Shown here piece by piece: positions 1 to 64,000 of a DNA stretch of 64,000 nt. Source of the stretch: Sipunculus nudus (taxonomy: Eukaryota; Annelida; Sipuncula; Golfingiida; Sipunculidae); contig CM049322.1 of the NCBI GenBank assembly GCA_026874595.1, positions 43,958,840 to 44,022,839 on the forward strand. The letters run 5' to 3'. The notes under the pieces are model-generated. The model had not been told where the DNA came from. It worked only from the letters and a program-made list of their open reading frames with translations, and did not search any database. The position numbers and the translations under genes were made by a program. The stretch's first letter is position 1. Each line of letters opens with the position of its first letter.

Positions 1-2087
1 CACAGAGGTAGGTCACTTGGTCATTATCATAGCCTATTAATGAACTGTAATAAGCAACAGTAAAGGTTTGTAGCATATATTACCACAATTTTAATATATG
101 CAGGTTTCATTACATTCACTGTGTACTGGTTAGCTGTCTGAGTAAAGCAACAGTATTTGACTCTATACAGCTATTTTTACCAGCTATTGATGAATGGATT
201 ATCTTTGCACTTATTTAAGGATGTAATGGTTTATGTATGCACTAGTACATTGTATTTCATCTGTATTTCCTCCCACTTAGATATTTCTTACTTTCTCTTT
301 TGTCTACCAGTTTCCAAACGAGTTCCGTGTTCCCTGTTCCATCTCAACGTGTTACGTTCCAAGTGGCATTTGTTATCAACGAGACGACATAGTATGCCAG
401 CCATTATAAGGAACATATGTGTGCTATTGTACAACAATTCAACGTTCATTCAACGTCTTAGTGCATATTACAAAAGAACGATGGAACTTATAGGATATAG
501 TCTTGGTCTCTGTGTTATTGTGTGGCAAAAAGATTATACCAGTGTGTGTTGAAACGTCCCAACGCAACTGCACAAACTAAATATACACTGGAGTATAGTA
601 ATAGATGACAAAACGTTCTGAAAAAAAACTGTTGCGTTATAAGAATATTATACTTGTTATGTATTGCCTTCATATTAAACGATAACAGCTAAACTCGCGT
701 CAAATTACCTTTTTCCACTTTTTTTATTTCCACCTCTGCCGCAAGGTGTGACCCCACCGGTAATTTGATTGGCTGCTCTTTTCATGAGTATTCATTAAAT
801 GAATATGCGATTATAGTCAGAGAGTGTTCTTTGTTAGGTAAAATATTCTTGAGATCATAAAACAATGATAATCGAAAACATCCGATAAGCATTTTTAATT
901 GTTGATGTTTTGTTAAAATCAATGTGTTATTATTATGAGTAGACCTGCCGAAACACACTCAACAAGGATTTCTATTGGGAACTCTGATAAAATAGAATTT
1001 CGCCAGAAATCACGTAAATTCTTTAAAAAAAAGTAGGTAAAAGGGCGGCGTTCAGGTTAATAGAAGTGAACTGTATAATAATGCATATTTTGCGTATACA
1101 CTTAGAACGCTAATAAAATATATTTATCTCTCAAAATATAACCTAAAGAATTTATGAACAAACGCCTATGGTCCTGATTGCACTAACTCGTTTGAGTACA
1201 TAGGTATAATGTTACTCTTTATGCAGACAACAAAACATTACAAACCCACGTTAGTTCCTACGGCTGATAGTCCAGAATCCATATTACTTTATTATAGAAC
1301 AAGGATTATATTTGAAATATATGTATATTACTCTCAGCAGGAGGAGAAAGAGTTTAGTCTTTTCTTTCACATTCGTGAAAAAAAAAATAACCAAAAATAT
1401 CAAAATTATATGAAAACAGAATATTTAGATAAACTCTGATAAACCCGTCGTTATAGTTTGATTATAGAAGAAGCCATGCCTAGAGCGTGATTACAAGCTG
1501 ATTTTACGATTGGCATTTTGAAGGTGAGCTCATCACAAAGGTTTAAGGTAATCCCTTTGTGAAGCTGCTGTGTCGGAAACTGTCTGCAGGCTGGTGAATA
1601 TGGTTACCTGTGCTCACGGTGGCTGGCGTGACTCCATTAAAATGCACGTTTAAACTGATGTAATTGTTATTCGGAAAAAAATAGTACATAAATAAAAAAA
1701 AATATAAAACGAAGCGTTAAACCGTTTTTTTATACTTTTTATAATTTCTCTAAACGTCGTTTATATGCATGTACATGTGGATATCCAGGGAAGAAATTTA
1801 TTAAAAAACAACATGCGATAGAGACACCCTACAATTATAATAAAAGAGACATGGATGCTTTCACAAAAAAAATATCTTTAAGAAAAAATAAACAACAAAT
1901 ATTAAATAAAGAAAATGCTGAGCATTTATGTATTTTTCCCATGGTATTAATATGTAGGTTTTACCAGATAACAATATTTAAATTAGGATATGAATCGAAA
2001 CTGCTGATATATATGGCATAAATTTAAATGCAGGCTTGTGATGCCAACATCTCCTATTTCTTGTTGTTAATACAATCGTTAATACCA
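1..2087. other. AT-rich non-coding stretch
   Basis: I see no supportable gene. Open frames here are short, use AT-driven codons and show no recognisable domain. Several short poly(A) and poly(T) runs are present. It lies downstream (3') of the minus-strand glycosyltransferase gene and may include its 3' UTR; AT-rich hexamers are too common here to name a polyadenylation site. Confidence 0.5.
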
Positions 2088-2374
2088 TCAAGTGTGATTT
2101 TTGACAAACGCTAGGTTCCGATAAAAATTTATATCGAAATCAGGGTTCGTTTCCTGAAGTGTGCGATTTACATACCACCGCTCAGCACATTCAAATGCGA
2201 TCGGATCATGAGGAAAATCTATCTTGTTCAGAAAAAGCGCCTTTGAGTTTACAAACCGGTACAGGTCTCCCGATCCGAAGTTACAAACACCTCTGATCCA
2301 ATGCCCATGACATTTTAAAGATGGTGTTTTCCATAATTTTAGCCGAGTATACGACGATTTTTGGTCCGGATCAC
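2088..2374 (-). CDS. GCNT-family exon 3 (terminal coding exon)
   Basis: The acceptor TTTATTTTAG precedes GT GAT CCG, which completes a Gly codon across the junction. It encodes the C-terminal block with VCNFGSGDLYRF and ALFLNKIDFPHDPIAFEC, typical of the family's C-terminus, and ends at a TGA (2090-2088). Confidence 0.85.
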
Positions 2375-4667
2375 CTAAAATAAACATTGATACGACACAT
2401 TTGTACAATGGATTGTCATTCAGCCTGTTCTTGCAACTATTAAAACGTAACATATGCAAATAGTACATGTCGAGCAAACAAAAAAGCACCATACTTTACC
2501 TAATTTTTTAAATTTAAACAAGGGAATAGATACATGTAATACATGGAATAAAATGGGAAACCTAAAATGAAACATTGAACTCAATAAATGCATAATCAAT
2601 AACGTAAAAATTGTAACTTTTTCACTAAAAGAATAAATCATTCAATATAAGTATTATGTACAGGTCGCTCATCGATTAAATTTTCTTTCGACCAAATATC
2701 AGTGTAATTTAGCTTTATAGCTCTGTTTAAGAAATGTTCTTCTGGTATATGATCGGACAATAGTGCACACGCTTGTGTATATATTTTATATAATGTTACA
2801 TTTTATTGCTTCAGCAAGAGCTTAACAGGTTCTCACAATCAACACAATTTTAGATCCACCACACTAAATTCAATGTAGCAGCATAATGAAGAGTACTGAC
2901 TCTTACTGCAAAAACACTTCAAGTTATATACTATTTATTCATAAGGAAGAATTTCCAAGCTCTATTGTATCAGAATAAAAAGAGGTAATTTTTCAAAACA
3001 CATATATAAGTTAAACTCCTATAACCATACACATATTTGTGTCTATTTAGTGTGTAATTTAGGTAACACACCTATATATCCCCCTGGGACACCAAGCTGT
3101 CTATTATGATTTAAACTTGCAAAGTAGTGTTCGTCTGGTACGCCCACATCCTTAACCCATTCCAATAAATTTAAGGCTGTTTTATTGAACAACATGTATC
3201 CAACAAAGCCTCTGCTAGCAGCAATATGTGTTGCGCCTTTAAGGACTGTGATTCCATCTGGTGGAGGGGACTTTGGTAGAGATGTTCGATGGCCATAAGG
3301 CCATCGGTATTTTATGAACTTCTTAAGCCTACTGGAAACAGAAATTTTCTCTTTGTGTAATGAATGTTTGCACATTTGAATACTTAAGCATAGCGTGAAC
3401 CAAGTGTATGCATTTATGTGCTTTCATCAAACATATAAGGAGAAAAATTATGTATCCCGCTCATCTCTTAACAGTCAAAATAACTATCTAATACAACATG
3501 CATGCATAATGAGTAATCATTAGTGTATCGTTCTCATAAAAATGCCCCCCTTATAATGGTTTAAATATTAATTTAAAGGAAATGATATTTTCCTATATAT
3601 TTTGTCAATAATATTAATCTTAAATTATTTCCAATCGTATGATTATAACGAAAAATCAGGTTCAAGGAGTTTCGATTTATATGTAACTTTAAATAATCAT
3701 ATTTTGGCCCATTTTTGGAAATAAATCTCAGCCGTATTGTCGGAATAAACTCAAAAATCGAGCCAGGGTTCAAATAAACATTACTCGTCACATCTTCCCG
3801 GGTTATTCAAAATAGTTATAAAAACAATAATAATAATCGTAATATATGATTCCCTCACCCGCGTATCGTGCCATCTATGTCATTTGATCCGTTGTATGCT
3901 TTTAGTATTTCTACCAGCTCCCAGTTGGTTTTCAATGGAAATTCCTGTCCAGTGAGGTTAATGAAATATTTCCACTTTTTAAACTTCCAGAGGTCCGTTA
4001 GACAGTGTAGTTCTGCCTCTAACACAGAGAATGCACTCCTTTGTAAGACAACAGATTGTGATGATACGAAAACATGTGAATAACATTTGGAGATTTTCTG
4101 CAAGGTTTCCTTGAACATGTTTGATGCCTTTCTATCAATATGAAAACAGTAATAGTTGTGAGGGCGATAGATGACCCTAAGTAACCGTATTACCTGCTCG
4201 ATGTCTTTATATACAAGTATACTAAAGGCAATGGGGAAGCTGATCTCTGACTCTGATACAGTAAAGTTCCATTTGGTAAAGTGTGTGTGGAAGCCAATGC
4301 AGCTTCTGGACAGGTTAAACAAAATCTTCTCAAAATTGTTAATTCCCTTGTTGAAACTTCTGCTTTGACCTGCTTGCAAACCATTCGACCTGTTCACCTT
4401 GAAAAAGGCTTCACACCTCACATCATAATGGTAATTGTATGTCGAAAGGGAGCTTCCACTGACGTTAAAGCTATGTAGTTTATAATTTGTGTTTTCTTGT
4501 TGTTCTCCCTTTCGCACCTTTACCTTGGAAAATCTAAATTGGAAATAATACAGCACTATAGAAAATAAGATGAAGAGTTGAACTACTGTTATCAAACAAT
4601 GCCTATATTTGATGTATCGGACACGTGATCTTGTGGGGGTGCACATTCTTTTGGGTAGACGTGACAT
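2088..4667 (-). CDS. Beta-1,6-N-acetylglucosaminyltransferase, core-2/I-branching (GCNT) family, three coding exons
   Basis: A type II Golgi glycosyltransferase that would transfer GlcNAc in beta-1,6 linkage to make branched O-glycans or I-type branches (family knowledge, GT14). Three exons join in frame to about 451 residues: 4667-3859, 3331-3072 and 2374-2088. Both introns are GT-AG (phase 2, then phase 1). The first in-frame ATG is at 4667; the frame extends slightly upstream but only from a non-ATG codon. Residues about 25-44 form one hydrophobic segment after a basic N-terminus (signal anchor). The catalytic domain starts near the segment FPIAFSILVYKD, followed by the HIDRKAS, GQEFPLKTNWE, PDEHYFASL (catalytic Glu about residue 337 by family analogy) and VCNFGSGDL blocks. 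Length suits the family (about 400-450). No frameshift or stop breaks it. The exact acceptor specificity (core 2, core 4 or I) cannot be read from the sequence. Upstream non-coding exons were not identified. Confidence 0.9.
3072..3331 (-). CDS. GCNT-family exon 2
   Basis: The acceptor is a pyrimidine-rich tract ending TTTCCAG at 3332. The exon is 260 bp and completes a Gly codon left open by exon 1. It encodes the RLKKFIKYRW stretch and the PDEHYFASL motif that holds the probable catalytic glutamate. The donor GTGTGT follows ATATAG, leaving phase 1. Confidence 0.85.
3859..4667 (-). CDS. GCNT-family exon 1 (coding)
   Basis: Carries the cytoplasmic tail, signal anchor, stem and first half of the catalytic domain. 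It ends after codon bases ATA CGC GG, directly before a GTGAGG donor (3858-3853), leaving phase 2. Candidate N-glycosylation sequons (NVS, NRS, NLS, NFT) lie in the stem and early lumenal part. Confidence 0.85.
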
Positions 4668-4983
4668 GGATACCAATCTTCAGTCTTCAGTTCCTCTTAA
4701 AATGAACATAAAAATTCATTGAGATCGAATAAGATTATTCCATTTAATTTAGGTGGATATTGCAAGTAATTAAAACAATATGAATGATCATATATCTCGG
4801 TCGTATTTTTCTTTCTCTCTTTCTCTCTATCATGAATTATGATGAGTATTTTTGTTTTGAACTAACTCTTGAAGAGCCAAATCGTATAATTCGCTTTATT
4901 TGCTAAGTAAGCCATAAGTTATTTGGAAGTTTGCTTATGTTGCAAACACATTATTATATTTACAGTAAACAATATAGGATTTA

Positions 4984-4987
<4 letters not shown>

Positions 4988-5019
<32 letters not shown>
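4988..5019. repeat. (TA)n microsatellite
   Basis: About 15 uninterrupted TA units in the upstream flank of the glycosyltransferase gene. Confidence 0.95.
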
Positions 5020-5020
<1 letters not shown>

Positions 5021-5023
5021 CAA

Positions 5024-5296
5024 AATATTAATAATGATAATAATTATAGAAATAATAATAACAATGATAACAATAATAATGAGTGAGGAAATAGGATGTT
5101 TACTGATTACTCAAAGCAGTATATTCCAATGACTCTATCATACCATAATCGCTCAGGAAATATTGGAATGTTACCCTTTTGTTTACCATAATTACAGAAA
5201 CTCATGGAAACCGATGTGAAACCATCTCGCACATTCAGCCTCATATTAAATTTAATAATAATAATAACAATAAAAAAATAATAATAAAAAATAATG

Positions 5297-5327
<31 letters not shown>

Positions 5328-5400
5328 AAATAATGATCATAATAATGATAATAATAATAATAATTATTGTTATTATACTTATTATTATTATCATTATTAA
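5024..5400. repeat. AAT/ATA-rich imperfect trinucleotide repeat clusters
   Basis: Two clusters of imperfect ATA/AAT units (about 5024-5090 and 5250-5400) flank a short unique stretch. The second turns from AAT units into ATT units near 5362, so it can fold back on itself. The open frames here only translate the repeat. Confidence 0.9.
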
Positions 5401-6346
5401 TACTATGTGTAAGTAAATGCGATGTTTTTATGCACGGCTTAAATCTATATATTCAAATGAAGTTATAAGACAATAGTGACTCAGGAAATAATGGAATTTT
5501 ATACTGCGTTATAACACAATATTCGCTAAATCATTTATTGCTCTTTGATCGCAGTGTCGTTACACAATTGAAAATATGGCATCTTCGTAAAATTCAGAAA
5601 TGTCCATAAACTGTCAACTTACTTACTAGACCCGCTTAGGAAGGGTTTGCCTGTCATACGTTTATAACCATATAGACACCCGTCCTTATTACATTAGCAA
5701 GTCCTTTCGATTTAAAATAATGAAGTATTCATGCGAGCAAAACATCACCCGAACTCATATAAAAAAAAGTTTATTACGAGTTCTAACCTGCATACTAGAA
5801 TTTATTTGGTGCAATACGAAAGGCGGATGAAAAGGGTTGAGCTTGTCTATGCAGTATATTCAATTCCCGTAAACCATAAAAAAGGCGTATATGTGATTGG
5901 AAAAAATAAGTGCGATCTATGAGAGATGATAGTTGATATGATGATATGAATTTTTTTTTACTTTTCATACAGCACAGATAAGGTGATATACTTGTATATT
6001 CATTTGAAATTACAAAATGGAACAAACAAATAAAATAAAAATAAACAATGGAAATTATCCAGTTTAGTACAAATATAATCCAAACGAGGGAATATTCATA
6101 AGACGTAAGTGGATAGGGGCTAATATCACCTTATCTTTGAATTAGATCCTTGCAGACTTATGCATGCCGTTTTCTATATCTCTGCAGCATAGGCACATTA
6201 TTATTACCAAACATGGTGACATTGTTGTCCATATTAGAAATGGACTGTATGGAACAGTTTAGCAAAACTGACAACCAGAATATAATCATATGGAAACAAA
6301 GAGTGATGAAACTTGTATGTTCTTGTATGTTCTGTTTGTATTTTAA

Positions 6347-6731
6347 TGTAGCAGGTCCAGCGCTGTAGACGACGCTGGCTTGCGGGGTAAGTTATGACGT
6401 AACAGGACCGGGGCACCCGGTCAGCGACTGTCAGCGATTGGTCAGTGATGGCTTAGCGGTCATCGCACAGATGAGCTAGCTCCGTCGGCATCCACTAACG
6501 ACAGAGTATCTGTCACTTTTACATAACGATACATGTAAAAAATAACTGTAGCCGTAAGTCACACCATCCGTGCGACTTCATCGACTACTTCGGCCACTGC
6601 TCTTCCAGAGGCGGCCTTCTTGTAGCCATGGGTTTTGTTGTTAGTTGAATAAACGTATCTTAGTACGCTCTCATGCCCCCCGCCCGTACTAAGGCCTTAA
6701 CTCATTCCTGGAACCCTTCCGGTATGTTACA
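6347..6731 (+). mobile_element. Candidate solo LTR
   Basis: The block is GC-richer than its surroundings, starts TGTAGCAGG and ends ATGTTACA (TG...CA borders). An AATAAA at 6648-6653 is followed at once by an 8-bp inverted repeat, CTTAGTAC (6659-6666) with GTACTAAG (6686-6693), a layout like the R-region polyadenylation hairpin of many LTRs. No second LTR, no clear primer-binding site and no matching 5-bp target duplication (TTTAA against TATAT) were found, so this is tentative. Confidence 0.35.
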
Positions 6732-7082
6732 TATATTTTGGTCAAATGTGCCACGCAGGTAGAATTGAGCTTACATTAGGTAGGGTGGTCATTACTTTTT
6801 GATAAATTTAATACGTATTTGTTTCAAACTTTATAAAATTACGAAGGCCACCGCTCGGTGTAATATCGTTTTCCTAAATGAGGCTGGGTTATTTAAGTTT
6901 AAGTATGTGGATTAAAATGCAACAATTATGGTTTTGAACGATGGTTGCCTGTTCAAGTTTTCTGTGGAGGCTGCTGAATAGAACCACGGCGTTGTTAACC
7001 AGGCTACTGAAATACAGGTAATTAGTACAATACAAGGGAAACATTCCCCAGATATAGTACACAGCCACTTTGAGATTCATGC

Positions 7083-7181
7083 TACGTATCAGGTGGAACC
7101 GTCTTATAGATTAGAATTCCCGGCGAATACCAGGCATTCAAACAGAAATGTCGCTACAGAGCACAGCAACTCGATCATCTG
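7083..7181 (+). repeat. Direct repeat, copy 1 of 2
   Basis: This ~99-bp block starting TACGTATCAGGTGGAACC recurs 376 bp downstream at 7459-7557 with scattered substitutions and small changes. Both copies include the core CCCGGCGAATACCAGGCA and end in GATCATCTG. Between them is an 85-codon open frame (7228-7485) with no recognised domain. Confidence 0.85.
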
Positions 7182-7458
7182 TACCGCAGTTAATTGAAGA
7201 TTTGCTTCTAGATCAGGACAACAACCAATGAGGATATTCCAAAACACCCGAGGCCGGAATTTCAACAACAATATTCACCAGTACTGGAGAAAACCACCAA
7301 AATACAGTGATACAATGGAGCCACAGTTACTTACTGGCTTTGGTCTAAAAGGTACCACGCAGGGATCCAAAGGGGGAAAAACTCCGGAAAACACTACCAA
7401 AAATTCAGACGTCGACTACAGCTTATTATTTAATCCCTTTAGCTGCCCATATTTTCGG

Positions 7459-7557
7459 TACGTATCAGGTGGAACCACCTTGTAGTTGAGACTTCCCGGC
7501 GAATACCAGGCAGTCAAACATAATTGGTCTTACAGAGCACAGCAACTGGATCATCTG
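7459..7557 (+). repeat. Direct repeat, copy 2 of 2
   Basis: Partner of 7083-7181 in the same orientation. The divergence shows that it is not recent. Confidence 0.85.
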
Positions 7558-10500
7558 AAGTTACATATTTCCGGTGCAGCATAGCTTGGACTGACCATCA
7601 GCGAGTTAGTTTAGGAACACCCATATTTAATGTATGATCTACCCGATATTGATGGATTAGTAGGATTGAACGTTTGACAGAGGTGAGAGCTGATTTGTAT
7701 TTCTACAACGGAACACTGAAACTCTACGACCAAACCGTTGAGTTACATCTCCTCTCTTCTCCCTTTTAGTCTAAAAAAAAACCCACAAATGTAGAACCGA
7801 TTCCCGAAGTTTACGAAACGTGCTACATCAAAGTGACCCCAGAACAAGTTCCCTATATTATTGAGCCCAGGTCCGATTACAAAAATAACAACGCTCGCCT
7901 CAGATGGATAATGCTATGAGTGACTTAAAAGCATTAACTGCTACTACATAAGACTCCTGTATCATTGAATTGCCAGATCACCTGTCATTCCTTTTTCAGT
8001 GAGCATAACAAAATATAATTGAAACAAAAAGACTTACAGAGGGTTTACATAAATATCAGCATTTGTTCCTACAACCCAATGGTCAGCTCGACAAGCCTAA
8101 GAGAAAAAAAAAAAACGTTCGTCAATGCGGATGGCTTGTAAAATTTAAAAGTCATACAGTTTGATGTAAGCAATGCCCCTGCGATTTTTGACAGCATCTT
8201 TTGGATTGTCAGCGGGCATACTAAAGACGTCATTAAGTTGAAATTTGCGACAATTGCTTGATCAGTTGCCACGTTGATTACTATATAACAGGCTTAGACT
8301 GGCCCAGTCGATGTAATGGTTCAAACAGAATATCTCCCACTAATAGAGTCATCAAACTTTGCTGTGTTGCAAAGCTTAGAACAGGTACTCACACCACGCG
8401 GCAATTTAAATAACTAAAGTACGGCTCTCTGGGCGACTATTCATCGACTGGTAAACTCCGGTGATTATGGGATGGTCAGCATCACACACACCGCCTCGCT
8501 GAACTAAGGTCTTTACCTGTGACGTCAGCGGTTGTCTTTTCGAGAATCTTTTTTTTTCAAAACCAATCTTTTTTTTCAAAACCAACATGGTTCATTTAGA
8601 CATGGCCTATTCCGGGCTTCCAGTTGGCTACTAATATTCCCATTTAATCAGTCTTAATATTTTTAGGCCGTCGCTTGAGTTCGGCGAGACTTTAATACAC
8701 TATAACCCTCAGCCTCAGTGTTAACGTTTATCGGACCACCGCTCTTCAAAGTTGGCCTGTTTAAACATAGTGTAGGCCTAACAAGCACTGGCTCAGCCAA
8801 TCGGCGTGAGCTAGTTAGGTGCACACACGACGAGCGGAGCCAAAATGTACCGGTTTACTGAAAGGATCACGATTCGCGAGTGACAAATTAGCAGTTGATA
8901 CACGGGTTCACACAAATGCTGCCAGCTGTTCCTATCACCTCGACAGAGGTTATTTTACCCGAACTGTCGTTACAAATTGTTGCGATAGTGTCTACAATAT
9001 GTACTTAGATTTTGCCCATGGACCGTAATATTCTTTTAGCAGAGATATATCATAGGACACGAAGGTCCATGTGTGAACCACCTGAATACATGATTTCAGT
9101 GCGAATGTTACCAAGAGGGTCGAGCTGTGGGACGGGTGTTGGCGTTCTAATGGCAACGATGTCATTCACATGAGGCGTGATGGCCTGATATGCCAATGCT
9201 GTGGAATCTCAGGTCCTCAAAGAGTCTTGTGACGCCTTAATATGCAAATATCAGGGATTCACTTTACAGGGCTTTAGTGTTAAGAGCTTGCACTGAGTTA
9301 AGTCTATCGGTACATAGAATCACGTTATATATTAAGCATTTTATTAGTAAACGCAAATACTAAAGCCCAGACAGGGCTATAACAGGCTTCACAGCGAGTA
9401 TTTAATTTTTCCGACGGAGTGGTAATCTGGCGATTTCGAGAGGCAAACCGGTACTTCAAAGAGGGACTGTGTGTTGTCGGACCTCCGTGTGTCTTTATTC
9501 GAACTAATAGCACTATGTACACAAGGAGAGCAATCGTTGAGCAGAACAGCTCAATCTTCCGATGTCACGTGTGTTTGATTGTCATGTGATCAAGCACTGT
9601 GTAAACAAGTGACTTCTCTGTGAAGTGTAAATAAGCATCTCAGTAATGTTTGTGTTTATTATCGGACGTTTGCGATCATCATTGCCTATATATATGAAGC
9701 GCCTGTCCAGAGTAATCTTGAAATATTGATTGTTTTGTTAACTCATTTCTTATTCATCTTTTGGAGTGTACGTATATATGAGTATATATGATGTATATGA
9801 GCAAGTTTGTTTGAATTAAAAAAAAACATACCTTATCGTTCACTTCTTCAGCGGTATGACAGTTTAAAACCAAAACAACAATGAAAACGTTATTGCTGAT
9901 TTTAGCAGGATTCTTACAACAACACAACTGTGCTATTGCACTATCTACTGGTCCTAATTGCTTCAAATATTAAAGCCATTAACTCTATGGGCAATATCTT
10001 TTAGTCTGAACCGACCAGAATGGCTGAAACGCCAATGAACTTCAAAACCCGGAAGGTATAATATCTAAATAGATTGCACATATGGCCAAATATGTGTTCA
10101 CGGTCGAACATCGAAAAAGATCTCCACGCATGAATGATTTTTCCCTATCTCGCCATGCAATGAACACTGTACACACGGCTGTGTGCACTTTGTGGAACAT
10201 GTAAGATACATTCCATGGCTCTATGTCCCGACACATGAATATTTGCATTTGATTTTAATCGCAGCTGACAAAGCACAATACCAACCAAATAAGAACAGTA
10301 TTAATAAAATGTTGCTGACCTCGTCAATGAAGCGACCTTTCCAAAATTAGCTAACATTATATTTACTGACTTATTAAAACAAGCAAATATATAAGACACA
10401 TCTAGAGAGCCAATCACTTGATTTGACAGCAGGGTATCTATATTGATATATTATATATTATAAGATCATATTGCTTTTCTGAAGATTGTTTGTATGTGCT

Positions 10501-12290
10501 GTTCTCCATATTTGGAACCCATTTTCAAGAATCAAATTCATGCCACTAGCGGTAGGGCACAATAGAACATCAGCATAACCTAGAGGTCTTGGAAAACGTG
10601 GACCCATTTTTACAACCAATCACAGATTAGTTCTTTCAACAAAAACATAAATAAATATGCTGTCATCTGAGCATTAATGATGTCATGCATAACATTTAAT
10701 TAATGAAAAAAGACTCGTTGAAGTTAAAACTGCTCAGCCCTTGTTATTTTCTGACATTTATTGGTCAAACATTTAATTGGTCAGAACACCAATATGATAA
10801 CATATGGCCAATTACGTTTATAATGTAAATAAATCCTTATATGTTCTAGGACAGTTATTCAGTCCTCACCATGATCGTACCATGTATCTAATCCTAAGGC
10901 TGTCACAAACTTAATGTAATAATATTATATAAAGACGGTCTTTAGTCCATATTTTTTTTCCTTGGACTTACTTCTGTGGTCAAAGTTTTAGGTTCTGGGT
11001 ACCAGTGTTACATAATACTGTTTACATGTGCCAGATGGGACACAAGCGGATGTTATTCGTCCATTACGTAAGAGTAAAAACCCAACAAACCTTAGATTAT
11101 ATAATGAGCAAAATAACAATGTAAATGACACCTTACCCTATAAGAATACATGTATGAAGTTATGGTTGATGCAGAGACGTCCTTTAGGCGGCCGAGTCAG
11201 GAGGAGAATTCTGGCGATTGCCAGTATCTGCATCATAACACGTGACCATATTTCTACAACCTTTCAAATTCTCCTGATAATATTCATTCCATTGCTTGGC
11301 GCGTAAAAACATCAGAATACAAGCACAACCATAATTAAAGTATATAAAAACATACATTTGTATGGGCTACTAAGCTCCTGCTTTTGGGCCATTATCGTGT
11401 GCTCGACACATTTGTTGCTTATCAGATGGATAGCTCTTTTATAAAGATTTCAAGAGCAGATAATATCCATGGACATACAATTTCTCACTGACACTGTAAG
11501 ATATTTATATGTTTATATCATATTAACAGCAAAAGGGACCTTTTATATGGCAATTTGATTTCAGAATTCAGGTTCGATAGCCATTTCAGATATTCAGAAT
11601 GCAGTCCGAGTGAAAAGTTGCAGATATTATGTTGCTCAGTAATGCCCCCGGTATATAAATTGCAACTTGTTCCTTAAAATATAAAGATGTGACAAAATAA
11701 CAATAACCCTTCCACCAACATTATAATTACTATAAGGTTTTACCCCAAAAACTTTCATGAACGTAACAATAGCGCTAAGTATTCAAAGATTTATTATCTG
11801 AGTTCCTAAATTGACCGGTTAATTACTTTGTCAACCAGATATTGGCAAAAAAAAAAAAAAAGAAATAAAAAAAAAAAAAACAGTTTAATACGATTTCTTA
11901 CTTCTACATGTCGTGTAATTTTAATTAAGCTTGAGCAATATACATATTTGTTCGCTTCCTTGGTTAGTGGGTTTTTCCATGTATTTGTTTCAATATAAAA
12001 CAGAAGGACCCATGCCAAATGTTCAGCATTAACTATAGGAGACTGTCCAAAAGCACAACGACAGTAATCTTACAGAGGCTTGTATACAAAGTTACAGGAT
12101 GACCGTGGACTTAAGATGGAAGCAACTGCCTGAAATTCTTGATGGCGAGTTAGGCATCAGGAACTCTGACGGCGGGGATACCCGTTATGCAGATGAAAAG
12201 GAATAGTACTGAAGTAAGTTTAAATAGGACTGTCTTCATTTGGATCACAGATCAGTACGATCTGTGGTAAATAAGGTTAAAATGGAAGGA
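7558..12290. other. Long AT-rich stretch without a supported gene
   Basis: No domain-bearing frame, no convincing exon chain and no complete mobile element were seen on either strand. It contains a short tandem duplication of a T8-CAAAACCAA unit near 8548-8586 and scattered homopolymers. It may be intron or intergenic DNA. Confidence 0.4.
11846..11881. repeat. Poly(A) double tract
   Basis: Two A-runs of about 15 separated by GAAAT. It could be the tail of an old retroposed copy, but no body was recognised upstream. Confidence 0.8.
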
Positions 12291-12550
12291 AAACAAATAA
12301 TCACAATATATATATATATATGTGTGTGTATGTGTAAATAGGGTGTTCCTGTTTTCCTAATATAATTCAATTGATTATTCAAGGCCTTAAGTGCCCAGAT
12401 AGAAGAAATGATCAGGTGTGACAATTACATACAGACTGTTTAATGGATTCCTTGCGAACATTGATCCAGGCACAGTCCCATACTGTACTTTAATGAACTG
12501 TATATCCATATCATTCAAACACATTTGGAATATTTTGCTGTCACACCATG

Positions 12551-12551
12551 C

Positions 12552-12615
<64 letters not shown>
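12551..12615. repeat. (CT)n(AT)n compound microsatellite
   Basis: About a dozen CT units pass directly into about 20 AT units. Opposing open frames across it are repeat translations. Confidence 0.95.
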
Positions 12616-12619
<4 letters not shown>

Positions 12620-13002
12620 CCCTCAGCCACTGTTGGTGATTTTAAAGGAGAAGTGAAGACATTAGTGTTTAAAAGTGATTCACCAAAAGTGATTCTTAGT
12701 ATCATTTAATACCTTTGCGTCATCAAGCCCAAACTTTTCTATCATAAAGTAAACGAGAAGAAGTTATCCGGGAGGATAAATTGTCAGAAATAAAACTTTC
12801 GATTAATCTATATGTTGACACTATATAAAATACCGTAATTATAATGATCCAAGCAAAGAGTAAAGCATGTCCAACAGTTGTACTGTGTGAATGATACATC
12901 ATCAGTAGAAGAGCTTGTCTAGTCTCGATACCTAGTGTGTTAATCATATATAACGTTGGTGCTTCCTCTTATAAGATATAAGAAAATTTGCCATTTTTTT
13001 TA

Positions 13003-13185
13003 CCAACCCGTTTGCCTGAACTGTGGTAAAACGCCAGGCCATTTCGACTGTCAAACCGGGGTTCCATTCCCGCGGTGGCTATGAGAGTGGGTTACAGTTG
13101 CCCGTGCATGGTCAGTGGCTTTCTCCGGTTTGATCCGCTTTACAAACTACCCTGCGCCAACATCTGATCTATAGGGAATATTTCG
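13003..13185 (+). mobile_element. tRNA-derived SINE-like fragment
   Basis: A B-box-like GGTTCCATTCC near 13061 sits about 35 bp after a possible A-box-like TGGTAAAACGCC. It is followed by GGTGGCTATGAGAGTGGG and GTCAGTGGCTTTCTCCGG, which resemble the conserved central domain of several metazoan and bivalve SINEs (recalled, not searched). No clear tail or target duplication was seen. Confidence 0.4.
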
Positions 13186-13189
13186 TATT

Positions 13190-16100
13190 ATTTATCATAA
13201 CTAGTTGTGAAAACATGTACAATAATTAAACGTCTGGATCAATCTGTGGGGCAAAACAAACATACCGCGTACGCCACCAGGTGTTCCAAGCTTCCAACTG
13301 GTATTCAATCTTTTATGCTTCTTCCCTTGGACTGTACCGTGTATGCACAAGATCTAAGTTTTGATTAGGCAGCCTTGTTATTGTATACAAGCACATGCGG
13401 ACTGTTCATGTGTCGTAATGGTATTGAGGGGCGGAATGGTTTTGTGCAGTCTAAATAAACTAGTGACGTGAGAATACACATATATTATGGGTAATGTCTA
13501 TGTTAATTAAATATACATTTCATACCGGTGTCTAGGTAAACTGATAGGATAGATCTATCCTCAGGATTTTTGGGACTCAACCCCATTCGTCTGGTACAAC
13601 TGGTTTATTGATTTTTGTTTCAGTTGCCGTGAAAGAAGAACTGTCAGATGAAAAGTTAAAAAGAAGCAAACGTGACCATGAATGCACTCACTTTAAGAAT
13701 ATGTTAGAGTAATGGAACATTACTTTAGGTTTTCATTTCATATTTATACTTGAGTACTAAGTAATCAGGAAAATAGCGACCTTATCTATAAACTCGTGTT
13801 TAAAGAGGATAAAAAAAACTAGTATATGGTATGTCCTTACATATGTTAACTAATATCTCAGTTTCCTGACATTAACAAAGAATAGGTTTATGAGTAAGAA
13901 TAGAAGGGTCCAAATAAGGAGGACTAACAACTAATCATTAGAGGTCCCCGGTCTGGGAAAGAGAGGTTCTAGACTGTAAAAGATGGTCTGAAACCCTTAA
14001 ACTTGGGCCCGTGCCCCTGCTCCCTCCCTATGGTTCCCCTTTTGATGGGTGCCTCTGAACCTAATGCATGAACTACAGCTATAGCAGACCTGGTACAAAG
14101 CCGGCCTCAAATTGCCCCGTTTCGTCAAACAGTAATTGCCTACAAAAAAAAAAAAAAAAAGAAGAAGAGCATGTGTGCCACGCAGCTTTATAGGTTTATG
14201 AAAATTAATCCTAGAAACATTTTTTATTCTTAAAATATGGTATTTTAAAGGGCTATGCGGCAGTGGAGTTAAGGTGTGGCATTCCCATCCGTTTGGCCAG
14301 TTCAGGTAGACTCTATTCCTTCGCACGAGAATAATCTAACTGGCCCAAGCCCATAGTGCCCTGACTCAGTCGGTCACGTTTGATCAGCCACGATTCCGAG
14401 AAATTAACAAACATAGGCAGTGTTAACAACCTGTCGTTACAATAAAAATAATAAAAGGTTTGCTCGTCGTAGTTCCAGTTGTTTTTCTATATAAATGAAT
14501 ATATAACATTTCCTGAATAAATGTTTCCCATATTTGATTCTAAGTTCATTTCAGTAATTGGTTCTGCCTGGAAGGTTTGCGTCATCCCTATTTGTACGTG
14601 TTTTATCAGTGGATGTGTTTTATCTCAACATAATTTGGAAATAATCCAATAAAGCACCGACTTGATTCTGTCGTGATCAGGCTCATGTTCCAGATTCAAG
14701 AATGTCATTAAATTATTCACAAAGATACATCCAATTATACACGAGCGAGCTTGAAAATAACAATCGTGAGTGCCAGCCGTTTGTATGTAGGCCATTAAAC
14801 AGACGAGCTTTTCCCCATTGGGGAGCAGTCCTGTTAAATCGAGACACAATTAAAGTCCCAAACTTCTCATTTATTTATGCACAGGTCTAAGTTTGAAACA
14901 AATGAAACTAGGGCACCTTAACTTTTATGGTACACAGTAAATCTATAACCCACATGAAGCACCCGTTCGAGCAATCATGATTTATTTGTTAACAAGTTTA
15001 TTAAAGAAAAAGAGTAAAAACAATACAGCAATAGATGTATACAGGTACAGAAACAAAAAAAAACATACATATGTGAACAAACTTATCATTGGCTATACGT
15101 TTAACCTGTCACCCTATCGATCATGTTTTATTTGTAATAAACTTAGTCTCCGAGAGGGTCATTTAGAGTCGGAACAAGACTGTTTCCGAGATCTATCTCG
15201 GTGGTCGTCCCTTGAATTATGAGGGTTCAATCAAATATGCATTCGATTTAAGACATAAACAATCTCGCCTAACGAAGGGGTTACAGGCAGTGGACTATAA
15301 GGGAGGGATCAAAATAAATTCTTGACTTTTTTTCTGCATTTAAAACCCTGTATTAATATGTTCTCATAAACGTTCGTCCAATTTTACAACCGATACCTGT
15401 AGGCTGCTAATTGTTAGATGCCAGAACCAGCAAACAGGTAAAATTTAGGATTACTAACAAACAGACAGACGTACCATTAAAGAGACGCAAGATTGGGACC
15501 AGTCTAAATCAAGTTATGGAGACTATCCAGAGGAAGAAATTGAGCCTGGATTTGTGAAGATAGGACTTATTTTGATACAGTTATATAAAAAAATAAAATT
15601 TGAGTTTACTTGATAACCTTAACCTTTGACCTACATTGACCAAAATCAACAGGCTCCTGTAACTTTTGATTTTCCATAAAAAAAAATATAAGTTTGAAAG
15701 CGCTTGGTGCAAGATTACGATCTGTAGAGCGCAACAGACAGACAAACAAACATAGGGAAAGCCCAACATGCCTGCTGAAATTCAAATTTCTGGCAAGCAA
15801 AGAAACAGCCTTTCGGTAGTATCAGTCATATCTTTGTATTTTAGTAACAGTTGAAAGCGCAGGCATATTATCTGTTGCTGAAATCTTTAGGAGAGATGGG
15901 AGGTTCATCAAATATATCAACAAATCAATACATCGAGTCAACAAAATTTGGCCGAGACCAAAGGGGATGGGGTTATAGGAACTCACACAAGTGCCAGTTT
16001 CTCTTTGATATTACTGTGGGTGTGCTGAAAATACCTGGGCCTCAGTGCGAAGGATGGAATGCATAAAATCCATAAAATGTGTAAGCTTATAACACTACTA

Positions 16101-16574
16101 GTCTGGTAAATACAAGGTTGAATCCAGAACAAATTGCAACCGAAGGGAAATTCTAGAAATAACATATAATGGAAAAAGTCATTTAATTGAATAATTCCTA
16201 CTGTCTTATTAACGATTTTACATTAAATATGTGCAAGCCAAGTCTTGGATTTACCCTTATGAATGACCACTGATTTTAAAGATCTCCTGATTGTCTGTCT
16301 ATTGCACCTACTAAGATTCCAAATTTACCAGTATAAACTGATTTAATTCGAGGCTCGAAAATAAGCCTTGCCAACGATAACCATTTAACCGTAAATAATC
16401 ACACGCTCGCACCCGAACATGAACAGACAAAACATAACATAACTCAGTTAACTAATGTGTGTCAGTACTTTGCACGAAACCTGCGGGTAGCGACCGAACT
16501 TATTGATACATGTAATGAACTGCCCAGTGCACCACCATCCCCGGATGCGCCCCTGAGAAATCTAACCTCAATGA
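13190..16574. other. Non-coding stretch
   Basis: No supported gene. It contains a 17-bp A-run at 14144-14160 and a stretch near 15605-15760 with the TTGACCT / TGACC words common in bivalve dispersed repeats. Short frames have no recognisable content. Confidence 0.4.
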
Positions 16575-16739
16575 GGTCGAATGTGCAAAAATTATTCACC
16601 TCCAGGGGGTCGGGTGTAACCAGATTATTTATCTCCAGGAGTTCGGGTGTGATTAAATTCTCCACTTCCAGTCGTTCGATTGTGAAAGGATTCTTTACCT
16701 TCAGGATGACGAATGTAATGCCCCTACCATTCAAGGACA
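16575..16739. repeat. 33-bp minisatellite, 4 units plus a partial
   Basis: Units begin at 16575, 16608, 16641, 16674 and 16707 (partial) and align as GGTCGRRTGT...TCCAGG variants. The period is a multiple of three. On the minus strand the frame stays open, giving 11-residue repeats of the form LEVxNLxTPxx. The second member of the segmental duplication starts exactly at the unit-1/unit-2 boundary. Confidence 0.8.
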
Positions 16740-18445
16740 GGTTTTGAAATTTGTACTACCCTCTGAAGTTCCTCTGAAGTTTACCTCCAGAAAAGTCAAC
16801 TTCTGGTAAGAATTGAGGGCGGACATTTACTAGAAAGTCTTTATTCTGGAGGTCACATGTTTCTTCACAGGCACGGACTGAAAAAATGGATGGTCAATGG
16901 ATAGGTCAATTTGCTTTATTAACAGAAAATGTATTTGATTGGTTCGATAGGGTGGAGTGCGATGGCCATGAGGCGCGCCTAGTCGTCTGCAAAAATGTGG
17001 AATCGGGTAAAAGTCAACAAAAAAATGTGTTCAGAAGATTGGATTATTCATGGAATGTAATAGTAAGTTTTGATCAAAATCCTTCTTCTATAACCAAAAG
17101 TCATTAATTGTTCTATCAATATTCCATGTTATAATGACATATATCACAGTTGTAAGCGATCAGTTATGCAATCACAGACTTAGATATATGTGGGTTTCTT
17201 AATTGTGTCTATTGGAAATACAAGCGAAATAGACATTTAAGGTTAAACCATATATTTTATTGGGACAGAATGAGAAAGCTGAGATAAATAGAGTTTATCG
17301 CTTAGAGTTGTAATCTGGCGAAATGGTTCTTCACCAAGATTTTGTCTCAAACACGTGTTATAACGGAAATAATTATATATATATAAAGGATTAAACTTTA
17401 CTTTTAAGTAAATATCGAACAAACCGGATTGTGGTCAGATTTTTTTCGAATATTTTCTTGTTCTAAAATTCTAAAAAAGGAAGAAATTTAAAACATAATG
17501 GGAATGGGGAAAACTGTTGACACACACCTTGTTTTTAACTTAACTTGTTTTGAATTTCACCCACACAAAATATAAAAATTTTAGGCAATCTTGCATATAT
17601 TGGTACTTAAATATTGGGCCATATGATCAAACGAAATGTAACATGGCCCAACTCCAGTTTGAATTAACTTTCTGCTTCAAATGTTATTTATTAATTACCC
17701 ACTACTAAAGTAAGAGCCATTTTGTTACAAGATCCTGAGGTCGAAGATGAAGGTTATCATCTTTGATCAAGGGCCAAGGTCACATGATCATCATTCTACA
17801 AAAACGTCCAAAAATATCTTTATAGACACATTTAGCTTAGCGTCGAAACTAATGGGTCCTTAATTAGAGAATCTCTTGCCCTCATTGGTTCAGTTAACTA
17901 GAACACCACCGTCACATCTTCGTTCAGGGGTTCTAAACATCTGAAAAGTGGTTACAGCCATGGTTATCTAACAAAGCACTGTGGGGAGCTTACTCAAAAA
18001 GTGCAGGCTGTCATCCTCTCAGGGAACTCTTACTGTTTAGCGTATTGCTGGTTCTAATCATATCTGTTTTGATATTTTGGCTGTCAATAAATGAATTGTG
18101 TACGTGCAGCGAGGGAGCACGCTATACTTCGCTTACGAGATGCTACCTTTGAGCAAGATTTTATTTTTTACTATGGGGAAGGGAGAAACATTTATGCTCC
18201 TGAAGCGGACTTGCTTTGCCAGTTCACACATATGGCTGTCATTTAGGCACGGTTTTAACAAATGCAGACCACGAAACATTAACAAAATTTGGTATACTAT
18301 ATTTTCTAATCTTTGCGTTGTCCAGAAAACCTTATTCCACTTAAAACTTTGCACTTGAAATAATAATTCTATGGAACACGCCATCCGGAAAGTGCGCTAC
18401 AGTGATATTTTGCTTAATAATCTATTAGACGGTTTGTGTTGTTAA
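16608..18445 (+). repeat. Segmental duplication, copy 1
   Basis: A 1.84-kb block repeated at 20262-22097 in the same orientation with only scattered substitutions and 1-2 base indels, so it is recent. Both copies run from inside the 33-bp minisatellite to the sequence GACGGTTTGTGTTGTTAA. Confidence 0.95.
16871..17062 (+). CDS. Candidate internal exon, unknown product (copy 1)
   Basis: A 192-bp open segment sits between a good acceptor (CATGTTTCTTCACAG, ending 16870) and a consensus donor (GTAAGT from 17063). It is phase 0 at both ends and encodes 64 residues including ENVFDWFDRVECDGHEARLV. The duplicate at 20525-20716 is identical. The protein is not recognised and no neighbouring exon was found, so this could be chance or a piece of a mobile element. 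Confidence 0.3.
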
Positions 18446-18818
18446 AGGCCAAGCACTAACACCCCTGGTTTGCCAGGCAGAATCTACCCTGTATACTCTG
18501 TAAAGGCATCTGTTAATTAGCCACACCTCATTATTATCTAATCAAGTGATCACCCTGTTGTGTCACTTGTGTCCAGCTATCTCCTGCCTAAACTCTGGTC
18601 CTGGACAGCAAGAAATCTGTGCATGCATAGCTAAGCCAGTTTCCAGTGCTTATACAGCTTGTGCCCGGATCTGGGGCATTTTTATGAGTAGGTTCAGATT
18701 TGCAAGTTATAATCTCTGTCTGTCTAAAAAACTTTCACTAACAGTTGGTTGCAGATGGTTTATCGTAATGTCTTTTACATATTTTTAGCACCCATGACAT
18801 CCAGTGTATGACGAATAA

Positions 18819-18834
18819 AATAATATATATATAT

Positions 18835-18908
<74 letters not shown>
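18819..18908. repeat. (TA)n microsatellite
   Basis: A long TA tract of about 40 units with one TTACA interruption near its start. Confidence 0.95.
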
Positions 18909-18911
<3 letters not shown>

Positions 18912-19167
18912 CTTTCTCTATCCGACTGACGCAGACAAACACTCTCTCTTTGACACACAAACACACCCACTCTCTCTCTGACACACACAGACATTCTCTC
19001 TCTATCTCTGACACCCACACCCACACACATTCTCTCTCTCTCTGACACACACATGCGCACTCTCTCTCCGAAACACAGACATTACCACTATCTCTGACGC
19101 ACACTTTCTCTATCTCTGACACACACACATTCTCTCTCTCACTCGCTCACTCTCTTTCTCTCTCTCT
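18909..19167. repeat. Degenerate TCTC/ACAC compound repeat
   Basis: An irregular alternation of TCTCTC runs with GACACACA blocks, about 30-bp periodic in places. It leads into the inverted-repeat element on its right. Two overlapping minus-strand frames of 90-117 codons are translations of this repeat. Confidence 0.85.
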
Positions 19168-19312
19168 CAGGGCACTACACAAAATTATATTATGGAAACT
19201 ATTCACCAAACTTTTCATAAAATAATGAAAGTATACATTATTTATTGGCAATTTAAATGAAATAATTGTTCTTAGTGTGCATTTAGATGTATATGTTATA
19301 CTGTGTAGTGTA

Positions 19313-19337
19313 TTATATATATATATATATATATATA
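19313..19337. repeat. (TA)n at inner end of left arm
   Basis: A short TA tract that closes the left inverted arm. Confidence 0.9.
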
Positions 19338-19997
19338 CTTATACCCTATAAGAAAATAAATGTCACCATACTATTTCTTACATATAAAAATCAAACTATA
19401 TATTCAATATGTTCAGTATTGTCAGTGATCTTTGCAGTGATTTAATGTCTCTGTTTAGCAGTGGACACAGAGTAAAAATGCGCAAAGGTGAGGAGAATTG
19501 TGAACTGGATGATAGTGATCAAACAATTTGTATGGAGGCAGAAACCATGGAAGAAGAACTGGTCCACCAATTACTATGCTCTAAAATTGTGCTACCAATC
19601 TAAATATATTTTGTATTTGCCATTGGTATATATTATTTTCAAAAAACATGTACTGTGTACACATATTGGAGAATATTGCAGAACTCGTTCTCTTTGTAAA
19701 TATACCTAGCTTCATATTTATATACTTTATAAATTGATTTGTCCAGATATTAACACACCATAGAAAAATCAAATCATTCTATATTCAGTTGGTCTTCATA
19801 AGTGTTTCCTCTTCTTTTTTTGTTACAAGTGCAACCATCAATAATAAATTTGAATTGTGTTTGCATGTTTGCCCTGAAAATAATTGTTTATGTGTCTTTA
19901 GAGGCAATGCTGATACATATTGCATATAGTTTGATTTCTTATGTGTTTCAGAGATAGTATGGTGATATTTATCATCTTACAGGGTTTAACTATAATA

Positions 19998-19998
<1 letters not shown>

Positions 19999-20060
<62 letters not shown>
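19999..20060. repeat. (TA)n at inner end of right arm
   Basis: About 30 TA units that close the right inverted arm. Confidence 0.9.
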
Positions 20061-20261
20061 TACACAATATAACATATACATATAAATACACACTAAAACA
20101 TTTTCCTTCAAATAAAATTGCCAATAAACAATTAATAACACTTCATTTTCTTATGGATAGTTTGGTAAATAGCTTCCATTATATTACTTTGTGTAGTTTC
20201 CTGAGAGAGAGAGAGAGAGAGGGAGAGAGAGAGAAAAGGGGGAAAGAGAGAGAGAATAGGC

Positions 20262-22097
20262 GGTCGGGTGTAACCAGATTATTTATCTCCAGGAGTTCGG
20301 GTGTGATTAAATTCTCCACTTCCAGTCGTTCGATTGTGAAAGGATTCTTTACTTTCAGGTTGACGAATGTAATGCCCCTACCATTCAAGGACAGGTTTTG
20401 AAATTTGTACTACCCTCTGAAGTTCCTCTGAAGTTTACCTCCAGAAAAGTCAACTTCTGGTTAGAATTGAGGGCGGACATTTACTAGAAAGTCTTTATTC
20501 TGGAGGTCACATGTTTCTTCACAGGCACGGACTGAAAAAATGGATGGTCAATGGATAGGTCAATTTGCTTTATTAACAGAAAATGTATTTGATTGGTTCG
20601 ATAGGGTGGAGTGCGATGGCCATGAGGCGCGCCTAGTCGTCTGCAAAAATGTGGAATCGGGTAAAAGTCAACAAAAAAATGTGTTCAGAAGATTGGATTA
20701 TTCATGGAATGTAATAGTAAGTTTTGATCAAAATCCTTCTTCTATAACCAAAAGTCATTAATTGTTCTATCAATATTCCATGTTATAATGACATATATCA
20801 CAGTTGTAAGCGGTCAGTTATGCAATCACAGACTTAGATATATGTGGGTTTCTTAATTGTGTCTATTGGAAATACAAGCGAAATAGACATTTAAGGTTAA
20901 ACCATATATTTTATTGGGACAGAATGAGAAAGCTGAGATAAATAGAGTTTATCGCTTAGAGTTGTAATCTGGCGAAATGGTTCTTCACCAAGATTTTGTC
21001 TCAAACACGTGTCATAACGGAAATAATTATATATATATAAAGGATTAAACTTTATTTTTAAGTAAATATCGAACAAACCGGATTGTGGTCAGATTTTTTT
21101 CGAATATTTTCTTGTTCTATAATTCAAAAAAGGAAGAAATTTAAAACATAATGGGAATGGGGAAAACTGTTGACACACACCTTGTTTTTAACTTAACCTG
21201 TTTTGAATTTCACCCACACAAAATATAAAAATTTTAGGCAATCTTGCATATATTGGTACTTAAATATTGGGCCATATGATCAAACGAAATGTAACATGGC
21301 CCAACTCCAGTTTGAATTGACTTTCTGCTTCAAATGTTATTTATTAATTACCCACTACTAAAGTAAGAGCCATTTTGTTACAAGATCCTGAGGTCGAAGA
21401 TGAAGGTTATCATCTTTGATCAAGGGCCAAGGTCACATGATCATCATTCTACAAAAACGTCCAAAAATATCTTTATAGACACATTTAGCTTAGCGTCGAA
21501 ACTAATGGGTCCTTAATTAGAGAATCTCTTGCCCTCATTGGTTCAGTTAACTAGAACACCACCGTCACATCTTCGTTCAGGGGTTCTAAACATCTGAAAA
21601 GTGGTTACAGCCATGGTTATCTAACAAAGCACTGTGGGGAGCTTACTCAAAAAGTGCAGGCTGTCATCCTCTCAGGGAACTCTTACTGTTTAGCGTATTG
21701 CTGGTTCTAATCATATCTGTTTTGATATTTTGGCTGTCAATAAGTTACATGTGTACGTGCAGCGAGGGAGCACGCTATACTTCGCTTACGAGATGCTACC
21801 TTTGAGCAAGATTTAATTTTTACTATGGGGAAGGGAGAAACATTTATGCTCCTGAAGCGGACTTGCCTTGCCAGTTCACACATATGGCTGTCATTTAGGC
21901 ACAGTTTTAACAAATGCAGACCACAAAACATTAACAAAATTTGGTATACTATATTTTCTAATCTTTGCGTTGTCCAAAAAACCTTATTCCACTTAAAACT
22001 TTGCACTTGAAATAATAATTCTATGGAACCCGCCATCCGGAAAGTGCGCTACAGTGATATTTTGCTTAATAATCTATTAGACGGTTTGTGTTGTTAA
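20262..22097 (+). repeat. Segmental duplication, copy 2
   Basis: Partner of 16608-18445. Its left edge follows a GA-rich microsatellite and falls on a 33-bp minisatellite unit boundary. Its right edge is at TTGTTAAC, after which the two flanks differ completely. Confidence 0.95.
20525..20716 (+). CDS. Candidate internal exon, unknown product (copy 2)
   Basis: Identical to 16871-17062, with the same acceptor and GTAAGT donor. See that entry for the reasoning and doubts. Confidence 0.3.
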
Positions 22098-22506
22098 CAA
22101 CAAGACGGGTCCTTGTTATATTTAACAGTCGCTTGGAGGGAAAACATGTCAGCAAATATGGGGTAAAGATAATAGACTCGTTTATGTATAACCACGCGGT
22201 AACCATGTATATATAGATAGTCCAGCTCCACCTAAGGATCACTATATAGGGTTCCGGTTTAACTTAATATATCATTAAAACACGAGCAGAGCTTCCATGG
22301 TGGAAATTTTTAAATGTATTTGAGACAATTAATAAACATTTATATGATTAAAAAAAAACACGAAAAAAATGACTTTATTTTATAGAACTTCTGATAAAAC
22401 CATAGTCGTTACGAATGTTTACATGTTGAACATTCGAGATAAAAAGGGGTGTTTGACAAAACATGATACACACACATGGTTAGAATACATATTAGAATAT
22501 TAATAA

Positions 22507-22507
<1 letters not shown>

Positions 22508-22566
<59 letters not shown>
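22508..22566. repeat. (TA)n microsatellite
   Basis: About 28 TA units that directly abut the left end of the hAT-like element. Confidence 0.95.
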
Positions 22567-22567
<1 letters not shown>

Positions 22568-24131
22568 CCCTGCGCGGGCCGAAAAATTGAACCCGCACCC
22601 GCGCCGCATTATGCCCTTTCAACCCGCAGCCCGCCCCGCAATTAAATTAAAAAAATCAGCCCGCCCCGCCCCGCAGTTACTGTGATTCTTTGAGCCCGCA
22701 CCCGCCCCGCAAAATTTTCTTTTAGCCTGCACCCGTCCCGACCCTCATTTTTTTATGTTTCCGGCTCCCAGTCCAGCCCGCAAAATAATTAAAAAAAAAT
22801 TTGGATCCAAAGGTTTACATATCAAGAATAATTTTACAACACATATATAAGCCGCGCATATAGGCCTTATTATTCAAATATATATGAAATGGTTGATGAT
22901 TGGAATGAAAAATTACTTAACATAGGTTTTTTTTGCAATCATTCAAACCAAAATGCATGAATTATTTTTTAAAGACATGTTTGATTGGTTAAATTGATTT
23001 AATATATACATAATAATTTAACAAACCTTAAATATGTTTTCGTATTTTATAGGGGAAATAAAGAAATCTTTGATTTATTGTGTCTCTTCCTACGTAAATT
23101 TATAAAAGAAAAAGTGAAGAAAAAAATTAGATTTCTTCAAAGTATGTGTACCCAAAGTTTCCCTTTGGAATAGTTTTGGCTAATTACAAGCAATCAAACT
23201 TCTGAGAAGTGTTGCTGGTTTAAACCTTTTCCGTCATAATCTGCTAATTAGCTGAAACTGAGACTAATCAGGTCAAGGGAGTAAAGGGGTAATCTGACCG
23301 ATGTGGCATTAGGTTCAGGATGTTCACTTAGATAGACATGACCAGAGCGGTATTTCTTATAGAAGTCCTCACTACATTATGTAGTGCCCAAACAGGGATT
23401 TGACCAGCCTGTGGTCAATGTCAGTTACAATTAGACAGCACATGGAGTTCAAATGAGATAAGTAGTCCACCTTAGGCTTTGTTGAGTTCTAGGTCAATTG
23501 AGTCACCTACAGAGCCAGCTGTAGCCACAAACTGTCTATTACAACATCGAAGGTAATCAAGCCCTTGCTTCACTAACAGCAATATTATGTGATATATAAG
23601 ACCTGTCACAAGTACAGGGTTAAAATCCATATACAACATCAGGCCAGGTAACTTTATACAAAGTTATGACCAGCTTTCAGTGCAAGGACAATTGTTTAAA
23701 ATCCATGTTTCAAATTAATGCATCATCTATTTTGTATAACAGATTGACGTTATAGCTAGAAAAAAAAATTGCATAGCGTTGTTACAACTGTCAGTCAGTG
23801 TAAGGGATTATTGGGAATAAATTAACGTTTATTCAAATATATATTTTCATATTACTGTTTTTTACAACACCTGAATCATTTAATACAAATATATCAATAA
23901 CTTCAAAAGATAGTTTTTTTTTAAAGTAGGATTTTATATTTATGTTCTACTGAACTGCCAGATCATCAACCCGCAACCCGTCCCGTCCCATACAAACTTT
24001 ATTTCGGCCCGCCCCACATTTTCTTAGATGTAGCCCGCCCCGCCCCGCTAAGAATCCTATGCGGGGGCCCGTGGGGCCCGTGGGCTGCGGTCCCCCGCGG
24101 GCTGCTGGTCAAAACCCGCTTCGCGCAGGGC
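22567..24131. mobile_element. Non-autonomous hAT-like DNA transposon with CCCGCCCCGC subterminal repeats
   Basis: The ends are short inverted repeats, GCCCTGCGCG on the left and CGCGCAGGGC on the right. Inside each end are dense GC-rich words: CCCGCCCCGC in the left ~230 bp and CCCGCCCCGCCCCGC near 24030-24047, set in otherwise AT-rich DNA. Repeated GC-rich subterminal motifs inside CAGGG-type ends are known in hAT elements (family knowledge). The interior has no transposase frame. No clean 8-bp target duplication was found, since the left flank is a TA tract. Confidence 0.55.
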
Positions 24132-24251
24132 CCTTATTTATATATAATGTATCATATACAGTTAGTTTTACTTGATGTACTTCAGAACCGTTTCGTGAGT
24201 ATAGCTGACTAGCCGGCTCACCCTTCAGGCACTAACTCTTAGTTATTATAT

Positions 24252-24253
<2 letters not shown>

Positions 24254-24310
<57 letters not shown>

Positions 24311-24311
24311 A
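24254..24311. repeat. (TA)n(TG)n compound microsatellite
   Basis: A TA tract passing into a TG tract. Confidence 0.95.
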
Positions 24312-24559
24312 ATGTGTATGTATAACAACTTCATTACGAATTTCCAATTTCTTCATACCATGACTCCTGGAAATATCTATTGCATCATGCTGATCGAAAA
24401 ACTATAGGTAGGTCAAGGCTATATATACACACGTTGTTATAAGTAAGCTTGTTGGCATGTGTTAAATACTTGTCCTCTCACAATTAGGCCGAAAGTGGAC
24501 AAAATCTTCATTTTTCTTATCACAGGAAGCGCTGTTATTTCGTATACTTACACAGATTA

Positions 24560-24835
24560 GAGCTCCGCTACCTTTTCTTTAAAATGATGATTATGTGCAA
24601 GATGCTGCGAGAGCCCTGCACTAGAAGTGTGGTTATTCACTGTGAGCTGTGGTTATATGACGTCACATTCACACAGGCGAGCTACAGCAGACAGAGACCA
24701 CTTTGTCCAAGCTTCAACAGACAGCGCTCAGATTGGCGACCAGCAACACGCAATGCTGTGAACGTCCTGAATTATAGAGAATCTTTCCACTTGCCATACA
24801 GGAGCCTTTCGAAGTTCAACCATGTCTAAGTAAGT
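24560..24835 (+). promoter_or_regulatory. Candidate promoter and first exon of an unidentified gene
   Basis: A local rise in GC contains the full CRE palindrome TGACGTCA at 24658-24665. About 160 bp downstream an ATG at 24822 reads ATG TCT AA directly into GTAAGT (24830-24835), a textbook donor. This looks like a 5' UTR plus the first two codons of a spliced gene that continues to the right. No following exon was recognised, so it is tentative. Confidence 0.35.
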
Positions 24836-25189
24836 TTTCAACCGTTTTATATATCATTTTATGTCATTATATAAACATGTCAACCCCACCATCTTATAGT
24901 TAGTATTTAGGCTAGCAAAAAATTAAATAAGCAAGCCAATGCATCATATGTAAAATACCTTATATGATACATAACTAGGCATATGCTGGTTTAAAAAAGA
25001 GGGGCGTTAATGATTATATGGAAATTTAAACCGTTTAATAACGTGACAGTCGCGGCACAAAGGGGACATGGGGATAGATTCCCCCCCTTCCCCAGTCAGA
25101 ATCATGCCTCCTGCCCACTCAGCTCCTGTTGTAGAGTGACCTGAAGGGAGTGGCTATTTTTGTTTACCTAGTTGGTTAGGCTATTATTT

Positions 25190-25420
25190 TTAGCTCAGCT
25201 GACTGAAAGTCAACTGAGGCATAGGTATGGCGCTTTGTCCGTCGGCCTTCCGGTTGTCCGTTAGCAGGGCATAAATCGTAACTGTTGTACCTTAAAAAAT
25301 CTTTGAGGATTTTTTAGTCTATACCCAAAAATATCTAGGGAGGTCCATAAAGAATCTCCTTGGAAACTTGAAATTAGGTCACTGTGTCCTATATGCTCCG
25401 AGCATTAGGGCTGGTAAGTA
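25190..25420 (+). repeat. Dispersed-repeat-like block starting with a hairpin
   Basis: CTCAGCTGACT (25194-25204) pairs with AGTCAACTGAG (25208-25218) with one mismatch and a 3-base loop. It is followed by GGCGCTTTGTCCGTCGGCC. The layout resembles the edge of a common bivalve repeat (recalled, not searched). No second edge was found. Confidence 0.35.
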
Positions 25421-26079
25421 CTCCCTAGAATAATTGAAAACAACTGATACAAACCTCCAATATCTTGATAATTTATGAATGGTTTGTCATGAACGTTGCC
25501 TTGCAATTAAACCATGACTAATAACGTCAGTTCCCATAAAGTGCTGGCGTCACCTGGTTGTTTCATATTTTAACAAGAATTTTTTTTCTATTTTTACTAT
25601 AAAATAACAACAACCAAGTCAGTTTCTCAGCTGTGATTCCATCTAGTGTTCGAAAACCTGGTGTGTTTATTGATCAAAAGTGGATGCCCTATATTTATTA
25701 CAATGTATGTTGCCTGTTCGTCTGTCTGTCGGTCTGTCATCCATCCATTCACACAAATTTGATTCCAGATGATTCCAGATGATGGGCATATCAATGTCCT
25801 CTCTGTGTATCAGTGTAAATCTGAGGACCAGATATAGAAAGCTAATGAACTGCAAATTGTTTGCAAGCTGTTTAGAAAAAGTAAAATAACGATTATGTGG
25901 ATTTAATGTGTGGACATTTTTTAACATTTTATAGAGATATATTCCAAGTGTAAAACTTTATAGTTTATGCGTATAACTGTCATAATAAGTATGTTTACAT
26001 TATCACATGTTCCCAAATTGTGTCAAAGAATGCAAGTTTTTCTTTTAAAATTTTCTGTCCCTGTTGTCTTCGTGGGTTT

Positions 26080-26436
26080 TCAAAAGAACATTCTGTTAGA
26101 CACCGATGTACTTTCTCTGTCCACGTTTTCATTCCACTCAATTACTGACATGTTGCTGCGGCGTTGATACTCATCATAGCCAAATGAGATCCTTAATATT
26201 TTATCATGGTAAATTAAGCAGGCATTGTTAAAGGACTCAACATAATGGGTGTTCTGGCACAATATAAAGTCTTCAGCATGCTTGTACACCCTGAGGCTTG
26301 TGATGGCTTTCATTAGCATCTGCTCTGCTTTTTGGTCTGTAATCAAACATCTATTTTCATAAAGGGCACCTTCTTCCTTGCATCTAGTAGTTTGAAAGCA
26401 GTTAGGATGGTTCCCCTTATAATGTTCTACAAGGCC
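26080..26436 (-). pseudogene. Fragment of a probable transposase-derived protein
   Basis: A 118-codon open stretch without its own ATG encodes segments including EHYKGNHPNC, RCLITDQKAEQML, QNTHYVESFNNACLIYHDK and VIEWNENVDRESTS. From memory this pattern (VESFNN...WNENVDRE) matches the C-terminal part of a large, uncharacterised family, probably transposase-derived, widespread in molluscs, cnidarians and fish. The upstream frame is closed by a stop at 26437-26439 and no further exons were found, so it is probably a relic. An acceptor-flanked exon cannot be excluded. Confidence 0.5.
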
Positions 26437-27179
26437 TCACATATTTGCCCTCAGTTTGTCAGCTGAACCATCACAGTTCTATATGCTCCAGTGTATATGA
26501 GTACCGACATGGGTCACAAATGGATCTATTACAGAATAATAAAACTGCCAATATCAAAGACATATGTTTTACATAGTAACACATTAATTCATCAAGTACT
26601 ACACTGTCTGCATTATCACGCCATCATGACTGTTATATAAACTGTAGTAGTCAGCCTTATCAGCAGCTGAGCTTCTGTTGTGTTAATATGATGGCTGGGT
26701 CAGAGAAAGGCCTGTTTAAGTGTCTGGCCTGTGGTATGTGCAGTTAGCAGGGGAAAGGGGGTTTCCAAGCTGTCACATGTGTGCCTCTGTTGTGATACTG
26801 GATACCCCAAAGCTAGGACCGGTAAATTCAAATTTGTGTTGGCTGCTGTGTACAAAACTTTGGATTTTTCACTTAAAACTAATCCTTTGTGCTTAATGAA
26901 GGAATAACATGTTATCAATCCAAGAGATGTTTCTCACAGACAATTTTAGGGACAAACAGGTAAGTAATTTTTGACAAAATCCACATTAAAGCTCCTTAAG
27001 CCAGGTTTGTGTGATCACTGCAGTGACAGATTGTATACTGGCTCGGCTGTGGCTCCACTTCTCCTTCTATACCGGAACTGGGCCTTTTAGAACACAGGAC
27101 CTTCATTCTGAAAAGAATTCTAAAAAAACATCTTTACAGACAAATTCAGCTGAGCGTCAAGACCCATTGGTCCCTAGTT

Positions 27180-27530
27180 ATTTGACAGTTCGCTATAGTA
27201 ATCATAGGGTACTCTTTAGTAATTATGCAGTGATCTATAGCAATTATTAGTACTAAACAACGATTCTATAATACACTGTTACATATCGTATTTTATCGTA
27301 CTCCATATCAATTCTGTAGTACTTCATTGTTTTATACAGTTATTCTATATTATTGTACAGCAATTATTTAGTACCATATTATAATTCTGTTTTACGTACA
27401 GTATTTTTATAGTATTGCATAGGATTTCTACTTTATACTGTTTATCAATTCTATAGTACCCTAGAACAATTTTAAGTACTCTGTAGTAATTATGTGGCAC
27501 TCTGTAGTACTCTATGACTCAGGAAAACTT
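27180..27530. repeat. Degenerate tandem array of TAGTACTC / TAGTAATT words
   Basis: About 350 bp built from imperfect 12-30-bp units such as CTATAGTAATTCT and TCTGTAGTACTCT. The period drifts. No coding content. Confidence 0.65.
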
Positions 27531-28359
27531 TAGTTACACGGCCTTTGACCCAATGGTCACATCAGGGCATTGGTAGAAAATAATTAATTATACATCATTG
27601 ATCCCAGAAATGTGTTAGCTATAAATTGATACCATACTAGTGACTTTTGAATGAATAATGGTTAAGAAAATTCCTAATTAGCTACCCCTTAATTTGGACT
27701 TATTTATGGGTCGTGGTACGACCCATTATATAACATGCTGTAGCAAAAAAGTGATACCACAATTCGTCTCTACTACCTACATGGTGATGTTCAATGGGGG
27801 TCCATACTATCTCCCTATGGCATCAAACCTTGGATGTAGTGTGGGTTGTACAAACTCTTTCTTTTATGCCTCCTACCAGATTTAGCTCCTGCCCTGATGA
27901 TATGTGTCCAATTTTGAAGAGTCTTGAAAAATTTGATTTATACCGTATTTAATGTAATTATAAATTAATTATATCATTATATGGTCAGAAATCGTGCCAA
28001 TATGTTAATGTATTCTTAATGCGAAATGTAAGCTTCACTTATCAGTGTGTAAACTATTAACGGGAACCCGTTCGTCCGAGGCAGCCGGTAACGGGAATTG
28101 ACGACTACATGGTCCTAAAACCAGAAATTCGCTCGTCCCATATGACCCTTAAGCCGCGTTTACGGTACTGGTTAAAAACCGGGAGTCCTGGCCGGAAGCC
28201 GGGAATACCCGATTCCCGGGAAAAGCCGGGACTAAGGATTTACAAGTGGACCGTATCACACATGCTCAATTTGCTATACAATAATAAAAGCACATATACC
28301 CTTGTATAAGCCCTAAACAGAAATTCGCTTTTTCGATCTTTAACCACAGAGTTATTGTA

Positions 28360-29632
28360 TCCGCCAAAACAGAGTTTTGCGGATACTATGTTTTCAGTCG
28401 GACAACGCCGCCGCCGCCGCCGCGTAGGTGTCCGTGAAACTCCTCCGTAACCGCTGTGTGGAATTTTACGATACCCGGGATTATGTTCGGGTCACATGTG
28501 AACTGCTGCGCCCCGATTTTGTTTTCAGCTCTGAACTGACCTCTGCGCTCTGCGTCCATCTCTGCGTCTGTGTTCACACATAAACCCCCATATCTCTGGA
28601 CATGTTTAAACGAGCGGGCTGAAATTTTGCATGTTTATACATCTTGGATAGGTTTTCGGTTTTTGTGACAGGTGGCCCCATTAAACCTCCCGTTTACGCT
28701 GCAGACATCCAAGCTCATATCTCGGGAACCGTATGACCGATTGGGCAAAAATGTTGCATGTGTATTGATCTCACATAGCTCTTTATCAAACGCAAAACTG
28801 GTGGCGCCACCTGAAACCATTTTTGCACAGCGTCCGTCTATTTGTCTGCCGTGGGATAAAATCACTCATATCTCGGCAGTGGTTTGACATATCTATCTAA
28901 AATTTTGCAGGTTTATACATCCTTGACAGATTTCTTGATTTAATTACAGGTGGCGCCACTTACATTCACATTTACGCTGCAGACATCCAAGCTTTTATCT
29001 CGGGAACCGTTTCACCGATTGGGCAAAAATTTTGCATGTGTATAGATCTCCCATAGCTCTTTATCATATGCGAAACTGGTGGCGCCACCTGCAGCTATTT
29101 TTGCACAGCGTCCGTCTATTTGTATGCCTTGGGATAAAATCACTCATATCTCGTATATAGCAGTGCTCGACATATCTGCCTAAAAGTTTGCATGTTTATA
29201 CATCTTGGATAGCTTTCTCGGTTGTGGCAGGTGGCGCCACCTACTTCTATGTTTACGCTGCAGACATTCAGGCTTATATCTCAGGACTGGTTTGACATAT
29301 CTCATATAGCTCTTAATCATATACAAAATTGGTGGCGCCACCGGCCACCAGTTTTGCACAGCGTCTTTCTGTTTGTCTGCTGTGAGATAAAATCACTCAT
29401 AAACAAGTAGTGGTTTGACTAAAATTTTGCATATGTATACAACTTGGGCAGCTTTCTGGATGTTGTGGTAGGTGGCGCAACCTACATACACATTTCAGCT
29501 GCAGACACTCATGCTAATATGCAACACACCTCACTCTGTTTCCCCTTGCCATTCAATCCATGCCTCACTTCACCCGTCCCACTCTGATTACGGCGGATTC
29601 ATGTAGTCGCTTGTCGACTATCCGTATTCTAG
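28360..29632 (+). mobile_element. Helitron-like non-autonomous element (3' end clear, 5' end uncertain)
   Basis: The right end carries the Helitron 3' signature: a hairpin AGTCG (29605-29609), loop CTTGT, CGACT (29615-29619), nine bases, then CTAG at 29629-29632 followed by T. The body is dominated by a ~280-bp tandem repeat, an architecture known for the bivalve pearl-type and other non-autonomous Helitron-like elements. The left end is only guessed, since no A|TC start was fixed. Confidence 0.5.
28595..29510 (+). repeat. ~280-bp tandem repeat, three full units plus a partial
   Basis: The landmark AGGTGGCGCCAC...TTACGCTGCAGACAT recurs at about 28669, 28946, 29229 and 29468 (steps of about 277, 283 and 239). 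Each unit contains two AAATTTTGCATG-like words, ATATCTCGG and the palindrome GGTGGCGCCACC or a variant. Confidence 0.85.
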
Positions 29633-29639
29633 TTTTTAA

Positions 29640-30252
29640 CTGATGTTTGCAAAATGAGTAAAAGCCGGGAGTAACTCACGGCCAGGTAGGCTAGTGTCAC
29701 GTAACTATTTGTCCCCCGAGCTTATGAGACGCTTTATCATTCTATTTAGAACCTGCCATGAGCATGTGTCAACCTTTCAAAGAAGTTTAATAAATTAATT
29801 GATGATATAACTGTTATATTTTTTCGCTGTCACAAACAATTTTTAACTAATCTTTTTTTCTAATTATTCAGTATATTTATTTTAAAGCTGCTATTATTTT
29901 ATATCAGGCAATTGAGAGTCCGACCATTCTTTTTATTTACTTTTGTTCTTAAACTCGTTTTTGGTATTTTAGTAATTTTTTAAAACAACGAAAATGAAGA
30001 AGGTTAATAACAAAATTTATAAAATAAAATTATGATAAAACAGTGTGAAAGTTGCCGCGTTTACACCTGTTTTTTTTCCTTCCTTCCACACCCGCTTCCG
30101 TCATCCGTCGTCCGCCAGCCGTCGTTTCTATTCACACCTACCCGCGTTTTTTGCCGTCCGCACTCGCACTTATCATCCTTGTTTCATATTGTATACACTA
30201 TTATCTTTCACGTAGGTTTAAATATGCTAATATATATATATATATATATATG

Positions 30253-30289
<37 letters not shown>

Positions 30290-30702
30290 TTGAAATCAGG
30301 CTGAGTTCATCTCCAATCCAATGAAAAAAGTCACATAATGTCCTGAAAATGTGTGTATGAGTATGTGTGGGGAGGGGTCCAGGCATCAAAAATTGATTTG
30401 GAATTGCGGCTTAAATGAGGGGGGGGGGGGGGGCCCTGTCTCCGCTTCTAAGAATTTATAGTTTTTATGTAAAAATTATGTTTCTTTATCCAATGAGGAT
30501 ATTTTATTCTACATTCGAGATCTAATAACAAATTGTCTACTGCCGCGAACCCTCTTTGATTTGACCAAATTCATGTAACTGAGGTTTATAACTGTGATTT
30601 AAAATGGGACCAATGCAGCCCTCTTGTAAACCCCGTTTCAGCAAGGATGTTTAAACTATTATCCATACATGTTAGTTATTGTGCTTCAATTGTGATTCAA
30701 TT

Positions 30703-30733
<31 letters not shown>

Positions 30734-31630
30734 TTTATATATAACAGGCTATATGTTCGTGGACTTACTAGTATTATCCCCCCGCCTCAGCTGAGCGGGG
30801 GATATAGTCATCATAAAGTTTGTCTAGGATCTGATTCAAATGGTAGCAGCAGGTGCATCTTATATGTCTCCAGTGCTAATTATTGTTATGGTCACACTTT
30901 TTTTTTTACTTTTTATGATTCGTTTTTTTTTAGTCAACCTTTTTTCATTTCATATGTGACACTTTTTTTAAGTTTTACTGGGATCTACTGGGATAACTTA
31001 CGAGGAATACGTAGATATTGATCAAACTCATCAGAAATATTAATCAGTATAATATCTCGCCTTATTTTGATTTCCAGCAAAATCCACGCATATTTAATAA
31101 GGTTAGAGGTCACCAATCTTCGGTACTACTGTAACGACTCTTGGGTTGGCTCCCGTCCGAAGTCGTAAATGAACCAGTAACAACCAATGTGGGTGACGCA
31201 AGCCATCTTTAATGTGCATGTCGGTGTACAGCATGTTAACCGGCCAGCCCGGACACCTTCACTTGACTCCCTGCAGCTAACCCTGACTCGCTCTATCCCC
31301 CGTGGGTTCCTAGTTCCTACATATCAAACGTATCAGGTTCCGGCTGACCACCCCAGTGTACAGCCACTTTTTGTCACTAATAATTAATAGATGTGTACTC
31401 CTATACTCTACGCCTAAATATCTAGGCCTACGTAAAACCGGCACGTTTTAGTATACGTATGTATATTGCCAGGGTTGCCGACTCGCAGATTCCCTCATCA
31501 AACTTGAACTCAAGGCAGACGTAATAAGACGGTGTTTAATCAATATACCAAAGCCGTACAGGTTAGCACCATGCACATACGCTAAAAATATATCGAAACA
31601 GCAGGCTACTGGAGACTGACTACTCAGTTC
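29640..31630. other. Non-coding stretch with simple repeats
   Basis: It holds a (TA)n tract (30227-30290), a 14-base G-run (30420-30433), a (CA)n tract (30709-30732) and T-runs near 30900-30970. From about 31135 to 31620 the base composition becomes more balanced, and the block could be a decayed LTR or UTR, but nothing diagnostic was found. Confidence 0.4.
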
Positions 31631-31858
31631 AGTTCAGTCCTAGTATAAGCTCCTCAGACACGGACGGTTGAGGGGTCTTAGACCCCCGCCCCGGCGGCCT
31701 CCTAAGCTTGGAATTTCTAAAATTAATTTAGAATTTCAGTTTTCCGAAAAAAGTCCGAACATTCGAAAAGGATAAGTCCAGCTCGCAGTAGCCCTTCGGC
31801 GAAGATGCCTGGTGTACTATCTTTCGTTTTACAATTTTTCTCGGATTAGACTGACTAT
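31631..31858 (-). mobile_element. Family Z: 3'-end fragment of an array retroelement
   Basis: It begins on the left with a pentanucleotide tail (CAGTT CAGTT CAGTC), then the shared 3' RNA structure (31652-31704), then the second shared 3' UTR box (CTCGCAGTAG...GATGCC) and a TTTTACAATTTTTCTCGG block also seen in family B. It then stops at the family A tail. It has no ORF and reads as a 5'-truncated insertion, the leftmost member of the array. Confidence 0.7.
31652..31704 (-). other. Shared 3'-terminal RNA structure, family Z
   Basis: The central stem is GGGGTC with GACCCC around loop TTA (+ strand). The flanking CCG/CGG helix is kept. The outer stem is weaker here than in the other families. 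Confidence 0.6.
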
Positions 31859-31892
31859 TCTAGACTAGACTAGATCTAGTATTTTGAGTCAC

Positions 31893-31945
31893 TAGACAGA
31901 CACGGTTGAGGTGGTCTGGGACCACCGCCCCGGCCTGTCTCTTTA
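31893..31945 (-). other. Shared 3'-terminal RNA structure, family A (A0)
   Basis: On the + strand AGACAG pairs with CTGTCT (outer stem), CGG with CCG (middle helix), and GTGGTC with GACCAC around a TGG loop (inner stem). The same structure with other stem sequences occurs in all families, so it is a likely recognition site for the reverse transcriptase that copies these RNAs. Other A copies: 39627-39676, 42564-42614, 50685-50734. Confidence 0.75.
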
Positions 31946-32287
31946 GACTATAATTTTGATGCCGAAAATGCCACACAAGCCAAGCCAAGGAGCCGCGAAG
32001 AGCCACCAGCGTGCACCCGCACCGGTGACCGAGAAAGCTACATCATCCACACCCACAAAGCCCCGAGCGGGCCACTCACCGCACGGACACCAGCAGCAGA
32101 GCCGCTGCCCCCACGAACCCGGTCGCGAGCGACATCCCCGAGCAGAATGCGCACCACAACAGAGAGACCCGAACACAAGCAGGGAAACCCAGACCGCCGA
32201 CAGAACAACTCCTACCGCGAAGAGCCGGACTTCCTGTGACTTGGATCGGGCAGGCTGTCTTGGCTTGGTCTTCAGCTGGTCCCCGAG

Positions 32288-32319
32288 CAGTGGGCCTAAA
32301 GTTGTCTGTTTGCCCACTG
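32288..32319 (-). other. Family A hairpin with conserved loop, type 1
   Basis: Stem CAGTGGGC / GCCCACTG (8 bp perfect) encloses CTAAAGTTGTCTGTTT. The same loop recurs 140-170 bp away in a different stem. Other copies: 40023-40054, 42960-42991, 51082-51113. Confidence 0.75.
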
Positions 32320-32457
32320 TCAGGGATTCTTGACTTGTCTTGCTTGTCTTGACTTGGGTTCCGGCTGTCGGGGTTGTCTTGTCTTCTCTTGGCTTGTCCC
32401 AGGGCTACCTGTCTTGACTTGTCTTGAGGCTTGGTCTTGGGTCTTGGTCTTGTGGCA

Positions 32458-32493
32458 GGCAGCGGACCTAAAGTTGTCTGTCTGTCCGCTGCC
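32458..32493 (-). other. Family A hairpin with conserved loop, type 2
   Basis: Stem GGCAGCGGAC / GTCCGCTGCC (10 bp perfect) encloses CTAAAGTTGTCTGTCT, nearly the same loop as type 1. Other copies: 40187-40222, 43138-43173, 51260-51295. Confidence 0.75.
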
Positions 32494-33509
32494 AGGTCGA
32501 TGAGTGATTGATTAGTCCTGAATAGGACTGTTGGGGGGGGGGGGGGGGGTATTCCTAAAAAGGACTGTTGGGGTGTCTTGTCTGGTCTGTCTGGAGCTGT
32601 CCCGGTGTAGGTCTGGGTAGTCGTCTTGGAAGTTGCTGTCAGTGGGCGGATGGGGTGTGCGCTCGTCTGGGTGCCCTCTAATCTTACGCTGGTGGTGTAG
32701 GGGGGGCTGCCGCTGGACTTGCGCGTCGGTGTCGGATGCTGTTGGTGGTGGTTATCAGGGGTAGTTGTTGTCCGTGGTGGGGATGGGGGGGGGGGGGGGC
32801 GTAGATTTCTTTATAATTTTACAAGTATCACATGAGATTTTTTAAGAAAATGCCTCATGATCATTTACCCTTATATTGGTCTAAAGGAGATATCTATAGG
32901 AGATATCTTTATAGTTAGAAATCTAGCCGGCCGGTGGGGCTCTCAGTTTGTACTTTTATATTAAGTATCACATAGATATTTATAAAAAATATTTATGATC
33001 ATGTACTTTTATAGGAAATACTTATAAGAAGTATTTTTATATAAGCGCAGACTGAGAGGGAGGGGGCGGGGGTAGTTGAGGCTAGTGGCGGCATCAGTTT
33101 CCATCCACTTGCTAGTGGCCGGCTTCAGTTTCCATGCCACTGGTCTGCCGGAAATGCTGTAATTACTAATAAAATCTATAATTATATCTTATATATGAGC
33201 GTCGGATAACCAGATATTGCGTCACTATTGTGAAAAATACAAAAACAAAAGGGTGAAAAACCGGTAAAAATCGTAAAAAACGTGGGTTAGTGTGCATGAA
33301 AAATAATGAGTGAGGTGGTGTATTTACATGAATTGTGCTCTTTTTTTTTTTTTTTTTTTTGTTAAAAGTTAATGGTGTGTAAAACAGTATGGTGCATTTT
33401 TTTGTACATGGGTTTAGTATGGTTCTATTCTAGTTGGGGGTGTATTAGTATTGGTTAGTGGAGCGGTGTTGTGTCGGTGAATATGTATTTCCCAGAGTTG
33501 TGTTTTGTT

Positions 33510-34290
33510 TTAATCTCCGACAATAATAGTGTCCCGGTTTGGGCACTTTGTCTTCGATTTATGTTATTATTGTTCTTTAATAAAATATTGTGTATTACTG
33601 AGTATTAATTGTTTTATGTTCCTTGTAGTTTCTGCTTTTATTTTGTTTGGTTTTTATTTTGTGGGGAGGTAAAACGCGTCCCGACCGAGCCTGCGAATTA
33701 CTCATCCCATATCTGGTGACGTTAGGTGTGTTGTTTAATTGAAGATGTTATGAATAAATCTCAGACAATAGTAGTGACCCGGTTTGGGCACTTTGTCTTT
33801 GATTTGTGTTGTTTAAGGGTTTTATTTTATTTCTTATTGATGTAGAGAGGGGGGGGGGGGGGGGTTTAGCGTGTGGGGGATGGTTTATCGATGATGTTTT
33901 TTAGTGGGGGGGGGGGGGGGGGAGGTCCTAGTGCTATTTGTAGGTGCTGTCCACCGTTTGGCAACTCAGCTACCCGTTTGCTAATTTATTTATTTATGTG
34001 GGGGAGTGGGGGGGGGGGGAGTGGAGGGTTTATAAGAGTAATTACCAGCAAGAGGGTAACCGATACGGGCCCTGCTGTTAATACTCTGGGGTTTTTGGTT
34101 ATTTTTCGGACGTTGTCCACCGTATGGCAACTCAACTGTCCTGTGTTTGTAGGGAGGAAGATCTGGTTTTGTATGGTTTTTATTTTATTGGAGGTGTTTG
34201 TGTGTGAGTGTTATTTAATAAATCTTTAGACAATAATAGTGCCCAGGTTTGGACACTTTGTCTTCGAATTGTGTTGTTTTATTTTTAATA
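33510..34290 (-). repeat. Family A internal ~250-bp tandem module
   Basis: Units carry an ACAATA(A)TAGTG word, CCGGTTTGGGCACTTTGTCTT, an AATAAAATATTG word and ACCGAGCCTGCGAATTACTC. The later units are partial. The module is also present at about 41230-41790, 44190-44740 and 52330-52880. Its place near the 5' half of the sense RNA recalls the repeated 5' UTR monomers of some LINEs. Confidence 0.75.
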
Positions 34291-34689
34291 AAGTGTTGAT
34301 TGGGTATAATGATGTTGTTTTGTTGTTTTTATAGTGCTTTGGAAGGTTTTATTTTAATGGAAGTGATAGGTGTTTGGTTTGGAGCGGGGGCGGTTTGCGC
34401 TCTTTTATGTGACCTCTAATTTATTGTTCGATTTCTTTGGGGCGGGGGGGGGGGGGGGGGGGGCGAGTGGAGTGGGATCTGTTTTGTGTGGGTTTTTTGG
34501 TTTTATTATGTGTTTGTGTATAGTTTTTATTTGATGTCATGTTGGGGCGGGTGCTTTTATTTATTTTTACGGGTGAATTTATATTCGCTTTGTTAGAGAA
34601 CGGATGTTTTTGTGGTTTATTTTTTATTGTAATGTTGTTTGGGAGTCGGTTTGGTCGGGGGGCGGGGCTGATATGCTAATTAGGGGATG

Positions 34690-35448
34690 CTAGCTGCAGG
34701 GGAGTACAGGTACTGCGTTCCTCTGCAGCTAGGATCCGATGATTAATTGATGGTCGGGGTGTTTTTTCTATTATTCTAGGCCTAATATTTTTAGAGATTT
34801 TTATTTATTTTCGTCAAAATTTCGTAGGGTTTTAGTATGGATAGAGTGTTTTGGGTTCCGTAAATTTCGAGTTTCGTTCCTAAATCTTGTACGGGCCGTA
34901 ATTTGATTAAAAATTTGTGTGAAAGGATGGGGCGTATTGAGGGTCGTGGGTCATTGAAAGTAGGTCGCGGCCCCGACCTAGTGCCTTGGCCTGACCTGTT
35001 GGTTGATTATTGAGTTTTGTAGTATGTAAAACAGGGGATGCCAGCTGCAGCGGGGTAAGTTGTGTTCCCGCCGCAGCTGGGATCCGATGTTTGATTGATG
35101 GTCTGGGTGTTTTTTCTAATTTTCTGGGCCTGATATTTCTTATGTTTTTTATTATTTTTCGATGCAATTTTGTGAAGCTGGAATTTGGATATAGTTTAGT
35201 GTGTTCTGTTGTTTTTGGGCTTCCATCTTTATTTTAAGTGCGTTAATTTTGTTCCTAAAGTTTGTACGGGCCGCTGTTCAGTAACTAATTTGTGTGGAGG
35301 GATGGGATGTCTTGGGGGTCATTTAATGTAGGTCGCGGCCCCGGCCTAGTGCCTTGGCCTGACCTGTTAATTGATGCTTAAGGGGTGTCGTATACCAAAC
35401 AGGGGATGCCAGCTGCAGCGGGATAAGCAGTGTTCCCGCCGCAGCTAG
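34690..35448 (-). repeat. Three CAGCTGC hairpin modules near the 5' end of A0
   Basis: Hairpins at 34690-34732, 35041-35080 and 35409-35448. The second has CCAGCTGC-A-GCGGG pairing with CCCGC-C-GCAGCTGG around a 12-base loop. The module length is about 360 bp and also includes GATCCGATG, a T-rich stretch and the palindrome TAGGTCG...CGACCTA. Related copies lie near 42190, 50318, 53288, 55541 and 55908. Confidence 0.75.
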
Positions 35449-35816
35449 GATCCGATGTTTAGTTTGATGGTCGGGGTGGTTTTTACTGTTTTTTGGCCTT
35501 AATTTTTTTCCAAAATTTCTATTTTTATTTGCCGAAACTTCGTAATGTTTAAGTCTAGGTGGGGTTCTGTGGGTTTTGAGGGATTTGGGGGTGTGTTTTA
35601 TTTTCAAATGTGTTAATTTGGTTGCTAAAGTTGGTACGGGGCGTTGTTTTGCTTATTAGTTTTGGAGGGCCGGGGAGTGATTTTTCCTTAGTTTTGATCC
35701 TTATGTAAAATCGTTAATATTTGGTTTTTGATTTTGAAATTTGGGGGAGTGGAAGATTTTAGAAAGTTCTTTAGGCTTTTGTTATTATTTTTGGATTTGG
35801 GGAATAATATGTTGGT

Positions 35817-35829
35817 TAATTTTGGGGGT
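35817..35829. repeat. 13-bp target-site duplication, left copy for B1
   Basis: TAATTTTGGGGGT, repeated at 37658-37670 on the other side of B1. The bases just outside differ (T and G before it, C and G after it), so the shared length is exactly 13. Confidence 0.75.
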
Positions 35830-35855
35830 CTAGACTAGATCTTGTTTTAAGCCCT

Positions 35856-35904
35856 TCAGACATGCACGGAACGGAAGGCCTTTGACCTTCGCGCCGGCTG
35901 TCTC
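35856..35904 (-). other. Shared 3'-terminal RNA structure, family B (B1)
   Basis: Inner stem GAAGG/CCTTC, middle CGG/CCG, outer CAGACA/TGTCTC (+ strand). Identical to the B2 copy at 53653-53703. Confidence 0.75.
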
Positions 35905-36103
35905 TTAAGCTATAATTTTAGAATTTTGAAGTCCGTATCTAAAGTCCTAAAATAAGAAATAAAATGTGTTCCGTCGCAGAAGCCGATTTCGGTATATGCC
36001 ATGGAGTTGGTGTCTCTGTATTGTTTTAAAAGTTCTTTTTTATTTTCTCTATGCTAGATTCTTTTTTTCAGTTTTTGCTTAGATCAGTCGTGGAAATTTT
36101 CAG

Positions 36104-37558
36104 CTAATCTTCATCCATGTGGTCGTTTGATGAATTTGAAGAATTCTCCACAGATTCCTCCTCAGGTTCATCGTCTTCGGATTCATCATCTTCATCTTCA
36201 GTTTCCACATAGAATATTGAAGTAAGTTCGTTGTTCTCTTTGGTTTCGTCTTGTATTCTCCGTAATATCTCTTGTAGGTCGGCTCTCTTCCGGAAGAATT
36301 CTTTTTTTGTCCCATAGCTCATGCACAGTTGCCATCTTGCTCCTATTGTAGTCTCAACTATATCAAAGGCTGAACTGTTATATGACAGTCTGAGGAATGC
36401 TGCAATATTATAAAAAGTATCGTTGAGTTTCTCTCGGGTTTCCTCATCCCATCCATGCGACATGATGCAAGCGACGATCAGACTGAAGATCTGGTATGTT
36501 GTGTAGGTTTTCCTATTTGTCTCTGTGGAAATCTTGGCAGGTATTTTCTCTTTTTCTGTTTGTGTTTTCTTGGTTTTGGTCGATTTTTCCATAGGTTCCG
36601 TCGTGGTTGCCTTTGTTCTGGAGGTTATTGGTGCTGTTTGCGTCATCTTTGGCTTTTGTTTGATGGGTTGATCAGTCTGGATAGCCTTGGTATCCGTGGT
36701 TGTTTGTGACAGATCAACTTCCATCTCTTGGGTTGTAGGTTTTGTTCTGGATATGACTGGTGACTGAGTGGGCGTAGGTGGTCGATCAGTTGTACCATCT
36801 GTTGTATGGTTCAACATGGTGTCAGTTTTCAGGAGTTGTTTTCGTATCTGCCGGTAGACGGCGCACCCTTTATATGCACTCGCGTGGTTACCCTGGCAGT
36901 TATAACATCTGGGCTTGGCTTCAGTACAGTCTCTTGTCTGATGGTCGCTGCTGCCGCACTTGTAGCATCTATTGTTGTTTACGCAAGAGCGCGAGTGATG
37001 ACCCCATTCACTGCACTTGCCACAAAAGGGGACTTCAATGTTGTGGTATGGTTCCGTGGAGAAGTAGTTGAATGCCAGTTTTAATCCACTCCGCAACGCT
37101 TCATTGGACACGGCTGGGTCGGTGAAAATAATTTTCACCCTGTGTGTTGGTTGTTTAGTCGTAGAATTTTTCAGGCGTATAACTTGAGTGGCTGAGGGGT
37201 ATTCTTCTTGAATTGTTGTTAATAGGTCATTTTCTGTTGTTTCAGGTGAAATTCCCCCTACTACTATGGGGAATTCCTTGGCAGGCTGGGTACGGTTTCT
37301 TTTCTTCGGTCTGTGCGCTGTGGGCCGAATACTGTACACTTGTTTAAATTCCAGAGTAGATGTCCATTCTGTTTTGTTTCTAAGACGAGGTACATGTTGT
37401 TTCTCTATTGGATGTAGATACAACGAATTTCTCGTTCTAGTGGCCGCATCGAAACGTACGTCCGGGAACGTCTGACGCAAAAGTTTGTATAATACAAACT
37501 TGTTGTCTAACACTGTACGGTCTATCCCGTCTACGATGAGGCCCGTGGGGTTGTCCAT
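36104..37558 (-). CDS. Gag-like ORF1 protein of family B (B1), three zinc knuckles
   Basis: 484 residues from the ATG at 37558 (A at -3, G at +4); the frame is open further upstream but only from non-ATG codons. Residues 1-90 form a conserved domain (DNPTG...YKLLRQTFPD...PRLRNKTEW) also found in families C, D and E. Residues about 94-175 look RRM-like (FPIVVGGI and HRVKIIF strands). Zinc knuckles: C179-C192 and C198-C211, both CX2CX4HX4C, and C218-C232, CX2CX3HX6C, the triplet typical of Jockey/I-type LINE ORF1 proteins. The linker (about 250-375) has the TQT-type motifs AIQTD, MTQTA and KTQTE. A C-terminal domain (about 385-455) has GWDEETREKLND, followed by a strongly acidic tail. It presumably binds its own RNA. 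Intact, with no RT. Confidence 0.85.
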   Translation of the reverse strand: MDNPTGLIVDGIDRTVLDNKFVLYKLLRQTFPDVRFDAATRTRNSLYLHPIEKQHVPRLRNKTEWTSTLEFKQVYSIRPTAHRPKKRNRTQPAKEFPIVVGGISPETTENDLLTTIQEEYPSATQVIRLKNSTTKQPTHRVKIIFTDPAVSNEALRSGLKLAFNYFSTEPYHNIEVPFCGKCSEWGHHSRSCVNNNRCYKCGSSDHQTRDCTEAKPRCYNCQGNHASAYKGCAVYRQIRKQLLKTDTMLNHTTDGTTDRPPTPTQSPVISRTKPTTQEMEVDLSQTTTDTKAIQTDQPIKQKPKMTQTAPITSRTKATTTEPMEKSTKTKKTQTEKEKIPAKISTETNRKTYTTYQIFSLIVACIMSHGWDEETREKLNDTFYNIAAFLRLSYNSSAFDIVETTIGARWQLCMSYGTKKEFFRKRADLQEILRRIQDETKENNELTSIFYVETEDEDDESEDDEPEEESVENSSNSSNDHMDED

Positions 37559-37624
37559 ATTGAAGCAACACTCACACGGGCAAGGCGAAAGCTGCAGCGA
37601 GGCTGTATTTCTCTGTCGTAAAAA

Positions 37625-37657
37625 CACGTCTACTATGTAGGAACGCTAACACGACTG
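37625..37657 (-). promoter_or_regulatory. Candidate internal Pol II promoter (Inr + DPE-like) of B1
   Basis: The element starts CAGTC (initiator-like) and carries AGACGTG about 27 bases downstream. The same pair occurs in E (57927-57960), C (59709-59743 and later copies) and B2 (55435-55475). Inr plus DPE promoters at the very 5' end are known for Jockey-type LINEs. The function here is inferred. Confidence 0.5.
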
Positions 37658-37670
37658 TAATTTTGGGGGT
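37658..37670. repeat. 13-bp target-site duplication, right copy for B1
   Basis: TAATTTTGGGGGT, partner of 35817-35829. The next target, used by D, overlaps it by two bases. Confidence 0.75.
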
Positions 37671-37681
37671 GAAATTGATAC
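37669..37681. repeat. 13-bp target-site duplication, left copy for D
   Basis: GTGAAATTGATAC, repeated at 39578-39590 on the other side of family D. The bases outside both copies differ, so the shared length is exactly 13. Confidence 0.75.
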
Positions 37682-37709
37682 TAGTTACTAGATCTTGTAT
37701 TTTCGTTCT

Positions 37710-37760
37710 TCAGACATGCACAGTTGAGGGAAACTTAGTTTCCCGCCCTGGCTGTCTCCT
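37710..37760 (-). other. Shared 3'-terminal RNA structure, family D
   Basis: Inner stem GGGAAAC/GTTTCCC around TTA (7 bp perfect), outer CAGACA/TGTCTC (+ strand). The inner stem sequence is unrelated to that of the other families while pairing is kept. The middle helix is not clear in this copy. Confidence 0.75.
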
Positions 37761-37939
37761 AAACGTGGAATTTGTATAGATCTTGAAATTTCAAAATCTC
37801 CACTTTTCCAGATCGAAAATATTAAGACGAAAGAATTTCCGTTCGCAGAAGCTTGATAAACGAAGTATGCCGTGTGATGACCACTGTATTGTTTTACAAT
37901 CTTGACTCGGAGTTTCCTATTTAACTTCTATTTAGTAGA

Positions 37940-39490
37940 TTATTCAGGTACCATCCTCTGTTTCTTCCTGGGTTGAATCGGAGATTTTTCAGGTGTAGAC
38001 GGATCAATCAGCATATGTAGCGGAATTCTGTTTACATCCGAGCTCTCCACATAATTTGCGACTCTGTAGTATTCTTTATGTATAAAGTCTATGAAGCCTG
38101 ATGACGATTCATGGTCTTCACATTGAAGAGCATCAAGAGCGGCCTGTTCAACTATATGTGCATGTATCCACCTTCTGAAATGTTCTGTAAAGTCTGTTAA
38201 CTCTTGACATGTGAGTTTTAATTTAAACACTTGTTCCAGGTGGAATGTGGTTTTTCAAATATTCCTGGAGAGCACTACTGTTTGACTGTAATGTTATTGT
38301 TGCTATGGACAACAATAAGTATGTGTATGATTGTATATGATCATCAAAGAGTAGATATTCCAAATGTTCAGTTGGCCGGGGTCCTGTCTGCGTCTTACTT
38401 GAAGTAGTTTGAGTCTTTGGTGTAGGATGAGTTTGCGTCTCAGCAGAATTTGATTTTATTTTAATAGTTTGTGTAGTTTTCATCCGGGTTGTTTTCCGGG
38501 GGGTGGTCTTTGTAGTTGGTTCAGTCTGGATTGTCTTGTTTTTTGCCTTGGTGGTAGCTTGCACCTCCCTTGTAGTAGTTGTTGGATTTTCTGTTTGCAT
38601 AATAGTAGTAGTCACCGACGCTGTATTGTTGTCTAGCATAACGTCTGTTTGCGTGGCCACTTCTGATAATGTATCAGTTATGTCCATTTTATTGTCTTGT
38701 GTTGGCATATCAGACGAGGGGAGCGTATTTGTTTTCATCAAATCTGTACTGTAGGTAGCTTGCATGAATTGTTTTTTTTTTGCCTGTAGATGGCGCAACC
38801 TCTGTATGAGCTAGCATGGTTTTCCCCGCATCCTCTACATCTCCTGGTATCAGCAACACAGTCTTTTGTTTGGTGGTTTTCTTCTCCACACCTGTAGCAC
38901 ACTCTATTGTTTTTGCATTGGCGAGGTCCGTGTCCCCATTGTGAGCAGCGCCCACAAAAGGGGATGGTCACGCATCGATACTCTTCGGCTTTGTATTTGT
39001 GGTATGCGAGGACAATACCGTTTTGTAGCAAGTTGGTCACTGTAGTCGGCTCGGTACAGATCAATTTAACTTTGTGTGTGGGCTGTCCATTGGCTGCACT
39101 GCGAAGTCTCACAACTTGATTGACTGTCGGATATTGTTGTTGTATAAGTAGTAATATTTCCTGGTCATCGAGGTTTGTAGGAATACTCTTCAGCACGACA
39201 GAATATTCCTTTGGGTTTTGTCTGATCGGTCGTTTTCGTTGGCGATGTTTTGTGGGTCGAATGTTATACACATCCCTGAAGTCAGGTATCCTGGTCCATT
39301 CTTGCAGGTTTTTCAGTCTACTGACGTGATGTTGTTGTACAGGATGGACATATAAGTCCATTCTGGTCTTGACTGCCGTATCTATGTTCACATCCGGAAA
39401 GGCTTGTTTTAAAAGCCTATACACCATGAAACGGTTGTTTAGTACTGTATCCGGTATCCCGGAAATAAGCAATCCTGTATCACTAGCCAT
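37940..39490 (-). pseudogene. Gag-like ORF1 of family D, in three frames
   Basis: Starts at the ATG at 39490 (MASDTGLLIS...). Frame 1 (39490-38738) holds the N-terminal and RRM-like regions and all three knuckles (CGRCSQWGHGPRQC, CYRCGEENHQTKDC, CRGCGENHASSYRGC). At a run of ten A (sense; 38772-38781) the reading must slip -1 to continue into frame 2 (to 38223), which aligns with the intact families and holds the TQT-rich linker (ATQTD, TIQTE, TTQTI, ETQTH, KTQTG). A second frame change near 38223-38230 leads to the C-terminal part (to 37940). This is either decay, a sequencing error in the homopolymer, or frameshifting; two separate breaks favour decay. Confidence 0.65.
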
Positions 39491-39577
39491 ACTGCTAGTG
39501 ATAGAAGGTAACACTGTTCACAAAAGTGGAGAAATACGCTTTCGTTGTTGTCACGAGGACGGTCCACGAACGTGTGT

Positions 39578-39590
39578 GTGAAATTGATAC
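39578..39590. repeat. 13-bp target-site duplication, right copy for D
   Basis: GTGAAATTGATAC, partner of 37669-37681. It is followed by GG and then the tail of A1. Confidence 0.75.
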
Positions 39591-41061
39591 GGACTAGACT
39601 AGACTAGAACTAGTATTTTGAGTCACTAGACAGACACGGTTGAGGTGGTCTGGGACCACCGCCCCGGCCTGTCTCTTTAGACTATAATTTTGATGCCGAA
39701 AATTGCCACACAAGCCAAGCCAAGGAGCCGCGAAGAGCCACCAGCAGGCACCCGCACCGGTGACCGTGAAAGCTACATCATCCACACCCACAAAGCCCCG
39801 AGCGGGCCACTCACCGCACGGATACCAGCAGCAAAGCTGCTGCCCCCACGAACCCGGTCGCGAGCGACATCCCCGAGCAGAATGCGCACCACAACAGAGA
39901 GACCCCAACACGAGCAGGGAAACCCAGACCGCCGCCAGAACAACTCCTACCGCGAAGAGCCGGACTTCCTGTGACTTGGATCGGGCAGGCTGTCTTGGCT
40001 TGGTCTTCGGCTGGTCCCCGAGCAGTGGGCCTAAAGTTGTCTGTTTGCCCACTGTCAGGGATTCTTGGCTTGTCTTGCTAGTCTTGACTTGGGTTCCGGC
40101 TGTCGGGGTGGTCTTGTCTTCTCTTGGCTTGTCCTAGGGCTACCAGTCTTGACTTGTCTTGAGGCTTGGTCTTGGGTCTTGTGGCAGGCAGCGGACCTAA
40201 AGTTGTCTGTCTGTCCGCTGCCAGGTCGATCAGTGATTGATTAGTCCTAACTAGGACTGTTGGGGGGGGGGGGGGGTAGTCCTAAAAAGGACTGTTGGGG
40301 GGTCTTGTCTGGTCTGTCTGGAGCTGTCCCGGTGTAGGTCTGGGTAGTCGTCATGGAAGTTGCTGTCAGTGGGCGGATGGGGTGTGCGCTCGTCTGGGTG
40401 CCCTCTAATCTTCCGCTGGTGGTGTAGGGGGGCTGCCGCTGGACTTGCGCGTCGGTGTCGGATGCTGCTGTTGGTGGTTGTCAGGGGTAGTAGTTGTCCG
40501 TGGTGGGGGGGGGGGGGGGGCGTAGGTTTCTTTATAATTTTATAAGTATCACATGGGATTTTTTAAGAAAATACCTCATGATCATTTACCCTTATATTGG
40601 CCTAAATGAGATATCTATATGAGATATCTTTATAGTTAGAAATCTAGCCGGCCGGTGGAGCTCTCAGTTTGTACTTTTATATTTAAGTATCACATAGATA
40701 TCTTTAAGAGATATTTATGATCATGTACTTTTATAGGAAATACTTATAAGAAGTATTTTTATATAAGTGCAGACTGAGAGAAAAGGGGGCGGGGGTAGTT
40801 GAGGCTAGTGGCGGCATCAGTTTCCATCCACTTGCTAGTGGCCGGCTTCAGTTTCCATGCCACTGGTCTGCCGGAGATGCTGTAAATTACTAATAAAATC
40901 TATAATTATATCTTATATATGAGCGTCGGATAACCAGATATTGCGTCGATATTGTGAAAAATACAAAAACAAAAGGGTGAAAAACCGGTAAAAGTCATAA
41001 AAAACGTGGGTTAGTGTGCATGAAAAAATGATGAGTGAGGTGGTGTATTTACATGAATTGT

Positions 41062-41092
<31 letters not shown>

Positions 41093-42529
41093 GTTAAAAG
41101 TTAATGGTGTATAAAACAGCATGGTGCATTTTTTTTACATGGGTTTAGTATGGTTCTATTCTAATTGGGGGTGTATTAGTATTGGTTAGTGGAGCGGTGT
41201 TGTGTCGGTGAATATGTATTTCTCAGAGTTGTGTCTTGTTTTAATCTCCGACAATAATAGTGTCCCGGTTTGGGCACTTTGCCTTCGATTTATGTTATTT
41301 TTGTTCTTTAATAAAATATTGTGTATTGCTGAGAATTAATTGTACTGTGTTCCTTGTAGTTTCTGCTTTTATTTTGTTTGGTTTTTATTTTGTGGAAAGG
41401 TAAAACGCGTCTCGACCGAGCCTGCGAATTACTCATCCCATATCTGGTGACGTAAGGTGTGTTGTTTAATTGGAGATGTTATGAATAAATCTCAGACAAT
41501 AGTAGTGACCCGGTTTGGGCACTTTGTCTTTGATTTATGTTATTATTGTACTTTATTAAAATATTGTGTATTACTGAGTATTAGTTGTTCTATGTTCCTT
41601 GTAGTTTCTGCTTTTATTTTGTTTGGTTTTTATTTTTGTGGAAAGGTAAAACGCGTCTCGACCGAGCCTGCGAATTACTCATCCCATATCTGGTGACGTT
41701 TGGTGTGTTGTTTTAATTGAAGATGTAATGAATAGATCTCAGACAATAGTAGTGACCCGGTTTGGGCACTTTGTCTTTGATTTATGTTGTTGTGGATTTT
41801 AATAAAGTTTTAGCTTAATATAAGGATGTTGTTTTGTTGTTTTTAAGGTGTTTGGGAGGTTGTATTTTACTAGACTGGTAAGTGATTGTTTTTGGGCGGG
41901 GGCGGTTTGCGCTCTTTTATGTGCTCTCTAATTTTTGTGTTTGTTCTGGGAGGGGGGGGGGACGAGTGTAGTGAGGTTTGTTTTCTGTAGGAGTTTTTTT
42001 TATTGTGTTTTTTGTTCGTGTGTGGTTTATCTTTGTTGTCATGTTGGGGCGAGTGCTTTATTTTATTTTTGGGTGTGGGTTTTATTATCGTTTTGTTAGG
42101 AAATGGGTGGTTTTTGTGGTTTATTTTTGTTGTTATGTTGTTTGGGAGTCGGTTTGGTCGGGGGGCGGGGCTGATATGTTAATTAGGGGATGCCAGCTGC
42201 AGGGGAGTACAGGTATTGTGTTCCTATGCAGCTAGAATCCGATGATTAATTGATGGTCGGGGTGTTTTTTCTATTTTTCTAGGCCTAATATTTTTTAGGG
42301 ATATTTATTTATTTTCGTCAAAATTTCGTAGGGTTTTAGTATGGATAGAGTTTTTTGGGTTCCGTAAATTTCGAGTTTCTATTATTATTTCAAGTATGTT
42401 TATTTCTTTCCTAAATTTTGTACGGGCCGTAGTTTGATGAAAAGTTTGTATGAAAGGATGGGGCGTATTTGGGGGTCGTGGGTCATTGAAAGTAGGTCGC
42501 GGCCCCGACCTAGTGCCATGGCTTGACCT
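39591..42529 (-). mobile_element. Family A copy 1 (A1)
   Basis: Begins with a tail of CTAGA units (three repeats) and the shared 3' structure, then follows A0 closely through the GC-rich block, both same-loop hairpins, the T-run, the ~250-bp modules and one CAGCTGC module. It stops at TAGTGCCATGGCTTGACCT, short of the A0 end. The minus-strand frame in the GC-rich block is 152 codons here, but the opposite strand is just as open, so no coding call is made. Confidence 0.75.
39627..39676 (-). other. Shared 3'-terminal RNA structure, A1
   Basis: Same sequence as in A0: inner stem GTGGTC/GACCAC, loop TGG. Confidence 0.75.
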
Positions 42530-45073
42530 ACTAGACTAGACTAGAACTAGTATTTTGAGTCACTAGACAGACACGGTTGAGGTGGTCTGGGACCACCGCC
42601 CCGGCCTGTCTCTTTAAACTATAATTTTGATGCCGAAAATTGCCACACAAGCCAAGCCAAGGAGCCGCGAAGAGCCACCAGCACGCACCCGCACCGGTGA
42701 CCGTAAAAGCTACATCATCCACACCCACAGAGCCCCGAGCGGGCCACTCACCGCACGGATATCAGCAGCAAAGCCGCTGCCCCCACGAGCCCGGTCGCGA
42801 GCGACATCCCCGAGCAGAATGCGCACCACAACAGAGAGACCCCAACACAAGCAGGGAAACCCAGATCGCCGCCAGAACAACTCCCACCGCGAAGAGCCGG
42901 ACTTCCTGTGACTTGGATCGGGCAGGCTGTCTTGGCTTGGTCTTCGGCTGGTCCCCGAGCAGTGGGCCTAAAGTTGTCTGTTTGCCCACTGTCAGGGATT
43001 CTTGGCTTGTCTTGCTAGTCTTGACTTGGGTTCCGGTTGTCGGGGTTGTCTTGTCTTCTCTTGGCTTGTTCCAGGGCTACCAGTCTTGACTTGTCTTGAG
43101 GCTTGGTCTTGGGTCTTGAGGTCTTGGTCTTGTGGCAGGCAGCGGACCTAAAGTTGTCTGTCTGTCCGCTGCCAGGTCGATGTGTGATTGATTAGTCCTG
43201 AATAGGACTGTTGGGGGATTAGTCCTAAAAAGGACTGTTGGGGGGGTCTTGTCTGGTCTGTCTGGAGCTGTCCCGGTGTAGGTCTGGGTAGTCGTCTTGG
43301 AAGTTGCTGTCAGTGGGCGGATGGGGTGTGCGCTCGTCTGGGTGCCCTCTAATCTTCCGTTGGTGGTGTGGGGGGGCTGCCGCTGGACTTGCGCGTCGGT
43401 GTCGGATACTGCTGTTGGTGGTTGTCAGGGGTAGTAGTTGTCCGTGGTGGGGGTGTGGGGGGGGGGGGGGGGCGTAGATTTCTTTATAAATTTTATGAGT
43501 ATCACATGGGATTTTTTAAGAAAATGCCTCATGATCATTTACCCTTATATTGGCCTAAAGGAGATATCTATAGGAGATATCTTTATAGTTAGAAATCTGG
43601 CCGGCCGGTGGACTCTCAGTTTGTACTTTTATATTAAGTATCACATAAATATCTTTAAGAGATATTTATGATCATGTACTTTTATAGGAAATACTTATAA
43701 GAGGTATTTTTATATAAGCGCAGACTGAGAGAGAAGGGGGCGGGGGTAGTTGAGGCTAGTGGCGGCATCAGTTTCCATCCACTAGCTAGTGGCCGGCTTC
43801 AGTTTCCATGCCACTGGTCTGCCGGAGATGCTGTAAATTACTAATAAAATCTATAATTATATCTTATATATGAGCGTCGGATAACCAGATATTGCGTCGA
43901 TATTGTGAAAAATACAAAAACAAAAGGGTGAAAAACCGGTATTATTCATAAAAAACGTGGGTTAGTGTGCATGAAAAAATGATGAGTGAGGTGGTGTATT
44001 TACATGAATTGTGCTCTTTTTTTTTTTTTTTTTTTTTTTGTTAAAAGTTATTGGTGTATAAAACAGCATGGTGCATTTTTTGTACATGGGTTTAGTATGG
44101 CTCTATTCTAATTGGGGGTGTATTAGTATTGGTTAGTGGAGCGGTGTTGTGTCGGTGAATATGTATTTCCCAGAGTTGTGTTTTGTTTTAATCTCCGGCA
44201 ATAATAGTGTCCCGGTTTGGGCACTTTGCCTTCGATTTATGTTATTTTTGTTCTTTAATAAAATATTGTGTATTGCTGAGTATTAATTGTTCTGTGTTCC
44301 TTGTAGTTTTTGCTTTTATTTTGTTTGGTTTTTATTTTGTGGAAAGGTAAAACGCGTCTCGACCGAGCCTGCGAATTACTCATCCCATATCTGGTGTCGT
44401 TAGGTGTGTTGTTTAATTGTAGATGTTATGAATAAATCTCAGACAATAGTAGTGACCCGGTTTGGGCACTTTGTCTTTGATTTATGTTATTATTGTTCTT
44501 TATTAAAATAATGTGTATTACTGAGTATTAGTTGTTCTATGTTCCTTGTAGTTTCTGCTTTTATTTTGTTTGGTTTTTATTTTTGTGGAAAGGTAAAACG
44601 CGTCTCGACCGAGCCTGCGAATTACTCATCCCATATCTGGTGACGTTATGTGTGTTGTTTAATTTAAGATGTAATGAATAAATCTCAGACAATAGTAGTG
44701 ACCCGGTTTGGGCACTTTGTCTTTGATCTATGTTGTTTTGGGTTTTAATAAAGTTTTAGCTTAATATAAGGATGTTGTTTTGTTGTTTTTAAGGTGTTTG
44801 GGAGGTTGTATTTTACTAGACTGGTAAATGATTGTTTTTGGGCGGGGGCGGTTTGCGCTCTTTTATGTGCTCTCTAATTTTTGTGTTTGTTCAGGGAGGG
44901 GGGGGGGGGGGACGAGTGTAGTGAGGTTTGTTTTCTGTGAGAGTTCCTTTATTGTGTTTTTTGTTCGTGTGTGGTTTATCTTTGTTGTCATGTCGGGGCG
45001 AGTGCTTTTTTTTTATTTTTGAGTGTGGGTTTTATTATCGTTTTGTTAGGAAATGGGTGGTTTTTGTGGTTTA
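42530..45073 (-). mobile_element. Family A copy 2 (A2), 3' part
   Basis: Same order as A1, interrupted at 45073 by a 5.2-kb insertion and resumed at 50249-50650. The shared 3' structure lies at 42564-42614. The tail repeats CTAGA. Confidence 0.75.
42564..42614 (-). other. Shared 3'-terminal RNA structure, A2
   Basis: Same as A0 and A1 in the paired region. Confidence 0.75.
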
Positions 45074-45481
45074 TTGCTTGCCGGAAATCTTCGATTTCGG
45101 CAAGCATATTGCTCAGTTGCATATGTCTGTTTGTTGCTTGCCGGAAATCTTCGATTTCGGCAAGTTGGTTGGTCAGTTGCGTATGTCCATTTGTTTGTTT
45201 TTTTGTTTATTTGTTTTTTTTGTGTGTTTGTCTGCGCTCTCCTGGCCACAATTTTGCAGCAATCGACATGACCCTTACAGGGTTGATTGACAACCGAACA
45301 CCCTGGAACCCTATTGTTTTTGGTCAACATTGCTCCAAGGTCAAGGGTCAAGGTCACGACAGGTGTGGTTAACGGTTTTTGCACTATAACTTCGCCATAA
45401 ATAGGCTTATCCACTTCTGCAATAGCTCATTTTTTTCGTCATCACCTGGCCTTTCTTTTGATATGTAGCTTACTTAAATTT

Positions 45482-47290
45482 GCCGTTACCATGGTTACAT
45501 TTTTTGGGCAAAAATCATGGGAATTGGAAATAACACGACCATTTTTTTGTAACTTTGTCAGTTTTTAAGCTAGGCAGATCTAGTTTCCGGCATTTTGTTC
45601 CACATGACCAGCTTGACACAACAGAACTGAAAGTCACGCCAAATCTCGCGCCATATCTCGTCAAACGAGAAAAAACGAGACTTCGCGGAAATGCTTATAA
45701 CTCGGCGACTTTTACAGCTAGACAGGTCTGGTTTTCGGCATTTCGTTCCACCAAACAAGCTTGACACGACAGAGCTGCAAGACAGGCCAAATATCGCACC
45801 GTATCTCGTCAAACGAGAAAACACGGGATTTCACGGAAATGCTTATAACTGGCCCAGTTTTACAGCTAGACACGTCTGGTTTTCGGCATTTAGTTCGACT
45901 AGACCAGCTTGATACGACAGATATGCAAGTGCCGTTACCATGGTTACATTTTTTGGGCAAAAATCATGGAAATTGGAAATAACACGACCATTTTTTGTAA
46001 CTTTGTCAGTTTTTAAGCTAGGCAGATCTAGTTTTCGGCATTTTGTTCCACATGACCAGCTTGACACGACAGAACTGAAAGTCACGCCAAATCTCGCGCC
46101 ATATCTCGTCAAACGAGAAAAAACGAGACTTCGCGGAAATGCTTATAACTCGGCGACTTTAACAGCTAGACAGGTCTGGTTTTCGGCATTTCGTTCCACC
46201 AAACAAGCTTGACACGACAGAGCTGCAAGACAGGCCAAATCTCGCACCGTATCTCGTCAAACGAGAAAACAGGGGATTTCACGGAAATGCTTATAACTGG
46301 CCCAGTTTTACAGCTAGACACGTCTGGTTTTCGGCAATTAGTTCCACTAGACCAGCTTGACACGACAGATATGCAAGTCTGGCAAAATCTCGCACCGTAT
46401 CTCGTCAAACGAGAAAACACGAAATTTCACGGAAATGCTTATAACTCGGCCAGTTTTACAGCTAGACAGGTCTGGTTTCCGGCATTTCCTTCCACATGAC
46501 CAGCTTGACACGATAGATGTGCTAGTCAGGCCAAATCTCGCACCCTATATCGTCAAACGAGAAAACACGAGATTTCACGGAAATGTTTATAACTCGGCGA
46601 GTTTTACAGCAAGACAGGTCTAGTTTTCGGCATTAATTAACATTTGGACGGCTTGACATGACAAACCTGCAAGACTGGCCAAATCTCGCACCATATCTCG
46701 TCAAACGATAAAAAAGGAGATTTCACAGAAATGCTAATAACTCGGCGACTTTTACAGCTAGACAGATGTAGTTTTCGCCATTTCATAACATTTAGAGAGT
46801 TTGATATGACAAATCTACAAGACTGGCCAAATCCTGCACCATATCTCGTCAAATGAGAAAACACGAGAGTACACGGAAATGCTTATAACTCGGCGACTTT
46901 CACAGCTAGACGGATCTAGTTTTCGCCATTTCGTAACGTTTGGCCGTCTTGACATAATAAAACTGCCCCGTCTTGCCAAATCTCGTACTATATCTCGTCA
47001 AGTGAGAAAAAAACATGATTTCACGTAAATGCTGATAAGACGGCGACTTTTGCAGCTAGACAGGTCTAGTTTCCGGCATTTTGTAATATTTGACAAACCT
47101 GACATGACAAAACTGGAAATCTCGCCAAAGCTCGCACCATTTCCCGTCAAACGAGAAAACACGAGATTTCATGCAAATGCTTATAACTCAGCGGCTTTTA
47201 TAGCTAGACAGGTCTGGTTTTCGGCATTTCATATCATTTGGCCAGCTTGACATGACAAACCTGAAAACGTCTCACTGCTTCTTGTCAAAC
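45482..47290 (+). repeat. ~148-bp tandem repeat with higher-order structure
   Basis: Units are marked by CGGAAATGCTTATAACT, CAGCTAGACAGGTCTGG and TCTCGTCAAACGAGA at steps of 147-148 bp. The first part is a higher-order repeat: the GCCGTTACCATGGTTACATT block at 45482 recurs at 45931 (449 bp, about three units). Later units decay toward 47280. Cross-strand frames of 70-90 codons are repeat translations. Confidence 0.85.
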
Positions 47291-47639
47291 GAGATTAACG
47301 GGATTTCATGAAAAAATTTTGAACTTGGTCCCTTTTACACTAGAAAGATATGCAGCTGTTAAAGGTCAGCATGCATAAATAAACATATTATCCGTTTCTG
47401 CTGCCCCCACAATGTTGCTCATTCATATGACTGTTTCTACATGCACTCTCTGTCTATCTGTCTGTATCATTTCCATTTCCGGCAAGCGCGTGACCTCTGG
47501 TCATCTTGTCTGTTTGTCTGTTTGTTTGTCTGCACTCTCCTGGCCACAATTTTGCCACAATCACCTTGAAACTTACAGGGATGATGAAAAACATAATTTC
47601 TAGGTGCCCTATTGTTTTTGGTTAAAATAGGTCAAAGGT

Positions 47640-50240
47640 CAAAGGTCAAGGTCACGACAGGTATGGTTAACGGTTTTTGCACTATAACTTCGCCATAAAT
47701 AGGCTTATCCACTTCTGCAACAGCTCATTTTTTTCGTCATCACCTGGCCTTTCTTTTGACATGTAGCTAACTTAAATTTGCTGTTACCATGGTTACGCAA
47801 TTTTGGGGAGAAATCATGGAATTTCGTGATATTTTTCAAATTTGCAGCAATCGTACTGATTCTGAGATATTTTATGTAACACAAGAATATCTCGAAATTG
47901 TTTTTTCAGATTTTGGAAATGGCCGCCAGGGGGCGTTGCAGATGAAAAAACATGAACATTTGTTTTGGTGCTATACCTCCAGAACTATTAAACATTGGGC
48001 CATTTCCATCACAGCACCTTCAACTGGGGTCCATGGGCTTATTTTTGCGCATAGGTGCCAAAGTGCGCTATTGCCAGATTTCTCTACTTTTGGGGTAAAA
48101 CTTTTGAATTTTGAAAATATGCAGTTTTCAGCTTCTAACTCTGTCAGTTTTTATGCTGGAGAGGTCAAGTTTTTTGCATCTTGTAGCCCTTGGTGAGTTC
48201 TCGGTGATCCAATCAAAAATCTTGCAAAATCTCGCACCGTTTCTCGTCAAACGAGAGTCTTCGAGATTTCATTAAATATGACCTACAGGTTGCATTTTTT
48301 TAACAATGGCTTTGAAATTGATATATTTTGTGTTATTTATAAATATCTCGAAATCAGTTTTTCATTTTTTGGAAATAGCCACCAGGGGGCGTGGTACCTG
48401 AAACATTGTAACATACCATTTTTCTGCAATATCTCTGAAAATATTAAACGTGACACAATGTTTATTGTCTTATCTGAAACTAGGATCATTAGCTTATTCC
48501 CGCGTACATGTAGCTTTGTGCTGCTGTTACCATGGTAACCAAATTTTTGGGTAAAACTTGACGATTTGAAAATATGTAGTTTTTGGCTTCTATCTCGGTA
48601 AATTTTTATGTTTAAGGGTCTAGTTTTTTTGCATAAGGCTGCTTCCTCTTGGTTCTCAGTCATTCAATTGCAGGTCTCGTCAAATCTCGCTCGGTTTATT
48701 GTCAAACGAGAAATTACGAGATTTCACAGAAATGCTTATAACTTGATCACGGTTAATGCCAAAATGGAGTAGTTTTGTAGCATTTGGTAGCATTTCAGAA
48801 GCCGGACATGATTATACGGCAAATCTCGCCACATCTCGTATCATCTCCCGCCAAACGAGAATATTTTAGATTTCGAACAAATGTCTTTATCTCGGTCAAT
48901 TTCATGCTAGATATTTTATTTTTCTATTGTTCAAGAATCATTTGACTAGTCTTAAGTGACAAAAGTGAATATCTCGTAAAATCTCGCACCATTTGTCGTC
49001 AAACGAGAACAGAGGACCATATAAACAAATGCCTATAATGCTGTCATTTTTTACACTACAGATATATAGTTTTCTGCATGTGACAGCGTCTAACACTCTC
49101 AGTCATATTATGTGATTATCTAGCAATTCTCGTCAAATCTAGCCTCGTTTTTTATCAAATGATGAAGATACATCCAATTGCCGTGAGCACAAGTGGCTTC
49201 AGGGTTGACCGGTAAGTGCCGGCAAGGCCATTACAGTTGCAAGTTGGCGTGCCTGGTCGTCCATGAATTTCACAAAGCAGCATTGAATAGAGGACAAAAG
49301 CCGCTAAATTTGAATTGAACACACCTGTTATTTTCATTGTGTCCCATTTTGGTGCCACTTGTGTTGCCAGGAACCACTGGCAAATCTTTCAAACCAGGGA
49401 CGGATCCCCGATTTTGCAGTTGGGTGTGTAAAAATATGGGCGGATCCCTGGTTTAGCAGTTGGGGGAGGGAGGGGGCAGGGGGTTAAATTTTAATTATAC
49501 ATCAAATATTTATAATAAAAAATATAATATTTCGAAACTTATTTTTTTCTTTTAGAAAATAGCCGCGAGATGGCGTTGCAGCAATCATTATTGTGCGATA
49601 TCTCCAAAACTATACACACTGTCACAACATTGATTGCAGAATCTGATACTAGATTTAATGCGTTTATCCTCCTGGGGACTCTGTCATATCCTACAGGGGT
49701 TAAATTTTAATTATAAATCAAATATATATAATAAAAAAATCTGGGAACTTATTTTTTTTCCTTTAAGAAAATAGCCGACAGATGGTGCTGCAGCAATCAT
49801 TATTGTGCCATATCTCGAAAACTATAGACAGTGTCACAACATTGATTGCAGCATCTGAAACAAGTTTTAACGCGTTTATCCTCGTGGGGACTCTGTCATA
49901 TTCTTCTATTACCATGGGGACCTAATATACGTTACAATTATATTCTTCTATTTCTGAAAATTCAAAATATGGAGTTTTATTCTAATAGACGGTTTTCCAT
50001 TCTCCATGACAGGAGTACATGCCCTTCACATGGAGTTTTTTCCCGTCTGTCTGTTTGTCTGTCTGTCTACTCGTCTGCGACTTTTGAAAATCAGCATAAC
50101 CACACAAAATTGTGCTTCTGTTTCCGCCATAATTGGGGTTATTCATTTGACTAGTTCCAAATGTAACCTGACTGTCTGCTGTATGTTGTCTCCTAGTTTG
50201 ACCTTCTTATTTACACTTCCGGCAAGCGTTCGACCTCTGG
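47640..50240 (+). repeat. Second half of the insertion: diverged repeats
   Basis: It repeats the GGTCAAGGTCACGACAGG...CTATAACTTCGCC block, then words such as AATGGCCGCCAGGGGGCGT (about 47919, 48374 and, in variant form, 49558). A ~217-bp direct duplication starts at about 49480 and 49697. A unique-looking 230-bp stretch at 49150-49390 may be a further small insertion. Confidence 0.6.
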
Positions 50241-50248
50241 TCGTCTAG

Positions 50249-50650
50249 TTTTTATTGTTATGTTGTTTGGGTGTCGGTTTGGTCGGGGGGCGGGGCTGAT
50301 ATGTTAATTAGGGGATGCCAGCTGCAGGGGAGTACAGGTACTGCGTTCCTCTGCAGCTAGGATCCGATGATTAATTGATGGTCGGGGTGTTTTTTCTATT
50401 TTTTTTTTTAGGCCTAATATTTTTAGAGATATTTATTTATTTTCGTCAGAATTTCGTAGGGTTTTAGTATGGATAGAGTTTTTTTGGGTTCCGTAAATTT
50501 CGAGTTTCTATTATTATTTCAAGTATGTTTATTTCGTTCCTAAATTTTGTACGGGCCGTAGTTTGATGAAAAGTTTGTATGGAAGGATGGGGCGTATTTG
50601 GGGGTCGTGGGTCATTGAAAGTAGGTCGCGGCCCCGACCTAGTGCCATGG
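50249..50650 (-). mobile_element. Family A copy 2 (A2), 5' remainder
   Basis: Continues A2 after the insertion, with one CAGCTGC module and the palindrome TAGGTCG...CGACCTA. It ends at TAGTGCCATGG, where the A3 tail begins. Confidence 0.7.
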
Positions 50651-52150
50651 ACTAGACTAGACTAGAACTAGTATTTTGAGTCACTAGACAGACACGGTTG
50701 AGGTGGTCTGGGACCACCGCCCCGGCCTGTCTCTTTAGACTATAATTTTGATGCCGAAAATTGCCACACAAGCCAAGCCAAGGAGCCGCGAAGAGCCACC
50801 AGCAGGCACCCGCACCGGTGACCGTGAAAGCTACATCATCCACACCCACAAAGCCCCGAGCGGGCCACTCACCGCACGGATATCAGCAGCAAAGCCGCTG
50901 CCCCCCACGAGCCCGGTCGCGAACGACATCCCCGAGCAGGATGCGCACCACAACAGAGAGACCCCAACACAAGCAGGGAAACCCAGATCGCCGCCAGAAC
51001 AACTCCCACCGCGAAGAGCCGGACTTCCTGTGACTTGGATCGGGCAGGCTGTCTTGGCTTGGTCTTCGGCTGGTCCCCGAGCAGTGGGCCTAAAGTTGTC
51101 TGTTTGCCCACTGTCAGGGATTCTTGGCTTGTCTTGCTAGTCTTGACTTGGGTTCCGGCTGTCGGGGTTGTCTTGTCTTCTCTTGGCTTGTTCCAGGGCT
51201 ACCAGTCTTGACTTGTCTTGAGGCTTGGTCTTGGGTCTTGAGGTCTTGGTCTTGTGGCAGGCAGCGGACCTAAAGTTGTCTGTCTGTCCGCTGCCGGGTC
51301 GATGTGTGATTGATTAGTCCTGAATAGGACTGTTGGGGGGTTAGTCCTAAAAAGGACTGTTGGGGGGTCTTGTCTGGTCTGTCTGGAGCTGTCCCGGTGT
51401 AGGTCTGGGTAGTCGTCTTGGAAGTTGCTGTCAGTGGGCGGATGGGGTGTGCGCTCGTCTGGGTGCCCTCTAATCTTCCGTTGGTGGTGTGGGGGGGGGG
51501 GGGGGGGGGGGGCTGCCGCTGGACTTGCGCGTCGGTGTCGGATACTGCTGTTGGTGGTTGTCAGGGGTAGTAGTTGTCCGTGGTGGGGGTGTGGGGGGGG
51601 GGGGGGCCGTAGATTTCTTTATAGATTTTATGAGTATCACATGGGATTTTCTAAGAAAATGCCTCATGATCATTTACCCTTATATTGGCCTAAAGGAGAT
51701 ATCTATAGGAGATATCTTTATAGTTAGAAATCTGGCCGGCCGGTGGACTCTCAGTTTGTACTTTTATATTAAGTATCACATAAATATCTTTAAGAGATAT
51801 TTATGATCATGTACTTTTATAGGAAATACTTATAAGAAGTATTTTTATATAAGCGCAGACTGAGAGAGAAGGGGGCGGGGGTAGTTGAGGCTAGTGGCGG
51901 CATCAGTTTCCATCCACTTGCTAGTGGCCGGCTTCAGTTTCCATGCCACTGGTCTGCCGGAGATGCTGTAAATTACTAATAAAATCTATAATTATATCTT
52001 ATATATGAGCGTCGTCGGATAACCAGATATTGCGTCGATATTGTGAAAAATACAAAAACAAAAGGGTGAAAAACCGGTAAAATTCATAAAAAACGTGGGT
52101 TAGTGTGCATGTAAAAATGATGAGTGAGGTGGTGTATTTACATGAATTGT

Positions 52151-52183
<33 letters not shown>

Positions 52184-53604
52184 GTTAAAAGTTACTGGTG
52201 TATAAAACAGCATGGTGCATTTTTTGTACATGGGTTTAGTATGGCTCTATTCTAATTGGGGGTGTATTAGTATTGGTTAGTGGAGCGGTGTTGTGTCGGT
52301 GAATATGTATTTCCCAGAGTTGTGTCTTGTTTTAATCTTCGGCAATAATAGTGTCCCGGTTTGGGCACTTTGCCTTCGATTTATGTTATTATTGTTCTTT
52401 AATAAAATATTGTGTATTGCTGAGTATTAATTGTTCTGTGTTCCTTGTAGTTTCTGCTTTTATTTTGTTTGGTTTTTATTTTGTGGAAAGGTAAAACGCG
52501 TCTCGACCGAGCCTGCGAATTACTCATCCCATATCTGGTGACGTTAGGTGTGTTGTTTAATTGAAGATGTTATGAATAAATCTCCGACAATAGTAGTGAC
52601 CCGGTTTGGGCACTTTGTCTTTGATTTATGTTATTATTGTTCTTTATTAAAATATTGTGTATTACTGAGTATTAGTTGTTCTATGTTCCTTGTAGTTTCT
52701 GCTTTTATTTTGTTTGGTTTTTATTTTTGTGGAAAGGTAAAACGCGTCTCGACCGAGCCTGCGAATTACTCATCCCATATCTGGTGACGTTAGGTGTGTT
52801 GTTTAATTGAAGATGTGATGAATAAATCTCCGACAATAGTAGTGACCCGGTTTGGGCACTTTGTCTTTGATTTATGTTGTTGTGGGTTTTAATAAAGTTT
52901 TAGCTTAGTATAAGGATGTTGTTTTGTTGTTTTTAAGGTGTTTGGGAGGTTGTATTTTACTAGACTGGTAAGTGATTGTTTTTTGGCGGGGGCGGTTTGC
53001 GCTTTTTTTTTTATGTGCTCTCTAATTTTTGTATTTGTACTGGGGGGGGGGGGGGACGAGTGTAGTGAGGTTTGTTTACTGTGAGAGTTCCTCTATTGTG
53101 TTTTTTTTGTTCGTGTGTGGTTTATCTTTGTTGTCATGTCGGGGCGAGTGCTTTATTTTATTTTTGAGTGTGGGTTTTATTATCGTTTTGTTAGGAAATG
53201 GGTGGTTTTTGTGGTTTATTTTTATTGTTATGTTGTTTGGGAGTCGGTTTGGTCGGGGGGCGGGGCTGATATGTTAATTAGGGGATGCCAGCTGCAGGGG
53301 AGTACAGGTACTGCGTTCCTCTGCAGCTAGGATCCGATGATTAATTGATGGTCGGGGTGTTTTTTCTATTTTTCTAGGCCTAATATTTTTAGAGATGTTT
53401 ATTTATTTTCGTCAAAATTTCGTAGGGTTTTAGTATGGGTAGAGTTTTTTGGGTTCCGTAAATTTCGAGTTTCTATTATTATTTCAAGTATGTTTATTTC
53501 GTTCCTAAATTTTGTACGGGCCGTAGTTTGATGAAAAGTTTGTATGGAAGGATGGGGAGTATTTGGGGGTCGTGGGTCATTGAAAGTAGGTCGCGGCCCC
53601 GACC
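50651..53604 (-). mobile_element. Family A copy 3 (A3), 3' part
   Basis: Very similar to A1 and A2, with a CTAGA tail and the shared 3' structure at 50685-50734. It reaches TAGTGCCATGGCT (53605-53617), where B2 is inserted, and its continuation is at 55476-56248. Confidence 0.75.
50685..50734 (-). other. Shared 3'-terminal RNA structure, A3
   Basis: Same paired sequence as the other A copies. Confidence 0.75.
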
Positions 53605-53617
53605 TAGTGCCATGGCT
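53605..53617. repeat. 13-bp target-site duplication, left copy for B2
   Basis: TAGTGCCATGGCT, repeated at 55476-55488. The second copy continues exactly as A0 does at this point, which shows that B2 interrupted a family A element. Confidence 0.85.
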
Positions 53618-53652
53618 CGAATCGAGTCGAATCGAATCTTGTTTTTAAGCCC

Positions 53653-53703
53653 TTCAGACATGCACGGAACGGAAGGCCTTTGACCTTCGCGCCGGCTGTC
53701 TCT
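53653..53703 (-). other. Shared 3'-terminal RNA structure, family B (B2)
   Basis: Same as the B1 copy; inner stem GAAGG/CCTTC. Confidence 0.75.
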
Positions 53704-53914
53704 TAAGCTATAATTTTAGAATTTTGAGGTCCGCATCTAAAGTCCTAAAATAAGAAATAAAATGTGTTCCGTCGCAGAAGCCGATTTCGGTATATGCCAT
53801 GGAGTTGGTGTCTCTGTATTGTTTTACAATTTTACTCGGAAAAAGTTCTTTTTTATTTTCTCTATGCTAGATTCTTTTTCAGTTTATGCTTAGATCAGTC
53901 GTGGAAATTTTTTG

Positions 53915-55369
53915 CTAATCTTCATCCATGTGGTCATCTGGCGAATTTGATGAATTCTCAACAGATTCCTCCTCAGGTTCATCGTCGTCGGATTCATCAT
54001 CTTCATCTTCTGTTTCCACATAGAATACTGAGGTAAGTTCGTTGTTTTCTGTAGTTTCGTCTTGTATTCTCCGTAATATTTCTTGTAATTTGGCTCTCTT
54101 CTGGAAGAATTCTTTTTTTGTCGCATAATTCATGCATAGTTGCCATCTTGCTCCTATCGTGGTCTGGATGATATCAAAGGCTGAACTGTTATATGGTAGT
54201 CTGAGGAATGCTGCAATATTATAGACTGTGTCATTGAGCTCTTCTCTAGTTTCCTCATCCCATCCATGCAACATGATGCAGGTGACGATCAGACTAAAGA
54301 TCTGGTATGGAGTATAGGTTTTTGTGTTGGTCTCTGTAGACATCTTGGCAGGTATCTCTTCTTTTTCTGTTTGTGTTTTCTTAGTTTTGGTCGATTTATC
54401 CATGGGTTCCGTCATGGTTGCCTTTGTTCTGGAGGTTTGTGGTGCTGTTTGCGTCATCTTTGGCTTGAGCTTAACGGGTTGATCAGTCTGGATAGCCTTG
54501 GTATCCGTGGTTGTAAATGGCAGATCAACTTCCATTGCTTGGGTTGTGGATTTTGTTCTGGGTGTGACTGGTGACTGGGTGGACGTAGGTGGTTGATCAG
54601 TTGTACCGTCTGTTGTGTGGTTAACTGTGGTATTAGTCCTCAGGAGTTGTTTACGTAACTGCCGGTAGACGGCGCACCCATTGTATGCGCTCGCATGACT
54701 TCCCCGGCAGTTGTAGCATCTTGGCTTGGCTTCAGTACAATCTCTTGTCTGATGATCACTGCTGCCGCATTTGTAGCATCTATTGTTGTTTACGCAAGTG
54801 CGCGAGTGGTGACCCCATTCACTGCACTTGCCACAAAAGGGGACTTCAATGTTGTGGTATGGTTCCGTAGAGAAGTAGTTGTATGCCAGTTTTAATCCGC
54901 TCCGCAACGCTTCACTGGACACGGCTGGGTCGGTGAAAATAATTTTCACCCTGTGTGTTGGTCGTTTGGTCATGGAGTTTTTCAAGCGTATTACTTTGAT
55001 AGCTGAAGGATATTCTTCCTGAATAGTTGTTAGTAGATCGTTTTCTGATGTTTCAGGTGAAATTCCCCGTACTACTATGGGAAATTCCTTTGTAGGCTGA
55101 ATTCGAATCCGTTTTTTTGGTCTATGCGCTGTGGGCCGAATATTGTGTACTTGTTTAAATTCCAGTGTAGATATCCATTCTGTTTTGTTTCTAAGACGAG
55201 GTACATGCTGTTTCTCAGTTGGGTGTATGTACAACGAATTTCTGGTTCTAGTGGCCGCATCGAAACGTATGTCCGGGAACGTCTGTCTCAGAAGTTTGTA
55301 TAAAACAAACTTGTTGTCCAGTACTGTACGGTCTATCCCGTCTACGATGAGGCCCGTGGGGTTGTCCAT
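53915..55369 (-). CDS. Gag-like ORF1 protein of family B (B2)
   Basis: 484 residues from the ATG at 55369, the same length as B1 and co-linear throughout. The three zinc knuckles, the AIQTD / MTQTA / KTQTE motifs, the GWDEETREELND domain and the acidic tail are all kept. Differences from B1 are scattered substitutions without a frameshift or stop, which suggests that the protein has been under selection until recently. Confidence 0.85.
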   Translation of the reverse strand: MDNPTGLIVDGIDRTVLDNKFVLYKLLRQTFPDIRFDAATRTRNSLYIHPTEKQHVPRLRNKTEWISTLEFKQVHNIRPTAHRPKKRIRIQPTKEFPIVVRGISPETSENDLLTTIQEEYPSAIKVIRLKNSMTKRPTHRVKIIFTDPAVSSEALRSGLKLAYNYFSTEPYHNIEVPFCGKCSEWGHHSRTCVNNNRCYKCGSSDHQTRDCTEAKPRCYNCRGSHASAYNGCAVYRQLRKQLLRTNTTVNHTTDGTTDQPPTSTQSPVTPRTKSTTQAMEVDLPFTTTDTKAIQTDQPVKLKPKMTQTAPQTSRTKATMTEPMDKSTKTKKTQTEKEEIPAKMSTETNTKTYTPYQIFSLIVTCIMLHGWDEETREELNDTVYNIAAFLRLPYNSSAFDIIQTTIGARWQLCMNYATKKEFFQKRAKLQEILRRIQDETTENNELTSVFYVETEDEDDESDDDEPEEESVENSSNSPDDHMDED

Positions 55370-55434
55370 ACTAAGCCAACACTCACACGGGCAAGGCGAA
55401 AACTGCAGCAATGCTGTATTTCTATGTCGTAAAA

Positions 55435-55475
55435 CACGTCTACTGTGTAGGAACGCTAACACGACTGAGTGACTG
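55435..55475 (-). promoter_or_regulatory. Candidate Inr + DPE-like promoter of B2
   Basis: CAGTCGTGTTAGCG with AGACGTG at 55441-55435, as in B1. An extra CAGTCACT precedes it. Confidence 0.45.
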
Positions 55476-56248
55476 TAGTGCCATGGCTTGACCTGTTGGT
55501 TGATTATTAGGTTTTGTAGTATGTAAAACAGGGGATGCCAGCTGCAGCGGGGTAAGTTGTGTTCCCGCCGCAGCTGGGATCCGATGTTTGATTGATGGTC
55601 TGGGTGTTTTTTCTAATTTTCTGGGCCTGATATTTCTTATGATTTTTATTATTTTTCGACGTAATTTCGAGAAACTAGGGAATGGATAAAGTTTTGTGTG
55701 TCCTGTTAATTTTGAGTTTCTATTACTATTTTAAGTGCGTTAATTTTGTTCCTAAAGTTTGTACGGGCCGCTGTTCAGTAACTAATTTGTGTGGAGGGAT
55801 GGGATGTCTTAGGGGTCCATTAATGTAGGTCGCGGCCCCGGCCTAGTGCCTTGGCCTGACCTGTTAATTGATGCTTAATGGGTGTTGTAAACCAAACAGG
55901 GGATGCCAGCTGCAGCGGGATAAGCATTGTTCCCGCCGCAGCTAGGATCCGATGCTTAATTGATGGTCGGGCCGGTTTTTACTGATTTTGGTATTAATTT
56001 TTTTCCAAAATTTCCATTTTTATTTGCCGAAACTTCTTAATGTTTAAGTCTAGGGCGGGTTCTGTGGGTTTTGAGGGAATTGGGGTTGTATTTTATTTTC
56101 TAGTTTGTTAATTTGGTTGCTAAAGTTGGTACGGGGCGTTGTTTTGCTTATAAATTTTGGAGGGCCGGGGAGTGATTTTAGAAAGTTCTTTAGGTTTTCG
56201 CTATTATTTTGGGATTTGGGGAATAATAGGTTGGTTAATTTTGGGGGT
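55476..56248 (-). mobile_element. Family A copy 3 (A3), 5' remainder
   Basis: Starts with the duplicated TAGTGCCATGGCT and follows the 5'-proximal part of A0 (34980-35829), though with fewer bases before its end at TAATTTTGGGGGT (56236-56248). Two CAGCTGC hairpins lie at 55541-55580 and 55908-55948. It has no tail of its own, as expected for the far side of a nested insertion. Confidence 0.8.
56236..56248. repeat. 13-bp target-site duplication, left copy for E
   Basis: TAATTTTGGGGGT, repeated at 57961-57973. Flanking bases differ on both sides. Confidence 0.75.
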
Positions 56249-56282
56249 CTAGACTAGACTAGAGCTGGTATTTATCGTCCAT

Positions 56283-56332
56283 TAGACTAACACGGTTGGA
56301 GTAAACATAGTTTACCGCCCCGGTTGTCTCTT
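56283..56332 (-). other. Shared 3'-terminal RNA structure, family E
   Basis: Inner stem GTAAAC/GTTTAC around ATA, middle CGG/CCG, outer AGAC/GTCT (+ strand). Confidence 0.75.
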
Positions 56333-56623
56333 TAGACGCCCGAGATGTTATTCAGGGTTGTGGTTTCAGTATTCCGTCGCAGGAGCTGTACTCATTATGC
56401 CTGTTACATTTGTGTTGACCATGGTGGATCCCAGCTGCAGGGTTGTCTCGATGCGGCAAAGTGCTTCTTTTGTTGTGGTCACGCATGGATCAGTGCTGCA
56501 CGAGGTTCTGGGCTGGTCCCGCCACTTCTATTGTCTTCTTGTGGTGACGTTTTTGTTTTCTTTCTTCTTATTCGGAGCTTTTCTTCTATTTTCTTTCACT
56601 GTTTTTGAATCGTGGGACTTCTG

Positions 56624-57883
56624 TTATGGGCTAGAGTATTCTTCTGGTTCACTTATTTCTTCCTCGCTGTCAGATGAGCTATAGTCTGTTAGCGCGGTGA
56701 AGTATGCATGGTGTTTGTGGGTTCTGATGAATCGGTCTAAAATCTTGCGTTTTTCTTCTTTGATGTCTGGGTTTGTTTCTTTGTGGAATGATCTATAAAG
56801 TGGAAGAACGTTTTCTGTCTGTCTGAGAAAATCCTGTTCTGTGAGGTTGAACCGTAGTATAGTCTTGGCTGCTTTGTAGAAGTCATTCGCTATAACGACC
56901 TCTACCGACTCATCCCATGAGTGATGGAGGACTGCCCCGGCCAGTAGATAGAACAGCTGCAGTGGGTTGTAATAACTGGTGTTGTTACTAGCATCTGTCA
57001 TATGTTCTCTTGTCGTATTGGTGCTGGTTTCTTGTACACTGGGCTTCGGTGATGATATTTCATCAGTCTGCGTTTCTTGGGTTTTAGTGGTGTTTTCTGC
57101 CGGGACGCTCGGTTCGGTTTCCATTTGTTCTGGAGTGACCTGGGGTGTTGGTAGTTTCATGTTTCTCTTGAAGGCCTGGTAGGCGGTACATCCACGGTAT
57201 GATGAACTGTGGTTTCTGTGACAGTTGGCACATGTTCTGACTGACGCAGAACATTGCTTTGCTGTATGCTCTGTGCTGCCGCATCTGTAACACCGGGGGT
57301 GGTTCTTGCATTGACGTGAGGTGTGGCCCCAGCCAAGGCATTTGCCACAGAAGGGATGTTGTACTGAGATGTAGGCTTCTGTTTTGTAGCGTCTATAGCC
57401 GACTTGTAGACCAGACTGGATGGCTGAATCGGCCGCGTCCTTATCTTGAAATATAACCTTGACTCTGTGGATAGGTGACTTGGTGGCGGCGCTCCGAAGT
57501 CTCACTATCTCTGTTATTGGTAGAGTCTCTTTCATTAGCTGGCAGAGTTCCTGTGTATCTATGTCCGGGTGAACTCCCTTCATCACTATAGGGTACTCGG
57601 TTGGTGTAACTGTTTTGGGTCTACGTTTGGGTTGTCTATGCGTTGTTGATGTAACACGGCACACCGTCTTGAAACATGGCACAGCTTTCCATTCTGTCAG
57701 GTCTCTCAGACGAGGTCCATGCTGGGCTTGTGTGGTGTACAGGTACAGTCTGTCCCTCGACTTGACTGCTTTCATGAAGGTGATATCCGGGAAAGCTGTA
57801 CGTAGTGCCTTATAAAGGCGTACTTGGTCTGCTAGTAAGTCAGGGGGAACCCCCTCGACAAAATATCCAACTGCTGTCGACAT
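56624..57883 (-). CDS. Gag-like ORF1 protein of family E
   Basis: 419 residues from the ATG at 57883 (G at -3). Co-linear with B and C: N-terminal domain (VRLYKALRTAFPDITF, PRLRDLTEW), RRM-like region (YPIVMKGV, HRVKVIF), zinc knuckles CGKCLGWGHTSRQC, CYRCGSTEHTAKQC and CANCHRNHSSSYRGC, a shorter linker with ETQTD and QETSTN, and a C-terminal domain with LFYLLAGAVLHHSWDESVE. It ends in an acidic serine-rich tail. It lacks the long TQT linker of B and C, which accounts for most of the length difference. Intact. Confidence 0.85.
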   Translation of the reverse strand: MSTAVGYFVEGVPPDLLADQVRLYKALRTAFPDITFMKAVKSRDRLYLYTTQAQHGPRLRDLTEWKAVPCFKTVCRVTSTTHRQPKRRPKTVTPTEYPIVMKGVHPDIDTQELCQLMKETLPITEIVRLRSAATKSPIHRVKVIFQDKDAADSAIQSGLQVGYRRYKTEAYISVQHPFCGKCLGWGHTSRQCKNHPRCYRCGSTEHTAKQCSASVRTCANCHRNHSSSYRGCTAYQAFKRNMKLPTPQVTPEQMETEPSVPAENTTKTQETQTDEISSPKPSVQETSTNTTREHMTDASNNTSYYNPLQLFYLLAGAVLHHSWDESVEVVIANDFYKAAKTILRFNLTEQDFLRQTENVLPLYRSFHKETNPDIKEEKRKILDRFIRTHKHHAYFTALTDYSSSDSEEEISEPEEYSSP

Positions 57884-57926
57884 GGCAACAAGCGAAGTGT
57901 GATATGCACGCTGAGCTATTCTAGAA

Positions 57927-57960
57927 CACGTCTAGTCACTACGGACGTTAACTCACGACG
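57927..57960 (-). promoter_or_regulatory. Candidate Inr + DPE-like promoter of E
   Basis: AGACGTG (57933-57927) lies 27 bases downstream of the first base of the element. Confidence 0.45.
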
Positions 57961-57973
57961 TAATTTTGGGGGT
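57961..57973. repeat. TAATTTTGGGGGT at the E/C1 junction
   Basis: Right duplication of E and at the same time the left flank of C1. Confidence 0.7.
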
Positions 57974-58000
57974 ACTGAACTGAAACATGTATTTTACTTC

Positions 58001-58052
58001 CTCAGACACACATGGTTGAGCCGGACTGAGTCCGACGTCCCAGTGGTCTCTT
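58001..58052 (-). other. Shared 3'-terminal RNA structure, family C (C1)
   Basis: Inner stem CGGAC/GTCCG around TGA. The middle helix has changed from CGG/CCG to CCA/TGG with both sides altered. Outer AGAC/GTCT pairing. Repeats at 59786-59837, 61571-61622 and 63356-63407. Confidence 0.75.
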
Positions 58053-58199
58053 TAGAAGAATTTTGAATTTAGTCCAAAAAATCCCGTGATGTTATTCAGG
58101 GAAAATCGTTGGTCACGTTCGCTGAAGTCTGACAAATAGCCGTGGTGGACTCTATGGTGTTTTGGTATCTTCCTCGGAGTAAATGCTAATTTTCAAGGT

Positions 58200-59648
58200 T
58201 TATCCCCAGAAAAGTCCATGATCTGGTATGTTGTGGTTGGCTGGGTCCTCGTCCGGAATTCTAAGTAAAACTTCTTTATAGTTCTGTACTCTGGTTTTTA
58301 CTTGTTCTTGATCCCGGTTTTGGTGTGCGTGCATGAGTTTCAAGTACTTGTTAAAAAGAATATTGATGATATGATCATAGTTTTGGTGATTTAGTGGCAT
58401 CCCAATCATGTTTAAAGCATACATAAATTCCTTGGAGCATCTGTTTACTAAGTCCATTTCAGTATCTGCGTCTTGGTAATACATCTGACTTGTGGCAAGA
58501 TGATAAAAAAGTTGAGTTGGGGTCAATGACTCTGTGTTTGTTGATGTTTCCTGCTGAGTGGCTGATGGCTCTGTATATGTTGAAATTGTTGCAGTAGCTG
58601 GTTTTTTCTGTTTCTTCGTTTGGGTGTGTTGTGTTTTCACAGTAGGTGGAGGAGTAGTCTGGGTTAACTTTGTTCTGGAGGTGACTTGGTCTGTCTGAAT
58701 CTGTTTTGTTTTGACTTTTGTTGCAGGCGGATCTGTCTGTGTGGTCTTGGCTTCCTTGGCCGGAGATGGTGGTAGTGGAGATAACATCGGAGGTAAGTCT
58801 ATTTCCATGGCAACGTCTGAACTGGCCGGAGTGTATGTAAGCGATCTCCTGGTTTGAAGTGTAGATCGTTCCTCTTGAGTTTTAGTTGGTGTCTGTTCTG
58901 GTTGTGCCTTGGCGTGTAAGAGTTGTTTCCTAAGTTGTCGATAGGTGGCGCATCCTTTGTAGCTGCTGGCATGGTTCTGTTGACAATTGAAACACCTGTT
59001 GCTTGTTTGTTTACAATTTCTAGTGTGATGACCTGGGTCTCCGCACTTGTAACATCTTTGAGTATTGTTGCATCCACGTGCTGGGTGCCCCCATTCACAG
59101 CAACGACCACAGAAAGGCAGGTAAACATCTTGATATTGTTCTATCTGATATCTATTGTAGGCGAGTGTTAATCCGTCTTGTAACGCTTGACTGGCGCTGT
59201 GAGAGTCATTGAAAATGACTTTTACTCTGTGTGTAGGCTGTTGGTTGCGGGCGTTCTTGAGGCGGATCACTTGAGTGGCTGATGGAAGTTTTTCTTGAAT
59301 CAGTTGTAGTAGTTCTGACTCGGAGGTCTGTGGGTGGATCCCTTTAACTACAATAGGGAACTCTTTTGGCTTGAAATTGGATCTGGTGCGTTTCTTTGGT
59401 CGATGAGTTGTAGTCTTGATATGGGTGATATGACGGAATTCCGGTGTTGTGACCCACTCTGTCTTGTTGCGGAGTCGTGGCAAATGCTGTGTTTCTGTCG
59501 GGTGTACGTATAGGTAGTTTCTGGACTTGGTTGCGGCATCGAAAATGATGTCGGGGAAGGTCTTCTTGAGCAGTTTGTACAATGCAAATCTGTTCTCTAA
59601 TACTGTAGGGTTTACTCCCTCAATGAGTAGTCCCGTGGGGTTTTCCAT
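58200..59648 (-). CDS. Gag-like ORF1 protein of family C (C1)
   Basis: 482 residues from the ATG at 59648 (AGCATGG, strong context; homology with B begins here). Two more in-frame ATGs lie 6 and 3 codons upstream in a palindrome. Domains as in B: N-terminal domain, RRM-like about 95-176, knuckles C180-C193, C199-C212 and C219-C233, a long linker with TTQTD, QIQTD, LTQTT and HTQTK, and a C-terminal domain (LTPTQLFYHLATSQMYYQ...). The acidic tail of B is missing. It differs from the C2 protein at only four positions (Ile/Thr, Pro/Thr, Leu/Trp and the last residue Gly/Glu). Confidence 0.85.
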   Translation of the reverse strand: MENPTGLLIEGVNPTVLENRFALYKLLKKTFPDIIFDAATKSRNYLYVHPTETQHLPRLRNKTEWVTTPEFRHITHIKTTTHRPKKRTRSNFKPKEFPIVVKGIHPQTSESELLQLIQEKLPSATQVIRLKNARNQQPTHRVKVIFNDSHSASQALQDGLTLAYNRYQIEQYQDVYLPFCGRCCEWGHPARGCNNTQRCYKCGDPGHHTRNCKQTSNRCFNCQQNHASSYKGCATYRQLRKQLLHAKAQPEQTPTKTQEERSTLQTRRSLTYTPASSDVAMEIDLPPMLSPLPPSPAKEAKTTQTDPPATKVKTKQIQTDQVTSRTKLTQTTPPPTVKTQHTQTKKQKKPATATISTYTEPSATQQETSTNTESLTPTQLFYHLATSQMYYQDADTEMDLVNRCSKEFMYALNMIGMPLNHQNYDHIINILFNKYLKLMHAHQNRDQEQVKTRVQNYKEVLLRIPDEDPANHNIPDHGLFWG

Positions 59649-59666
59649 GCTTGTCATGACAAGCAT
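59647..59666. promoter_or_regulatory. 20-bp perfect palindrome over the start codons of family C ORF1
   Basis: ATGCTTGTCATGACAAGCAT, read identically on both strands. In the mRNA it contains two AUGs and overlaps the third, the preferred start. It recurs at 61432-61451 and 63217-63236. Absent from B, D and E. Confidence 0.7.
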
Positions 59667-59708
59667 AAAGACGGCGAAAAGCACGCAAAATGAAGCTCTG
59701 TCGAAAAA

Positions 59709-59743
59709 CACGTCCACACTAGTGAAGCGCTAACACGTGACTG
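59709..59743 (-). promoter_or_regulatory. Candidate Inr + DPE promoter of family C
   Basis: CAGTC at the element start and GGACGTG (59715-59709) at +28 to +34. Repeated at 61494-61528 and 63279-63313. Confidence 0.5.
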
Positions 59744-59756
59744 TAATTTTGGGGGT
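59744..59756. repeat. TAATTTTGGGGGT at the C1/C2 junction
   Basis: Single 13-bp copy between tandem units; also at 61529-61541 (C2/C3) and 63314-63326 (C3/C4). Confidence 0.75.
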
Positions 59757-59785
59757 AAACTGAACTGAAACATGTATTTTACTTC

Positions 59786-59837
59786 CTCAGACACACATGG
59801 TTGAGCCGGACTGAGTCCGACGTCCCAGTGGTCTCTT
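59786..59837 (-). other. Shared 3'-terminal RNA structure, C2
   Basis: Same as in C1. Confidence 0.75.
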
Positions 59838-59984
59838 TAGAAGAATTTTGAATTTAGTCCAAAAAATCCCGTGATGTTATTCAGGGAAAATCGTTGGTCA
59901 CGTTCGCTGAAGTCTGACAAATAGCCGTGGTGGACTCTATGGTGTTTTGGTATCTTCCTCGGAGTAAATGCTAATTTTCAAGGT

Positions 59985-61433
59985 TTATTCCCAGAAAAGT
60001 CCATGATCTGGTATGTTGTGGTTGGCTGGGTCCTCGTCCGGAATTCTAAGTAAAACTTCTTTATAGTTCTGTACTCTAGTTTTTACTTGTTCTTGATCCC
60101 GGTTTTGGTGTGCGTGCATGAGTTTCCAGTACTTGTTAAAAAGAATATTGATGATATGATCATAGTTTTGGTGATTTAGTGGCATCCCAATCATGTTTAA
60201 AGCATACATAAATTCCTTGGAGCATCTGTTTACTAAGTCCATTTCAGTATCTGCGTCTTGGTAATACATCTGACTTGTGGCAAGATGATAAAAAAGTTGA
60301 GTTGGGGTCAATGACTCTGTGTTTGTTGATGTTTCCTGCTGAGTGGCTGATGGCTCTGTATATGTTGAAATTGTTGCAGTAGCTGTTTTTTTCTGTTTCT
60401 TCGTTTGGGTGTGTTGTGTTTTCACAGTAGGTGGAGGAGTAGTCTGGGTTAACTTTGTTCTGGAGGTGACTTGGTCTGTCTGAATCTGTTTTGTTTTGAC
60501 TTTTGTTGCAGGCGGATCTGTCTGTGTGGTCTTGGCTTCCTTGGCCGGAGATGGTGGTAGTGGAGATAACATCGGAGGTAAGTCTATTTCCATGGCAACG
60601 TCTGAACTGGCCGGAGTGTATGTAAGCGATCTCCTGGTTTGAAGTGTAGATCGTTCCTCTTGAGTTTTAGTTGGTGTCTGTTCTGGTTGTGCCTTGGCGT
60701 GTAAGAGTTGTTTCCTAAGTTGTCGATAGGTGGCGCATCCTTTGTAGCTGCTGGCATGGTTCTGTTGACAATTGAAACACCTGTTGCTTGTTTGTTTACA
60801 ATTTCTAGTGTGATGACCTGGGTCTCCGCACTTGTAACATCTTTGAGTATTGTTGCATCCACGTGCTGGGTGCCCCCATTCACAGCAACGACCACAGAAA
60901 GGCAGGTAAACATCTTGATATTGTTCTGTCTGATATCTATTGTAGGCGAGTGTTAATCCGTCTTGTAACGCTTGACTGGCGCTGTGAGAGTCATTGAAAA
61001 TGACTTTTACTCTGTGTGTAGGCTGTTGGTTGCGGGCGTTCTTGAGGCGGATCACTTGAGTGGCTGATGGAAGTTTTTCTTGAATCAGTTGTAGTAGTTC
61101 TGACTCGGAGGTCTGTGGGTGGATCCCTTTAACTACAATAGGGAACTCTTTTGGCTTGAAATTGGATCTGGTGCGTTTCTTTGGTCGATGAGTTGTAGTC
61201 TTGATATGGGTGATATGACGGAATTCCGGTGTTGTGACCCACTCTGTCTTGTTGCGGAGTCGTGGCAAATGCTGTGTTTCTGTCGGGTGTACGTATAGGT
61301 AGTTTCTGGACTTGGTTGCGGCATCGAAAATGATGTCGGGGAAGGTCTTCTTGAGCAGTTTGTACAATGCAAATCTGTTCTCTAATACTGTAGGGTTTAC
61401 TCCCTCAATGAGTAGTCCCGTGGGGTTTTCCAT
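59985..61433 (-). CDS. Gag-like ORF1 protein of family C (C2)
   Basis: 482 residues, intact, with the same domains and start as C1. The linker has Thr where C1 and C3 have Pro (KKQKKTATAT), and Trp replaces Leu in FNKYWKLMHAH. Confidence 0.85.
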   Translation of the reverse strand: MENPTGLLIEGVNPTVLENRFALYKLLKKTFPDIIFDAATKSRNYLYVHPTETQHLPRLRNKTEWVTTPEFRHITHIKTTTHRPKKRTRSNFKPKEFPIVVKGIHPQTSESELLQLIQEKLPSATQVIRLKNARNQQPTHRVKVIFNDSHSASQALQDGLTLAYNRYQTEQYQDVYLPFCGRCCEWGHPARGCNNTQRCYKCGDPGHHTRNCKQTSNRCFNCQQNHASSYKGCATYRQLRKQLLHAKAQPEQTPTKTQEERSTLQTRRSLTYTPASSDVAMEIDLPPMLSPLPPSPAKEAKTTQTDPPATKVKTKQIQTDQVTSRTKLTQTTPPPTVKTQHTQTKKQKKTATATISTYTEPSATQQETSTNTESLTPTQLFYHLATSQMYYQDADTEMDLVNRCSKEFMYALNMIGMPLNHQNYDHIINILFNKYWKLMHAHQNRDQEQVKTRVQNYKEVLLRIPDEDPANHNIPDHGLFWE

Positions 61434-61570
61434 GCTTGTCATGACAAGCATAAAGACGGCGAAAAGCACGCAAAATGAAGCTCTGTCGAAAAACACGTCC
61501 ACACTAGTGAAGCGCTAACACGTGACTGTAATTTTGGGGGTAAACTGAACTGAAACATGTATTTTACTTC

Positions 61571-61622
61571 CTCAGACACACATGGTTGAGCCGGACTGAG
61601 TCCGACGTCCCAGTGGTCTCTT
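61571..61622 (-). other. Shared 3'-terminal RNA structure, C3
   Basis: Same as in C1. Confidence 0.75.
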
Positions 61623-61769
61623 TAGAAGAATTTTGAATTTAGTCCAAAAAATCCCGTGATGTTATTCAGGGAAAATCGTTGGTCACGTTCGCTGAAGTCT
61701 GACAAATAGCCGTGGTGGACTCTATGGTGTTTTGGTATCTTCCTCGGAGTAAATGCTAATTTTCAAGGT

Positions 61770-63218
61770 TTATTCCCAGAAAAGTCCATGATCTGGTATG
61801 TTGTGGTTGGCTGGGTCCTCGTCCGGAATTCTAAGTAAAACTTCTTTATAGTTCTGTACTCTGGTTTTTACTTGTTCTTGATCCCGGTTTTGGTGTGCGT
61901 GCATGAGTTTCCAGTACTTGTTAAAAAGAATATTGATGATATGATCATAGTTTTGGTGATTTAGTGGCATCCCGATCATGTTTAAAGCATACATAAATTC
62001 CTTGGAGCATCTGTTTACTAAGTCCATTTCAGTATCTGCGTCTTGGTAATACATCTGACTTGTGGCAAGATGATAAAAAAGTTGAGTTGGGGTCAATGAC
62101 TCTGTGTTTGTTGATGTTTCCTGCTGAGTGGCTGATGGCTCTGTATTTGTTGAAATTGTTGCAGTAGCTGGTTTTTTCTGTTTCTTCGTTTGGGTGTGTT
62201 GTGTTTTCACAGTAGGTGGAGGAGTAGTCTGGGTTAACTTTGTTCTGGAGGTGACTTGGTCTGTCTGAATCTGTTTTGTTTTGACTTTTGTTGCAGGCGG
62301 ATCTGTCTGTGTGGTCTTGGCTTCCTTGGCCGGAGATGGTGGTAGTGGAGATAACATCGGAGGTAAGTCTATTTCCATGGCAACGTCTGAACTGGCCGGA
62401 GTGTATGTAAGCGATCTCCTGGTTTGAAGTGTAGATCGTTCCTCTTGAGTTTTAGTTGGTGTCTGTTCTGGTTGTGCCTTGGCGTGTAAGAGTTGTTTCC
62501 TAAGTTGTCGATAGGTGGCGCATCCTTTGTAGCTGCTGGCATGGTTCTGTTGACAATTGAAACACCTGTTGCTTGTTTGTTTACAATTTCTAGTGTGATG
62601 ACCTGGGTCTCCGCACTTGTAACATCTTTGAGTATTGTTGCATCCACGTGCTGGGTGCCCCCATTCACAGCAACGACCACAGAAAGGCAGGTAAACATCT
62701 TGATATTGTTCTGTCTGATATCTATTGTAGGCGAGTGTTAATCCGTCTTGTAACGCTTGACTGGCGCTGTGAGAGTCATTGAAAATGACTTTTACTCTGT
62801 GTGTAGGCTGTTGGTTGCGGGCGTTCTTGAGGCGGATCACTTGAGTGGCTGATGGAAGTTTTTCTTGAATCAGTTGTAGTAGTTCTGACTCGGAGGTCTG
62901 TGGGTGGATCCCTTTAACTACAATAGGGAACTCTTTTGGCTTGAAATTGGATCTGGTGCGTTTCTTTGGTCGATGAGTTGTAGTCTTGATATGGGTGATA
63001 TGACGGAATTCCGGTGTTGTGACCCACTCTGTCTTGTTGCGGAGTCGTGGCAAATGCTGTGTTTCTGTCGGGTGTACGTATAGGTAGTTTCTGGACTTGG
63101 TTGCGGCATCGAAAATGATGTCGGGGAAGGTCTTCTTGAGCAGTTTGTACAATGCAAATCTGTTCTCTAATACTGTAGGGTTTACTCCCTCAATGAGTAG
63201 TCCCGTGGGGTTTTCCAT
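61770..63218 (-). CDS. Gag-like ORF1 protein of family C (C3)
   Basis: 482 residues, intact. Differs from C2 by restoring Pro in the linker and by Asn for Tyr in TISTNTEPS. Both features agree with the visible part of C4, so C3 and C4 are the closest pair. Confidence 0.85.
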   Translation of the reverse strand: MENPTGLLIEGVNPTVLENRFALYKLLKKTFPDIIFDAATKSRNYLYVHPTETQHLPRLRNKTEWVTTPEFRHITHIKTTTHRPKKRTRSNFKPKEFPIVVKGIHPQTSESELLQLIQEKLPSATQVIRLKNARNQQPTHRVKVIFNDSHSASQALQDGLTLAYNRYQTEQYQDVYLPFCGRCCEWGHPARGCNNTQRCYKCGDPGHHTRNCKQTSNRCFNCQQNHASSYKGCATYRQLRKQLLHAKAQPEQTPTKTQEERSTLQTRRSLTYTPASSDVAMEIDLPPMLSPLPPSPAKEAKTTQTDPPATKVKTKQIQTDQVTSRTKLTQTTPPPTVKTQHTQTKKQKKPATATISTNTEPSATQQETSTNTESLTPTQLFYHLATSQMYYQDADTEMDLVNRCSKEFMYALNMIGMPLNHQNYDHIINILFNKYWKLMHAHQNRDQEQVKTRVQNYKEVLLRIPDEDPANHNIPDHGLFWE

Positions 63219-63355
63219 GCTTGTCATGACAAGCATAAAGACGGCGAAAAGCACGCAAAATGAAGCTCTGTCGAAAAACACGTCCACACTAGTGAAGCGC
63301 TAACACGTGACTGTAATTTTGGGGGTAAACTGAACTGAAACATGTATTTTACTTC

Positions 63356-63407
63356 CTCAGACACACATGGTTGAGCCGGACTGAGTCCGACGTCCCAGTG
63401 GTCTCTT
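63356..63407 (-). other. Shared 3'-terminal RNA structure, C4
   Basis: Same as in C1. Confidence 0.75.
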
Positions 63408-63554
63408 TAGAAGAATTTTGAATTTAGTCCAAAAAATCCCGTGATGTTATTCAGGGAAAATCGTTGGTCACGTTCGCTGAAGTCTGACAAATAGCCGTGG
63501 TGGACTCTATGGTGTTTTGGTATCTTCCTCGGAGTAAATGCTAATTTTCAAGGT

Positions 63555-64000
63555 TTATTCCCAGAAAAGTCCATGATCTGGTATGTTGTGGTTGGCTGGG
63601 TCCTCGTCCGGAATTCTAAGTAAAACTTCTTTATAGTTCTGTACTCTGGTTTTTACTTGTTCTTGATCCCGGTTTTGGTGTGCGTGCATGAGTTTCCAGT
63701 ACTTGTTAAAAAGAATATTGATGATATGATCATAGTTTTGGTGATTTAGTGGCATCCCAATCATGTTTAAAGCATACATAAATTCCTTGGAGCATCTGTT
63801 TACTAAGTCCATTTCAGTATCTGCGTCTTGGTAATACATCTGACTTGTGGCAAGATGATAAAAAAGTTGAGTTGGGGTCAATGACTCTGTGTTTGTTGAT
63901 GTTTCCTGCTGAGTGGCTGATGGCTCTGTATTTGTTGAAATTGTTGCAGTAGCTGGTTTTTTCTGTTTCTTCGTTTGGGTGTGTTGTGTTTTCACAGTAG
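63555..64000 (-). CDS. Gag-like ORF1 protein of family C (C4), C-terminal part
   Basis: The visible C-terminal ~148 codons (end of the TQT linker and the C-terminal domain) match C3. The start lies outside the window. Confidence 0.8.
   Translation of the reverse strand, partial: TVKTQHTQTKKQKKPATATISTNTEPSATQQETSTNTESLTPTQLFYHLATSQMYYQDADTEMDLVNRCSKEFMYALNMIGMPLNHQNYDHIINILFNKYWKLMHAHQNRDQEQVKTRVQNYKEVLLRIPDEDPANHNIPDHGLFWE

Follow-up and report, generated by a model that had tools for sequence, protein, structure and literature searches.

The 64,000-nucleotide stretch of Sipunculus nudus DNA analysed here (the window) contains a covarying RNA hairpin that stands before a short-repeat tail at the 3' end of an autonomous LINE and of several families of gag-only elements, which have the hairpin plan and tail of the LINE without helix letters in common. 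The fold is probably a 3'-terminal recognition element of LINE RNA, of the stringent kind, read by the LINE reverse transcriptase (RT) on its own RNA and on gag-only RNAs. A first-pass annotation had likened the position of such a fold to that of the stem-loop bound by RT in stringent LINEs such as UnaL2; this is supported below, with binding by RT as the step that we infer.

Architecture and covariation of the hairpin

A covariance model built from six of the copies and run at a threshold of E ≤ 0.1 detected 13 hairpins in the window. Every one is on the minus strand and forms the 3' end of a retroelement (Table 1); the same model and threshold gave no match in 1-31.6 kb. All 13 copies claimed by the first-pass annotation are present. 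They represent six sequence types, with 12 of the 13 copies exact; in F4c a single base change within the compared stretch leaves the P1 pairing intact. The fold is 62-65 nt in length and comprises four helices. P1, the basal helix (4-6 bp), differs in sequence in almost every family and had been overlooked in the annotation, whose outer, middle and inner helices (the last with a 3-base loop) hold. In sense, the outer helix P2 is AGAC/GTCT (AGGC/GTCT in the 31.65-kb copy) and the middle helix P3 is CGG/CCG, replaced by TGG/CCA in the family at 58-63 kb and by CAG/CTG in the copy at 37.7 kb; the inner helix P4 has 7 bp and three loop bases that vary between families. The more constant parts are the AGAC/GTCT helix, a GGC/TCAA-type internal loop and a bulged T after P3.

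Among the six window families P4 is paired in 42 of 42 cells, bearing out the claim of unrelated inner stems that always pair, P1 in 30 of 31 and P3 in 18 of 18; the true arm pairing was the best of 720 re-pairings for P4 and for P1, and 24 of 720 were equally good for P3. P2 is nearly invariant in these families and so provides no test of pairing. Folding energies compared with 300 shuffles gave z values of -3.3 to -4.4 in five window families and -1.3 in F6, the 31.65-kb family (26 of 300 shuffles as stable). In a hand alignment of ten families, from the window and elsewhere in the genome, 188 of 190 pairs form (P1 49/50, P2 40/40, P3 30/30, P4 69/70), and the RNA fold that had been proposed is real. 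Both sides have changed at 13 of 19 pair positions, and among 200000 shuffles those as good as observed numbered 0 for P1, 1 for P4, 140 for P3 and 19911 for P2. Wobble pairs are G-T in 15 cases and A-C in none, which fits the sense strand only; the sense RNA is therefore the folding strand. This count was made without close copies of counted families (L005, L038, L039, L041, L043, L053), decayed copies (L026, L027, L034, L035, L036) and two further families found later (L049, L044). F6 and F10 were counted separately although they are ~84% alike (without F10, P1 44/45 and P4 62/63). A MAFFT alignment of 11 sequences, covering P2-P4 only, had 98.0% of cells paired against 82.5% after shuffling; four of five measures were reached by 0 of 500 shuffles, whereas 166 of them reached the fifth, a count of pair types. 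Covariation, the check that the annotation had named for its proposal, was strong in both alignments.

In 20 F4 copies 5 of 1480 hairpin sites were changed, compared with 545 of 15733 in the preceding 800 nt; the F4 hairpin varies tenfold less than the sequence upstream of it. Folding is poorer in some hairpins from elsewhere in the genome: P1 is not formed in L034 and L036, P3 and P4 are damaged in L026, and P4 is shifted in L027. The pattern CTCAACCGTNNNTGTCTGA has four exact sites (one for a control), few because most families differ at one letter. Three of these sites lie beyond the window: L034 and L036 are strong model matches and L035 is weak (E 6e-4).

The model matches found in the window and in the fetched stretches sit at element 3' ends. 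The annotated position just before the tail applies to 39 of 40 downstream flanks, which start with the letters of the short-repeat tail (short tandem repeats, not poly(A)), but not to L005:63, and L034, L041 and L044 are tailless. Hits had been expected at the 3' ends of RT-encoding LINEs and SINEs; an RT-encoding LINE does end in the fold, but several families are gag-only and belong to neither class.

The autonomous LINE and the gag-only elements

The autonomous LINE has a 9.0-kb copy consisting of ORF1, an endonuclease-RT ORF2 and a 3' UTR of ~4 kb, with the hairpin last. ORF2 contains RVT_1 (E 2.3e-41) and Exo_endo_phos_2, an APE-type endonuclease (5.2e-20), and L1 ORF2 and R2 are among its best PDB matches. 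An AP-type endonuclease with RT in ORF2, and target-site duplications of variable length, characterize it as an APE-type LINE. F4, the commonest family of the annotation, is the 3' UTR of this LINE, and F4 as a separate non-coding element was rejected. An RT concealed within F4 or the 45-50-kb insertion was likewise rejected: of ten stop-free frames, to which F4 contributed four, the insertion five and the stretch at 26 kb one (a set short of a full six-frame search), none had a Pfam match at E 0.1. The 5' end of the outermost copy (F4a) lies 20.6 kb outside the window. ORF2 relatives of 43-63% identity are present in the genome, and one autonomous relative, 61% identical, shows no hairpin in the ~3.75 kb that follow ORF2. 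ORF2 copies at least 97% identical occur in the same arrays as gag-only elements.

The gag proteins possess RRM-like domains and CCHC knuckles. In the window the gag families are 32-48% identical among themselves; identity of the gag of gag-only elements to the autonomous ORF1 is 25-34% over the matched part. The structure model of gag was poor (mean pLDDT 55.9, usable only in the first ~170 residues), its Foldseek matches to tandem-RRM proteins had low TM, and no relatives were found in viral and prokaryote collections. The single testable pair, F3B against F3A, gave a dN/dS of 0.145, and the gag of gag-only elements appears from this one pair to be under purifying selection. In 16 further gag copies, the hairpin was seen in the 1.7 kb taken downstream in 7 and not in 9. 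An ORF2 or RT in sense was found downstream at 0 of the 16 loci.

Table 1. Features of the array in the window
Feature	Position	Strand	Detail
F6 element	~31640-31847	-	old, 5'-truncated
F6 hairpin	31647..31709	-	P1 AAGCTT/GAGCTT, P4 GGGGGTC/GACCCCT; covariance model
F4a	31860..35829	-	last 4 kb (3' UTR) of outermost autonomous LINE; GAATAGTCAGTCT duplicated on both sides
F4a hairpin	31881..31954	-	model boundaries; 3' end of outermost autonomous LINE
ACCCCCAAAATTA	35817..35829	-	3' target-site duplication copy of F3A; 5' copy 37658-37670
F3A hairpin	35850..35911	-	gag-only element
F3A gag ORF	36107..37558	-	intact; RRM-like + CCHC
F5 hairpin	37704..37765	-	gag-only element; middle helix CAG/CTG
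F5 gag	38223..39517	-	split in two overlapping frames
F4b hairpin	39615..39688	-	model boundaries
F4c hairpin	42552..42625	-	model boundaries; one base change
Later 5.2-kb insertion	45076..50249		splits F4c (42531-45075 + 50250-50650)
F4d hairpin	50673..50746	-	model boundaries
F3B hairpin	53648..53709	-	gag-only element
F3B gag ORF	53918..55369	-	intact
5' piece of F4 element	55477..56248	-	interrupted by F3B; remainder is F4d (50651-53620)
F2 hairpin	56276..56338	-	gag-only element
F2 gag ORF	56627..57931	-	stop-to-stop frame
F1 copy d hairpin	57997..58058	-
F1 copy c gag ORF	58203..59729	-	stop-to-stop frame
F1 copy c hairpin	59782..59843	-
F1 copy b gag ORF	59988-61514	-
F1 copy b hairpin	61567..61628	-
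F1 copy a gag ORF	61773-63299	-
F1 copy a hairpin	63352..63413	-

Probable recognition by reverse transcriptase and other possible roles of the fold

Stringent LINEs (UnaL2, ZfL2-1, ZfL2-2) have a 3'-terminal stem-loop before short tail repeats and combine an RT-bearing LINE with non-autonomous partners; likewise, a conserved 3' stem-loop before the tail, a tail of short repeats and a 3' fold common to non-autonomous partners are found here. The present fold is larger, with four helices, its terminal loop is variable while the internal loop and P2 are more constant, and the partners are gag-coding elements instead of the SINEs of the UnaL2/ZfL2 systems. The likeness to the UnaL2 stem-loop (presumably Rfam RF00436) does not extend to a covariance-model match: Rfam gave no family match for the hairpins, UnaL2 included; two matches (E 4.9 and 8.3) were neither UnaL2 nor at a hairpin. 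According to PMC4176376, a zebrafish stringent LINE ORF2 binds its cognate 3' stem-loop, with specificity residing in the terminal loop and the stems exchangeable. Because the ZfL2 loop gives specificity and the loop here varies, another part must give it here.

The LINE RT would bind the fold both on the RNA that encodes it and, in trans, on gag-only RNAs, reading the shape and constant parts and not the letters of P1 and P4, and would start reverse transcription at the tail repeats. The gag-only elements would contribute an RNA-binding protein and depend for RT on the autonomous LINE, and the head-to-tail array would have grown as one element after another inserted, almost always with the same orientation, in the 3' UTR of that LINE. 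These relations suggest that one enzyme may copy all the families via fold recognition. Recognition by RT is favoured because of the covariation, the sense-strand wobbles, the low hairpin variation and the hairpin behind an EN-RT ORF2, and also by the hairpin and tail on gag-only elements, the lack of a sense ORF2 at the 16 gag loci sampled, the target-site duplications and the ZfL2 precedent; the probable selection on gag was counted in its favour. The variable terminal loop, the 61% relative and the nine gag loci with no hairpin in the stretches taken, the poorly folding copies and F8 (see below) argue against it.

That each hairpin type has an RT of its own, from several autonomous LINEs with rare, dead or unsampled RT copies and with the fold kept by descent, is rather unlikely. 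The diverged ORF2 relatives in the genome and the low identity of gag to the autonomous ORF1 are consistent with it, as is the acceptance by the ZfL2-1 and ZfL2-2 ORF2 of their own stem-loop only (PMC4176376); however, ORF2 was not seen in sense downstream at any of the 16 gag loci, its near-identical copies lie within arrays of gag-only elements, and the single diverged relative tested had no hairpin in the stretch taken. A fold for Gag binding, RNA packaging, stability or nuclear export, and not for RT choice, is improbable: Gag, the protein kept by the gag-only elements, does have RRM-like domains and CCHC knuckles, but the autonomous element combines this fold with an ORF1 that is very different, a site immediately upstream of the tail, at which copying begins, agrees with RT choice, and the stringent-LINE precedent (PMC4176376) points the same way. 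Chance palindromes or recent common descent without structural selection are hardly credible. F6 alone is not unusually stable, and shuffle tests overstate significance because the families share ancestry, but both sides have changed at 13 of 19 pair positions, slid registers of the MAFFT alignment pair at only 33-48% against 98%, and hairpin variation is tenfold lower.

Location of the array and relation to telomeric elements

The array consists of insertions that share one orientation and are nested in the LINE's own 3' UTR. The window belongs to a 61.1-Mb contig of the 1.43-Gb assembly, and 17.1 Mb separate it from the closer contig end; non-array DNA flanks the array on both sides, and other arrays are likewise far from contig ends. 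Most insertions tested carry target-site duplications of 10-15 bp; in 10 of the 12 intervals compared, 11-20 letters are common to both sides, and four of these ten are near-identical F1 copies. By eye, duplications of 10 letters in F6 and of CCACCGGCCGG in L021/L029 were recognized; F8 on C17 has no matching one. ACCCCCAAAATTA was rejected as a common 5' end of the elements, being a duplicated target site native to the F4 3' UTR. The sense strand is G-poor (A.349, C.254, G.177, T.220).

Mammalian HAL1-type L1 derivatives also keep ORF1 without ORF2; here there are several gag families, distant from the autonomous ORF1 and with a common covarying 3' fold. Drosophila HeT-A with TART/TAHRE (PMC5537684) is alike in having a gag-only element that relies on RT made elsewhere, head-to-tail arrays, a G-poor sense strand and a gag under selection. 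The present elements share gag-only coding with RT from elsewhere, but differ from HeT-A in lying away from chromosome ends, in having target-site duplications (HeT-A attaches without them) and several gag families, and in ending with a hairpin and tail repeats where HeT-A has poly(A). A HeT-A-like end attachment, with the array as a chromosome end grown by successive additions, would agree with the head-to-tail polarity, the gag-only elements with an RT partner, the 3' ends facing unique DNA and the strand bias (as in Drosophila, PMC5537684), but is rejected as extremely improbable, provided that the assembly is correct at these places, by the contig position of this and other arrays, the target-site duplications and the non-array DNA on both sides.

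No report of the present system was found in open-licence PMC text. The elements may, tentatively, constitute a LINE consortium of one autonomous LINE and about ten gag-only families with a gag lineage of their own, in which one RT reads a structural code (helix geometry and a nearly constant internal loop, with helix letters and terminal loop drifting freely) and nesting is preferential, and of one orientation, in the autonomous 3' UTR. If so, this nesting would spare host genes, and a HeT-A/TART-like division of labour would have arisen away from telomeres. The way in which a LINE RT selects its RNA is understood in only a small number of cases; with about ten re-lettered versions of the fold in one genome, the important letters are readable as those that are fixed, and the hairpin set offers ready-made substrates for a swap test. 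As non-telomeric gag-only LINE derivatives with an apparently selected protein, the elements bear on the possible beginnings of the HeT-A arrangement.

A four-helix hairpin and its covariation

The first-pass annotation claimed 13 hairpin copies with outer, middle and inner helices; all 13 copies and the three helices are present in the window, and a basal helix, P1, had been overlooked. In the sense RNA the hairpin comprises, from base to tip, P1 (4-6 bp), P2 (AGAC/GTCT), P3, a short helix adjoining P2 (CGG/CCG, TGG/CCA or CAG/CTG), and P4 (7 bp), which is capped by three loop bases. The internal loop is mostly GGC or GAC opposite TCAA or CCAA, with exceptions in families F3 (CGC with CGTT) and F9 (TGC with CGTT). 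P1-P4 appear in 13/13 copies when each is folded singly by minimum energy. The folding-energy shuffle z was -3.3 to -4.4 in five families and -1.3 in F6, an old 5'-truncated element. Among the six window families the inner stem, which was said always to pair, does so in 42 of 42 cells (one pair position in one family) of P4, the best of 720 re-pairings. P1 is paired in 30 of 31 cells (also best of 720) and P3 in 18 of 18, with 24 of the 720 re-pairings equally good; P2 is uninformative as a pairing test in this set. The hairpin gave no match to Rfam models.

A covariance model built from these six families found 40 hairpin copies in the window and 20 stretches fetched elsewhere in the genome (264 kb); no copy turned up in L011-L014, which span 40 kb on the right side. 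Families F7-F10 were defined from copies in the fetched stretches. Across ten hand-aligned families 188 of 190 cells pair and 13 of 19 pair positions are altered on both sides, which upholds the compensatory variation claimed; wobble pairs in sense are G-T (15) and never A-C (0). Since the families have common ancestry, the pairing and shuffle figures are not strict probabilities, those of a MAFFT alignment of eleven sequences (P2-P4) included: 98.0% paired versus 82.5% when shuffled, 29 two-sided cells versus 9.1, and four of five measures that none of 500 shuffles equalled; the fifth, the count of pair types, was equalled in 166. Slid registers of this alignment were only 33-48% paired. The helices of two additional families (L049 and L044) pair using new letters. 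Outside the window, folding is weaker in L026, L027, L034 and L036, as old copies would be expected to show; in L035 only part of the hairpin remains.

The F4 hairpin is the commonest type. In 20 F4 copies, 5 of 1480 hairpin sites differ from copy F4a versus 545 of 15733 in the preceding 800 nt, a tenfold difference that stands. Because these copies share ancestry and some are duplicates of one another, the Fisher value for this contrast is overstated.

The autonomous LINE and the gag-only elements

The F4 hairpin terminates the 4-kb 3' UTR of an autonomous LINE. This UTR lies ~300 nt downstream of ORF2, a 968-aa frame that carries RT and APE-type endonuclease domains. The fold was expected at the 3' end of an RT-encoding LINE, and a full copy of ~9.0 kb on contig C3 (L021 and L029) indeed has ORF1, ORF2, 3' UTR and hairpin. 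ORF2 matches at least 83 genome places, 46 of them at ≥97% identity; the total is a lower bound, since scoring covered 81 of 8887 first-look candidates. Of the 46, 36 have another such place no more than 100 kb away, and 35 of these 36 follow the majority orientation of their cluster; some are segmental duplicates. Copies L009, L022 and L032 are 96-99% identical to L021 in their RT parts and only ~49-50% in ORF1, as if, judging by sequence, ORF1 had been swapped.

F1, F2, F3 and F5 are gag-only, ~1.7-1.9 kb each. Their gag ORF has RRM-like domains and CCHC knuckles, and its frame is broken in F5. Gag identity is 32-48% among families, and 87% between the two F3 copies (F3A and F3B); against the ORF1 of the autonomous LINE it is 25-34% in the region that aligns. 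Between F3A and F3B, dS is 0.415 and dN 0.060; the ratio of 0.145 therefore indicates that F3 gag has experienced purifying selection. Their 3' UTRs are almost identical except for a 15-base gap and the tail. Gag matches were found at no fewer than 90 genome places (88 of 978 candidates scored). For 16 of these the 1.7 kb downstream was taken; the hairpin was present on the gag strand in 7, and ORF2 in sense in 0 (L046 has it on the opposite strand). A second common motif was seen by eye in gag-only families, 70-150 nt upstream of the hairpin.

Layout and origin of the array

The window (C17:43958840-44022839), which is animal DNA to judge from its Core-2/I-branching gene fragment, belongs to a contig of 61.1 Mb in an assembly of 1.43 Gb and 153 contigs. 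On its minus strand retroelements lie head to tail from 31.6 kb to the window end and for 20.6 kb further; a single gag element on the right side (L010) is oriented opposite to the rest. Elements end with the hairpin, AAAATAC-type letters and short repeats (e.g. TCTAG, TTCAG), this tail being missing in 1 of 40 printed downstream flanks. Except for the old F6 at left, the remaining array sits within the outermost element. This nesting and the target-site matches indicate that the head-to-tail look comes mainly from insertions in the LINE's own 3' UTR rather than from array growth at a chromosome end. In a control, 24 of 3000 random flank pairs had at least 9 letters in common; no target-site match was found between the flanks of F8. 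The F4 3' UTR may be a favoured target, or merely the site where insertions survive. F1 units (1785 bp, >99% identical to one another) may be tandem duplicates.

Features and target-site matches (window coordinates unless prefixed)
Feature	Position	Match or remark
Core-2/I-branching gene fragment	3855-4679	
Outermost element	start 84620, end 31860	GAATAGTCAGTCT on both sides; numbering extended rightward
F3A, F2		ACCCCCAAAATTA
F1		ACCCCCAAAATTA plus additional letters
F5		GTATCAATTTCAC
F3B		AGCCATGGCACT
L009 autonomous copy		TAGGTCAAGCC
F6		TAGTCAGTCT by eye; 7 letters by script on shortened flank
L021/L029		CCACCGGCCGG by eye
5.2-kb insertion inside F4c	45076-50249	Inverted CTTGCCGGAA close to either end; looks like a DNA transposon
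~148-bp repeat array	45563-47257	Within the 5.2-kb insertion
~368-bp tandem units, 5' part of F4 3' UTR	34682-35649, 55477-56179	Several F4 pieces begin at one unit boundary; insertions there explain part
CTTCTGCGA(A)CGGAA or similar	37837-37851, 35969-35982	Examples in 3' UTRs, by eye
F4 copy ending 3 nt upstream of U5 snRNA gene	L019:3881-4001, L020:3363-3483 (C15, 3.63-3.66 Mb)	U5 cluster (Rfam); loci look like duplicates of a single event
AGCTGAATATCCATGATTG... (near-identical) after F4 and F5 copies	C8, L028 ~4940 (F4); C15, L039 ~980 (F5)	By sequence, apparently a repeat twice used as target; no Rfam match
gag ORF, then last 1.6 kb of F4 and hairpin	L015:6737-9941	Gag-only element bearing the autonomous LINE's 3' end
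ORF2 copies at 93311-base offset	C3:13.00-13.17 Mb	A sign of large tandem duplication of array; second LINE family intermixed (1008-aa frame, 43% identical)

Proposed recognition of the common fold

On the likeliest reading the LINE RT would recognise the fold ending its own RNA and the gag-only RNAs, and reverse transcription would begin within the tail repeats. In zebrafish ZfL2, ORF2 binds a 3' stem-loop of comparable kind; among the swaps reported, a foreign stem was tolerated, at about half the rate in one swap, and a foreign loop was not (PMC4176376). Whereas the terminal loop decides in ZfL2, as described there, the three loop bases vary here while P2 is constant, as is the greater part of the internal loop, so the RT is expected to read P2 and the internal loop rather than the terminal loop. 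No report of gag-only LINE families with a common covarying 3' fold was found in the open-licence literature; HeT-A is described as a gag-only partner in PMC5537684. The system is of a kind already known, that of stringent LINEs with partners, and a single RT would likely serve all families.
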